Of a stretch of DNA of 64,000 nucleotides, positions 1-64,000 are shown piece by piece. A program made the translations under genes and the position numbers. The stretch spans positions 432,001 to 496,000 of the forward strand of contig WPIO01000138.1 in assembly GCA_009760855.2 (NCBI GenBank), in the 5' to 3' direction. A model generated the notes under the pieces. It did no database searches. It was not told the origin of the DNA and was given only the letters and a program-made list of their open reading frames with translations. How positions within the stretch are numbered: the stretch's first letter is position 1; the number at the start of each line of letters is the position of its first letter. Origin of the DNA: Cristatella mucedo. Taxonomy: Eukaryota; Bryozoa; Phylactolaemata; Cristatellidae.

Positions 1-464
1 TTGTTTGCGGGACGTTGTCTTTAAAAACGTCCCAGTAACAAAAAAGACTTTCAGGTGGCGATATCTATATTTTGTGTTGCAGATATTTCTCCGATTAAAG
101 TAAAGTGTTGACTTTGCGGATACGAGTGTTTCGTTCTTTTGTCGAGGAATCAAGTCGTACCTAGTTTTATTAGAAAGTTAGCACTCGTTGAGATACACAG
201 TCTACGCTACAAAATTGAATGGCCAATCTATTGATGCTACCTTATTCCCCACTCACGGGGTTCAGAGCAAGCTCAATATCGTCTCTTTATTCTTAGCGCG
301 TGCTTTCAAAGCGTGGAGTGCATTTTTTTTCATACGCATTGATGTATTTGAAGTTGCACTAAAAGGTTTGCTTGCTTTAGTTCAAGTTTTTGGGAAGATT
401 CTCTAAATATGTTTTATTAACACAGAAACTATGAAAACTTGTTATTACTTTTTACGGGTCATCG
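1..464. other. spacer, no gene seen
   Basis: I see no convincing gene, RNA or repeat here. Short open frames lack good starts and protein-like composition. The stretch lies just upstream of a decayed LINE tail, so it may belong to an earlier unit of the tandem array that begins at about 735. Confidence 0.4.
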
Positions 465-600
465 TGCATGCTACCGCTACCCGTTCGTTTGTGCTTCGTT
501 TGCCGCAAACGTAAAGCGTCTTGAGAAAGAGACTGGGTTATCTGGGGGTGCTGTATGCAACGTTTTAGCGTTTTTATTGTTATTAGTATCACCAAAATAT
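465..600 (+). mobile_element. decayed 3' tail of LINE-A
   Basis: The stretch around CGCAAACGTAAAGCG, then AGAAAGAGACTGGG and a degenerate ATT-rich tail, aligns by eye with the 3' end of LINE-A (AGCAAATGTAAAGCGCC, then the (ATT)n tail). Similar LINE-A remnants lie at the end of duplicated units 1 and 2, so this could be the end of a further unit to the left. Confidence 0.55.
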
Positions 601-1027
601 GATTGAGCCAGCAGTCTCTAAGATGAATTGGACACCCTAGGCCTTGACCTAAACTCGTGCATCGTCGAATCACAGACAGGACGTTTTGTTACGGGCGTCC
701 CTGTTAGTTTGGCGGTATCTACGAACTTTCGACACTAGTGCTGGTCTCCCAAAAATGACAAGACTCGCTGTTGTTCGGTCGACCGAATAGCAAGTGGTAG
801 TAATAGGTAGTTTGGTATCAGCCAGAGGCTGTAGCTTGCTATGACGCTCTTTCACATGCGGGCGCTGACAGCCACTTCGAATCAGTCGCTCGTACGTGGA
901 ATGTGACTCGTAGGAGACCAACGCGCGTCTCATCGCTTGCGTCCTGACCCGCATACATGCTTACACGCATCGGCGGAGTTGGAGAGACGCCTGATTTTAT
1001 TGTAAAAATGTCTGGTTTGTGGGCAAA

Positions 1028-1094
1028 TATAAACACGTGCGCACCTGCAGTAGGCAAATAGCACGGAGACGATCGTAGCGGTTAATACATCCAG
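1028..1094 (+). promoter_or_regulatory. TATA box and non-coding first exon, peptide gene copy 1
   Basis: TATAAA at 1028-1033 sits in a block conserved in all three copies: TATA, then a CACCTGCAG-like motif, then an AGCACGG motif. About 25-30 bases downstream starts a probable untranslated exon that ends at CAG|GTATGT (donor at 1095). The matching acceptor is AAAG at 1487-1490, just before the coding exon. This gives a 5'-UTR intron of about 396 bases. The transcription start is inferred from TATA spacing. Confidence 0.65.
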
Positions 1095-1497
1095 GTATGT
1101 AGTGTCTGCTCAGAGACGGATCAATTTGTAATTACGCTTTCATTCGCTAAATGCGACTGAGAGGTTCGTAGCCTGGGTTGCAGTGAGGCTCGCTGAAAAG
1201 CCTCAACCCACCTGTAAGTCTGATGTCTGAACGTCAAGATTGTCCTGCCCCAGCTTTTGCTTCTGAATGTCGTGCAGCACCTGAAAGTGAAGCTGCCAAG
1301 GTTTCAAATAGCTTAGTAAGCTTTGTATTCATCGTGAATAAGTGCTCAATTTCCGAGTTACCCGCTCATCCGCAGTAGTTGTTTCCGCTTGCGTTTCGTC
1401 TCATAATAAGAGTCGGCGTAGAACCAGCTTTATGAGATGGTGAATCGCGCTCAGATAGACGTATCCTCGTACACCTGGTTTAATTTAAAGGTGAACG

Positions 1498-2086
1498 ATG
1501 AACTTCCTGTACGTTACGGTAGCACTCGCCCTTCTAATGGGAAGAGTGGCTCCTGAGGTGCGATTACGATGAAAACTCGTTGCTGCCGACGATTCATAAG
1601 AATGCTCATTTTCCATGCTTCTCGCTCGTTTTTAATGGCCTCGTCCGAAGGATGGAGCTGATCATTTTTTTTCATTATAGGCAACTCAGAATGAAGATGA
1701 AGTTAGCCGCGAGGTTGAAGCTGAGCTGTTGAATGTGTTGGACGGTAGGTTGGCGCCAGATCTAGCGTATAGCGAGCTTCTACAGATGCCGCTGCGGGAA
1801 TTCTAGCAGCCGCTTTGGCTTAGGACGATCAACGACTAGAGTCAAAGTTGCATTTTCGCACGCGAGATTTTTCGCCTTGGCTTGCATTTAATGAATTCTA
1901 CCCGCCTTTTTCGCTGGTTCAGCTGATGAGACAGAGAAGCGGTTCCTCGGAGCACTACTTAAGCCCATCGTTAAAACCGTCCTGAAGGTGGTGATCGGTA
2001 CGGCGGTTAAAAGCGCGGCCAAGACCGTGGCAAAAGGAGCTGTAAAACAAACCGTGAAATGCGCCTATGGTTCAGAAAACTGCTAA
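1498..2086 (+). CDS. secreted cationic peptide precursor, copy 1 (antimicrobial-peptide-like)
   Basis: There are three coding exons: 1498-1557, 1681-1744 and 1923-2086. The introns are GT-AG (1558-1680, phase 0; 1745-1922, phase 1) and the protein is 95 residues. Residues 1-20 (MNFLYVT start) form a hydrophobic signal peptide. Residues 21-48 are a propiece with about ten Asp/Glu, ending in the dibasic site Glu-Lys-Arg (46-48). The predicted mature part is residues 49-95, with eight Lys spaced every three to four residues among Val, Ala, Leu and Ile, which suits a cationic amphipathic helix. It ends with Cys88 and Cys95 (CX6C). The layout matches secreted antimicrobial or cytolytic precursors such as those of ranid frogs; this is architecture, not demonstrated homology, and I do not recognise the family. 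The ATG is the first in the exon and is preceded by a splice acceptor. Alternatives are a venom or neuroendocrine peptide. Confidence 0.82.
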
Positions 2087-2140
2087 TGAAAACGTAAGCA
2101 TGAACACATCATGTTCGCTGCTTGATATTGTTATTCAAAC

Positions 2141-2146
2141 AATAAA
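2141..2146 (+). terminator. poly(A) signal, peptide gene copy 1
   Basis: AATAAA lies 55 bases after the stop codon, in the context AATAAAGTTTGC that is also found after copy 3. It is degraded to AATAAT in broken copy 2. Confidence 0.75.
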
Positions 2147-2159
2147 GTTTGCGTACTTC

Positions 2160-3469
2160 TGCAATAGTTTTTTCAACGAATTGTGGCAAGCGGGCAATAG
2201 ACGCAGATGTCCTAATGTGATGTGCTGATTACGCAATGTTCGGCAGCGTAGATTTCGCTACGAGTCGCCACTATATAATGAACGAAGTGGGTCCTGCTTT
2301 GAGATCGCCAGATAATCGCAGATGCATTTATTGCTACGAAGCTTTGAGAGTTGTGAGCAACATTAGAATGTTCTTTAAGCTTTAGCTGTGGTGAGGGAAA
2401 CCACCACCAGACTTTTTCCAACGGCACTGACATCACGACGATGTAAAATGAACCGCATTAGCTTGAATAGCCGACAGAGTTACAGGTTTGCCATATTTGC
2501 GAAAAGCTTGCATGGAAAAACTCCTTGCCAAGTTCCTTCTCGTATCCAGTCAGCAGGTAACAACGGTCTCCTATTTCAGTCCTATATCTAGTGATCAGCG
2601 CTAAGCTCTGACTAAGAGGGCTGAGAAAAAGCCGCCGAAAGAAAGTAACGACACAGTCAGAAACGGCCAAGGGTGCCGGAACAAGGGTGCTTGCAATTTA
2701 TGATTTCTGTCACCAACAACAGAAGCAGTATAAACTGTCGCGTGTAAACCGTAATCATGGCTATGCAAGCCATGTCGCGCCTTTAGGAAACCATGTCGCG
2801 TAAGCAACGTAAGTGGTACCATGAGTATGACGCCAGAGACTCCAGTGCCTTTTTAACATCTTGAGGGATACGTAGGGGGCTGTGGTTTAAATTTCACCAA
2901 CTCACTATGATTAAGACAGTTGCAGCTCCCTGATGATTAGCTATTTTATAACATGCATAAAAATGAGAAAATATCACGTTAAAATAATATCGGAAGGATT
3001 GCTTGTCTCCATAACAGTTCTCCGTCTAGGTACGTTTAACACGGTCGAGAAAATCCGGCCAACTGGAAAATACCGATCCAAAACGTCATATTGAGTACGC
3101 CCTCAGGGAGAACTCGCAGGAACCAATAAAATGCACGAGGAGCGCATAGATTATACCCTTTATTTTATTATCCCCAAATTGAGGCGTTCACTAGTGACTT
3201 ATAGGCTTTGGGTACCTTAATAAGGGCCGCTAAAATGCGACTGCAGAATTTGCCTCCGTGCGAGTCTAAATCCTTAACAAATACAACGCGATCACATTGT
3301 GAAAGAAGTGATTGTTTTTCTACCATAAACCAGGTCTAGGTTAACCCCAGAGATGGCAGTTTTTAATCAAGCTTCCTGAAAAAAATGTTACTTTCTACAA
3401 TATTTGGATAGTGTCGTGAAAGCCTAGATGAAAGGAATGAAGACGAGGAATATAGAATCATCCGTGTGA
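2160..3469. other. 3' flank of unit 1, no gene seen
   Basis: Non-coding flank, homologous by eye to 7280-7555 joined to 16256-17250 of unit 2. Its first few hundred bases also match the flank of copy 3 at 29360-29600. The overlapping small open frames here are not conserved between units. Confidence 0.6.
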
Positions 3470-4412
3470 GCCTCTCATCTTGCCCAGGCATCGCTGGCAC
3501 TGCACTGCAACGACTCCGATTCTTTTTCAATTGAATACACTAGAGCCTTATTAAGAACAAAAAAAGAGTATCTTGAAGAACCATTGGAGTAGAGGGCACC
3601 TCAGGGCTCTCTGTTCTCGTTCCTCTTGATTTCACTGCCTCTGCACTCTCCGTATCGCCGATGCAACCGCCAATCGCAGTCAGGACTTCCACATTTAAGC
3701 AATCGACACTCAGTTTTACCTTTACTTCGATTGCCCACAGCCTAATGGTCCATTAATTTGTGTCATACTCTCTCAACTTCTGCAACTCGCCGCTTGATGG
3801 TCGATTGGCATTAGCATACTTGGGTTTGCAGTTTTGCTGAACTCTCCAGCTAGGCTCGTCTTTCTTGGGTGTCGCAGTTGCCACACCACAACCCTTCTCT
3901 CTTACCCGAGTCTGCTCACAAAAAAGCTGCGTGTCGCCTTCAAGGTCCTGTAACTAACTTTTAGTTTCCTTCATTCATTGGCTCCAGCCACGTATCAGAT
4001 CTACTCCCCATCAGGCATCGTACTACCCACTTTTAGGAATCTAACTGCTTACCTATAACTCGTAAAACCCTCAACTCCCTCCCGACCTGCATCAGAACAT
4101 CCCCTGACCTGACCACATTTAAAAGAAACTTAAAAACATACCTATTTAGGACAGCATTTAGTGGGTCCTTGTGATTCGTCCTTGATGTGCTTATGCGTGC
4201 TGACACTGTTCATGCTGCCACTAACCACATTTGCATGCTGACCCAGTGCATGTAACCCCTAACCATGTTATTCATTTTGTTTGTTTTTCAAGCATGATTT
4301 TACTTACTATTCTATTGCGTATCACTTTGCAGCAAATGTAAAGCGCCTAGAAAGAGATTAAGTTCTCTGAGGGCGCTTTATCAAGTGCAATATTATTATT
4401 ATTATTATTATT
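3470..4412 (+). mobile_element. decayed LINE-A remnant (CR1/L2-like), part of duplicated unit
   Basis: Fragments of the reverse transcriptase and the C-terminal domain can be recognised, with many stops. The 3' end has the family stem-loop (AAAGCGCC / GGCGCTTT), then TATCAAGTGC and (ATT)n. A similar remnant occupies the same relative place in unit 2 (17250-18320), so it was present before the tandem duplication. Confidence 0.75.
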
Positions 4413-4540
4413 ATAAATTATTTGGAGACCGTGGCTTTAGTTCGTGTGCTCTCAAAGCACGGTTACACCGTCAACATTACTTTGATGAAATATACGTCGT
4501 CAATGTACGAAATACATGAACACACACGCAACATGAAACA

Positions 4541-4542
<2 letters not shown>

Positions 4543-4579
<37 letters not shown>

Positions 4580-4618
4580 TATATATATAATATATATATA
4601 TATATATAATATTATATA
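4543..4618. repeat. (TA)n microsatellite
   Basis: About 76 bases of alternating TA with two or three single-base interruptions, between the LINE remnant of unit 1 and the start of unit 2. Confidence 0.95.
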
Positions 4619-5013
4619 AAGGGTTTTCACTTACTTTCGCATCATTTCGTATTCTTGTTCAAGCCTAAATATCAAAACTACTGCTCGAGTAAGATAAGCG
4701 CCGTAAGCCAACGTTCGAACTAAAGTCATTTAGCTATCCATTGCGAGTCTCAAACTTTAAAGACCATGCCTTTCGTGAATAAACTTTTGAGTTACTTTTA
4801 ACTAGTCAGAAGTATTTCTAATCTCACTAAAGTGAGAAGACTTGCTGTCGCTTGGTCGAATGGCTACCCAGCAATACCGATCGGTATTTAAGTATCGGCC
4901 AGTTGTCCGTCGTGCTCGTGAGTAGCTTGCTTTGAAGCCCGTTCGCATGCGGGCTCTGACTGCCACATTAGAGCTGTCGCTCCTACGTGGAATATGACTG
5001 CTAGGGGTATGAC

Positions 5014-6088
5014 CTTTGCTTTGATCCCTCCCAGCCTTCGAGCACCTCAAATTCTCTAAACTCACTTGCTGCATGCATTGATGACATCCGCACATGGAAG
5101 GCAGCAAATTTTCTAAAACTAAACGATGATACAACTAACTTACTAGTTATGGGCAAACCCAGTGTGATTCAGAAATTGGAAAGGCTGACTCTCAAAATTG
5201 GCTCTGCCAGCATATCTCCAGTTGAATCAGCTCGAAATCTAGGTGTCATATTCAAAAGCGACCTCTCGTTAGACGACCATATCAGCTCCACAGTCAAATC
5301 CGCCTATTTTCAGCTTCATAACATTGCTAAAATTAGGGCTTGTTTATATAAGGATACCACGTCCAAGTTGGTTCATGCATTCGTGACATCCCGTCTCGAC
5401 TTCTGCAACTCACTGCTTACTGGCCTACCAGCATGTGCGATCAGGCGATTGCAGCTTGTGCAAAACTCTGCAGCTAGGCTTGTCTGTCGTGACGGTCCCA
5501 GTTGCCACATTACTCCACTTCTCGCCGACCTGCACTGGCTACCAGTCAAGCAACGGATTGACTTCAAGGTTTTGTCGCTCACTTTTAGGTCTCTTCATTC
5601 TATGGCTCCAGCCTATCTGTCAGATTTACTACCCCATCAGGCCAAGCATCGTACCACCCGCTTTTCGGAATCCAACAGTCTAGAAATATCTCATACAAAC
5701 CCTATATCCTTTGAAGACCGTGCATTTAGCTCGTATGCTCCCAAAGCCTGGAACTCCCTCCCGGCTTGCGTCAGAACATCCCCTGTCCTGACCACATTTA
5801 AAAGAAACTTAAAACACGCCTATTAGGACAGCATTTAGTGGGTCCCTGTGATTCGTCCTTGATGTGCTTATGCGTGCTGACACTGTGCATGCTGCCACTA
5901 ACCACATTTGCATGCTGACCCTGTGCATGTCACTCCTAACCATATTATTCATTTTGTTTGTTTTTCAAGCATGATTTTACTTACTATTCTATTGCGTATC
6001 ACTTTGCAGCAAATGTAAAGCGCCTAGAAAGAGATTAAGTTCTCTGAGGGCGCTTTATCAAGTGCATTATTATTATTATTATTATGAC
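5014..6088 (+). mobile_element. 5'-truncated LINE-A inserted in the promoter region of copy 2
   Basis: A non-LTR retrotransposon 3' fragment of about 1.07 kb. An open frame at 5149-5826 (225 residues) encodes the end of the reverse transcriptase and the C-terminal region typical of CR1/L2-like elements (HAFVTSRLDFCNSL, HWLPVKQRIDFKVL, WNSLPACVR). The 3' end carries a stem-loop (6017-6056) and an (ATT)n tail. It is flanked by TATGAC at 5008-5013 and 6083-6088, a likely target-site duplication. Units 1 and 3 lack the insertion at this point. The insertion starts about 1.2 kb upstream of the copy-2 TATA box and ends about 100 bases before it. Confidence 0.85.
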
Positions 6089-6190
6089 GCCTTGTTTCGC
6101 TAGCGTCCCGAACTGCATAACTGTCTACAAACATCAACGGCGTGGGAAAGATGCCCGATGTCGTAATACAACGTCTGGTTAGTGGATAAA

Positions 6191-6196
6191 TATAAA
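6191..6196 (+). promoter_or_regulatory. TATA box of broken peptide gene copy 2
   Basis: TATAAA in the same conserved block as copies 1 and 3, including the downstream AGCACGG motif. The 5'-UTR donor region here reads CAGGAATGTATG rather than CAG|GTATGT, so splicing of the leader is doubtful. Confidence 0.6.
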
Positions 6197-6611
6197 CATG
6201 TTGGCGCCTACAGCAGGAAAATAGCACGGTGATGATAGATGTAAATACTTTCAGGAATGTATGTTGTCGTTTTTGCTTAGAGGCACATCAATTTGTAATT
6301 AAGCCTTCATTTGAAAATTGCTGCTAAGAAATTCCTTGCTTGGGTTGCAAGCAGGCATGCTAGAAAGCCTCAACGAACCTGTAAGGCTGATGCCTTAGCA
6401 TTTCGTTTATCGTGCCTAACCTTCTGCTTCCGAATGTCGCACAGCACCTCGAAACCGAGCAGTCCAGCAAGGTTTTACATCGCTTAGGAAGCTTCGTACT
6501 AATTGTGAATAGGTACACACATTAAAGTCGGCATGGAACCAGCTTTATGAGAAGGTGAATCGCGTTCAGCACTTTGTATCGCGTCCATCTCCTTTAATTT
6601 CCATGTGAACT

Positions 6612-7217
6612 ATGAGCTCGCTGTTCGTCACGGAAGCAGTCGCCCTTCTAATGACATTGGTAGCATCTGAGATAGAGTTACGTGAACCACCCGTTGCAGT
6701 CTACAGTTCAGTAAAAATGCTCTTTTCCATGCTTCATGCTCATGTGACTGGCGCCATCTACGGAATGAAGCTAGGCGTTTTCTTTTAAAATAGGCAACCC
6801 GAAGCGATGATGAAGTTAGCCGCAAGGTTGAAGCTGAGCTGAAGAATTTGTTCGACGGTAACTTTCGGCTTGCACCAGCGAGCACAGAGTTTTTAAAGTT
6901 TATCACCACTGCCTAAATTTGAGCAGCCCCGTTTGCTTATGACGAAGAATCACCTCGAGTCAAACGGCGTTTTCGCTAACGAGATTTTTCACCATGACTT
7001 TCCTGTAAAGGATCCTAACCACATCCTTCGGTTTTTTTCTGCTGTCGAGGCGGAGGAGCGGCTCTTTAAGCGGATAACAAAGACCCTAACATCGAGCGCC
7101 ATAGCGGTGGAAACGAGTTTGGTGGCTAAAAGTATTGGTAAGGCCGTGATCGGAGGAGCTACAGCGATTTTAATTCAATGTGCTATTAATACGGAAAACT
7201 GCCCCTTAATAGGTTAA
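6612..7217 (+). pseudogene. broken secreted cationic peptide gene, copy 2
   Basis: Exon equivalents are 6612-6671, 6794-6857 and 7042-7217, with the same lengths and phases as copies 1 and 3. Several signals are lost. The 5'-UTR acceptor AG is gone, the first donor is AT instead of GT at 6672, the exon-3 acceptor reads CTG instead of CAG at 7039-7041, and the poly(A) signal is AATAAT. The signal peptide has an acidic residue in its hydrophobic core. The Glu-Lys-Arg site is altered, although a Lys-Arg occurs a few residues later. The CX6C loop is still present but followed by four extra residues. Exon 2 keeps the acidic propiece and both its splice sites. Most likely a decaying paralogue. Confidence 0.75.
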
Positions 7218-7555
7218 AGCGAAAGCTTCGTGCTCTCCTCTAATATTGTAGTTCATTCAATAATGTTTCGTTCACTTACATTGGGTTACTGTGCAAACCA
7301 CAGAAAGCAGACGATAGGTTCATATTTCTCGATTTGTTGTGGTAATTACGATCTGTGTGGCAGTGCTGATCTTGTTGCGAGGCGCCGTCGTTCCGTTAAA
7401 TGAAGCGGCTCCTGCTGTGAGATCGCCAGGCAATCGTAGATATGTTTGTTGCTGCTAAGTTTCAAGAGCCGCTAGTAACATTTTGCTGCTTTTGCAGCTT
7501 TACCTGTGGTGAGAGAACCACCTCGAAACCGTTTCCGACGGCACTGACATCAAGG
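7218..7555. other. 3' flank of copy 2, no gene seen
   Basis: Homologous to the 3' flank of copy 1. It stops abruptly at the gypsy element and resumes at 16256. Confidence 0.6.
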
Positions 7556-7952
7556 TGTAGCACTTTGCTGGCCTTGGCTGAATTTTAGCGCGAACAAGAG
7601 CTGTTCGGAGGCGAGCTAGAACTCCTTTGTCCTGGAGCAGTGAGCCAGAGAGGAGCGTCAGCGCGGTTAGAGAGCAAGAGCTTAAGAGCAAGCCAGGAAG
7701 CTGAGACCGGCGGTGGCGATTCGGCCTTTAGAATTGGTCCGATACCCGCGGAAGCTGCTGATTGATGTTGGCTAGCCTGTCAACCTCCGCCTTCACTCGG
7801 TCCAAGAAAGAATCGTCTGGAACCCATTCGCCATTCAAGCTGGACAGAGGGGACATTCCAGTGGCCTAGTGCCGGTATTAGTTCCTTACAGTAATGGGCC
7901 ATGGTGTCTGGGCCCAATACCACTAAGCTCTTGCCCCATTGTCTCAGCCAAG

Positions 7953-7959
7953 TATTTAA
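7953..7959 (+). promoter_or_regulatory. TATA-like box of the 5' LTR
   Basis: TATTTAA, repeated at 15339-15345 in the 3' LTR and present in both solo LTRs. It is the likely core promoter, which would put the start of the R region near 7985. Confidence 0.55.
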
Positions 7960-8110
7960 GAGTCGAGCGACGCTCGCTCTGGGTCTTTTTGTCTGTGGTC
8001 TTCTCTCTTTGGTCCGGCTCCGCCGTCGGACTCGTTTTCTCTGGAAGCGAGGGAGGAGGGCGGGCTGTCCGCCGACGATGGACGGAACAAGACGAGAAAG
8101 CGCTAGGAGG

Positions 8111-8132
8111 ATTCGGTGGAACCCCACCGAAT
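8111..8132 (+). other. conserved 9-bp hairpin in LTR leader
   Basis: ATTCGGTGG, a 4-base loop, then CCACCGAAT, a perfect inverted repeat. The same stem occurs at 15497-15518, at 38391-38411 (3-base loop) and, on the other strand, at 46555-46576. It lies downstream of the TATA-like box, so it would be in the RNA leader. Confidence 0.6.
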
Positions 8133-8276
8133 ACGGTCGTATCGCGCCCGAGCTGGCATTTTGTGTGTTCTTTCGTGTTTTGTGTTTCTTTTGTGTCGTG
8201 AGTGTGCGCGCTAGCACGTGGTCTCGGCATAGGGATTTGCCGGCGCGAGCTAGGCGTAGTTGGCGTGTGTGGAGCT

Positions 8277-8600
8277 CTAGTTCACCGGGTAGGGTTTAGG
8301 CTCCGGGTCGCGCTTCAGTGTGGAGAAGTATTTCCTCCGCAGGAGTGCTTGAGTTGGCGTGTGTGGAGTATTCCGGTCGCACTGGTGGAAACCGAGTTCT
8401 AGTTCACCGGGCAGGGTTTAGACTCCGGTTCGCACTTCAGTGTGGAGAAGTACTCCCTCCGCTCGAGTGTTTAAGTTGGCGTGTTTGGGGTATTCCCTCG
8501 GCACAGGTGGGAACGGATTCCTAGTTCACCGGTTAGGGTTTAGGGTCCGGGTCGCGCTTAGTGTAGAGGAGTATTCCCTCCGCAAGAGTGTTGAACGTGC
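8277..8600 (+). repeat. tandem repeats of 122 bases inside the LTR
   Basis: Two full units (8277-8398, 8399-8520) and a partial third, each starting CTAGTTCACCGG. The 3' LTR has the same array. The solo LTRs carry longer units (about 160-166 bases), which explains their greater length. Confidence 0.85.
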
Positions 8601-8654
8601 GAGGAGTGTGGAGATAAAGCTGAACTAGACGCGCAGCGACTTTGTGCGCTTGCG

Positions 8655-8660
8655 AATAAA
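8655..8660 (+). terminator. poly(A) signal in 5' LTR
   Basis: AATAAA, repeated at 16041-16046 in the 3' LTR. It marks the likely end of the R region. Confidence 0.6.
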
Positions 8661-8855
8661 GTTCAGTAAAATCCCCAATTTGTGTGTCTTGCTTCCAATT
8701 CACGCCGCGGACTCACGACCCCCTTTAGTAACGGTAAGCAGGTCAGCGCCAGAAACGCTCGTTTCGTGGCGCACCGAACGGCATTAGGCGATAGGCTACG
8801 CCGCTAGGTAAGCGGCAGGTCAAGCTTACCCCGCCGAGCCTTCGGCGTTACATAT

Positions 8856-8873
8856 TGGCGCCCGAACGGGGAC
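8856..8873 (+). other. primer-binding site, Lys-tRNA type
   Basis: TGGCGCCCGAACGGGGAC lies four bases after the 5' LTR. It differs at one position from the well-known primer-binding site complementary to tRNA-Lys3. Confidence 0.85.
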
Positions 8874-9045
8874 TTGTCAAATTGCAGGTAGGATCCTAGG
8901 ACGAGAAATTCCGCAGGAGGCGGCTTGCTTGAGTAGGTCTCCTGAATTAGACTTGTAGGCGTGTAAATTGGATCGAGCAAAAGAGTGTCGTTTTAACCTG
9001 AGAGGTAGGGACGTGTACCTGGGCCAACCAGGGAAAACGCCCGAG

Positions 9046-10130
9046 ATGAGCCAGTCTTGGCAGCAAGAAGTGGGAGGTAGGAGCGGTGGCGCTGGTGCTA
9101 GTGAAGCGCTTAACGTTGCGATTTTGATGGAATGTCTGGAAATGATGACGGCAGAGGTAGCACAGCTGAAGGCTAGTGTCGAAGCGCATGCTCGGCAGCA
9201 GCCGCTGCCCCCTCAGGCAGCACCAGAAATTGCGTTTCCGCCATATGTTCTCGCAGAGTTTGCTGGTTGCAACTCTCAGAACATTGTGCCGAGTTTCTCC
9301 GGCGAAAAGCCTGAATCCGTGGTCCGGTGGCTGAAGGAGTATAAATTGCAGGCGTGGAGCCTCAGCTGGGGTGACTCCATTAAATGTCGCCGCTTAGGTT
9401 CGCACCTAGAAGGGCGGGCGCTCGACGTTTTCGAAGAAGCGCAGCAAGCGGCCGGCGCCAGTTTCTCTTTGGTCCTGGCAGAAGCGGCGCTGATGAAGGC
9501 ATTCGCTACGGGTTTCTGGCAGGATGCCGCGCGTGCGCGCCTGCAGACTCGCGTGCAGAAAAGAGACGAAACTGTTTTCGCCTTCTATCGGGATCTCCGC
9601 GACGAAGCAGAGTTTGCCTATTGGGACCTTCCACCCGACAGCTGTAGCAGCACGATATCGTCTCTCTCTTTGTAAATGGCCTGCAGCCGAATCTCAGGTC
9701 CTATGTTTTCGCGAGCAACCCTCGCGACGTAAGGGAGGCGCTAGATTTCGCCATTAGATGCGAAAATACGCCATTCATATCGGGATCGTCAGCCGTCTTG
9801 GCCACAGCGAGCGTGCAGACTTTGAAACCAGATATTAGCGGTTTTCGAGGTGAGGTACCTGATCTTGGAAATCAGGGGGTCAACCTAAACTACGGTGTGA
9901 CGCAACCGCAGCAAGCGGCTGACGTACCCGCCCAGCCCAGAAAAATACCGACCCATGGAATTTTGACTCCCGAGAGGAAGCCGTCTACGCAGAATGACGA
10001 CATTTCATGGTCTAAACCTCGACGACCGGGACATCTTGCCACTTCGCGAAGTGGCTCGCGATCAAAGGAAGGCGCCAGAGGCAGAAATGGGGCCGGCGTT
10101 TTCAATTGCAAAACTCGTATGAGTTTTAGT
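9046..10130 (+). pseudogene. gag-like gene, frameshifted
   Basis: The first part (ATG 9046 to stop 9675, frame 1) reads as a capsid-type protein, with EKPESVVRWLKEYKL and RDETVFAFYRDLRDEAEFAYW resembling retrotransposon gag. The reading continues in frame 3 (VNGLQPNLRSYVF, then REALDFAIRCE), so a small indel lies near 9640-9660. No CCHC zinc knuckle is visible before the protease, which is unusual for gypsy gag. A programmed frameshift is possible, but the overlap falls inside the capsid-like region, which argues for mutation. Confidence 0.75.
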
Positions 10131-11501
10131 GCTCTAGTCCCGGCCCTTAAGGTAGACCAACCTGTCTCCAACCATCGTATGACGGTGCGGGCCCTACTGA
10201 ACGGTGCAACGACCACAGCGCTCATAGACTCGGGGGCCGATATATCTCTCTTGACGTTAGAGACCGCTAAACTGATAGGACTGCAATTTTCGTGCACCGC
10301 AATGACAGCGTCTGGCGTAGAAGGTTCGCGGCTGGAGATTCTGGGCAGCGCGTCAGTACGGATCCAGTTAGGAACAGTACATCGTGTGCATCGCATTTAC
10401 GTCGCCCGAAATTCTACATATCCGCTGCTGCTAGGCACCGACTTCCTGGCGAAGCTCGGTCCGGTCACCTTTGACATTAAGAAGCGGGCAGTGTTGATAG
10501 GAGATGAACGCCTTGAGCTGGTGGGGGCCCAGGTGTCACGGAGGCGGAGGCGGCGGCTCACAGTGAGGACGCAAACTCCGGTTGAGGTTGGGCCCGCCTC
10601 TGAACATTTAATTCGCTGTTTGGTCGACTGGGATAGTAGTAGGAAACCCGTGGCCGGGGAGTATCTGTTCGAGCCACATTATGAAAAGCTCGGCAAACGG
10701 AATTTGTCGGCCGCACGTGCACTCATCTGTGCTAACGGTCCAGGTATTCCAGTGCGCATTGTTAATGCCACTAATCGACCAGTACTCTTGCCGGCTGGCA
10801 TGAAAATTGGGTGCCTAGACCATGCACGCGCTGCCGAAGTCTGCACGCCAGCTAACCCGGGTAAGTGCAACGGTGCCGCGGAATGCACCAGTTCGGTAAG
10901 ACCCCGAGTGGGATTGCCCAAAGTAGAGAGACGCGTAGCATCAGTGTCCAGGGAGAGTGTGACACGACAACAGTCGATAGACTTCGATCTCACTGAGGCG
11001 AATCTCTCTGTTGCCGAAAAGAAGGAGTTGCTATCTCTATTGCAAAGCTACGAGAATATCTTTGCCGTGGAGAATCTCGAGTTAGGGGAAATGAGAGGGG
11101 TGAATCACACTATTGACGTTGGTTCGGCGAGGCCGATAAAAGTAAGGCCATACCCCGTACCTCATTCGCTCAAGCCCGAGGTTTCGCGTCAGTTGGATGA
11201 GATGCTGGAGAAAGGGGTGATCGAGCCGGCCAACTCGCCATGGTCCAGCCCGGTCGTTTTAGTTAAGAAGAAGGATGGTTCGTATCGGTTTTGCGTGGAC
11301 TACCGAAAGCTAAACGCAGTGACCATTAAAGACAGCTATCCCTTGCCCAGGCCAGATGAGGTGTGCCAATTGCTGGGCGGCGAAAAGTATTTCAGCACGC
11401 TGGATTTAGCCTCCGGTTATTGGCAAATACCCATGCATCCCAATGATAAAGCGAAGACCGCGTTTCAACGTATCGGGGTCAGTTTCAATTCAGGAAAATG
11501 A
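10131..11501 (+). pseudogene. pol: protease and N-terminal reverse transcriptase
   Basis: In the same frame as the end of gag. The aspartic protease active site is IDSGADISLL (Asp codon at 10227). The RT begins with the gypsy hallmarks EKGVIEPANSPWSSPVVLVK, RFCVDYRKLN and STLDLASGYWQI. The frame ends at 11501 because of a single-base change of frame near 11470-11485, just before the FGLCNAP block, which is readable in the next frame. This is part of one gag-pol product in intact relatives. Confidence 0.88.
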
Positions 11502-11536
11502 GCTTCGGTCTGTGCAATGCCCCTGGCACTTTTTAA

Positions 11537-12894
11537 CGAGCCATGGATCTCTGCTTGTCGAACTTGCAGTGGGAAACCTGCTTGATTTATATCGATGATT
11601 TATTAATATTCTCGCGAAACTTTGAAGAGCATCTTGAGCGCTTAACACAGGTGCTTGATCGACTGCAACAGCACGGATTGAAGTTAAAGCCTTCCAAATG
11701 CCACTTCGCACAGCCACAGGTACGCTACCTCGGACATGTTTTGTCGGCTGAAGGAATGCAGCCAGACCCTGACAACATCGCTAAGGTAAGAGATTACCCT
11801 CTCCCTAGGAATGTGTCGGCAATCCGACAGTTCCTAGGGTTAGCCTCTTACTACCGTAAGTTTATTGCAGGTTTTGCGACTATTGCCGCTCCACTAAACA
11901 AGTTACTACGCAAGGGAGAGGATTTTAAATGGTCGCCAGAGTGTGACGAAGCGTTTGTGGAATTACGCCAACGTCTTAGCTCGACGCCCATCTTAATTTT
12001 TCCCGATTTTGAGTTACCATTCTGTCTCAGCACTGATGCGAGTGGAGTAGCTCTAGGTGCCGTACTTAGTCAGGTACGCGAAGGGAAGGAACATCCCGTA
12101 GCATACTTTAGCCGAACACTGAATAAGAGTGAGAGAAATTATTCAACCATCGAGAGAGAAGCGCTAGCAGTACTCGCCTCGGTGCGGCATTTTCGCTGCT
12201 ACGTGTACGGGAAGCCTGTAAAGGTGTATTGCGACCACCAACCATTGTCGTGGGTGCTCAAAGGAACACCCGACTCAACTAGGCTCATAAAATGGGGTCT
12301 CGCACTCCAGGAGTATTGCCTGGAAATAGTCTACCGACCTGGAAAGGCCAACACAAATGCTGACGCACTTTCACGTCTAGATCCTCCAGAGGATGCCCGG
12401 ATCAACGCAGCGGTGGCGGCCCATGCAGATCCTGAGTTCATTGCCCAAGCACAGGGCAGGGATCCCCTCCTCGAGTCTATAATTCTGTCTTTGAGTGGCC
12501 AGTCAATTGCTGATCGGCCGCCAGAACATAAGAGATATATCGGCACACAGTCTGGGACGTTCGCGTTGCACACGAATGGCTGTCTCTACAGGATTGTTCC
12601 TGGGCGAAGGGGCAGACAGCTGGTTATCCCGACTTCCCTAAGGGAAGAGATACTAAAGGAGTGCCACGATGGCCTGTTCGGTGCCCACTTAGGTTCTCAG
12701 CCAACACTGAGTAAGATACAGGATAAGTACTTCTGGCCCGATATGGCGAAACAGGTGAATGACTGGGTGAAGACATGTGTGGCATGTCACTCGCGAAAAC
12801 CCCCATCGAAGCACCTGAGGGTACCTTTGCGTAGCATACCCGTGGAACGGCCATTTCAAAGGGTGGCCATGGACGTTGTGGGCCCCTTACCTGT
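11537..12894 (+). pseudogene. pol: C-terminal reverse transcriptase, RNase H, N-terminal integrase
   Basis: The frame is open after a premature stop at 11534-11536. It includes the RT catalytic motif YIDD (11588-11599), the FLGLASYYRKFI block, RNase H (STDASGVALGAVLSQ, then YCDHQPLSW), and the integrase zinc finger (HX6H, then CVAC). The last recognisable part is MDVVGPLP, with the first catalytic Asp of integrase. The frame is then interrupted by the solo LTR at 12895. Confidence 0.9.
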
Positions 12895-13629
12895 TGTAAC
12901 CGGGATCCAGGGGTCAAAGGCTATTTCCCGCCAAACCCCGCCATACTCCGGCCACGCTGCCGCTCGCCATGCCGCCGAGCTAGGGTAAGACGAGCGGCCG
13001 TCCGGTTAAACCTCTATATTAACGCATGCGCCAACAACAACAGAGCAACTAAACAAGTCTACAGGGAGGGTCCTATACACAGTACACTACGGGGGCGCAA
13101 GGCGACGCAGCAAGCGCGAACAAACGTGTCAGTTGGGGTCAGTCGGCTTCTGCAGTCCTGTCGTTGTACCGACTCCGAATCCAACAGTACGAGCGTACGC
13201 CGTCCAAAACCCGGCTGGCTGAGTAACTGCTGGCTAGTCCGAGTCAACAACTACCACAGTCGTAAGCTTCCACCGAAAGACGCCAACACACGGGGGGTCA
13301 CGAACACACTACACGAGGGGAACGCGGTATAAACAAGTCAACAACGAGCGAGCTATCCAGCTCAGCTCGGGCCTTGGGTACTAGTTCCCTTGCGTGCGTG
13401 GCAGCATCGCCGGAGCACGCCTGCACGAATCCAGGTGCATAACTCGGCGAGACCGGGAGCCTCCAACACCACGACTTACTTGGCCAACTTCCCGTACCCA
13501 AGAGCCCCGGTGACCCGACGTCACCGCATACATCCGGCCATGCCTTAGGGTCCGACCCCGGCCTAGCCGGTGACCCTAACCCTCACTAAAGCCGTCCGGT
13601 CCCAGCCAACCGAACCCAGCCTGGGTACA
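12895..13629. mobile_element. solo LTR of an unrelated element, nested in integrase
   Basis: A 735-base non-coding block begins TGTAACC and ends GGTACA. CTGT flanks it on both sides (12891-12894 and 13630-13633). Removing it with one CTGT copy brings the integrase frame together exactly. TG...CA ends plus a 4-base target duplication are the signature of a solo LTR. Its body shows no resemblance to the host element's LTR. I see no gene in it. Orientation is undetermined. Confidence 0.8.
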
Positions 13630-13633
13630 CTGT

Positions 13634-14702
13634 TACGAAGGCAGGCAATCGATACCTGCTTGTCATGAGTGATTACCTAACCAAGTGGCCCGAGGTTAGG
13701 GCGATACCTGACCAGAAGGCCATGACGTGTGCGACAGCCTTCGTGGAAGACATCGTGTCTCGACATGGGGTTCCGGAGGAGATCCTTTCTGACCGAGGAC
13801 CTAATTTCATGTCGAGGTTGGTAGAGCGAGTCTGCAGGTTGCTAAGTATTAACCAACTTCGAACGTCTCCTTACCACCCCGAAACAGATGGTTTAGTCGA
13901 ACGGTTCAACCGCACCTTGATCGAGATGCTGTCAATGTTCGTAAGTAGCCGACAGGACGACTGGGATACGTACGTACCGTATGTGTTACTCGCATATCGT
14001 ACGAGTGTGCATGAGTCCATTAATTGCACACCGTTTCATATGATGCATGGTCGAGAGGCCCGCCTCCCGATTGACCTGGTTCTCCCTGTCGACAGCGAAC
14101 CGGCGGCAACTGAGGAAGATTATGCACGGGCGGTCCACGACCGACTGCTCGATGCGTGGAACGCTGCCCGTGCAGCCAACCAAGCCGCCCAAGCGCGGCA
14201 GAAACTGCAGTACGACCGGGGTGCCAGGCAAACGACGCTCAAGGAGGGCGATCACGTCTACATTTTCACACCGAAGCCACGTCGTGGAAGGACGCCTAAG
14301 TTACAGCATCTTTGGCATGGCCCTTTCCGTATAAAGTCGCGTACTGAAACAAATTTTCTTGTTGTAGATGAGGACAACGGCAAGGAGCAGTTTGTACACA
14401 TCAACCGGTGCAAACCTGCGTGGATACGCCCGTCACCTCTCTACGCACATGAAAACCCACCGGAGGCTTCGACCATAGTGGAGGACGAACCGCGAACCGA
14501 AGACCTGGCTACTTCAACCAGAACCACATCCGAGGCTATGGACGTACCTCCTCCTGAGGAGCATACAATTGCTGGCGGCCCCATCGTCGCTCCTGACGAG
14601 AGGAGCGGAGAAGCAAACACGCCAGTTACAACGGAGCGATTGTCTCATTATGAACTGAGAGCCCCGCATGAACGGCGACCTAGCGCGCGGCTTCAGCTCT
14701 AG
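13634..14702 (+). pseudogene. pol: integrase core and C-terminal domain
   Basis: It continues the integrase after the nested insertion (first ATG 13665). The second catalytic Asp is in LSDRGPNF and the Glu in TDGLVERFNRT, completing the DDE triad. The GPY/F-type module is visible as LWHGPFRIKSRTETNF. The last 100 or so residues are a low-complexity acidic tail; no chromodomain is seen. The stop is at 14700-14702. Confidence 0.9.
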
Positions 14703-14942
14703 GTAGTGCCTTGATGAGGGCGTTCCGCTTTTTTTTTCTCCGGAAAATTGAAAGCTGAAAGCCGAGAAAGGGGCCGGAGTTTTTTTTTGGTGCGCCGCCC
14801 AATGAATCACTGGCACGTCGCGATGTTGGGTTATGCTTAATTCCGAGTGATTGTTGCGTTGATTGTGTGCAAGTGTGAGCTTGGCAGCTTGGTTAGTTTA
14901 GAGGGCAGATCCGAGGTCGGATCTTCCCGTGGTCGATAGGTT
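14703..14942 (+). other. 3' untranslated stretch of gypsy element
   Basis: Non-coding, with a purine-rich AAAGGGGCCGGAG at about 14766 but no clear polypurine tract directly before the 3' LTR. Confidence 0.5.
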
Positions 14943-16255
14943 TGTAGCACTTTGCTGGCCTTGGCTGAATTTTAGCGCGAACAAGAGCTATTCGGAGGCG
15001 AGCTAGAACTCCTTTGTCCTGGAGCAGTGAGCCAGAGAGGAGCGTCAGCGCGGTTAGAGAGCAAGAGCTTAAGAGCAAGCCAGGAAGCTGAGACCGGCGG
15101 TGGCGATTCGGCCTTTAGAATTGGTCCGATACCCGCGGAAGCTGCTGATTGATGTTGGCTAGCCTGTCAACCTCCGCCTTCACTCGGTCCAAGAAAGAAT
15201 CGTCTGGAACCCATTCGCCATTCAAGCTGGACAGAGGGGACATTCCAGTGGCCTAGTGCCGGTATTAGTTCCTTACAGTAATGGGCCATGGTGTCGGGCC
15301 CAATACCACTAAGCTCTTGCCCCATTGTCTCAGCCAAGTATTTAAGAGTCGAGCGACGCTCGCTCTGGGTCTTTTTGTCTGTGGTCTTCTCTCTTTGGTC
15401 CGGCTCCGCCGTCGGACTCGTTTTCTCTGGAAGCGAGGGAGGAGGGCGGGCTGTCCGCCGAAGATGGACGGAACAAGACGAGAAAGCGCTAGGAGGATTC
15501 GGTGGAACCCCACCGAATACGGTCGTATCGCGCCCGAGCTGGCATTTTGTGTGTTCTTTCGTGTTTTGTGTTTCTTTTGTGTCGTGAGTGTACGCGCTAG
15601 CACGTGGTCTCGGCATAGGGATTTGCCGGCGCGAGCTAGGCGTAGTTGGCGTGTGTGGAGCTCTAGTTCACCGGGTAGGGTTTAGGCTCCGGGTCGCGCT
15701 TCAGTGTGGAGAAGTATTTCCTCCGCAGGAGTGCTTGAGTTGGCGTGTGTGGAGTATTCCGGTCGCACTGGTGGAAACCGAGTTCTAGTTCACCGGGCAG
15801 GGTTTAGACTCCGGTTCGCACTTCAGTGTGGAGAAGTACTCCCTCCGCTCGAGTGTTTAAGTTGGCGTGTTTGGGGTATTCCCTCGGCACAGGTGGGAAC
15901 GGATTCCTAGTTCACCGGTTAGGGTTTAGGGTCCGGGTCGCGCTTAGTGTAGAGGAGTATTCCCTCCGCAAGAGTGTTGAACGTGCGAGGAGTGTGGAGA
16001 TAAAGCTGAACTAGACGCGCAGCGACTTTGTGCGCTTGCGAATAAAGTTCAGTAAAATCCCCAATTTGTGTGTCTTGCTTCCAATTCACGCCGCGGACCC
16101 CCTTTAGTAACGGTAAGCAGGTCAGCGCCAGAAGCGCTCGTTTCGTGGCGGCCAGCTTATTGCGCGTAGGCGCGCACCGAACGGCATTAGGCGATAGGCT
16201 ACGCCGCTAGGTAAGCGGCAGGTCAAGCTTACCCCGCCGAGCCTTCGGCGTTACA
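14943..16255 (+). repeat. 3' LTR of gypsy element
   Basis: 1313 bases, almost identical to the 5' LTR. It lacks 8 bases near the AATAAA end and has about 24 extra bases (CGGCCAGCTTATTG...) shared with the solo LTRs. It ends GTTACA and is followed by the AAGG target copy. Confidence 0.93.
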
Positions 16256-17249
16256 AAGGGTATGCAGAATGAATCGCCTCAGCTTGAATAGCCGATAAGC
16301 TTATAGGTTTGCCATACGTGGGAAGAGCTCGCACAGAAACGTTTACTGCCAAGCTCTTTCTCTTATTGAGTAAGCAGGTAATAGCATTCTCTAATTTATT
16401 TACTAGGTCGAATAATTTTAATATCTAGTGATCAGTGCTAAGCAGCGACTAAGGGGAATGATGAAAAAATCTCTGAAAGGAAGTACGAATGCAGTCAGAG
16501 ACGGCATAGGATGCCAAAATGAGGATGCTAGCAATTTTTTTATCTCAGTCGCCAACAACTGAAATACTAGGAACTGTCGTGCGTAACCGTAATTACTTTC
16601 ATATGGGCCATTTCGTGCCTTAAGCAAAGCATGTCACCTAAGTCACGTGATTAGTAACAGACGAGGGACACTAGAGATCGACGTCCTAACATCTTGACGG
16701 ACGCACAGGGAGCCGAGGATTGATTTTCATCCACTCACTGCGAATACAAGAGTTGCATTTTCTTGCTGAGTGGCTAATTTACAACGTGAATGAATGAGAG
16801 AACAGCTCGTCAAAAAAGTAAGACAGCTATCGTTTTGTGCCACTACAGAACTAAATCTCATTCCTGGAAACTTGAACATGATCGAAACAAGCCGGTCAAT
16901 CAATAGCTAGTCATTCACAACGTAAGCTTGCATACGAGTAAACGGATAATTAAAGCGGATGGAGCAAATTCTGCGATGAACGCATTGTAATCTCTTTTGG
17001 AATATCCTCATGCCGAGACGATCAGCAGTGACTTCTAAGATTTCAGAACCTTTGATGGGACACTAGAAATGAGACTGCCGACATCATCTATACATGTATT
17101 AAAATACCTAATAAATACAAATACCATGCCATCCGATGTAGGATGAAGCACTCGGTCTGCTCCCTGAACCCCAGGTCTAGCTGAAGTTCTGAGATGTTGA
17201 TCCGAGTTGTGCTTTTAAAGTCAAAGCGAGAAGAATTAAGACAAGAAAT
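16256..17249. other. 3' flank of unit 2, resumed after the gypsy element
   Basis: Homologous to about 2433-3460 of unit 1, for example GCTTGAATAGCCGA and CTAGTGATCAG. No gene seen. Confidence 0.65.
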
Positions 17250-17869
17250 AATAGATCTCATTGATTGCGTCTCATCTTCCCAAGGCATCGCTGGCACTGC
17301 TCTGCAACCACTTCGATCCTTTTTAAGCAGGATATACTGAAACTTATTAGGGACGGACAAAAATATCTTAAAGAACCATTAAAGTACGGGGTACCTCAGT
17401 TCTGTCCGTGCTCGGTCCTAGTCCTTTCACAGGGTCTAAACTGTCCATATTGCAGATGTTACAGCCAAGCACATTCCGTGCTTTTACATGTAAGCAAGCA
17501 GCAGCCAGTTTTACTCTGGCTTAGACCCTCTTAGTCCTCCTGCATGTCAAAGTATGACCACTCCCTTGCTACCAATATTGCTGACATTTGCACAAGGATG
17601 GCAGAATAAATCAAAAATTGATTGACAATTATGCCGACTTACTAGCTGTGGGCAAACCTAGCACGACTCTGTTATTGGAAAGGATATCATTGAAAAATGG
17701 CTTTGCCAATATATTCCCGGCTTCATATGCTTGCAACCCAGGTTTCCTGTTACAAATAGCCTTTCACTTGATGAACAAATCTGCCTACGTTCAGTTATCT
17801 AGTGTTGCTCAATTTGAGCTATACTTAGACAGTGACGTATCATCGATACTAGTCCGTGCATTTCTGACA

Positions 17870-17931
<62 letters not shown>

Positions 17932-18320
17932 ACCTCTGTAACTCACCGCTTGCTGGCGACCGACAAGAGCATTCAGGTGCTTACGACTAGTGCACAACTC
18001 TGCCGCTAGGCTCTTCTGTCGTGAGCTTTGCAGTTTCCACATTCACTCACTTCTCTCCTAACTTTTCTGGCTACCTATTCAGCTGCATGTCGTCTTCAAG
18101 GTTCAGTAACTTACTTCAAGATCCCTTCTTTTTCTAGCTCTATCGTACCAATCCAATCGGCTCCCGACCACGCCATGCATCATATTAATCCCTGTTTTAA
18201 CTCAAATTAGTTAGCAATCTTTGAAAAAACATCAGAAATCTGTGGAGATCTTGCCTTTAGTTCATACCCTTCCGAAGCTTGGAACTCAGTCCCGCCTGAC
18301 TGTGCTGTATTCCCTGACAG
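17250..18320 (+). mobile_element. decayed LINE-A remnant of unit 2
   Basis: Decayed reverse transcriptase and C-terminal coding pieces matching 3470-4412. It holds a long (TC)n tract and breaks off near 18320 without the usual stem-loop and (ATT)n tail. Confidence 0.65.
17872..17931. repeat. (TC)n microsatellite
   Basis: About 58 uninterrupted bases of TC within the LINE remnant, absent at the equivalent place in unit 1. Confidence 0.95.
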
Positions 18321-19175
18321 ATAGACATTCTAAAAGCAGCGGCACAATCTCTGTGCCACAGCATGTGGTGGGTTGCACTCCGTTGCACTTCTTGCACTCC
18401 GTTTTCAGGAGCCGATCAGCCCTCCTAGTAAAAGCCCGAGTGCACTCGGAGACAGGCTGGTCCTTAACCGTCTCCATCACAGGTATTTTTCGAGTATTAT
18501 ATCGGAAAGGTTTCTTCTTTATTGTCAGTGTCCCAGCAATCTCAAGGTTGCCAACCTTCTCTAGACGGTTAGACCATAGATGGACCTTAACACAATCTGT
18601 AAGACGACATCCCTTAGCCGTAGCTGCTAGTAGTGCACTCTCGTATTGATGCGGTCTGCCTGCTGCGGCTAAGGTCGGTGGGTGGCGGCAGAAATTCTGT
18701 GTCATAGCCCACCAAGACTACCTACACGTTCTATTCGACAAATAAAGTCTGGAAGTGCTACACGGAGGGAGTTAGGCACGTTTAAAAGTACAAATGCTCT
18801 ACAAGTTATCTCTACTATCGGGTGTTTCTACCGTTATTATTTTGTACCGAGCCAGTCGGTGAGCAGAGTAAAATTTCCCACCCAGCCACCGAAATCCGAA
18901 AGGGCAACCGGCCATCGGTACTAGAGTCATCCGATTGCTAAGAGGGATCGTCATTTAGGCCTACTTGCTCGTTTCCCGGGTAGAGCGTTCAGAAGTCCTC
19001 CTGAGCAAAACTTTACAGACCAAAGCCCTGTTATCGACGACTAATAAAGGACACAACGTATTCGTTAGTGTTTACCATCAATTTACAGTGGTACCAACCG
19101 CTATAGGGTGGGATGCATCGATCCTACTCACAGCAGACCAAGTGAGGCCGAACTTATGGCCCATAGTTAGTATAT

Positions 19176-19312
<137 letters not shown>

Positions 19313-19753
19313 AATTATACTCGCTTTAAAATATGCAATATTTTGCTTGGTATATAAACCATGCATATCGCGATTATCAATTCGTGCTGCTACTCGTCTC
19401 TTGTTCTCCACCAATGCCAGACAAAGATTGAAATGGAGTCTATCGACCATAACATATGGGTAACGTGCTTGGTTTTTTCTATACCAATCATTGGAGCCAC
19501 GAGCACATGGCGTGGCTTGGGTCAGGGAAAAGCTGGCGGTGAGAAGCAAGCGATTTCATTATGGAGAACCCGTATATTTTGTTTCCCTTTAATCTTGACT
19601 TTGATCACGATCGTGGACAGTGAACAAGCTCCTCATTGGCTGAAAGCATTTTTTTATCCGCTAAATATCACGGGAGGATGCCATGGACACCATTTTAGCT
19701 CTTGTAAATAGCAATAATTTTTTAACTAGATAAGCTGCCGATAGCCAGAATTC

Positions 19754-19880
19754 AAAAATAAATAAATAAATAAATAAATATATATATATATATTTATATT
19801 CATATATAAACACTGGTTCATATATATATATATATATATACATTTATATATATATATATATATATTTATATATAAATGCA
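19754..19880. repeat. (AAAT)n and (TA)n compound microsatellite
   Basis: Five AAAT-type units followed by three TA blocks separated by short unique pieces. Confidence 0.9.
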
Positions 19881-20616
19881 TACAAAGCTACATATTTTGG
19901 GGGTGTTTATTGAAAGTAAAGCCTCATTGTCAATAATTTGTCTGCTTTCAGCCGGCTTCCCCATAGTCCTTTAAAAGGTATCTGAGACGATTAAGTTGGC
20001 AGGCTAGCACACATCAATCAGCTAATCCTGTATAAAGCAGTATGATGCTAAGTTCAGAAATATGACAGCTGAGCCTAAAGCATGGCGGCTTGCATGAAGT
20101 CCTTCCTATATCACCACACTGCTGCTCCATGTGCCCGAGACGAAGACGTTAGCTCGCCGAGAATATCTAGTGTGCCCTAAAATTAAACCAGGCTGGGGTT
20201 GAGCTACGATATTTCAGCCTAATGCTAGGTAGATACAAGCCAACTTTGCTGGTGAGCTTTACTGCTGAATGTAATGCTAACTATTAAGCCGGAATTTTTT
20301 GCATCATTCTTTGTTCTCTACTTTGTTTGTTAGGGCCATGGTGGATCGTTAACCTAAACGTATGACATCTGGCTGAAATCGTGCATGTCAAAATCAATCA
20401 GTGCTATACTTATCTCACTGACCTTACTGGCAACCGAAAGATTTCTTCGTGTTTTTATTATTTTGAGCTTCCATGTGTCGCAGTGTGCAAGTTCCTGATC
20501 ACTAGACAAATGAAATAGTTTATCTCCCATTACGTGAAGTAAATGGCAAGGTATTTTGAGTTTTTGTGAAACAGGAAAGATCTTCTGACAAGGTAATAAA
20601 TGTCATTATTTACTAT

Positions 20617-20660
20617 TCCGCTCAGATGACTCAGATGACTCAGATGATCAGTCTCAGATG
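20617..20660. repeat. short tandem repeat CTCAGATGA
   Basis: Three to four copies of a 9-base unit, the last ones imperfect. Confidence 0.75.
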
Positions 20661-21509
20661 ACCTTACATGCTCAAATCTTTGATGAGTAAACTTAGATTT
20701 CTGTATTATAACAGTGACCACCTTAGCAGTAGACCTGGCCCTGCACCCATGCAAAGGCTTGCAGTTGCCGAAAAGGGAAATATCAATCTTGGGTCTTTTG
20801 AAAGGCAGGATTGAAATTTTTTTACTGACGCCAGCTCAATGTTTCTGGCATTTGTAAGCAGTGCACCAAGCTTTGCAACAGGAAGAATTTTTGCAGCGTC
20901 GGGAAACATAGCGATTTAATTTCGTGTTTGGGGCCGCGAGTTTTCTTTCGCAAACTCTCTCAACGTCTAAGAATCGTTGCGGTTCTCTTCTGACTGGCTA
21001 TTCAATAAAGTTAATAAATGCATAATCAGCATATTAAAAATATTAATAGAACAATTGCATGATGATCCAAGAAAACTGAATCACTTTCTAGGCAATTTTA
21101 TATCGCTGCGAAAGAAGCTTTCCAGCTTATTCATTGTTCAATCCACCATGTCAGCTCTCACGAATGCTTTCGTGGCAAATTCGTAGGGACAATGAAAATA
21201 CTCTCGAAACTCGTCGATGAATTATTTTATTTTCATAGCCCTCATGTCAAATCGTCAAAAAGCTAGTGACTTGGAGGCTTTAGGAATAACTAAAGGACCA
21301 CTCTGAAATTGTGACCGTTTAATTTGCATTCGCAACGCACTTAAACCCTTAATAAATTAAATGCGACCCGGTTTCTGACTAAGTCCTTGACTTTGCCGTC
21401 TTGACCGAGATCTAGCTGAAATACAATAATACAGAAGCACTTGCGTCAGTCACCTACATACAGGCGCGAACTCACACATGCAGGCACGCACACCTGCACA
21501 CATGCATAT

Positions 21510-21690
21510 ATATGCCAAGAGAAATATTGGCAAGAAAAAATATAAAAATATTGCCAAAAGAAGATTCGTGCCAAGAGAAATCTTGCCAAAATATTGCAAA
21601 TATTGCAAAAAAAAATATTGCCAAGAAAAAAATAGAAAAATACGGCAAAAAATATATGCCTAAAAAAATTGCCAAAAAGAGTGTTTTTAA
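21510..21690. repeat. degenerate A-rich tandem repeat
   Basis: Repeated ATATTGCCAAGA-like units of irregular spacing, read about eight times. The Lys/Ile-rich open frames across it look like products of the repeat, not a gene. Confidence 0.65.
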
Positions 21691-22379
21691 CTATGATAAA
21701 TACGTCAGCTGATGGTGCCCTGTCCTGGAGGGGTGAATCGTGCTACCCGAGCCTACCGGTTCAGGAACAGGGACTGTAGAGCTTCCCAGCCGGTAAGAGC
21801 ATGGGAGATGCAGTGCTTACTTGAAGCCGTACTGGTTGATAGCAGTATTCGCTTGGTCCTTGTGATTTATCCTTTGTGTGGCGATGCGTGTGAAAATGAG
21901 CATGTTATCACAAACCATAATTACATGCTTTCATTACAGCATATACAAAGGACCTTGAAAGATTTTTTGTTATTCAAGTCCTCTAGTCCTAACGATGCAT
22001 TATTTATGATACTATTGTATACTAAACGAGTCAAGCAAAGCCCTTACCCTTCAGGAGTCTAATGAGGATCCACCAGGTTGCAATTTGTAATAGATTACAT
22101 TTGTTAGTGACAGTGAGCTGACGCTTAGCATTGACAGAGAATAGATAATGCTTATCCAGGAATTTCTCCATTTCGAAGGATCTTCTTTCTATTTAGGTCA
22201 ACTTGGTGAACCCCTTGCTATTGGAGATAGTTCGGTGGTCTACATGAGGATTTCAACACACTGAGTGCGATACCTTGATTTTCGCCCTGTCGCACGCCAA
22301 CTGATTTGGTTCGCTTATGACCAAGCTTGGTTACTTAAATCTGCCCGTCGAAAGATCAAAGGAAGTAGACATAAGCCGC

Positions 22380-22915
22380 CTCATAATTCTGGTGACCGAC
22401 CTGCACTGACTACCAGTCAAGCCATGCATCGAGCTCAAGGTTCTCTCACTCACTTTTAGGTCTTTTATTCTTTGGCTCCAGCCTGCCTATCAGATCAACT
22501 CATCTGCCAAGCTAAGCATCATCCAGTCCGCTCATCAAAATCTCATTGTTTACTTATACTTCATACGAACCTCAAATCTTATGAAAACCACACCCTTAGT
22601 TTCCATTCTCCTAAAGCCTAAATCCCATTCCCAACAGGCGTCGCGAGATCTACTGACTTGATCACATTTAAAAAAGCTTAACGCATTTATATATCACGGC
22701 ATCTTGCGGGTCCATGTGATTTGTTCTTTATATGATTTCACATGATGACACTGTGCAGGTCGCATCTAACCATGTCATGCACGATGTTGCTAAGCATGAT
22801 GCGACCAACTATTCGGTCGGGCTTCCTTTGAAGCTGATATAAGCTGCCTAAAAAGAGATTGACTCCTCTAAGCTAATCAAGACGAGTGTGTTATTAATAT
22901 CACTATTATAAATTG
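22380..22915 (+). mobile_element. decayed LINE-A 3' fragment
   Basis: Matches the C-terminal coding region (GACCTGCACTG, then CACTCACTTTTAGGTC) and a degraded stem-loop and tail near 22850-22915. Confidence 0.7.
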
Positions 22916-22929
22916 GGTTAATTTTCTCT

Positions 22930-23320
22930 TGCCATGTAATGTAATGTAATGCATCTCCGTCTGTAACTCCACAAATTCATAAAGACTATGTGGGTGTTAC
23001 GCAGGAGAGTTTTGTATAGCGCACTCACAGCCTAAGTGGCTTTCGGTATGCATTCGGTAGCCAACAGACTTCGTCTCACGCAACAAAGAGAAAGTGGGAA
23101 GCATAGCAGAGTCAGGAGAGCAGTTGAGGTAGTGAGTAGCATAGAAGTAGCAGCTCAGGACCGCTGAAAAGGATGTGCCATAGTCGGCAGTAGGAGAGTA
23201 GTTGTCATTGCGTAAGAATGGTGGCAGCGAGTTCCACAGTCTAGGACCTGCAGAGCTAAAGCTTCTGTCGCCTACTGTCTTTAAGCGATGAATAGTAGCT
23301 TGATGGTTGACTGCGTTGGG
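22930..23320 (-). mobile_element. LINE-B 3' fragment
   Basis: Reverse complement of the LINE-B C-terminal coding region seen at 32095-32764 (TCCACAGTCTAGGACCTGC, CTTCTGTCGCC). Its (ATGTA)-like tail meets the LINE-A tail at about 22920. Confidence 0.75.
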
Positions 23321-23374
23321 AAAGTCTAACAGTCAGCAAATGGTCAGCTCAGGGATATCCTTGGTGTTTTTTCA

Positions 23375-23760
23375 CGTAATAACAATAATAATAATAATAA
23401 TACAATTGCCAAAGCGCCCTCAAAGAACTCAATCTTTTTCTAGGCGCTTTACATTTGCTGCAAAGGTAGTACGATCAAATGGTGAGTGGTGTCATGCTTG
23501 ATGAACGACATGGATAACATGATTAATGGTGACATGCTCAGGGTTAGCATGCAAGTATGGTAAGCAGCTGCATGCACCAGCTTCAGCAAGTATAAGCCCA
23601 CAGGGGACGAGTCATAGCTACCCACTAAATGCTATAATGCATACTTTCTTTTTTAATTCCTCTTTAAATGTGGTCGAGTCAGGGGATGTCGTCACGCATC
23701 GGGAGTGAGTTCCAGGCTTTGGCAGCAGATGAACTAAATGCACATACACTAAAGAATGTC
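23375..23760 (-). mobile_element. LINE-A 3' fragment
   Basis: (AAT)n, then the family stem-loop in reverse orientation (GCGCCCTC ... GGCGCTTTAC), and coding remnant up to GAGTTCCAGGCTTTGG. Confidence 0.8.
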
Positions 23761-24737
23761 TTTCTAAATATTACGTTGCTGCTAAAACCTAAAGGGTGTC
23801 AATGACTAACAGCATATGATTCTGTGGCAAGCACTTCTGCATTGGATCATGGAGATGCTTGGCACCTCCTGTTAATGGTAGTCATCGTGTTCTAATTATT
23901 GCTGATTTCAGATGTGTTATGCACCAGAGATAAATCCATTAGATTTGCTTTGTATATAGCTAAGTAAAGTGCTGGCAGCCTCAACGTCGGCGTTAGTAAA
24001 GTTTGAAAAATTCCCCACGTCACTGCTTAATATCATGACGGCATTCAGTGATATCAGTGCGGACGGTCGGCAACAAACATTGCAAAAAGGCATTTACATG
24101 TTGGCGCTGTGCAGGTCACCTCTAACAATGATATTCTTAATGACATTGTGGATGCTAGCACCCATCATTTATCCACTCTTTAGTTACAGCGTACCTGAAC
24201 GGCATAGAAAGAGCACTTTATTAGAGAGTACTAATTGAAAATATTCCGTTTATTTTGAACAATCTTCGCTTATAATATGAGTTAAATTCCGACTTTATGG
24301 AGAAGCCGAGAACTTAAACCTGTACCTTATATGGTTAAGTAGGGCCTTTGTCTTTCGTTTCGGTAAAGCTCAGCCTTTAGACGAAGGATTATGTGGCGAT
24401 TGCAGTGTCTATATGCTGCAGTAGCTAGAATGTGACAAAGCTTGATAGTTCTATTACTTTATGAGTAGACTTAGCGGCCAGAAATGTAAAGTGTACTCAT
24501 TTAGGATGTAGGCTGTGTACCGACTGATTCGAAGCGATGCTTGGTTCACTTGTAGCAGGTTCGCTGGTCCAGAGCGTAATATTGCCCTCTGTTTCCATGT
24601 AACAGATCGCTCTACACTTACGATATCGACTTTCCACTAGCTTCCCGACGTTCTAGAGTGCCCCGCCCCCTACCACCTTCTTTACATTAGAGACTCCTAC
24701 CACCATCCCCTGCTACCATCTGAGAAACTGCACAATT
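23761..24737. other. spacer, no gene seen
   Basis: A faint LINE-A-like tail may lie at 24090-24240. Otherwise I see nothing. Confidence 0.4.
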
Positions 24738-24905
24738 CGCTTTTACAAAGGAGCCACTCTTTCCTAGTCACACAGTGTCAGTCAAGCCGTCCGAAAGGAT
24801 CACAACCGATAGTTTGTGTTTACGTTTCTGGCCTTGCTTTTACATCTATAGCCGCTACAGTGCTTCAGTGACGGGGTCGTAATAGCTACACTCATCGACT
24901 AAACG
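24738..24905 (+). repeat. dispersed repeat, copy 1
   Basis: About 165 bases similar by eye to 36700-36860, for example AGCCACT, CACAACCGATA, CTTTTAC/TGTC and GCTTCAGT in the same order. Not assigned to a known class. Confidence 0.6.
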
Positions 24906-25140
24906 TCCGCTGAGCTGCACTATGCTCTCCTCAGCTCCGCTCAGAGCTGCTCAGCTTCTTTCAGCTCCGCTCAGCTCTGCTCTCATTTCATCACCTATGC
25001 TAAGCTCTACTGTTCCCTCCTAAGCTTTGCTCACCTTTGGCATTTTCTCCTCTAGCCATCTTTGCTCAAATATGCTCAGCACTCCACTCCTCTACTCTGG
25101 TCAGCTGTGCTCTGGCCTGCTCAGCTCTAGAGAGTGATCT
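24906..25140. repeat. degenerate GCTCAGCTC repeat
   Basis: About a dozen irregular copies of a GCTCAGCTCC/T-like decamer. Confidence 0.65.
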
Positions 25141-25309
25141 GCTCTTGCCTCTGATCAGCTTCGGTCTCCTCTGCTCTACTTTCCTTTTCCCAGCTAGGCT
25201 CTCTCAAATTATCCTGCCGTTTATTTTTTCCGATCTTCTACTCTCGTCTGTTGTTTATTTTCCTTCTACTCTCGTCCCTCATTCTGGGCCGTTCACTTCT
25301 CGGCTCTTA

Positions 25310-25349
25310 CGTTTACTCTCTCTCTCTCTCTCTCTCTCTCCCCCTCTCT

Positions 25350-25430
<81 letters not shown>
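25310..25430. repeat. (TC)n microsatellite
   Basis: About 115 bases of TC with a few C-rich and A interruptions. The Ser/Leu open frames are artefacts. Confidence 0.95.
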
Positions 25431-25964
25431 CCATCTTTAAAAGAATTTGGTGGACAAATGAGGTCCCTATGTTAAAGGCGTGGCACTAGCCCTTCGTGGC
25501 TTAGGTGTCTCAATTGCTCATAAAAGCCTTGTTTTCACCGTCACGGAAATTCCGGGAATGGCGATATTCAAATGTATTAAACTGTCGTATCTTTGGCTTG
25601 CATTACTGGAAAGTGTGTATGCGTATCAGGGCAATGTTTAATTCAGCCCTCCATTTTATATGGGGTTTCGCGTAAGCATTTTGAGTATTGCCTGTATCTA
25701 AGCTCAAGCGGTTTCGCAATTTCATCCTTTCACAAATCGGCATCCAATTCAACGATGCGGGTGCTGTCTAGCGAAGCAGCTGGATACTCACCACCAGCTT
25801 CTCTTTGCTTCAAAGGCTGGTATTCTAGCGGCATGGAAGCTGAGCTCGGGGAAGACCAAGGACGATGTGCCGATGGTACAAAACCACTGGTAAACACCCT
25901 ACACCACTGCATCATGGACACCGAGACAGCGAGGCGATTGGCACCACTTAATGACAGCAATAAT
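25431..25964. other. spacer, no gene seen
   Basis: A 128-codon open frame at 25593-25979 overlaps the following LINE tail and has no recognisable domain. Confidence 0.4.
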
Positions 25965-27415
25965 CATAATAATATATAATATGGCATTTGATATAGCCCC
26001 CATTGAGACCTCAAACTTTTTTAGGCACTTTATATTGCTGCAAAGGATGCACGATGAAATGCTTAGTGGTAGCACGCTCAGTAGACAACAGAAATATCAA
26101 GGTTAGGGGTGACATGCACAGGATCAGCATGCAAGTTTGGTTAGTGGTAGCATGCACAGTTTCATCACTCAAAAGGAAATTAAAGACGATTCACGTGGAC
26201 CCACTAAATGCTGTTAAAATAGATGCGTTTTTAGTTGCCTTTTAAAAGTGGACAAGTCAGGAGATATCGTGACGCAAGTCGGAAGTGAGTTCCAGGCTTT
26301 GAGAGCGCACGAGCTGAAGGCACGGACTCCAGAGGATTTGATTTTTGTATGAGGTGTGGGAAAACAGTTAGATTCCTAAAATCTGGTGGTACGATGCTTA
26401 GCTAGGTTTGAGAGTATATCTGACAGGTGGCTGGAGCCAAAGAATGAAATTACATAAAAGTGAGTGACAAAACCGTGAAGTCGATGCGTCGCTTGACTGG
26501 GAGCCAGTGCACGTCGGTGAGAAGTGGTGTGATGTGGCAACTGCAACGCCCACGACAGACAAGTCTAGCTGCAAAGGTTTGCACAAGCAGTAAGCCCCTG
26601 AATGCATACGCATCTAGACCAGCAAACAGTGAGTTAGGGAAGGCAAGACGGAATATCACAAACTGTCGACCAATTTAGATTAGGTATTCCTGCCTAAGCG
26701 AACCCGAATTTCAGCAATACTATGTAGCTGAAAGTAGGTAGACTTGACTGTGAAGCTGATGCGGTCGTCTAATGAAAGGTCACTTTGGATCGCGATACCT
26801 AGATTTCGTACAGATTCAACAGGAGATATTCTGACAGCCGAGTAATGAGCGTTAGCCTTTCCAATTTCCGAATGACACTTGGTTCGTCCATAATTAGTAA
26901 GTTGATTTTATCATCATTTAATTTAAAGAAGTTTGCTGCCGTCCATGTGCGGATTTTATCAATACTCGCAGCAAGGGAGTTGAGAAAAGTTTACGTGCTG
27001 GAAGGATGAGAGGGGTCCACGCTAACGTACTACTGGGTGTCATCTGCATAGAAGTGAAAGCCTAGAGTTTGCTTGGAAATCACATCGGCAAGAGGGAGAC
27101 TATGAACGGTGAAAAGAATGGGACCAAGCACAGATCTCTGATGTACGCCATATTTCAGAGGTTCATCGGATGATCTTTGTCCATTTACATCAATACTCTG
27201 GATTCTTCCACTGAGATGGTACATGAACTAGTGCAATGCAGTGTCAGTGATGTCCTGGCGAGACGAGAGACCCTCTAAAAGGGCTTAGTGATCGATTGTA
27301 TCGAAATCTGCCGAAAAATCAAGCAAGACAAGCGGAGATACTTGACCTAAGTCCAACAAACGGTTGCACTTGGAAATCGAAAGCTAAGAGTTGGAGTTTC
27401 GCTGGAATATCAATC
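25965..27415 (-). mobile_element. LINE-A fragment with reverse transcriptase remnants
   Basis: Minus-strand LINE-A from its (AAT)n end to the reverse transcriptase. The translated minus strand shows LPLADVI and FHFYADDTQ, with the catalytic YADD intact in a short open piece, plus C-terminal parts (LLVQTFAARLVCR). It has many frameshifts and stops. Confidence 0.82.
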
Positions 27416-27984
27416 ACCTAGAAGACTTGCAGACTGTCATTCGATGAGTGGCTTTGGCGATAACTGATTGTCGGTACATATGTACGAGTTTTGTGTACGG
27501 ATACGTCTAGGGTGTTATAAACTGCAGTACAGTATTTATAGACCACGTGGTAGCTGTGTGAATATGGATGTACGTGTATATGTACAAATATATCTACACA
27601 TATAAACATATGCATGTACAAGTATATATTAAATCGTGAACAATACTTGGTAAATTGAGATTTTTACGTGATTGATCAAGTTTATAAGTTCTTATGCAGG
27701 GGCAAATGATAGCTTAGGCTGCACGTGGGAACATCACTGTCAGTAATTCTACGATATCACGACTTTGTAGAATCTAAATTAAATACCTTAGCCGTACGTT
27801 ACGTATGAGGTAGTGTGACCCAAAGTGAAGAAATGAGAAGCTGAGTGACTTTGGAGGATTGGTACGATCTTAAGGAAGCAGCGATAAACATCTTGTTGAA
27901 TTAATCACATTATACCGCGAATTAACAAATATCGCATTGCTGTTTTAAAACTGCAACGTGGTTTACACAACATTGATTCAACGG
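27416..27984. other. spacer, no gene seen
   Basis: AT-rich non-coding sequence between a LINE and unit 3. Confidence 0.45.
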
Positions 27985-28230
27985 AGAGTTACATTTTCAG
28001 CTAGTCGGCCGTCGCACTGAGGCCAAGCTTGCTTTGACACCAATATACATTCGAAGGTAAATTCGCCAGGCGTCGATCGCCAAACCGTCGCGGTCGATCG
28101 TACGTGGAGTATGACTCATAGGGAGCCATGCGTTACCTCTCTCGCATCCTCACCCGCATACATTCTTACACGCTTCGATGGCGTGAGGGAGACGCTCGAC
28201 CTCATTGGTCAGCCATCGGGTTTGTGGGCA

Positions 28231-28298
28231 TATAAACAAGTCCGCACCTGCAGCAGGCAGAAAAGCACGGAGAAGATTCTTGCAGCAAATACATTCAC
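28231..28298 (+). promoter_or_regulatory. TATA box and non-coding first exon, peptide gene copy 3
   Basis: TATAAA at 28231-28236, then the conserved CACCTGCAGCAGG and AGCACGG motifs. The leader exon ends at CAC|GTATGT (donor 28299). The acceptor TTTCCTTTACAG ends at 28687, seven bases before the ATG. Confidence 0.68.
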
Positions 28299-28694
28299 GT
28301 ATGTCGTTTGTAGTTTCTGCTCCGAGGCGTATCGGCTGGTGATTAGCGTTCATTCCTTTAATTTGACTGAGAGATTCTTAGCCCTGGTCGCTAGCAGGCA
28401 CACTATAGGTCCGAAACCCACCTGGAAGCCAAAGGCACTCACGTGCTGTTTAGCTTCCCCCACCCGGCTTCTGAGTTTCACGAAACACCTCACGGTGGAG
28501 AAGGCCTGCAAGCTATTTGAGAGCTTTGGAAGCTTTGCACACGGCACGAATGGATGCTCAACTTCCACGTTGCCCTTCATTTGATGCATTAGTTGTCGCT
28601 GGCATTTCGCCTCAGCGCTAGGGTCTGCATGAAAAAGTCACTCGCGCTCTGGTATATACTTCGCTGCTCACATGATTTCCTTTACAGGTGAACC

Positions 28695-29290
28695 ATGAAC
28701 TTCCTGTACGTTACTATAGCACTCGCTGTTCTGATGGGAAAAGTGGCTCCTGAGGTAGGATTGCCAAGCAGTTGCAGCAGACCAGTCGTGCAAAAGATTC
28801 TTTTCCATACTTAATGCTCGTGTTAATAGCATCCTCCGACATGTAAAGCCGTCGCTTTCTCTTCATCACAGGCAGCTCAGAACGACGATGAGATTAGCCG
28901 CGAGATTGAGGCTGAACTGGGCAAGATATTCCTTGGTAAGTTTTCGCTCGCACCAGAGACCAGCGAGCTCCGAATGCCGCTGCTGCTGACACTCGAACAG
29001 TAGCTACTATCCGAGCCTTCAGGCTTCAACTCGAGCTGCAGCTGCGTTTTCGCACGCGAGATCTTTTGCTTTGACTTGCATTTACTGATTCCTCGACGCA
29101 TCCTTCGGTCCTTTCAGATGATAAGGCAGAGAAGCGGTTCATCGGTTTGATAGTCGGATTATTGAGACCTGTGCTATCCATCGGGGCTAAAGCGCTGGCG
29201 AAAACAGTGCTTAAAAACGTAGTCAAGGCCGGGGCCAAAGCAGCTGCAAAGCAAGCAGTTAAATGTGCGGTCGGTGTGGAAGACTGCTGA
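28695..29290 (+). CDS. secreted cationic peptide precursor, copy 3 (antimicrobial-peptide-like)
   Basis: Three coding exons: 28695-28754, 28872-28935 and 29118-29290. The donors are GTAGGA and GTAAGT, the acceptors CACAG and TTTCAG, and the phases (0, then 1) match copy 1. The protein is 98 residues. The signal peptide (1-20) differs from copy 1 at three conservative positions. The acidic propiece (21-48) ends in Glu-Lys-Arg. The predicted mature peptide (49-98) has one Arg and seven Lys spaced along an Ala/Val/Leu-rich segment, then Cys91 and Cys98 (CX6C) and the stop. All splice sites and the poly(A) signal are intact, so this and copy 1 are the best candidates for expressed genes. An antimicrobial or cytolytic role is inferred from layout and charge only. 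Confidence 0.85.
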
Positions 29291-29344
29291 CGAAGAAATT
29301 AGCATGGGCACTTGTCGCTCGCTGCGTCATGTTGTAATTCAAAC

Positions 29345-29350
29345 AATAAA
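29345..29350 (+). terminator. poly(A) signal, peptide gene copy 3
   Basis: AATAAA 55 bases after the stop, same context (AATAAAGTTTGC) as copy 1. Confidence 0.75.
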
Positions 29351-29600
29351 GTTTGCATACATATCCGAAAAGTGTTTCAGCAAATAGCTGTAAGCAGACT
29401 GTCGGCGAAAATGTCCCATTGTTGTGCAATCGTAATTATGCTCTGCTTGACTGTGTAGATTTCGCTTCAGCCGTTAGCATTTATTGAAAAGAAGTGGTTC
29501 CCGCTTTGAGATTGTCAATTTCTGGTAGTTATACCAATCGCTACGACGTTCCCCAGAGTTGTGAGTAGCACTGGAGTAGTCTCCAAGCATCAGCAGGGAG

Positions 29601-31040
29601 AAAGAAATCGCAGAGTAGTAGTCTATATCTACAATTTGATGAGCGATGCTTCAAATCTTCACAAAAACGCAAACCTAAGCAGCTGTCAAGGTTGCAAACG
29701 TCTCTGAAGCTCGCATGAATCAGCTGCGACTGAAGCAGCGCTAGGTAGAAATATTTCTAAATATATTTAATGAACTGAAATCGATTACTGCGACTCATGC
29801 GGCTTGGTTTCGAAATTTTTCCGTAAGTCTCAATACTTCCTAGCCTGCTGATGTACGTCACGATATCACGATCCAATCATCAAGATTTGCATGCCTGTAT
29901 ATTCGTCTGCAGCAATGTAGATCGCTCGTGATCTTGAGCAGCAAAGAAGAAAGTATTAAGACACATCTATCGGAAAAGAGCGTGAAAGTGCCGCCAATAG
30001 GAGACCAGCAAGTATTGCCGCTTTGCTAACGCTGAAGTATTTCCAGAAAAACAAACATTTCGCGGAGCAATGGTATATATAGCAAATAACTCGTCACTCA
30101 AAGTGACATCTAGTTTATTCATTCGATAGTAGTGCAGTGTTTCGCAGTTGGAGTTTTATGTAGGCATGCACTCTGGCATACTTATAGTAATTTGTAGGAG
30201 TTTAAAGTAGCACGGAAGTACTAAATTTGTTTTAAGCCCTTCACATACGTTGGAAGATGGACTATACTTTGGCTTCTGATCAAAAATGTTGTACAGCACC
30301 TAGGTACACAAACGAAACCTCACGCATACGAAGCAAATGCTATGAGTAGCATGACGGTTGTAGCTAACTCAATTCTTTGTTCAAGGTATGTTCAGAGTTT
30401 AGTAGAGAGTGAGTTACATTCGTGTTTAGCATACGCACTGAAAACGCAGTCTCAAAGAGATCTAATCAGAATGGGGCAAAGCTTGGCAATATAAGTCCCG
30501 AGAACTGGTGTTGCATATTCAGGCCTGACTAAAGTTAATTATAAACGGATTAGCTGGGGCAAGATATCGCATGAATCTAAGGCAGAACCATACAGCCATG
30601 AAGTCAATAGGTTACTTGATAAAGAGGCAATGCAGGTTTTCGAAGTTTTAAGTGTGGTTGCAAGTGATGTCATCTAGTGAAAGGTCAATTTTTAAAAGGT
30701 GACATGCTCTGTGCGCAATTGACAGTGGAGAAATTCTGGCCAAGCATCTTTCGAGGCTTAGGCATTTCCACAAATGTGTTATTTTAGGTTTGCACCTTGC
30801 CTCGTTACCTGCTGGAGTTATGGCTGCTGCATGCAGTCCAGAAAATAGTAAGTGCTCTCTCTAGGCATGCATGAGCGGCAGGAGATCCTTTGCCTAATGA
30901 AACAACATTTGGCTCTCATTTTGCATATTATAGCTAAGACCGCAAAGCAGGCTGTCAGATAGGCCTACGACGGGTCACATTGTAATCCCATTTTTGCAAT
31001 CGAACTTTCACACTTAGCGGAAGGCTCAATGATACGTGTA
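29601..31040. other. spacer, no gene seen
   Basis: Non-coding. A faint minus-strand LINE-A-like stretch may lie at 30580-30800 (GTCATCTAGTGAAAGGTCA). Nothing else recognised. Confidence 0.45.
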
Positions 31041-31460
31041 TAATAATAATAATAATAATAATATTGCACTTGATAAAGCGCCCTCAGAGAACTTAATCTC
31101 TTTCTAGGCGCTTTACATTTGCTGCAAAGTGATACGCAATAGAATAGTAAGTAAAATCATGCTTGAAAAACAAACAAAATGAATAACATGGTTAGGGGTT
31201 ACATGCACTGGGTCAGCATGCAAATGTGGTTAGTGGCAGCATGAACAGTGTCAGCACGCATAAGCACATCGAGGACGAATCACAAGGACCCACTAAATGC
31301 TGTCCTAAATAGGTATGTTTTTAAGTTTCTTTTAAATGTGGTCAGGTCAGGGGATGTTCTGATGCAGGTCGGGAGGGAGTTCCAGGCTGTGGGAGCAAAC
31401 GAGCTAAATGCACGGTCTCCAAAGGATTTAAGGTGTATGCTTTTGAATACATGCTAAGGA
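31041..31460 (-). mobile_element. LINE-A 3' fragment
   Basis: (AAT)n, then the stem-loop (GCGCCCTCAGAGAAC ... GGCGCTTTAC), and C-terminal coding remnant up to CGGTCTCCAAAGG. Confidence 0.85.
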
Positions 31461-32094
31461 AATATCCGACAGGTCATTAAGTTGGCGAATTTCCTCTATC
31501 ACGGGTATTTTTACAGTGCTTGGACAGTTTGGACAGGGATTGAATTCTCTTATGACGATTTAGAAAACCTAGAAACTCTTATATTGACGAGGAATGCTGG
31601 AAGCGAGCCTGTCAGAGCTCTCTTGGCCGAGCTAAGGCTAACTCACGGACTTAATGACCTTCAAACAGAAAATATTTTTGCGTGGCCTAAGATGTTGTTT
31701 TTAACAAATTTAATCCTGAAATTGTCTATAAAAAACGAAGCTATCCTCAAATCCTCAACAAAATTGGCTATTTGAAGATCAGCTTTGTACCGCTCAGGGA
31801 AATTTGTAAGCAAACGTCACTCGGTATAGCTCAAGGGGCATTACTTCAATTTAGAGGGAACTTGGTGACAACAATCTGAAAATTCTAGGGAATTTACTTT
31901 AGCTAATATCGCGGAGCGTTTTACGTCTGAACAAGTTTGATTGGTGCTAAATTGGAGACGACAGCTAAATATCATGAGGTACAGAGTTCATTTGTGAGAA
32001 TACTTGGAAAGAGGGGAAGATAAAAGCTAGTAATTTTTATAAAAAACGAATCAATTAATTAAGATTCACTGGAATTCCCATTTCAGAGGAATAC
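31461..32094. other. spacer, no gene seen
   Basis: A 97-codon open frame at 31482-31775 begins only with TTG and has no recognised domain. Confidence 0.4.
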
Positions 32095-32764
32095 CCACGT
32101 AGTCCTTGAAAGGGCCGTGGCTTTCGTTTGACTATTGTAATTCCCTTATGGCTGGGCTGCCTAAGAAAGCTATTAGGCCACTGCAGCGGACTATGAACAT
32201 GGCTGCAAGGCTAGTCTTCAAGTCCCAGAGGTTTGAGCACATGTCTCCTTTGCTGAAAGAGCTAGGATGGTTGCCCGTTGAGCAACGGATACAGAGCAAA
32301 GTTCTTACGCTGACCCACAAGGCCTGCCACGGCTTGGTTCCTTCGTACCTAGCTGCATTGCTGCATCAGTTTCAGCCCGTTCGCGCCCTCAGGTCCTGTG
32401 TGGACAATAAATTAGCTGTCGCATTCCTCCACTTAAAGACCGTTGGCGACAGAAGCTTTAGCACTGCAGGTCCTAGACTGTGGAACTCGCTTCCAAAATT
32501 CTTACGCAATGACAACTACTCTCCTACTGCCGACTATGGCACATCTTTTTCAGCGGTCTTGAGCTGCTGCTTCTATGCTACTCACTACCTCAACTGCTCT
32601 CCTGACCCTGCTATGCTTCCCACTTTCTCTTTGTTGCGTGAGACGAAGTCTGTTGGCTACCGAATGCGTACCGAAAGCCGCTTAGGCTGTGAGTGCGCTA
32701 TACAAAACTCACTTGCGTAACACCCACATGGTCTGTATGACTTTGTGGAGTTACAGACGGAGAT
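32095..32764 (+). mobile_element. LINE-B 3' fragment with open C-terminal frame
   Basis: The open frame 32106-32720 (204 codons) encodes the C-terminal region of a CR1/L2-like LINE ([50 protein letters not shown]). It is clearly related to, but different from, LINE-A. The 3' end reads TTTGTGGAGTTACAGACGGAG, then runs into an AAT-rich tail shared with the next, opposing element. Confidence 0.83.
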
Positions 32765-34315
32765 AATAATAACAATAATAATAATTCACTTGATAAAGCG
32801 CCCTCAGAGAACTTAATCTCTCTCTAGGCGCTTTACATTTGCTGCAAAGGGAAATCCAATTGAATGGTCAGTAAAATAATGCTTGATAAGCAAACAAAAT
32901 TAATAACATGGTTAGGGGTGACATGCACAGGGTCAGTATGCAAATGTGGTTAGTGGCAGCATGCACAGTGTCAGCACGCATAAGCACATCAAGGACGAAT
33001 CACAGGGACCCACTAAATGCTGTCCTAAATAGGTGTCTTTTTAAACTCCTTTTAAATGTGGTCACGTCAGGGGATGCTCTGACGCAGGTCGGGAGGGAGT
33101 TCCAGGCTTTGGGAGCATACGAACTAAATGCACGGTCTCCAAAGGATTTGAGGTTTGTACGAGGTATTTGTAGACTGTTGGATTCCGAAAAGCGGGTGGT
33201 ACGATGCTTGGCCTGATGGGGTAGTATATCTGACAGATAGGCTGGAGCCAAAGAATAAAGGTACCTAAAAGTGAGCGACAAAACCTTGAAGTCGATCCGT
33301 TGCTTGATTGGTAGCCAGTACAGGTCAGCGAGAAGTGGAGTAATGTGGCAACTGCGACGCTCACGACCGACATGCCTAGCTGAGGGAGTTTTGCACCAGC
33401 AGCAATCGCCTGATCGCACATGCTGGTAGGCCAGTAAGCAGTGAGTTGCAGAAGTCGAGACGGGATGTCACGAATGCATGGACCAACTTGGACATGGTAT
33501 CCTTATCTAAACGAGCCCCAATTTTAGCAATGTTATGAAGCTAAAAATAGGCAGATGTGACTGTGGAGCTGAAATGGTCGTCTAACGAGAGGTAGCTTTG
33601 GAATATGACACCTAGATTTCGAGCTGATTCAACTGGAGATATGCTGGCAGAGCCAATTTTGAGAGTCAGCCTTTCCAATTTCTGAAGCACACTGGGTTTT
33701 CCAATAACTAGTAAGTTAGTTTTTATCATCATTTAGTTTTAGAAAATTTGCTGCCATCTATATGGGGATGTCGTCAATGCATGCAGCAAGTGAGTTGAAA
33801 GAATTTGAGGTGCTCGAAGGCTGAGAGGGATCAAAGCAAAGGTGCAACTGAGTGTCATATGCATAGAAGGGAAAGCCTAGATTGTGCTTGGCAATCACAT
33901 CAGCAACAGGGGGAGCATAAACAGTGAAAAAGACCGGACCTAGCACGGAGCCCTGAAGTACTCCATATTTCAGAGGTACCTCATATGAGCTCTGTCCATT
34001 CACGTCAATACTCTGGAGTCTCCCACTGAGATAGGACCCGAACCACTGCAGAGCAGCGCCAGTGATGCCCAGGCGAGATGAGAGGCGCTCTAGAAGAACT
34101 TTATGATCGATGGTATCAAAAGCTGCCGAAAGATCGAGCAAAACAAGCAGAGACACTCTACCCATCTCTGCATTCCTAAGGAGGTCGCTGTATACCCTAA
34201 GCAATGCTGACTCTATGCAGTGATAAGCTCTAAAGCCAGACTGGAACTTACTAGCAAGGTGTGAGGCTTCGATATATGAGTTCAGCTGGTCTGCTACGAC
34301 CCGTTCCAGATACAT
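32765..34315 (-). mobile_element. LINE-A, longest copy in the window
   Basis: Minus-strand element of about 1.55 kb in three open pieces. The reverse transcriptase lies at 33758-34315 (LLDLSAAFDTIDHKVLLERL, then GSVLGPVFFTVYA) and is followed by C-terminal parts at 33541-33732 and 33000-33421. The catalytic YADD reads YAYD, so this copy is inactive. The 5' part (endonuclease) is missing. The 3' end has the stem-loop and an (AAT)n tail abutting LINE-B. Confidence 0.87.
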
Positions 34316-35629
34316 ATCATTACGTTCGCCCTTATATAACTTGGATAATTAGAAACTTGAACTATTTCGTCGGCAAAGATGACGCGGTATCACCCGACAG
34401 CCAAATTCCTATGCTGCTTTTAATAGCTGCAATCTTGCTTCTGATGGTTCATGCTTCCTTAACTTTGAGCCTGCTTAGACAGGCTACAGGCATTCAAGTG
34501 GGCCCATGCATGTGCGACCTTTCGCCTTGACTTCTTTAACTCGGTACTTGTGTATGGCCGAACGCTCGTTGGAAAATGACGATGGGCGGGCAACACTGAT
34601 GCTGAAGCGCGTCACCCTCTCCCGAAGAGTGGCTCGGAGCGCGAGTACACAATAAGTAGGCCACAGGCTCCTGCCGAGAGCGTCTCAGGTGCGATTCTAC
34701 CTATCGTTACCTTGAGCGACGCCAATTGTGGCCTTTACCGAGTCGCAAATCACCAAAAAAGAAGATTTTTCCAAACTCTATAGGCAGGCGAACAACGCAG
34801 CGTTGCGTCTAATTTGGTCTTAAAGCCACACTCTTTGCCATCTCTCACAAAGACAAACAATACTTCCGGAGAAATACCGTTGGGGCACGGCTCACGCGGA
34901 TGGTGGGCCAGAACCACAAAGCATGCAATCGATGACGTCAGTTAAGGACTCAGCCCGATCGTCGCTTCACCTGCCTCGCGACAGACTCGTCATTCGTGAT
35001 CGGAGATCTATGATTCTGATTCTCCACTTCTTGAGTGCAGATAAATTGTGGGATGTTTTGCTAAATGAAAAAACTCTCTGCTTTTGTCTCTTTGCCTTAG
35101 GCAGATAGCCGTAATACTACTTCATAGATTCAAATAACTGCCCCGAGACCCTGTGAGCACACACACGCATGCACACAAGCCCAAAATTCGAGCCACGTCT
35201 CCTATATGGACGCATTTATCAGCGTCTGTTAAACTCTTGTCCTGCCGCTGGCTCTTGTTTCCGGTTGTCGTCGATTTCCGGCATGATTTTTTAACCATTT
35301 CACTTGTCCTAAGAAAAACTGATCCGGGAACTATTTTACACTAATGGCTACAAGGATGGCTGAAGCCAAGAACGTCGGCATGCGCTACCTTAGTCTTAAA
35401 TCGTTGGCCGGGTCAATAGGGTTAGACCGTAGTGGTATTGAGCCTGGCACCGAGGAGCGCTAGGTTAACGAATGACTGTCTACCTTTACTCACAAGCGAC
35501 CACGTCCAGCTCCCATACCGAAAAGAGGGTATAAGAGAACTCTTTGGAACTCTGGTATGGACGAGGTTGACTGGCCCGCATATAGCGATCAGCCGCTCTA
35601 GTGGAGTTTTGCAATTCACCACAAATAAT
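34316..35629. other. spacer, no gene seen
   Basis: About 1.3 kb with no recognised gene or repeat. Confidence 0.4.
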
Positions 35630-36410
35630 AAAATTGCTAATAATAATACAATTGATAAAGCGCCTTCAGCAGACTCAGACTATCTTTATCTCTCTCTTTG
35701 TGCTTCACATTTGCTGCAAAAAATGTACAATCGAATAATCAGTGGTAGCCTGCTCAAAAAAAAACAACAAGAATAATATGGCTAGGGTTGACATGCACAG
35801 GGTCAGCATGCTAGTATGGTTAGTGGCAGCATGCACAATGTTGGCACCCATAAGCACATAAAGGACGAATCACAGGGACCCACTAAATAGTGTTATAAAT
35901 ATGGGCGTTTTAATTTTCTTTTTTCAATGTGGTCAAGTCAGAAGATGTCGTGACACAAACCGGGAGTGAGTTCCAGGCCAGAGTTCTGCACCAGCTGTAA
36001 GCGCCTGATTGGGCAGACCGGTAGACCAGCAAACAGTGAGTTGCAGAAGTCAAGAGAAGATGTCACAAATGCATAGACCAACTTAGATGTAGTATCCCTG
36101 TCTAAGCATACCCCAATTTTAGCAATGTTATATAGCTGAAAGTAGGCAGACTTGGTTGTGGAGCTGATGTCGTTGTCGAAGATAAGGTTCCTTTGAATCA
36201 TGACACCTAGATTTTGTGCAGGTTCAACAGGAGATATGTTGGCAGAGCCGATTTTGAGCGTTAGCCTTTCCCGTTTCTAAACCACACTTGGTTTGTCCAT
36301 TACTTAAAATTGGGTTTTAACATAATTCAATTTAAGAAAATGTGCTGCCATCCATGAGTGGATGTCATCAATAAATGCAGCAAGGGAGTTGAGAGCATTC
36401 GATGTGCTCT
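35630..36410 (-). mobile_element. LINE-A fragment with internal deletion
   Basis: Tail, C-terminal pieces (FVTSSLDFCNSLFAGLP) and reverse transcriptase end, with part of the C-terminal coding region missing near 35980. Confidence 0.8.
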
Positions 36411-36560
36411 AATCACGCTATACTTTTAGTCGTTAAGCCTGGTGCGACTACCCATTCGATCATGCTTTCTTTGCAGCAAATTTAAAGTGCCAAAACAAGA
36501 TTACATTCTTCAATGGCACTATAGCAAATGTATTAGTACTATTGTCATTATAAATGGAGT
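36411..36560 (+). mobile_element. decayed LINE-A 3' tail
   Basis: GATCATGCTTTCTTTGCAGC, then a degraded stem-loop and AT-rich tail, in opposite orientation to the preceding fragment. Confidence 0.6.
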
Positions 36561-37440
36561 TAATTTTCTGTTTCAATGAAGAGTAGCTTGATTACATTCG
36601 GAAAGACTGCCAGTAGGCAAACGCTTACCTTAGAGATATACTTGATGTTTTTCATATACCACAAAGGCTGTCTTACTAACGGTTAGAGGGTGCTTGCACA
36701 AAAGCAGCCACTTTTTCCTACTCTAAAATTGTCACTCAAGTTGTAGTGAAATCCCACAACCGATAATGTATGCTGTGGTTGTGGCTTCCGCTTTTATGTC
36801 TACAGCCGCTTCAGTGCTTCAGTAATAGAATTGTAACAACAACAAGCATCAATTGGATTTCAAAACAACGATTCACCTTAATTCTTCTTGGGTTCGTTTT
36901 TTGATGGGTTCAAGCACGAGATATTTTCTGAACAAAACGAATACCCGACTACACCACTCGGTTCTCCGATCGGTACTTAGATCTCAGTATTAGCTGATCA
37001 TGCCAACATGGAGAACTACCCTAACCGTATCACTTAACAGGTAATATCCTTTATCAAAGCGTGAAAAATGCTTGTGAAGCTGGGGCCGAATAGAATGGCC
37101 AACCATCAGAAGATTGTCCGCTGCACAAGGAGCTCTGCTAGTAGAGTATGGAAGCTATTAAAAGCGACCATTTTTTTATAACAAGTACTTGTCGTCAAGG
37201 TCTAGCCACCTTAACGACGACGTAAGCATACAGAGAACAGTACACAAGCAAATAGTAGACACAAGGTCCGTTTGCATTTTTTGTAAATGTCATGTTTCAT
37301 TATGTTATCATGTCAGTAATCAGTTACTTCCAGGCTTTGAGTCATACGAGCAAAAGGTACACTTTTTAGTTTTCTAAGGCGGATCAAAGCTCATCACAGA
37401 TCTGCCACACTTGTTTTGCACAGTGGTTAAGATGCTCACC
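36561..37440. other. spacer with dispersed repeat copy 2
   Basis: 36700-36860 matches 24738-24905 by eye. A tRNA-like A-box stretch (CAGTGGTTAAGATGCTCACC) at about 37421-37440 may be a decayed SINE head. No gene seen. Confidence 0.45.
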
Positions 37441-37820
37441 CGTTCAAGGTTGAAGTGAATATATTTTGGACCAGAGTCGTGGGCACAAACCTCGTGGCAC
37501 ATGTGAAGCACCTGAATAGAGATTAGGTTCCCTGACGGCGCTAACAAATAATATGGATTTGTTATTTACTCGAAATACTTGGGTCAAAAGAGCAGGCGGT
37601 ATGATGAATAACCTGACAGTGAAGTAGCGAGATATGTGCCCTTGAGCAAGCGCATGGAGATCATTAAACGCGAGAGATAGAACCTTAACTTTATATGTTG
37701 CTTGATGGTGCATTTAGTGAAGGCTGGTGAGGAGCGGTATAACATGGCAATAGTGGCAATCACGACAGACAGGCTTAGCTGAGTTGTGTACCACTTGTAA
37801 GTCCTTTACTTCAAATAAGT
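37441..37820 (-). mobile_element. decayed LINE-A coding fragment
   Basis: The minus strand reads KVKVLSLAFNDLHALAQGHI, the family's C-terminal motif in decayed form. The fragment is cut by the following solo LTR. Confidence 0.6.
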
Positions 37821-39221
37821 TGTAGCGGCCTTGCTGGCATTGGCTGAATTTTAGCGCGAACAAGAGCTGCTCAGAGGTGGGCTAGAACTCCTTTGTCCTG
37901 GAGCAGTGAGCCAGAGAGGAGCGTCAGTGCGGTTAGAGAGCAAGCGCTTAAGAGCAAGCCAGGAAGCTCTGAGACGAGCGGTGGCGATTCGGCCTTTAGA
38001 ATTGGTCCGATACCCGCGGAAGCTGCTGATAGATGTTGGCTGGCCTGTCAACCTCCGCCTTCACTCGTTCCAAGAAAGAATCGTCTGCAACCCATTCGCC
38101 ATTCAAGCTGGACAGAGGTGCCCTTCCAGTGGCCTGGGGACGGTATTCATTCCTTACCGTGATGGGCCATAGTGTGGGGCCCAATACCGCTCTTGCCCCA
38201 TGGTCTCCGCTAAGTATTTAAGAGTCGAGCAAAGCTCGCTCTTGATCTTTGGTCTTTTCGGTCTTTTCTTTTGTCCGGCTCTGGCCTTCGACGCCGTTGG
38301 ACTCGTTTCTCTGAAAGCGAAGGATGAGGGCGGGCTGTCCGCCGACGATGGACGGAACAGGACAAGACAGCGCTAGGAGGATTCGGTGGACTCCACCGAA
38401 TACGGTCGTATCGCGCCCGAGCTGGCATTTTTTGTGTTTCTTTTGTGTTTTGTGTGTGCGCGCAAGCACGCGGTCTCGGCATAGGGATTTGCCGATGCGA
38501 GCTAGACGTAGTTGGCGTGTGTGGAGTCCTAGTTCTCCGGTTAGGGTTTGGGCTCCAGTTCGAGCTCTGTCTACTTGGGTCGTTCCCCATTTTTATGTAA
38601 GCAGCTTAAGTATGGAGACGTGTTTCCTCCGCAGGAGTGCTTGAGTTGGCGTATGTGGAGTATTCCTGCCGCACTGGTGGAAACCGAGTCGTAGTTCTCC
38701 GGTTAGGGTTTAGGCTCTGGTTCGGGCTCCGTCTATTTGGGTCGTTTCACATTATACACGTAAGCAGCCCCAGTATGGAGAAGTAATTCCTCCGCAAGAG
38801 TGCTTGAGGTGGCGTATTTGGGGTATTCTTTCAGCACAGGTGGAAACGGAGTCCTAGTTCTCCGGTTAGGGTTCAGGCTCCGGCTCGCGCCTAGTGTGGA
38901 GAAGTATTCCCTCCGCAAGAGTGTTGGTGCTGTTGAGAACGTGCGAGGAGTGAGGAGATAAAACTGAGCTAGACGCGCAGCAACTTTCTGCGCTTGCGAA
39001 TAAAGCTCAGTAAAATCTCCAGTTTGCGTGTCTCGCTTTCCAATTCACGCCGCGGACTCACGACCCCCTTTAGTAACGGTAAGCAGGTCGGCGCCAGAAA
39101 CGCTCGTTTCTTGGCGGCCAGCTTATCGTGCGTAGGCGCGCACCGAACGGCATTAGGCGCAAGGCTATGCCACTAGGTAAGCGGCAGGTCAAGCTTACTC
39201 CGCCGAGCCTTCGGCGTTACA
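37821..39221 (+). mobile_element. solo LTR of the gypsy family
   Basis: 1401 bases, TGTAGC...GTTACA, same layout as the gypsy LTRs including hairpin (38391-38411), AATAAA and terminal GCCTTCGGCG. The internal repeats are longer. The flanks (AAGT and CACT) do not form a target duplication. Confidence 0.88.
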
Positions 39222-39239
39222 CACTGCCTGCTGCTTGTG

Positions 39240-39370
39240 AATATTACCACCAAATATTTAGTAATGCTTTCGATACAGCATCTATAAAGCGCTAAGAAAG
39301 AGATTAAGTTCTCTAAGGAAGCTACACAAATGTATTATTCTTATTTTTATTATTATTTTTATTAATCTTC
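39240..39370 (+). mobile_element. decayed LINE-A 3' tail
   Basis: AAAGCGCTAAGAAAGAGATT, then GTTCTCTAAGGAAGC and a (TTATT)-rich tail. Confidence 0.65.
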
Positions 39371-40269
39371 TTGGAGCTGATACTTCACAAATTTCGTAGG
39401 AAATCGGATTTGGACTCGACTTACAGAATGCTGGGACACTTAACGATCTCGAACTGATTGCTATCATAATTTGGTTAACACTCGGCAGCCTATGAATTAA
39501 CGTAGAAGCTGGTGCGACTTATTTCGACTGTGGCTTCGTGTTTGCATATCCCAGCCTACGACAGTGCCGCACCTAAATGTTGTTATCTGCCAGTACTGGA
39601 GGACCCTGCGACCAACGCCTAGCAAATGGAAGCGCAGCTAGGCGTTAGCAACAGCTCTAACAAATCAGAGCGTAGCGTTCTGGTACGGCAGACGACAGAA
39701 GTGCAACAAGGTCTGCAGGACAGTGGCACTCCCCCCCCCCCCCCCCCCCCGCTCGGTGCTTAGTCCAATAAACTGGTGGTGCAGCTCGTCGGCTGGTATT
39801 TTGTGCAGTTCGCGACGGCAACCAAACTACACTGGCCACTTCAATATCAACCACCACGGCCGAATGCGTGTTCAGCGTATATCAACTTCGAAGACTTCTC
39901 TAGGAACAAAGCTGGGTCCAGACTACCTCAACGGCGCTATTCTGTTATACGCTTAAACAAACGGCCATGCATGTAACGATTGATGAGATTGTAACATTTT
40001 TCAATCTGTTCCGAGCGGCCACTCATCTGTCGAATAAAAGATTTACCATATCTAATGTGTTTATAAATGTCTGCAGTGCACACCTGGTAGTTGAAAATCC
40101 TTGCGCCAACATTGCATACGAGTCGTAAAGCAGGCAAACATTATTTACTACCAGTTGGTAGCAGTAGTGATACAGCTGTTGCGGCTCTTCTGGCAAAATA
40201 AATCTTAATATGGCTTTTGAATTAGCTATGCTGAAACCATGATAAACTTTGGCTTTTGCTCCCTTAGTA
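39371..40269. other. spacer, no gene seen; poly(C) tract
   Basis: Contains a run of 20 C at 39731-39750, prone to sequencing or assembly error. Small open frames are not conserved. Confidence 0.45.
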
Positions 40270-41340
40270 ATAGTAATAGTAATAATAACGCACTTAATAA
40301 AGTACCCTCAGAGAACTCAATTTCTTTGTAGGCGCTTTACATTTGCTGCACAGGAAGTGCGATTGAATGGTTAGAAGGAGCATGCTCAATAAGCAACAAC
40401 AATAACATAGTTAGGGGTAACATGCACAGGGTCAGCATGCAAGCTTGGTTAGTGGCAGCATGCACAGTGTCAGCACCCATGAATACATAAAGGACGAGTC
40501 ACTGGGACCAATGAAAGGCTGAGATAAATAGATGCGTTTTTAGTTTCTTTCAAAATTTGGTCAAATCAGGAGATGTTGTGACGCAAGTAGGGAGTGAGTT
40601 CCAGGCTTTGGGAGCCTACTAGCTAAATGCACGGTCTCCAAAGGTCTTGAGGTAATACGAGGTATAGGTAAACAGCTAGATTCCGAAACGGTGGTACGAT
40701 GTTTAGCCTTACTCATAACTAGTAAGTTGGTTTTAGCATAATCCAATTTAAGAAAACTTACTGCCATCTATGAGCTAATGTCATAAATACATGCAGCACA
40801 GGAGTTGAGTGAATTCGTCGTGCTGGAGGGCTGGGAGGCATCGGAGCATCGGTATAGCTGAGTGTCATTCGCATAGATCTGAAGGCCTAGATTGTGCTTA
40901 ATAATTACCTCGGCTAGAGGGAGAGTATAAACCATGAAAAGAGCAGGACCGAGCTCGGAGCCCTGAGGTACCCCATATTTCAGAGGTACCTCAGATGATC
41001 TTTGTCCATTCGCGTCAATATTCTGGAGTCTCCCACTGAGATAGGACCTGAACCATTGCAATGCAGTGACATTTATGCCCAGGCGAGTTGAGAGAGGCTC
41101 AAGAAAGACTTTAAGATTGATTGCATCAAAAGCTGCCGAAAGATTGAGCAAACAAGCAAAGATACTCTACCCAAGTCTGCATTCCTAAGTAGGTCGTTAT
41201 ACACCCGAAGCAATGCTGACTCTGTGGAGTAATTAGCTCTAAAACAAGACTGGAACTTACTAGCAAGGTTTGAAGTTTCAACATATGATTTCAGCTGGTC
41301 TGCCACGACTTGTTCCAGTGTCTTGATAGAAACGGTAGAA
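40270..41340 (-). mobile_element. LINE-A fragment with reverse transcriptase remnants
   Basis: The minus strand shows LSAAFDAINLKVFLEPL, YGVPQGSELGPALFMVY and YANDTQLY, the catalytic YADD being mutated. The middle part of the C-terminal coding region is deleted near 40710. Confidence 0.83.
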
Positions 41341-42019
41341 GAGAGACTAGTCGAAAGTTTCTCAAGTTCACTTGGTCTGGTGTTGGTTTCTTGTGCATTG
41401 GCTGACTACACCTTTTTGAAAGGTATTGGGAAATGAGCTGAGGCTAATGACATATCTATTGTGTTAGCTATGCTTGGCAGAAGCAGGTGAATGCACCGTT
41501 GAAGCAGGACAATGAGAATAAGGTCCAGAGGACTAGGTGTCTTCTTTGATTGGGATAAAAACTTTAGAATGAGGTCACTAGTGACCTTTCTTGAATGTAT
41601 GCATTGAGGTGCTGCATGGAATTGAGGAACAGCATTCCAGGGGTGATGCGGTCATCTTATGAATGGACTCCCTAATCTGGCCAAACTAACTAACTAATCT
41701 AACTACTTCTTAAGCCTGACCGATAGTGCTGAAATAATCCACCAATTGCATAGCATTCCATAGACATGCATCTTTTCGGACTCACCACCTAACTACATAT
41801 TACGATGTTAGAAACTGGTCACAAGCAGTCCCGAAGCAAAAAGGCCAGAACTGGTCCATTGCGTCTGTCAATGCTTAGTCATGATCTTGATACGTAGTAC
41901 AGACTTCCACGTCCCCAATAACCCTGATGCGATTGTTTCGTAGCAGTAAATTTACAAGACATCTTTTTAAATCTATTTTCCTCATCTTCTTAAATACCAA
42001 AGCTCACTTCTCCTCCTTC

Positions 42020-42107
42020 TCTCTATCTCTCTCTGTCTCTCTCTGTCTCTCTCTCTCTCTCTGTCTCTCTCTGTCTCTCTCTGTCTCTCTCTGTCTCTCT
42101 CTGTCTC

Positions 42108-42200
<93 letters not shown>
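42020..42200. repeat. (TCTCTG)n and (TGTC)n microsatellite
   Basis: About 85 bases of CTCTGT units followed by about 80 bases of TGTC units. Confidence 0.95.
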
Positions 42201-42202
<2 letters not shown>

Positions 42203-42476
42203 ATTACATTATGTATTAGGCGCCAAAAACGATTGGGTTTGCTTATGACACATTAAAAGTTTCTTGCTATTATGAGTATCTCCTTTACATAGGTCCGCGT
42301 TTATCCAGTGTGGTATAAGTCGTAGACAATTCAGACCAACAGAAGTTGCCCAGATAAGCTGAAGGAGCGAAAGATAAGCATTGGAACTTGCCCTCTGGGA
42401 TTCGGGCGCGTAGAGTATTACTGAAATATATGAGCCACTAAATCAGACTCCCTATAAAAACTGATAAAATTGACCT

Positions 42477-42790
42477 GGGATAAAGAAAGAATCACGCTAT
42501 TCTATGACACATAAAAGGACGAGAGCAAAACCAAACCAATTAAGCACGGACAAGAGCAATAGTACACTACACAATATATAGGAGAGAGCCTCACACAAAG
42601 TATCGATTAGATCTTACTCAACAATGCCCGGGTAAAGAAAGTATCTCGAGACCGTTATATCGACAAATATAAGAGAGCCAGTTAAACCACGCACTGAACA
42701 CAGCATAATCATCGGCTCGGGGCTAAAGAAAGTATCGTGTCTCTATTATAGTGACAAATACGAAATAGCCACTTGAACCAAAATCTGGTA
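42477..42790. repeat. degenerate tandem repeat
   Basis: Three imperfect copies start at about 42477, 42631 and 42721. Each has TAAAGAAAG followed by an ATC, a GACA(C/A) motif and a final AACCA. Confidence 0.55.
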
Positions 42791-43384
42791 ACAAATTTAA
42801 TGCTCCAAACAAGGGCTGATAAATCAACCACCGTGCACGCTACTTACCTGGGTTCGTTTAAAGCCAAAGCACTAGCTCTATAAACCATTAAGGCGAGCCC
42901 TTCTATTAAGAACACGAGTCAGCACCCCAACTTTCCAGAACTATCTGAAAAGTTTACTAGACCATTAATCTAATGATGTAAGTTGCAATCGTATATATAT
43001 GTTGGATGGATGTATCTAAATCATAGTCTTGGGTAGAAACTTCGTCACACATGGCCTCTAACGTTGGTTAGCCGCGATGACACATTAGGTAAGGTGGTGG
43101 CTCTTCACAACCTCGGTCCCGAAGTCGTGGGTGTGCTTCGATGTGCCTTGCACGAAGAACGCCCGCATAGAACCAACACCAAGTTTATTCTACTACAGAG
43201 CAGAGGGAGCACCACTTCACTCGCCCCTCTCTCCCCACTCAATCCCCCTCCTCGCCCACGGCTGTTTTGGCCGACCCCGATGGTGAGTCCACCATCTGAC
43301 TGTGGTTACCGGCCTGTCCAAACCACACCACAGGCGGACCACAGCTATGCACCACCGGTGATGCTCCTGACAGCTGTTTAAGGA

Positions 43385-43520
43385 AGGAGCGGTACCGGCC
43401 TGCATATACTCAGACCACAGTGGGTTCGAATCCTACAGCCGGTGATCCTGTATTGCCACTGCAAGTGGTGGTGATCACGTTTAAGAGCCATTCGCCGCTA
43501 CAAAAGAGGCTATTCAGTCT
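43385..43520 (+). mobile_element. tRNA-like SINE, copy 1
   Basis: A B-box-like GGGTTCGAATCC at about 43425 is followed by a body (CACTGCAAGTGGTGGTGATC, then CGCTACAAAAGAGGCT) shared with 43690-43880 and 62575-62745. Confidence 0.6.
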
Positions 43521-43689
43521 GTGAGAATTGTTTGTAAGGTCACTGCAACAGTAGCCTATTAAACCTTCGACCTACCAAACATAGATCCGAAATCAAGCTG
43601 GCTAGCTCTATCTGGTACATTAGTATGTCCCAAAAGATGCATTGAGAATAGTCGCAACAGTATGCTGTAATTAACACCACAGAGCACTC

Positions 43690-43880
43690 GAATATATTAC
43701 CCCTGGGTCTTGGCCAAGGTTAAGGTGTCCCCTGATCACGACCCGAGTCATGGGTTTGAGCCATACAGTGTTTGATTCTTAATTGTCCACTGCAAGCTAG
43801 GTCACTACAAGTAGTAGTTATAACCTTCAAGGTTTATCAATCGCTATGCAAATAAAGCTCTTGAATCTGCTAACCTTAAC
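43690..43880 (+). mobile_element. tRNA-like SINE, copy 2
   Basis: More decayed: the B-box reads GGGTTTGAGCC, followed by CCACTGCAAG, an insertion, AGTAGTAGTTATAACC and the CGCTATGCAAATAAAGCTC end. Confidence 0.55.
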
Positions 43881-44727
43881 TAATATTAAAAAGATCCAGC
43901 GAGCGAGAATGAGGCATATAGCTTATGCGGAGCCTGCAATGGCGAAACCGTAATCCGATCAAGTGATACGAGCATCGAAGATCGTGGCTCTCGCACAATT
44001 CAAGACCAGATTTAGAGCTTTGGGTCTTTTAAACGTACCCGACAAAGATTTGCTGCAGCAATACTCAATTACTCAAATTCGATCTGATTTGTTTGGTACG
44101 GTGTCCTGCAAATCATACAAGATATCTGTAGCGAGATGAATTCTAGCCTTTGCCTTTTAGTTCATCCTGTTGCTACGAATAATATTCTATCATCTTTCTG
44201 CTTCCCTATTAATTTCTTAAGATTTTTCATATGCGTCGCACCATGGCTACTGCAGAATTACATGATTCAATGCATGATGCTAGCAAGAGGTCCCGGTAGC
44301 TGATGGTCGTGTGTGTTTCTTGTTTGCTTTAGCCTATAGGCCGAAGCATGATTCTTGTTAGCTCTAGCATTCCTGATGCCGTTCGCGTCACTTACCCTTT
44401 AATGCACACTCACTTGCAGGGAGTTGCAAAGTACCCAAATCAAGATTTATTTCTCTAAGGACACTATATAAATAATCTGCTATTATTATTAGTGCAATAA
44501 GAAATTACGGCATTATGGCGGCCGTGTCTCGGAAGACATTTCCGGGTCGGAAGCTGTGCGATCCTTGTTCCTGGACCGCCGTCGTCGGTAGCCCTGTGGC
44601 CCCGTCAGGGCAGGGCGTCATACGGCTAAGGTACCATCATTTGTTCTAATATTTTAATATATAGATTGACACTAGCATGTACCGGCTGCAACATGCGTTC
44701 GTAGCTTAAATTGAACATAAAATCATT
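43881..44727. other. spacer, no gene seen
   Basis: A faint LINE-A tail may lie at 44420-44490. Nothing else recognised. Confidence 0.4.
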
Positions 44728-45545
44728 TGATAATAATAATAATAATTATAACACAGTTGATAAAGCTCCCATAGAAAACTCACTCTCTTTCTAGGCCCTT
44801 TACTTTTGCTGCAAAGGAAGCATGATCGAATGCTAGTGGTATCATACTAAATAAACAACAAGAATAATTTGGCTAAATATGTCATGCACAGGGTCAGCAT
44901 GCATAACACATACAGGATAAATCGAAGGGACCCACTAATGCTGTCATAAATAGATGCGTTTTTAGTTTATTTTTAAATGTGGTCAAGTCAGGAGATGGTG
45001 TCGTGACAGAGGTCGGGAGCGAGTTTTTGGCTTTAGGGCGAATATGAACTAAAGCCACGGTCTCCATGGAATTTGAGGTTTGTACGAGGTATAAGTAAAC
45101 AGCTAGATTCCGAAAAGCTGGTGGTACGATGCTTGGCCTGGTAGGGCAATAGATCTGATAGGTGGGCTGGAGCCAAAGAATGAAGAGACCTAAAGGTGAG
45201 CGACAAAACCTTGTAGTCGATCAGTTTCTTGACTGGGAGCCAGTGCAGGTCGACGAGAAGTGGTGAGTTGTGGAAACTGCGACACTAACGACTAACAAGT
45301 CTAGCTGCCGAGTTTTGCACCAGCTGTAAGCACCAGATTGCACAGGCCGGTAGACCAGCAAGCTGTGAGTTACAGAAGTCAAGACAGGATGTCACGAATG
45401 CATGGACCAACTTAGACGTGGTATCCCGGCCTAAACAAGCCCGAATTTTAGCAATTTTATGTAGCTGAAAGTCGATTGGGGAGCTGATGTAGTCGTCCAA
45501 CGAAAGGTCACTTTGGGACAAGACACTTGGATTTCAAATAGCCTT
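44728..45545 (-). mobile_element. LINE-A 3' fragment
   Basis: (AAT)n end, degraded stem-loop, and C-terminal coding pieces (HAFVTSCLDFCNSQLAGLP). Confidence 0.83.
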
Positions 45546-45631
45546 TAATAATCAAACATGTTCTTTGAGAATTGTATTATCAAACGAAACCCTACTTACA
45601 AACTTTTTTTTCTATTTTCCTTCTGTATAAG

Positions 45632-47127
45632 TGTAACGCCGAAGGCTCGGCGGGGTAAGCTTGACCTGCCGCTTACCCAGCGGCGTAGCCAGCCTATCGC
45701 CTAATGCCGTTCGGTGCGCGCCTACGCGCAATAAGCTGGCCGCCACGAAACGAGCGTTTCTGGCGCCGACCTGCTTACCGTTACTAAAGGGGGTCGCGAG
45801 TCCGCGGCGTGAATTGGAAAGTGAGACACACAGATTGGGGATTTTACTGAACTTTATTCGCAAGCGCACAAAGTCGCTGCGCGTCTAGATCAGCTTTATC
45901 TCCACACTCCTCGCACGCTCTCAACTGCACCAACACTCTTGCGGAGGGAATACTCCTCCACACTAAGCGCGACCCGGACCCTAAACCCTAACCGGTGAAC
46001 TAGGAATCCGTTCCCACCTGTGCCAAGGGAATACCCCAAACACGCCAACTTAAACACTCTTGCGGAAGGAATACTCCTCCGCACTGAAGCGCATACCGGA
46101 GTCTAAACCCTGACCGGTGAACTAGAACTCGGTTTCCACCTGTGCGACCGGAATACTCCACACACGCCAACTCAAGCACTCCTGCGGAGGAAATACTTCT
46201 TCACACTGGGGCTGCTTACGTGTATAATGGGAAACGACCCAAATAGACGGAGCCCGAACCAGAGTCTAAACCCTGACCGGTGAACTAGAACTCGGTTTCC
46301 AACAGTGCGGCAGGAATACTCCACACACGCCAACTCAAGCACTCCTGCGGAGGAAATACTTCTCCACACTGAAGCGCGACCCGGAGCCCAAACCCTACCC
46401 GGAGAACTAGGGCTCCACAGACGCCAACTACGCCTAGCCCGCACCGGCAAATCCCTATGCCGAGACCACGTGCTAGCGCGAACACACACGACACAAAAGA
46501 AACACAAAACACGAAAGAACACACAAAATGCCAGCTCGGGCGCGATATGACCGTATTCGGTGGGGTTCCACCGAATCCTCCTAGCGCTGTCTCGTCTTGT
46601 TCCGTCAATCGCCGGCGAACAGCCCGCCCCCTCCCTCGCTTTCAGAGAAACGAGTGCGACGGTGTCGAAGCCGGACCAAAGACAAAAAACCGTAAGACCA
46701 AGAGTGAGCGTCGCTCGACTCTTAAATACCTAGCTGAAACAATGGGGCAAGAGCTTAGTGGTATTGGGCCCAGACACCTTGGCCCATTACAGAAAGGAAT
46801 TACTACCGTCCCCAGGCCACTGGAAGGGTACCTCCGTCCAGCTTGAATGGCGAATGGGTTCCAGACGATTCTTTCTTGGAAAGAGGGAAGGCGGGGGTTG
46901 ACAGGCCAGCCAACATCTATCAGCAGCTTCCGCGAGTATCGGACCAATTCTAAAGGCCGAATCGCCACCGCTCGTCTCAGAGCTTCCTGGCCTGCTCCTA
47001 AGCGCTTGCTCTCTAACCGCACTGACGCTCCTCTCTGGCTCACTGCTCCAGGACAAAGGAGTTCTAGCCCGCCTCCGAACAGCTCTTGTTCGCGCTAAAA
47101 TTCAGCCAATGCCAGCAAGGCGCTACA
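45632..47127 (-). mobile_element. solo LTR of the gypsy family, antisense
   Basis: 1496 bases. Read on the minus strand it starts TGTAGCGCC and ends GGCGTTACA. It has the family hairpin (46555-46576) and more internal repeat sequence than the element's own LTRs. The flanks are TAAG and GAAG, an imperfect target duplication. It ends about 1.16 kb upstream of the BicD start codon, pointing away from it. Confidence 0.88.
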
Positions 47128-47144
47128 GAAGTTTTGCAAAACCA

Positions 47145-47375
47145 ATGTAAGGTATTTTAATGTAATGTATCTCAGTCTGTAGCTCCACAAAGCCAGTAAG
47201 GCTGTGTGGATGTTACGCAGGAGAATTCTATAGCTCACTCAAAGCTCAAGCAGGTTTTGATACGCGTTCGGAAGCCAGCAAACTTCATCTCGCGCAACAG
47301 AGAGAAAGTGAGAAGCATAGCTGCTGCAGGAGGCAGTCGATGAAGTGAGTAGCCTAGAAGTAGCAGTTATGGACG
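47145..47375 (-). mobile_element. LINE-B 3' end fragment
   Basis: TCAGTCTGTAGCTCCACAAA, then GTTACGCAGGAGAA and CTCGCGCAACAGAGAGAAAG match the start of the 22930 and 61350 copies. It stops where the GC-rich BicD promoter begins. Confidence 0.75.
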
Positions 47376-47379
47376 ACCG

Positions 47380-48284
47380 GACGGGAGGTGCAGCAGCGGC
47401 GGCAGGAGAGTAGACACCTTTGCGTTGTACGAACTAACTGCACGATTTCCTGCCAGTCTGGCTGGCTCAGCCGCTATGTCAGCGGACATTCAGGCAAATC
47501 GAATTCGAAGTGTCCCGTGATTTTTCAACGGCCTGGAGTTACGTTTAATAACGAACCCGCAGCATGGCTGCGGCACCGTCTACCACGTAATGCTGCGGAT
47601 TCGCTTGTCCGGAATTCCCTCGGGAACCATAGGTCGCTGCTGAGAATTTTAATGGGGCGCACCGTTGACATCGCGGCGACCCGCTGGCTGGCCTCTATCC
47701 ACGGCGCCAATGGCGGAGGGGGCGGCCGACCCCTGAGCGGGGCGGGACCGCAAGGGCGGTCAACGAAAAGTGGCCACAACAGTCCTAGCAGGTCGATCGC
47801 TCTAAGTGATTAAGCTTGCAAAACGCTAGATCACCACATACCGAGGAATTAGGAATTAAAAAACACGAGCCGCACGGTATCTGCGCTATAGCTTCTCGAG
47901 TAAAAGAAGGTGAGTGGCGGTGTCTCGCGGACGCGGCCAGCCGGCGCCGGCGGCCTGCTGAGCTGAGCGCCGCCTATAGCCGAGGCGCCGCTACGCACAG
48001 CGCCGCGCGCTGTCGCTACGTGGGCTTTCCTCCCCAGCTCCGCCGCGAATTGTGAGCTCCGCGGCGGTCAACTGCGGCCAGCCCCGCCGCCACTCGCACT
48101 CCGGTATCGGCGAACTCGATTTTCGAAAGGAGGCGGGAGAGCGCATCGAGTGACACCTGGCGTCGCCGGCCGAGATCCGCCAAAGATGGACGCGAGGCTG
48201 CCGTAGTCGACCGGCGAGCGGCCTGGGCCTGATCGCTGGCTCCGGTGGCGGCCGACCGCGGTGCTGCCGGCGCTCGCTTCTATC
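47380..48284 (+). promoter_or_regulatory. BicD CpG-rich promoter and 5' leader
   Basis: GC content and CpG density rise sharply at about 47380 and stay high into exon 1. A CCAAT followed by ATGGCGG occurs at about 47705-47715. A consensus donor (AAG|GTGAGT at 47910) and a consensus acceptor (CTTTCCTCCCCAG ending 48037) suggest a 128-base intron in the 5' leader, which would place ATG 48285 in a second exon. No TATA box is evident. Confidence 0.55.
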
Positions 48285-48500
48285 ATGGAGTCGTCGACGA
48301 ATGGCCAATGCCTCGGGGACGCGCTGTGCTCCGAAGCGCGCCGTCTGCGGGTCGAACTGGACGAAGTCAACCGGCAGAAAGTCCAAGCAGCCGAGTACGG
48401 CTTGGCGGTCCTGCAGGAAAAGCAAGCGCTCGAGCAGCGCTGCCGCGAGGCCGAGTCGGCGAACGACCTTCTTCGGGACGAGGTGGCCATAATCCGCGAG
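48285..48500 (+). CDS. BicD: BicD coding exon 1
   Basis: 72 codons, phase 0 at the donor (GAG|GTAGGC). ATG 48285 is chosen because an in-frame TAG lies at 48204-48206, it is the first ATG after it, and the context is good (A at -3, G at +4). Residues 34-46 hold the CC1 box with the AAxxG core at 35-39, which in the family contacts the dynein light intermediate chain. The rest is heptad-type coiled coil. Confidence 0.92.
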
Positions 48501-50648
48501 GTAGGCTCACCGCCGCTGCGCGTACTCGACGCAGCTGGCGACGGCTGTCGCGCCCTGGCTCGCTGACTGCCGCACCCGGGCACCCGGCTGCCGTTGACCT
48601 TATTAGGAGCTTATCGGCAACCGACTGCTTGCCCTGCTCGGCCGCCCGAGCTCCAGTCTGAAGAAGCCGGAGCAGGAGCGTCCTGCCGTGCTCATCGGCG
48701 ACTGGACGCTGCCGAGCATCGGCTTGTACTCGCTGCCCGGTTGGGCGTTTTTTGGCTCGTCGGCAGGGCTGGATCGTGCAGGGAGGCAGCCAGTCGATTG
48801 AGAAGACAAGGCTGGCAGCTGCACAGCTCAGCAATCACCCCTCCCTCATACGGCTGCTCCGAGTGTGTCTGCGATTGAGTCAGGCTGTGGGGGATGCACA
48901 GGGGGGTGGGGTGGGTGGGAACTCTGTGTGTGTGTGTGGTATGGAGTTTGGAGCATGAAGATCGGCTTGTGAGACCCCCCTCCAGCTTGCCGCTAGAGCC
49001 TGCCCAGATGCAGCTGCCGATGCTTGGTAGCAGGTGGGGTGACCTCGATGAGGGGCATGGCTCACTTCTGCAGGGCACTTCCGGCTAATTCTCCAGCATC
49101 GTCTGGCAGCTGGAGCTACTTACCGTGGGTGATGTGACATCCACCGTTTGGCAGCTAGTCTCGGTGCACCACCACCAGCACCCGACCTAGCTGCTCCTTT
49201 CTTTAGTCTTGTGTTCACTGTGATCTGGTTCCGTGGCTCAACCTGGCCTGTGTCAGTGCCTCTATTGTGAGTTGGAGCTGTCCAGCTTCACTTCCAGCTT
49301 CACTTCCAGCTTCACTTTTTCACGTCTTCGATCGTCTCTTGCTTGCTTGCTTGTACGGCTGCAGCATTCTGCGCCCACTGCCTTCCCACCGACTTCCGTC
49401 GGCGATTTGATTATAGCGCATCCATGGCGCAGCAACCACCGATGATGGGCCAGTATCCTTAGTGCTAGCATGTTTGTGCATGTCATGTTCTGCCCTTGGG
49501 CCTGTGATGACATGTTCCCTGGGTGGGAGGGGTCGACGTGTTACCTGCCACGTGGGGGCTCAATGCCAAGGGCACAGTTTCTCACAAGGGACCTTCATTT
49601 GACTGGCACTCGCCTGTAGCCGGACCAACGGCAGATTAATAAACCCTTGAATTTGCTGTGACAAGGTCCTGAAATGATCTCATTAGCAGGATCTCCTTAG
49701 GTTGGAACATATTAGTTTCGTCTTCTCTCATTTGGAGTGAGCTTCCGGCTTGTTAACTCCAGCTGCTGGTCAGTGCTGCACCAACTGTAATAATAATAAT
49801 AATATTAATACACTTTTTATAGCACCCCCTGGGAACTTCATCTCTTTATTGGCACTTCACATTTGCTGCATAGGAAGCACGATTGCATGGTTAGTGGTAG
49901 CATGCTCAATGGCAACAAGTATAACATGGTTAGATGTGTCATGCACAGGGTCAGCATGCAAATATGGTTAGTGGCAGCATTCAGTGTCAGCATGCATAAG
50001 CACGTAGAGGACGAATCGCATGGATCTGCCGTAGCCTAAGCTCTTGACATGGAAGCTGTATATGTGTGTCTGCATGCTTGTTTGTGTTTGTGAGAGTCTG
50101 AGTATGCATACTGCTTGAGCCTGCAAATGGACCTCCCCTTCTCTCTCTCCTCTCACTTTCTCTACTTACTGCCTCTTTTCTGTCTCACTTCTCAGTCTTT
50201 CCCGATTTCCCCCTCTCCCCTTACTCTTCTCGCTTGTCGTGTCCTTTATCTCTCTTCCTTCCTTCCCATCCTCTCCGGACCCCTTCTTTATCGTCACTAC
50301 TCTTCTGTTGTTCTGTCAGCTTATGTTTTGTTTAGCTATCTCTCTTTTTCCCTCTCCCCCACATCTTTCTATTATGGTCTATCTGTCGATCGCTGTTTTC
50401 CTCTATTGCTTTCTCCACCTGTCTCTGGTCTCTGTCTTGCTTCATTGTCCCTTTACCTCTCTTGATTTATTTCTCTCTCACAGTCTTTCTGTCTTTTTTT
50501 CACTTTATCTTCTACCCACCCACAAACTCGTGCATACCCATGCACGAATTCTCTTTCTCTCTGTTGGCTTCTGTGGATGTGCCTGGACCTCTCCTGCCCT
50601 CTCTCCCTCTCTCCCTCCCTCCCTCTCTCCCTCCCTCTCTCCCTCCCT

Positions 50649-50696
<48 letters not shown>

Positions 50697-50755
50697 GCCT
50701 CCCTCTCTCTGTGTCTCTCTGTCTGTCTCTCTCTGTCTCTGTCTCTGTCTCTCTG

Positions 50756-50801
<46 letters not shown>

Positions 50802-53800
50802 CTTCATTTTTCACCCTTCGCCTCCTTGCGCTCACTAGTTCATCTCTCCTTCATGCTCCTGCTTTCATGCCTCCCAGCTTTCGGAGGTGCAAGCTCGGTG
50901 GCAGTCATTGCAGAGCCTGCCTTACCCTTTGCTTGCATTGGGCAGCCTGTTGCTCTGACGTCAGCAGGCCCTGGCAGAAAGCTACATTTACTTTTATATT
51001 TTTGCATATTCTTTCGTGCTCTTTAACAAAGTTTCTTATAGCAGCAAGTTGTACTCGAGGTAGTGTCAATCGTATGCTGGCTCACCCCACCATGGGTCTA
51101 TGAGTGCTGCATGCTGCATTCATTTTGATGTCGAACACCATAGCCAACTTTAACAATTAAGTCGACTTTTGGCTTCCCAGCAGAGCGACTATAGATTCCT
51201 CTGAGCTGCAGTTGTAGGTGGGCACTCTCTGCACCTCTAACCACCAGACCATGGTGGCATTTGTGACTGTCATGCTCTATTCCAAGGTCACTGGTGTGCC
51301 AGTTCATCAGAAAAGACATCCTAAACAGGAGAATCAAATGTCGGAACATCACTCAAGAGCCCTATGGGGAGGCTGCCGAGAGCAATTCGAGCTTACTCAA
51401 TGCTGATGGAGCCTAGTGCAAGCTCACACCTTCCATGCACAGCTGCTTGTGTCCGGTATGTCCTCGAAGGGCAAGTCGAAAAGCAAGCAGCCTGGCAGCT
51501 TCTGGCCCCAGCTGACACTAGGCCGAGTGGTTCTAAATATTGTGCTGCAGGATCAGTGGTCGAGTGTCAGACTAGAGTACAAAGCTAGCGATTGCCTTCA
51601 CCATGAAACGTTGAACTAGTAATTATGGCAGCTCATTAGCTGAGGCTACCATGCTTGATAATCCCTTCCCGACAAACTGATGTGCTATGACAGTTTTTAT
51701 GTGAGCCCACTCCCATTCCATTGCCTCCCAACCGGTAGCATTGTCCTTAGTGATCATTTGCATGCCTTTGATCGTTCAGTTTCCGTAGCTGAGCCAGCTT
51801 CTTTCTTTAGTCATCAGGTGAGAGATTCTTATCAGCTTTCTGATGTTGGTGTGGCTAGCCATGTGCATTGGCACTGGTGGCCAAGCTGACCCCAGCTGGG
51901 CATAATTGTTTGCAGCCATCATAGGCCTGCCCAAAATGGTAGCAGTGCTGACAGTAGCTGTTAGGCTTTGCGGCTTTTGACACTGCCTCTGTAGCCTTTA
52001 ACCCACCCCCACCAGTGGCACCACAGCTGTACCAATCTCACTCGAAATACACCGAATTGCTCAATCAATCTTCATTGCCAGGCTGTGTGGGCAATTATTT
52101 CCAACGTTGATGCATTAACATCATTGCAGTGTTGCTGTGCTTATGAAGTACACCCGTAGTTGTCTTGCCAAAGTCACCAGTTGCTTAGCTCTCATGAATG
52201 AGAGCCAATTGGCTCCAACGCTGCCTGCTGGGACAGTCGAATGAGGTAGAGGTGACCGGGCTTTGCTTTCCAAGCTGAGCCTGTGTGCCCCTGGCAAGAT
52301 GGAGCCACTCATTATGTCACTGACCATGTCAGAGTTTATGCAGCATATGATTAACCATGTCATTCATGTTTATCAAGCATGATATTACTCACCATTCAAT
52401 CGTGTTTCCAGTTACAGTAAATGTAAAGCGCCTAGAAAGAGACTGAGTTCTCTGAGGGCGCTTTATCAAGTGCATTATTATTATTATTATTATTGGTTGG
52501 CCACTCTGGACACTCATCTTGGCTGCTCAGCCTAGATAGCACTACCCAGCTGTAGGCCAGCTGGCTATGTGGCCTAATGATTCAGGGCCATGCTTGAGTA
52601 GCATAAGTACAGCTGATTTCCTGGAGCAACTGCCATAGTGGGTCATTCCTTTTTGCCCAGACATAGACAGGCAGCTCGAGATCAGTACTTGGTGGCTGGC
52701 CAACCTTTTTTTGGGCTATTGCTTGTTGGTTGTTTCAGAACCCATCTGGCTATTAGTTATGGTGAGCTGTGTTGCTTGTCATAAGGCGATGACCACACTA
52801 AGCTAACTATCCAGCATTCCCACAGACACATGCATATGCCGGCTGCTCCTCCAGAAACACCGGCTCACATAATTAATCACTCAGTGCAAATGCACTGGCT
52901 TCTGAATGTTTTTTTGTGCACACCACGGCTCTGCTGAGCCGAAGCACTCGGGCCAGGGCCATGGAATGAGGCCTGCTCTTATACCTTGCCTGCAGACATC
53001 TACCGAGCCCTAGTTCTTTTACTCCCAGTTACTGCTGGCTTTGCTATATTCGGCATATGCCATCATTATCGACCTGCTCCTGAGTTGCTGCTGCAAGCTA
53101 CTGAACCTGCCTGGATTCTACAGGTGTATCTTACAGCTGGACTGATGCCATGGCTAGCCCATCGGATCTGCCCCTTCCTCCTCCTTGGACTACTCCGTGG
53201 GGACTGGTGTGCCCCTGCAGCCAGCTGTAGGCATTCACTTCCTGTGGGTTTGCAGTCTACACCTCCTCGGCTTAATCTAGGGTACCCGTGTACATCAAGC
53301 CAACTCCACTGTGTGTCGAAAGACAGAATGCAGAGCGATTCAGTTGCCGAGAAAATAACTGCCACTCAATAACTGCTCACAAAGTCTTGAGGTCGGTGTA
53401 GACTTTGTGCTTGAGTGCTTTCTAGCGAATGTGCTATGTTTTGAAGGACATCGCGATGGCCTCCAGATGGTCGGCTTTGTATGGCTTTGCCTCCCCTAGT
53501 GTCCTGGCATGGCCGACGCTTACTTTCTGCTAGTGGCTGCCTGTTATCGATATTGCTAAGAGAGAATGCACCAGCTTCGGCTTTAAGCTCAAGTTCATGT
53601 TAGAAGAGGTCGAAAGACTACTTCCGGTATCGAATCTTTTACTGGATAATTTTTTAGCCCTGTGTCGATCATGTGCCAAGTGCCGATGCTTGAGCTTGAG
53701 CATTTCGATCATGTTTAGTCTTTTAAAAGACCAGCTCTAAAAAGTCGATTCTCTGATGCATTTCTGCCTCCCCCACCTTTAATCAACAGTGGTTTTGTAG

Positions 53801-56800
53801 CACTGCACAAATCCAGTTGGCAGTCCATTAACACCTGTACATTTGATTGGTATTGGAGAGTGCTCACACGGACAGCTGATAAAGCTGACACTTAATCTGT
53901 GTCAATACTGTCACTGTATCGGCCATGCGATTTGCTTTAGCCCTTCAAATTGCCCTTTCAAAGAGCAGAGTAAATGCTGGCAGCTGCAGCCAGCCATCTG
54001 TAGCTGACTGTTCCTGAAGTCATCGGATCGAGCTAATGGGAAGAGCATGATATTACTCACCGTTCAATTGCATTTCCCTTTGCAGCAAATGTAAAGCACC
54101 TAGAAAGAGATTGAGTTCTCTGAGGGCGCTTTATCAAGTGCATTATTATTATTATTATATGTTTAAGAGTTGTTCTCGGTGTTATAGTGCCTTTGGCAGC
54201 CCAGGCACCATTAGTGGTACTGCACCGAAGCTACACAAATGGCACTAACCTCTGACAAGCTAGTGACTCAGCTGATAGCCCACTGCACTTGTGCATGATT
54301 TCTGCCGAAGATCAGCCAGTAGCTGCCAGCCCCACTTGCAAGGGGCTAGGAATGTGCTCCTCATAGTTCTGTAATTGGGCTCAGTTTTGAAACACACACC
54401 GACCCTGCACAGGCAGGCAAACTCAGCCAAAGAGCTCCTCGATCAATTACCAATCACCATCCTTGCTCCTGAATGGTATCGGGACTTTGAATAGTAACGA
54501 AAAAAAGACTAGGTCGTTGCATAGTGCCTTGGACAGCTCGATATCAATCCAGGCACTTTTCAGCTCACTGCTACGGGATCAATAAATACCCATGGTGGTC
54601 AGTGACACTGTATCAAGCATGCAAAGGCAATCAAGTTTCTTGCTTAGGCCAGAATGCTAAAGCAAGCATGAAGAAACTCATGGCCATCCCATAGCAAGGC
54701 CTCTGGCTAGTAACATGCACTGAATCATGAACAGGTGAGCACGCGTGTGAAGCACACCGTAACAAAAAACCGACAAGTTCACGGAGGCTTATTGAATAGT
54801 GACTGGGACAGACATGTCTTTAGCTGAGCCATTAAAGATACAGGTCATCGAAGGTAGCAACTTTAGCCGAAAGCAAGATTAAGACTTTCGGTAAATACAA
54901 GCTGAAGGCTTGATTACCAAAAGCATTCAGTCTAGTGCTAGGGGCAGTGTGATGACCAGAGCCTGATGAGTTAGTGATGCCAGAATACTCCGAAGGTCAG
55001 AAAGGTAGGGTGGTGATAGCAAGTCAAATGACCTGTAAGCGCACTGAGGATCTTAAAGTCAACTCAGGAATCCAGTGAAGCTTAGACAGAAGGGGTCCGA
55101 TGTGGCAGTTACCTTTGGCAACCTATCAGATGCGATGCTGAATCTATCATGAGCTGCAGACCAGTCTAATCCTGAGAGTTCTGAACAAAGGGAATTACAT
55201 TAATGTAAAAGTGATGTCATAAACACTTAAATTTGTTAAGCTGTTGTACTTTTTGCTAAGCAGGCCCTGATTTTGGTGATGTTTCTTAACCAAAAGTGAG
55301 CCGACATGACATTAGAGTAAACCTGCTCATCTAATGACTAGTCGTTTAAGGAATAGTTTGTCTAGATTATGGTCAGATGGCACGAGAGTGTTGCTAACTG
55401 AACAAATCTCGAGGATTATGTCTTCCCACTGTCAGGAGACATTGATTTTACCCATTGCCAATGCTCGAGTCTTTGGGCAACAGCCCAGACCTCTACCGAG
55501 TGCATACTTAGCCATATTTTGATCGCTAATACAAGCTTTGGCCACACAAGCCATAACTTGCTCATTAGTGCAAACCTGACTGCTGTAAACCCTGACGAAA
55601 AAGGCGAATCCCCACCAGCAAACTTGAGGAAGGTGGGAATCCAAGCTTGTGTGGGGGAGCTTGCCTGATGTGGTTGCCTGAAGCTCACCTGATCCTTCCT
55701 GATACACTAAGCAGGCCTGGTCTTGTTAGGTATTTCAGATTTACTGGGCAAATAGTTATCAGCAGTTAACTGCCTGGCGGTCCCTGCAGGGAATAATGGA
55801 AGGGTGATGGGGTCGTGGGTACAGCCGGGTGTAGATGGTGAGTCTTGCTTCCTATCTGCTCGAGTCTTCGGTTAATATGTCACCAATACGGTGGGGTTGG
55901 TTTAAGACCTGGGTAAGACTTGACGTAGACTTAGCAGCCAAACCTGGTTCTACTACTTTGGCCAAGACTCAGGCAAGACTCAACAAGCGACCACTCATAA
56001 GGGCCATTCAGACCTGGCCCACTGTATTCCTTTATAGGAATGGCTGCCGACTTGACCAGCTAAATCATCGATGTGTGCCACCGAGTCCATGCTAATGAGT
56101 CATTCTGAGCTCCGAGCTCAGTAATCCTATTTTGAGGCTGCTTCTTCTGTGCTGATTGTAGCTGAACACAAACAACTGCAGGCAGCTCCAATGCACTGGG
56201 ATGTGCATCTAGGAAGGTTAGTGCCTACCTCCCTAACAAAAGTAATTTTCCGTGAATGCTCAATGGGGGGGGGGAGTGAGCAGTAAGCCAGACTTGGGGC
56301 AAGACTGCTGTCTAAACCTCTTACAAAAAAAGAAGACCCAGGTAAGACTCGAGTAGCTAGGAAATAGGTAGGAAGGAAGACTCACCAGTCTAAACCTGGC
56401 TTGATGGCTTCAGCATTCTGAGCCACACCAGACTAGGTAGAAGGCAGCAATCCCTACCTGATCGAGGCTTGTCTGTGGCATCCTATGACCAAGTCACTGC
56501 TCCCCTGCTGAGCTAGCATTGGCAATCTCATGTACACCTCCAGCCTTTGCTGTGCAAGGATGGCTGGGAGGCCTACCACGACTCCGTGCTGCATGTACTC
56601 AGCTGCACTTGTTACTATACTCGTTACTTCCTTCATGCTATGCCATGGCTGCTGCCAATATGTAGCAAAGGCCTCCGACTGAAGCCTTAGCTCGCTGACC
56701 CCCCCCCCAGCTGCTTGTTCGCGCTTGACAAGTGTCTTGCAGGCGGCATATCTGCTTGTTATTATTAATGGTGGCTCTGTTTTTCGGAATCTTCTGTTTT

Positions 56801-59800
56801 TCTGTTGAGGCTCACAGTATGGGTTCTTTTTGAGCTGCTGTTTCATCCCCAGCCACTGCTGCTGCCACTGCTCTGTAATGAGTGAATGTCGACTTTTAGC
56901 AATAGAGTTGGTCTCTCATTTGTTGCTTTGTGTAGTCACAACTGTCAAGAGCTGTGGTTTGGTACAAGCAGTTTAGCTTGGAAGAACAGTTACATCGACT
57001 GCCTCGGTTCTGGTTGGCTTCTGCCCATATCACCCGTGGCTTCAAGGAGCAATAACTGTGGCTCACCCGACTGGCAGGCAGCTCGGACTGGCATGCGCCA
57101 CCAGTCCCCTGTGTCTTGTTAGCTGCTGCTGTGTCTGCCACCTTTATTCTGCTTCAATCACAGGTTGCATGACTGGGCCATGCCTGTAACAAAGGACTGC
57201 TGGTGGCTACCCGGCTTAGCATTTATTCCCACCCTGCATGGCATCATCTCGACCTTAGCCGGATGCAGGCCTGCCCGGCCTTGTCTTGGCTTTTGGCCTG
57301 GCCCTCGTTCCAGCATCCTCGGCAACTTCTGTAAAGAAAAGTGAAAGTAAAGGCTAGCTGATCAAACGAGCCTCATGTACGCATGACATGTGAGCTGCTC
57401 ACACCCCAGCCCCCTGGTTAATTTGCAGCCACTGCTGCTTCTTCCTGCTGCCCAAGCTTCACCATGGTGGCACGTCCTAAGCCACGTGACCTGCCACGTG
57501 GCATAGGACTTGCCTGTGGACCGGCTGCTGCTGGCCCACATGTGTTTGAGGGTAAGTGGTTGACCTTGGTCTGGCCGGAGTGCTCTGGTCCCTTCATGCT
57601 GTCTGGCAGTGGCAGGGGTAGCTAGCAGCTGAGAAGCTCAACATTACCTGCTCCGGATGTTGACCTTGGCCTTGGTATCTGTCAGGCCGGAAATTAATTT
57701 CAAGCTCAAAAGGCAAGAGCTCTCACTTGCACCCGTGTGCCCCAGCAGGTGAATGCACACCAGCGTTCCTAGCACCACAGCAGGAGCAGATTTTGAGTCA
57801 TCCTCTAGGTACGCCACCTGGTGTTTTGTTGCTGTCGCAGGTCACTTGGCTGGGCCACCTGGCTTCAATATTGGGAGCAAGTTCCAAGCTCAGTGATAGC
57901 GCCACCCTATTCGCCGGTGACCTTAAAATTTGCCAAAGCTACCTCCCAGTCATAGGTAGCTGGCTGGCAATGCCCTGCCTAGCGTATCTGTATCCGGATG
58001 GAATGCCTGCAGCGCTGCTGACCTGCCTCCTGTGAGGCCGCCTGAGTGGTCTGAGTCGCTGCCACCATGGCTTCACTAGCCGGACTACACTCCAAAGTGC
58101 GAGTCGGTGTGTAGGGCAAGCCCCGACGACCGACCGGACCTGCTGGCGCCGCCTCGCCCTCATGTGCAGCTGCCGATCTAGTCTGGTGCCTCTCGTTTTG
58201 TCACTTTCCTTTCTCCTGCTGCTCTCAGGCCCTGCACAAGCTGGACGCCTCGTGCAAGGCACGCATGGAGCTGGGCGTCTCTGCGGAGCAGAGCATCCTG
58301 GAGGAGGCCGGCGATCGTGAGCGGCGCCACCTGGACACCATCGCCGAGCTGGAGCAGGAGCTGCGCGCCCAGCGCCAGCTCGGCGAGCGGCTCGGCGCCG
58401 AAGTCGAGCGGCTGGCGGCGGCCGATCGCGGCGCCACCGACTGGCGCACGTCGTTCGAGCGAGACTGCGCGGCTCTGCGCGGCGAGTCGCGCGAGCTGCG
58501 CAAGCGCGAGGCTCGCGCGCTCGCCGACCAAGCCGAGCTGGAGGCGGAGAACGTGGCGCTGCAGCAGCAGGTCGTGCAGCTGCAGCGCGCTCAGGTCGAC
58601 TACGAGGCGACTCTGCACGAGCGGCGGCGTCTGCTCGAGGAGCTCGACGCGGCCGCGGGGGCTGCGCGCGACGCCGCGGCGCTGCAGCGCCTCGTCGAGC
58701 GCAACCTCGGCGAGGCGCTGGTCGGCCTGCAGCAGGAGCGTGAGCTGCGACATGCCGCTCGCAAGGAGCTCGACGAGCTGCGCACGCAGGTGGCCATGGC
58801 CGGCCTGGCGCGCATGGCCCACCAGCTGTCCGGCGGCCTCGTGGGCGGCAGCCTGGGCAGCGGCGGCCTGGGCAGCGAAGGCAGCAGCCGCGGTGAGGCC
58901 GAGGGCGAGGAGGCAAGCAGTGATGTCGATGGCGGCGCCTACGACGACGAAGAGGGCGCCAGCGACGCGACGACGGAAGGGATGGCGGCAGGAGGGCGCG
59001 GAAAGCGTTCCGACGCCGGTGCGGCGCCGGCGGCTGCCGCCGCTGCACCGGCGTCGAGCGGCGACCTGTTCAGCGAGCTTCGCTCGAGTGAGGTGCGCGA
59101 GATCGAGGAGCTGCTCCGCGCTGCGGAGCGCGAGAAGGCCGAGCTCGGGCGGCAGCTGGACGAGGCACGGCAAGAGCTGAAGGGCGCTGCCGAGCGCGCC
59201 GCCTCGCAGCTGACGCAGCGCGCCGCCGCAGCCGAGGACGAGCTTCGAGCGCTTCGCTCGCAGAGCGAGGCCGCGGCGGCAGCCGCGGCGCAGACGGTGA
59301 GCAGGGAGCAACCACGCGAGCACGCGCGCTCGTGCGGTGCTGTGCGCTTGCCGGCCCGGCCGGCGTCGTTGCTCGTTCACTCTCTTAAGCTTGTCGGTCG
59401 GCAGGCCATCATGCTTGCTTGCATGGTCCGTAAAAGTGCGCGCTACCCAGTTGGCTGCGATGCTCCGCGAGCGCAAGCCATTCCATCTTCTCCTTACTCG
59501 GCCAATGCTTTCAGCTGGCCGAACTTCGGTCGAAGGTCGACGAGCACCAGGCGACGGCGCAGAGGCTGGAGGCAGAGCTGGGGCTTCGGGACGGCAGCGG
59601 CACCCGACGAGAGGGAGGTCGCAGTGCCGCGGGCGGCGCTGCTGCTGCTGCTACTGCGGCCGCAGCTCTCACCGTCGCTCAGGAGGAGCTGGTATGCGCC
59701 GTCGACGAGCTGGCCCAGCTGTACCACTTGGTGTGCACTGCCACCGGCAAGACGCCGGACCGCGTCGTCCTCGAGCACGTCCAGACGTCGCGCCTCGGCG

Positions 59801-62800
59801 GGGGCATCGTCAGGAGTGAGAGCGGGCTGCTGATTGACCGGCCGGCATCCCTGCACGGCTCTCCAGCCACGCCCCCGATGCAGCGGAATGGCAGTGGTAA
59901 GATGGGCTTGCACTTGACTTGGCGCGGATCCGATTTTGTGCATGCCCCTTCTCCCCCCCATCCGGTGTGCCGTCTTGCCACTGCTGGCCCGGCAGTATGC
60001 AAAAGCAGCTGGTCTCTACCAAAGCTGCTCGTCTTCATCTGCAGCAGCTGCAGCAACAGCAGAGGTCGTGTTTGCCCATGGCATGTGGGTAGCTGGGGCT
60101 GCAGGTTGGCTCCTTGTTGCTGCTGCGCCTCCTGTCCAAGCCGATGCACTGTGCGTGTGTGTGTTTGTGCGCTTGCGTGAGTGCGTGCCTGTCCCGAGGG
60201 CATCACTTGCAGACAGATGTGTCTGATGGGCCGCCAGTCGATCGGCTGCCAGTGCTCGTGCATGTCGGCCTGCTGCTGCCACTGCATTTTGCGTGTGCTT
60301 GCCGGTGTGAAGTGCGATGAGGCATACCCTCTTTGCTGAGAAGAAGGCCAAGCAATTTCACGTGCTATATAGGTTGTTTGCTCTGATGCGTTCCTAAGCC
60401 ATGCCTCATTGCTACCTGAAGAGGTCAAGTGGCAATAATAAAAATAGCAGTAGTAAGGCAGCTTTATAGCACCTCAAGAGAACAATCGTTGGACTGGTAG
60501 CCATGGAGCTGCATGACTCAATAATAAGAATAGTATTCTTTACTTTTGTCAGCAGTCTTCTTTTGTCCTTTGAATAGAGTTACTGAGCATTGTCCGTATG
60601 GCTACGTGCTAAGTTGGCTACCTGGTTTGTGTATGAGGATGGGTAAGACGTCTGTGGAGGCTTGGAATGTTAACTCCACCTTAGTCAGTCGCAGCTGGCC
60701 CAGAGTTAGTCAGCTGCTAGGCTCGGTTTTGAAGTTGGTTTCCTTTGCTTAGCAGCTGCTGCTCAGCTGCTGCTGCTCTGCTGAATGTATTGATTCTCTT
60801 CTCATATTTGGAGCCAGAATTTTTATCTCGGGGGTAAGGCCTGCAAAAAAATGTTGTAGTATGGACAGACCCGCAAGATGTTAATGCAGGGGCAAGACCC
60901 ACAGTTTCTTGAAAATGGTTGCATGAAATCATAGTGTTTATTCGAAATGAGCTCGGCAGTTACTCGTTGAATAGAGTCAAGACAAACTCATCGTTGGTGA
61001 TGGTCAGCTTGAAGGCATACAATAAGGAGAGGTCCAGGTTGCTGGCCTGCTGTGGAGGGGGGCAGGCAAATGCTTCATGACCCCTGGCTCTGCCACTGCC
61101 ACTGCCTCATGTCCCCTGGCTCTGCCACTGCTCCTACTGCTCAGGTGCTGCTGCTGCTAATCAGCTGTGGCCGTCTTCTGCTGTTTGCCAGCATGTCAGC
61201 TGTTCATTCGGGTTTGTATGGCTCACAATAGCAGCCCATATGCCAAGCTGTTCTTCCATAGCATGTTCTTCCATAGCATGTTCTTCCATAGTGTCAGTGA
61301 TTACCTCTAACTTGCAGTTGTTGTCTCGTCTATCTTGACCATGCTTTTGCCCTTCTATGTATCTCCATCTGTAACTCCACAAAGTCATAAAGACCATGTG
61401 GGTGTTACGCAGAAGAGTTTTGTATAGCGCACTCACAGCCTAAGCGGCTTTCGGTACGAATTCGGTAGCCAACAGACTTCGTCTCATGTAACAAAGAGAA
61501 AGTGGGAAGCATAATAATAATAATAATATTGCACTTGATAGCAGGGTCAGGAGAGCAGTTGAGGTAGTGAGTAGCATTGAAAGTAGCAGCTCAGGACCAC
61601 TGAAAAGGATGAGCCATAGTTGGCAGAAGGAGAGTAGTGGTCGTTGCATAAAAACTGTAGAAGCGAGTTCCACAGTCTAGGACCTGCAGAGCTAAAGCTT
61701 CTGTCGCCACCGGTCTTTTAAGTGGAGGACTAGAACAGCTAATTTATTGTCCACACAGGACCTGAGAACGCAAAGACTCTGAAACTGGGGCAGCAGTTCA
61801 GCTAGGTACAGAGGAGCCAAGCCGTGGCAAGGCCTTGTGGGTAAGTGTAAGAACTTTGCTCTGTATCCGTTGCTCAACGGCATCCATCCTAGCTCTTTCA
61901 GCAAAGGATACACGTGGTCAAACCTCTGGGACTTGAAGACTAGCCTTGCAGCCATATTCATAGTCAACTACAGTGGCCTAGCTGCTTTCTTTGGTAGCCC
62001 AACCAAAAGGGAATTGCAATAATCAAGCCGAGACAGAACTAAGGAGCTAGTTGAATTGTTTGCAAGCCACTGTGGATGACAGTTCCTAATGTTGGATAGG
62101 GATCTGACTTGATGGCTAGCTGTAGAAGCAGTTTTCTGAATGAAGCTTTTAAAATTGAGGCAGCTGTCGAAAACGACACCTACATTTTGAGCACTTGGCG
62201 ATGGTCGCTCAACAGCATCACCTATTCGAAGAGCAAAGCCTTTAATCCAGTCACATGCTTAGGGTGTCTTATGAGCAGCAGTTCGGTTTTATTGTCATTT
62301 AGTTTCAAGAAGTTTTCCGACATCCAGGATCGAATATCGGCAAGGCAAGCATTCAGTTTCTTCGTTGCTGCAGCAGATTCCGACGGTTTGAATGACAAAT
62401 ACAGCTGAGTATCGTCAGCATAAAAGTGATATCCTATTCCATGGACCTTAATCACATTTCCCAAAGTTTGAGTATACTTCTCTGAGTATCCGAGTGTCTG
62501 CGTGTCCCTGCTCACGATCTCGCAGCATGCATGCGCTGTGCGTTTCTCGAGCTATACAGATGGTGTCTGAAGCAGTAACCGTTAGCCGCCCTTAGGAGGC
62601 TAACGTGGCGTCTGTGCACGACCAAGTTCGTAGATTCGAATCCGGCAGTGGGCGATTCTTTCTTGCCAACTGCAAGCGGTGGTGATAGCTGTTAATGCTC
62701 GTCTGCTGCTACACAAATGAGGCTGTTAAACCAGCTAATATGTTCAGAAGAAACGGCCATGTGCTACACGCATAGTTTTTCCGGGGGTTCTTTGCAGCTT

Positions 62801-64000
62801 GCGTGAGCTTTGCCGTGCCCTCATCCCTCAAGTGCTGGTGTGCATCGCCGGAAGTCGCACCACATGCCAAGTTGTAGATGCACTAGCTGAGCTGCGAATC
62901 GTCAGCGTGCAGCTGAAGCCGTCGCCGCTTCCTCTTTGTTGCAGCCACTTTTCGGCCGAACGCCACTGGCAGTGTGCAGGGCGGCAGCGGTGCTGCAACC
63001 GGAGCAGCCGCGATGGCTGCGGCATTCTCGAGAGACTCATCGCCGGCCGCTCCCGCCGTCGCCGCCTCGATCTCGTGCGACGAGCAGTCGCCAGCTGGCC
63101 TAGCTCTGGCCAGCCCTACTGCTGGCGCGGGCCCGGCCGACGACTCTGCGGCCGCCTGCGCCGAGCTGGCGCGCACCGTGCGCGACCAGGTGAAGCGCCT
63201 GCGAGGCGCCGCCGAGGCCGGCGGCGTCCTGCTGCAGGCTGCCGCCGATGGTGAGCTCAAGCGGCAGGCCGACGACGGCGTCATCTTGGTGCCGAGTAGT
63301 AGCGCCCGAGGTCGAGCAGCCGACGACGATGGCGCCGCCGCCCCCACCGCACCGCCTGGCAAGGACTCGGTCGGCGGCAGTGGGCAGCAGCCAGCGGCGA
63401 GCGCAGCTGCGGCCGGCGAGCAGCACGAGCAGACGGTGAGGCTGAAGGCGATGCTGTCGACGAAGCGAGAGCAGATCGCGACGCTGCGCAGCGTGCTCAA
63501 GGCGAACAAGGCGACGGCGGAGGTGGCACTTGCCAACCTGAAGCAGAAGTACGAGAACGAGAAGATCATCGTAACGGAGACGATGAACAAGCTGCGCAAC
63601 GAGCTCAAGTCGCTCAAGGAGGACGCCGCCACGTTTGCCGTCCTGCGGAGCGTGTTCGCTGCCCGCTGCGACGAGTACGTGACGCAGATGGACGAGCTGC
63701 GTCGGCAGCTGGCCGCCGCCGAGGAGGAGAAGCGCACGCTCAACTCTCTGCTGCGCATGGCCATCCAGCAGAAGCTGCAGCTCACACAGCGCCTCGAGGA
63801 TCTCGAGTACGACCGCGAGCGGCGCACCGCCGGCCCAGCCGGCGGCGGCCAAGGAGCCACTGCCGGTCGCTCAGCTGGTGGCGGCGGCGGCGCCGCTGCC
63901 GCCGTCGGGCTCCCGATCGCCGCCGCCGTGACGTCGTCGTCGCATGGTACCGCGAACAGTGGTGCAGCAGCAGCCGCGAGACCTGTGAAAACCAGCTCTA
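48285..64000 (+). CDS. BicD: Bicaudal-D dynein-dynactin adaptor, whole gene, 3' end beyond window
   Basis: BicD links cytoplasmic dynein-dynactin to cargoes such as Rab6 vesicles. Coding exons are 48285-48500, 58229-59296, 59515-59896 and 62945 to past 64000. All introns are GT-AG and the phases agree (0, 0, 1), giving 907 residues so far. Family blocks appear in the right order: the N-terminal CC1 box ([10 protein letters not shown]), coiled coil 1, the [19 protein letters not shown] block, the QEELV...[10 protein letters not shown] block, RDQVKRL, and the highly conserved C-terminal cargo-binding coiled coil (719 to about 845). The gene is unusual in its Ala/Gly-rich linkers and extreme GC content. 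The visible length already resembles vertebrate BICD proteins, so the stop is probably close to the window end. Confidence 0.93.
49787..50030 (-). mobile_element. LINE-A 3' end in BicD intron 1
   Basis: AAT-rich end, degraded stem-loop, CATTTGCTGCATAGGAAGC and the CATGCACAGGGTCAGCATGC block of the family. Confidence 0.75.
50590..50800. repeat. (TC)n, CCCTCT and CTGT compound repeat
   Basis: About 210 bases of pure pyrimidine with few interruptions. The large Ser/Leu/Pro and Arg/Glu open frames on both strands are artefacts. Confidence 0.95.
52340..52495 (+). mobile_element. LINE-A 3' end in BicD intron 1
   Basis: AAAGCGCCTAGAAAGAGACT, GGGCGCTTTATCAAGTGC and (ATT)n: a well-preserved stem-loop and tail. 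Confidence 0.85.
54035..54160 (+). mobile_element. LINE-A 3' end in BicD intron 1
   Basis: Same stem-loop with one stem mismatch (AAAGCACC) and an (ATT)n tail. Confidence 0.85.
58229..59296 (+). CDS. BicD: BicD coding exon 2
   Basis: 356 codons (residues 73-428), acceptor CTCTCAG|GCC and donor ACG|GTGAGC, phase 0 at both ends. It covers the rest of coiled coil 1 ([34 protein letters not shown]), an acidic Ser/Gly-rich linker (about 285-350), then [18 protein letters not shown] at 351 onward, the counterpart of the conserved SELNISEI block of vertebrate BICD. LFSE (352-355) fits the Spindly-type L-F-x-E pattern for dynactin contact; this is inference. Very high GC at third positions and Ala homopolymer runs. 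Confidence 0.93.
59297..59514 (+). other. BicD: BicD intron 2
   Basis: 218 bases, GTGAGC ... AATGCTTTCAG. Both flanking exons are in phase 0, and reading through the intron meets no BicD-like sequence. Confidence 0.88.
59515..59896 (+). CDS. BicD: BicD coding exon 3
   Basis: 127 codons plus one base (residues 429-555). It begins [20 protein letters not shown], has a Gly/Ala run, then [20 protein letters not shown], which closely follows the vertebrate block around ELANLYHHVC and the T-P-x-R-V-x-L segment. It ends at G|GTAAGA in phase 1. Confidence 0.92.
61251..61291. repeat. 15-base tandem repeat
   Basis: TTCTTCCATAGCATG in two perfect copies and a partial third. Confidence 0.85.
61350..62515 (-). 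mobile_element. LINE-B fragment in BicD intron 3, longest LINE-B copy
   Basis: The minus strand encodes reverse transcriptase with an intact catalytic motif ([15 protein letters not shown]) and C-terminal pieces ([20 protein letters not shown]). Frameshifts break it. A 27-base LINE-A tail is inserted at 61513-61539. Confidence 0.83.
62575..62745 (+). mobile_element. tRNA-like SINE, copy 3, in BicD intron 3
   Basis: GATTCGAATCCGGCAGTG at about 62632, then CAACTGCAAGCGGTGGTGAT and GCTGCTACACAAATGAGGCT, matching the SINEs at 43385 and 43690. Confidence 0.62.
62945..64000 (+). CDS. BicD: BicD coding exon 4, open at window end
   Basis: The acceptor is chosen because it completes the phase-1 codon and because in-frame stops lie just upstream (62884 and 62914). 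It covers residues 556-907 and continues. A long Ala/Gly/Ser-rich linker (556-715) surrounds [15 protein letters not shown] (the RDQIKHL block). From 719 comes the cargo-binding coiled coil: [79 protein letters not shown]. After [11 protein letters not shown] the tail is Gly/Ala-rich, like the variable tails of the family. Confidence 0.92.

Follow-up and report, generated by a model that had tools for sequence, protein, structure and literature searches.

We describe a gene family of the bryozoan Cristatella mucedo that numbers at least 25 copies, spread over three contigs of the 572-Mb genome, and that probably encodes secreted, membrane-active cationic helical peptides, restricted to its taxon and acting in host defence or in a venom or other secretion. 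A preliminary description of three loci in the window (the whole 64,000-nt stretch of DNA that was analysed) is confirmed in its observations, which understated the family: its genome-wide scale, the four-residue spacing of its lysines, the rapid divergence of its mature domain and a C-terminal Cys-X6-Cys are added here. The accompanying interpretation is partly supported.

Gene structure in the window

The window holds three homologues on the + strand, A (1498–2086), C (6612–7217) and B (28695–29290), at the places originally proposed; A and B resemble each other beyond chance, being 67% identical over 1,465 aligned bases (E 3e-109), with 90% identity in exon 1 and 62–64% in the introns. The shared exon plan also holds: coding exons of 60 and 64 nt are followed by a last exon of 164 (A), 173 (B) or 176 nt (C), stop included, and these lengths place intron 1 in phase 0 and intron 2 in phase 1 (Table 1). 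The junctions 1557/1681, 1744/1923, 28754/28872 and 28935/29118 given for A and B coincide with candidate splice sites, GT..AG bounding both coding introns as well as a leader intron of the 5'UTR, and these two copies look intact. Copy C, by comparison, has lost four splice sites, namely the leader donor (GA, 6255–6256), the leader acceptor (AT, 6603–6604), the exon-1 donor (AT) and the exon-3 acceptor (TG), and was therefore correctly called broken. The ATATAA of the TATA box is unchanged in all six aligned intact representatives and in copy C, and a polyadenylation signal AATAAA is seen in 7/7 aligned copies. The start of the copy A leader exon was placed ∼30 nt past the TATA box.

Table 1. 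Features of copies A, C and B, in window coordinates
Feature	Position	Strand	Remarks
Copy A TATA box	1025..1034	+	AAATATAAAC
Copy A leader (5'UTR) exon	1057..1094	+	conserved block; donor CCAG/GTATGT; start inferred
Copy A 5'UTR end (7 nt) and signal-peptide exon	1491..1557	+	acceptor AAAG/G, donor GT
Copy A signal-peptide CDS	1498-1557	+	60 nt
Copy A acidic propiece exon	1681..1744	+	64 nt; AG..GT
Copy A last exon: propiece end, EKR, mature peptide, stop TAA	1923..2086	+	translation
Copy A mature peptide	1943-2083	+	47 aa; translation
Copy A polyadenylation signal	2141..2146	+	AATAAA
Copy C (broken) signal-exon remnant	6612..6671	+	donor GT reads AT
Copy C (broken) propiece-exon remnant	6794..6857	+	
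Copy C (broken) last-exon remnant	7042..7217	+	acceptor AG reads TG
Copy B TATA box	28230..28236	+	
Copy B leader (5'UTR) exon	28261..28298	+	donor CAC/GTATGT; start inferred
Copy B 5'UTR end (7 nt) and signal-peptide exon	28688..28754	+	CDS 28695-28754
Copy B acidic propiece exon	28872..28935	+	
Copy B last exon: EKR, mature peptide, stop TGA	29118..29290	+	
Copy B mature peptide	29138-29287	+	50 aa
Copy B polyadenylation signal	29345..29350	+	AATAAA

Family size and decay

Thirteen of the 25 copies are intact, with all coding splice sites and an open frame including both Cys; they retain signal, propiece and Lys-Arg, and encode seven distinct mature sequences. The other 12 are broken, and these were amplified together with intact ones. 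Among the copies scored as broken, P7 has a GC donor, a stop ahead of the Cys pair and no Lys-Arg; G and F3 have frame shifts ahead of the Cys pair, with splice sites still intact; and the 25th is missing exons. Tandem arrays hold part of the family (six units spaced 8.5–8.6 kb, three spaced 13.2 kb). A genome search with copy F gave 22 candidates and no additional place, but failed to recover B, B2 or the truncated 25th copy, so the family count is a lower bound.

Precursor and mature peptide

Translations and charges of six representatives (A, B, D, E, F and H) support the earlier view of a secreted precursor with an acidic propiece, a Lys-Arg site and a Lys-rich mature peptide: the order appears to be signal (judged by eye), anionic propiece (net charge −3 to −7), basic cleavage site and cationic mature part (+4 to +7). 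The putative processing site is dibasic in all 13 intact copies, reading EKR in 12 and KKR in copy H; the former fits the cupiennin-type quadruplet (Arg at −1, Glu at −2 to −4), the latter does not. Each of the 13 intact copies carries a single peptide with Cys-X6-Cys. The motif is C-terminal, as seen in 6/6 representatives, and in D, E and F a Gly-Arg end comes after it.

The strongest hydrophobic periodicity lies at 3.87–4.09 residues in each representative (P ≤ 0.005 each, from shuffles whose angle grid was coarser than that of the observed scan). Lys and Arg occupy a single mod-4 register in 8/8 cases in A, 8/8 in B, 6/6 in D, 5/6 in F, 5/6 in H and 4/6 in E (P = 0.097), that is, clearly in five representatives and weakly in copy E. 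AlphaFold, from a weak two-sequence input, predicts one helix in copy A (residues 3–41 of 47, pLDDT 75.5) and one in copy B (residues 2–44 of 50, pLDDT 72.8). The whole-helix moment at the alpha-helical angle is low (0.06–0.12), and the best 18-residue stretch exceeds shuffles (p < 0.05) only in copy F. A recent 12-bp tandem repeat was dismissed as the source of the lysine spacing because third codon positions agree at only 0.14–0.34 across a distance of four codons. In the DNA, autocorrelation at 12 nt reaches significance in all six copies except F.

Divergence of the mature part

The mature part has diverged beyond a reference made up of intron 2 and 90 nt of 3'UTR (p < 0.05 in 6/7 pairs), and beyond all aligned non-coding DNA in 10/10 pairs. 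In the B–H pair, however, the UTR has diverged beyond the mature part, and in several pairs the DNA outside the UTR has diverged to the same degree as the mature part; recombination or conversion may thus account for some of the contrast. Prepro dS is below mature dS in 15/15 pairs, the latter being saturated in three. We rejected the claim that dN/dS exceeds 1 in the mature part: the ratio is below 1 in 11 of the 12 computable pairs, and so makes no case for positive selection. Among D, E and F, prepro dN/dS is above 1, a value resting on few changes. When the mature part of copy A was evolved neutrally in a simulation to 36% divergence (20,000 runs, substitutions only), the frame survived in 22% of runs, the frame with both Cys in 2.3%, and the frame with at least six Lys/Arg, all in one register, in 0.2%.

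Database searches and known peptide families

The preliminary description knew of no named family with this exon plan, and our searches, within their range, likewise revealed no relative. Pfam scans of A and B reached at best 13–14 bits against curated cut-offs of 23–27; a search of 5.8 billion proteins with A and B left none of its 181 candidates at E ≤ 10, and one with six members gave none at E ≤ 1 among 7,993 scored candidates (those sharing most words). GTDB genome contigs yielded 47 pattern stretches, none confirmed, and six sequence strings had no match in open-access papers. Rfam at gathering thresholds and a tRNA scan each returned 0 matches. As a positive control for the protein search, BicD of the same window gave 2,655 matches, the named ones among the 120 listed being animals; BicD being long and conserved, this shows that animal proteins are in the database, not that a short fast-evolving peptide is detectable. 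Apart from two odd records at the top, molluscs head the listed BicD matches; in a tree, the window protein sits on a very long branch (2.21) and has deviant composition. This evidence is weak, but it does not put the host among spiders.

The nearest design is that of spider cupiennin 1, and the nearest gene plan that of mussel myticalins. Cupiennin 1, a linear cytolytic peptide of Cupiennius salei, is described as having a signal, an anionic propeptide and a cationic helix, in which a hydrophobic N-terminus precedes a sixfold four-residue repeat opening with Lys; a C-terminal Gly for amidation is reported in 7/9 cupiennin families (PMC7889660). The signal, the anionic propeptide and the repeat opening with Lys (weak in copy E) recur here, as does, by prediction, the cationic helix. 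Likeness does not extend to significant sequence similarity: a PDB search with copy A alone found no cupiennin (best E 0.71), and of five matches to a six-member profile the best, cytolytic cupiennin-1a (2k38), had a non-significant E of 0.12 and may be an effect of composition. Cupiennin transcripts, as described, carry several peptides, linkers and quadruplet motifs, whereas here each gene has three coding exons and a single peptide with a Cys pair.

Frog Rana-box peptides (esculentin, brevinin) combine a cationic helix, a C-terminal disulfide ring of the form Cys-X5-Cys, an acidic propiece and Lys-Arg. Set against this description only, the present family differs in its ring, which is Cys-X6-Cys in 6/6 representatives. 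The brevinin ranabox is described as C-terminal, and bullfrog antimicrobial peptide genes are reported with one to four exons (PMC6365531). The Rana-box-like spider peptides oxyopinin 4, peucetin 4 and ancylometin 1 are likewise described as cationic, with one disulfide loop and a simple precursor, but that loop is N-terminal and the Cys pair here C-terminal (PMC8290080).

Myticalins, linear cationic antimicrobials of mussels, are reported to share a first exon of 5'UTR only, an intron just ahead of the ATG and a phase-1 intron at the propeptide, together with a hypervariable mature part, pseudogenes and taxon restriction; their order is, however, signal-mature-propeptide, the reverse of the signal-propiece-mature order here, and they are Pro/Arg-rich where our peptides have Lys every fourth residue (PMC5577615). 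Hydra arminins and periculins, compared by description only, resemble the family in bipartite charge and in paralogue clusters ascribed to tandem duplication, and differ in the complex Cys patterns reported there; periculin and arminin are described as genus-restricted (PMC10945409). The label "undescribed system" was accordingly too strong, the precursor logic and helix design being of a known kind; the family and its combination of features do look new.

Alternative explanations

Two of the alternatives are versions of the membrane-active reading. In the first, the peptides are quite possibly innate-immune antimicrobials of haemocytes or epithelium, tuned to microbes. Simple one-peptide precursors and several pseudogenes, the latter a reported hallmark of such families, recall myticalins (PMC5577615), and clusters of taxon-restricted paralogues recall Hydra (PMC10945409). 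Against this, none of the NF-kB-type patterns scanned for occurs within 1 kb upstream in 11 copies. The second, in which they are cytolytic toxins of a venom or defensive secretion, is more doubtful. Conotoxins, like other toxin families, have a conserved prepro and a diverse mature part, as seen here. The four-residue lysine design favours the same version through spider cupiennins (PMC7889660), whose multi-peptide precursors are lacking here, yet simple precursors also occur among other spider linear peptides, making up 35% of the spider precursors of one survey (PMC8290080).

We regard it as unlikely that the peptides leave membranes alone and are receptor ligands, pheromones, or structural or nucleic-acid-binding peptides, Lys-rich by happenstance. 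Signalling peptides too can have C-terminal rings and Gly-Arg ends, and conventional helical amphipathicity is weak; but the mature sequence is highly variable and yet retains its charge, spacing and Cys pair, unlike a receptor ligand. It is very improbable that the family is a decayed, repeat-like one without a product, its open frames chance leftovers, even though 12/25 copies are broken and were amplified alongside intact ones, and exon 1 is conserved no better than intron 1 in close pairs (differences of 1.7 versus 1.6% in D–E and 10.0 versus 10.5% in D–F). Intact copies that differ by 41–50% in mature DNA (pairs A–B, A–H, B–H and A–D) nevertheless retain frame, Cys pair, charge and mostly the lysine register, and A and B differ by 10% in exon 1 versus 36–37% in introns.

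Proposed mechanism and significance

On the preferred reading of a membrane-active family, transcription from the TATA box would yield an mRNA that begins with a short leader exon. Its precursor product would lose the signal peptide, and the acidic propiece would mask the cationic segment until cleavage after (Glu)-Lys-Arg by a protease, furin-like or of another kind. The released peptide of 47–56 residues would form a long helix with Lys mostly at every fourth position, Cys-X6-Cys would close a C-terminal ring, and the Gly-Arg end of D, E and F would suit C-terminal amidation. The lysines would attach to anionic membranes, which the helix would disrupt, possibly killing the target. The family would expand by tandem duplication and decay by pseudogenisation, the mature exon diversifying beneath a conserved prepro part.

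We tentatively propose a new, non-spider animal peptide family in which a cupiennin-like four-residue lysine helix evolved independently and gained a C-terminal disulfide ring, and in which diversification of the last exon outpaces that of the gene's own intron and 3'UTR, the prepro part staying constant: focal hypervariation, as in conotoxins, of an orphan gene for defence or secretion. If expressed, the seven distinct mature sequences of this one genome would form a natural variant set in which charge, lysine spacing and Cys pair are held and the rest varies, and would allow direct tests of how a period-4 lysine helix acts in membranes and of how, in an animal, the diversification of one exon comes to outrun that of its flanks.

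Gene structure and anatomy of the precursor

The preliminary description had placed three homologous loci for secreted cationic peptides in the window, and comparison of these sequences with one another establishes all three as real. The intact copies A and B encode 95 and 98 residues, respectively (57% identity), with GT–AG coding introns of 123 and 178 nt in A and 117 and 182 nt in B. Upstream lies a TATA box, ATATAA, the same in all six intact representatives aligned (A and B, with D, E, F and H from elsewhere in the assembly), followed by a short leader block, a donor, an intron of ∼390 nt and an acceptor 7 nt before the ATG; AATAAA lies 3′ of the stop in each of the seven copies aligned. 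Copy C, described earlier as broken, has indeed lost its leader donor, leader acceptor, exon-1 donor and exon-3 acceptor, and its last exon still has an open frame. Its homology to A begins directly past a LINE end and ends at an LTR element.

Across the six representatives, the precursor comprises a signal (MN(F/S)L...), an acidic propiece (A(T/A)Q..., net charge −3 to −7), an EKR site (KKR in H) and a mature part of net charge +4 to +7 that starts (F/I)(L/I/F)(G/K). Near its C-terminal end is Cys-X6-Cys, after which D, E and F have PLGR or PVGR, and H has VKKLEG. The three D copies (L007, L008 and L013) end in QNCPLGR, which we take to be the letters of the oxytocin tail plus Arg; the likeness is probably chance.

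Lys and Arg of the mature part fall in one modulo-4 register in A (8/8), B (8/8), D (6/6), F (5/6), H (5/6) and E (4/6), which departs from random placement at P < 0.01 in five representatives (P = 0.097 for E). The strongest hydrophobic periodicity is 3.87–4.09 residues in all six (P ≤ 0.005 each, values that are not independent because the peptides are related, and that come from shuffles on a coarser angle grid). At codons four apart, positions 1 and 2 match at 0.36–0.64 and position 3 at only 0.14–0.34; the lysine spacing is therefore a protein constraint rather than the product of fresh repeats. AlphaFold with two-sequence alignments gives a single helix in A (residues 3–41, pLDDT 75.5) and in B (2–44, pLDDT 72.8). 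Since each turn of an ideal alpha helix takes up 3.6 residues, a period-4 lysine stripe should circle it once per ∼36 residues. A straight, flat amphipathic helix is unsupported: the moment at 100 degrees is 0.06–0.12 over the whole helix and 0.38–0.50 in the best 18-residue stretch, where F alone of the six surpasses shuffles at p < 0.05.

Features in the window and related loci in the assembly (window positions unless a contig is named)
Feature	Position	Strand	Remarks
Copy A coding exons	1498-1557, 1681-1744, 1923-2086	+	Homology and splice sites
Copy B coding exons	28695-28754, 28872-28935, 29118-29290	+	Homology and splice sites
BicD (Bicaudal-D homologue)	58229-64000	+	PF09730 for a piece; continues past window end
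LTR element	7556-16255		In downstream flank of copy C; 4-bp target duplication AAGG at 7552-7555 and 16256-16259
LINE fragments	5012-6085, 25960-27342, 32763-34157, 44729-45535		Reverse-transcriptase frames
LTR-like stretches	37817-39221, 45632-47127		81-92% alike to LTRs at 7556 and 14943
Short matches to 3′ flank of peptide genes, without gene	19171-19356; also L031, L032, L044, L046, L048		
Alternating P/F array (L009, L010, L012, L014-L016, L021-L026)	C42 ∼105-153 kb		Six broken P, six F (five intact), spacing ∼8.6 kb

Copy number and genomic setting

The window spans positions 432001–496000 of contig C42 in a 572-Mb assembly. A genome search with 1.3 kb of copy A gave 25 matches, with C matched twice, hence at least 24 copies including A, the count being a minimum since scoring covered 24 candidates; scanning the flanks of the fetched loci added a truncated 25th. 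A search with copy F retrieved no further place; B, B2 and the 25th copy were absent from its matches. Thirteen copies are intact (coding splice sites, an open frame and both Cys): A, B and B2 (identical protein), H (contig C592), three D (contig C233), E and five F. They carry seven distinct mature sequences, F5 differing from the other four F. The 12 broken copies are C, F3, G, eight P and the truncated one.

In the array on C42, P copies alternate with F copies, the spacings being 8,548–8,646 bases, so that broken genes were amplified along with intact ones; the D copies on C233 lie 13.2 kb apart. Within arrays the gene segments compared are 96–100% identical, except for the post-stop segment of P1–P4, whose first stops differ so that the segments do not correspond. 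The amplification or conversion must therefore be recent.

The LTR element, presumably Ty3/gypsy by its reading frames, is young: when its LTRs are aligned, 4 of 1,289 sites are mismatched and a further 32 columns are gaps. The LTR-like stretches, with internal tandem units of 163 or 122 nt, are perhaps solo LTRs. The LINE fragments, which we take to be L2/CR1-like, have many copies in the window, ∼65–95% alike. The 3′-flank match in the window overlaps a (CA)58 microsatellite, and such matches may thus be entirely due to simple sequence.

Divergence of the mature part

Divergence of the signal and propiece (prepro) lies below that of the whole aligned non-coding DNA in eight of 10 pairs at p < 0.05 (D–G 0.15, E–G 0.17), and that of the mature part above it in 10 of 10. 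Against the nearest flanks, comprising intron 2 and 90 nt of 3′UTR only, the mature part shows the greater divergence in six of seven pairs (A–B, p = 0.11); for D–E the values are 28.5% versus 12.9% and 10.1% in intron 2 and 3′UTR, respectively (p = 3.8e-5), and the lengths of these two mature parts are 12 nt, or four residues, apart. Recombination or conversion may add to this contrast, since in several pairs DNA past the UTR equals the mature part in divergence (D–E 32.7%, E–F 36.9%) and, for B–H, divergence is higher in the UTR (47.2%) than in the mature part (42.7%). For mature parts, NG86 dN/dS was computable in 12 of 15 pairs and is 0.37–1.19, above 1 in one; for the prepro among D, E and F it is 1.0–4.1, on few changes. 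We conclude that divergence of the mature part is accelerated, short of proof of positive selection.

Relatives and likely function

The window's GC-rich BicD gene, with Ala/Gly expansions, offers a gauge of database coverage. Three exons, joined in frame, encode 835 residues. Among the 120 matches listed, the top two scores are brittle-star and beetle records (66% and 73% identity); the other named BicD matches come mainly from molluscs and otherwise from some annelids, a brachiopod, a hemichordate and fish (71–87% over the conserved end). When the query was placed in a tree with 59 of these matches it was flagged for branch length and composition; its branch, unusually long at 2.21, lies close to the base of the mollusc–annelid–brachiopod rows. 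The host is an animal, probably with no close species in the protein database, which was also searched for peptide relatives, and all database negatives should therefore be read accordingly.

The best match in a PDB profile search, cupiennin-1a (2k38), is not significant (E = 0.12; next, a tumour-necrosis-factor-induced protein, E = 0.25), and a PDB search with copy A alone did not find cupiennin. Cupiennin 1 is reported to have a hydrophobic N-terminus and a sixfold four-residue repeat initiated by Lys (PMC7889660); in spider linear peptides generally, cationic residues often recur with a spacing of three or four, and some of these peptides have an N-terminal Rana-box-like loop (PMC8290080). 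Myticalins resemble our family in gene plan and pseudogene habit (PMC5577615), and Hydra antimicrobial peptides in clustering (PMC10945409). We claim membership in no known family, because the similarity falls short of significance and defining features do not fit.

We consider it likely that these are membrane-active defence or venom peptides, and favour defence over venom; a non-membrane role seems unlikely, and genes without any product very improbable. As membrane-active peptides they would be expressed, secreted and cleaved, and would form the ring, be amidated and act on membranes, steps that we infer. The genes make up a family that is large and apparently orphan, with unusual lysine spacing, yet of a known general kind.
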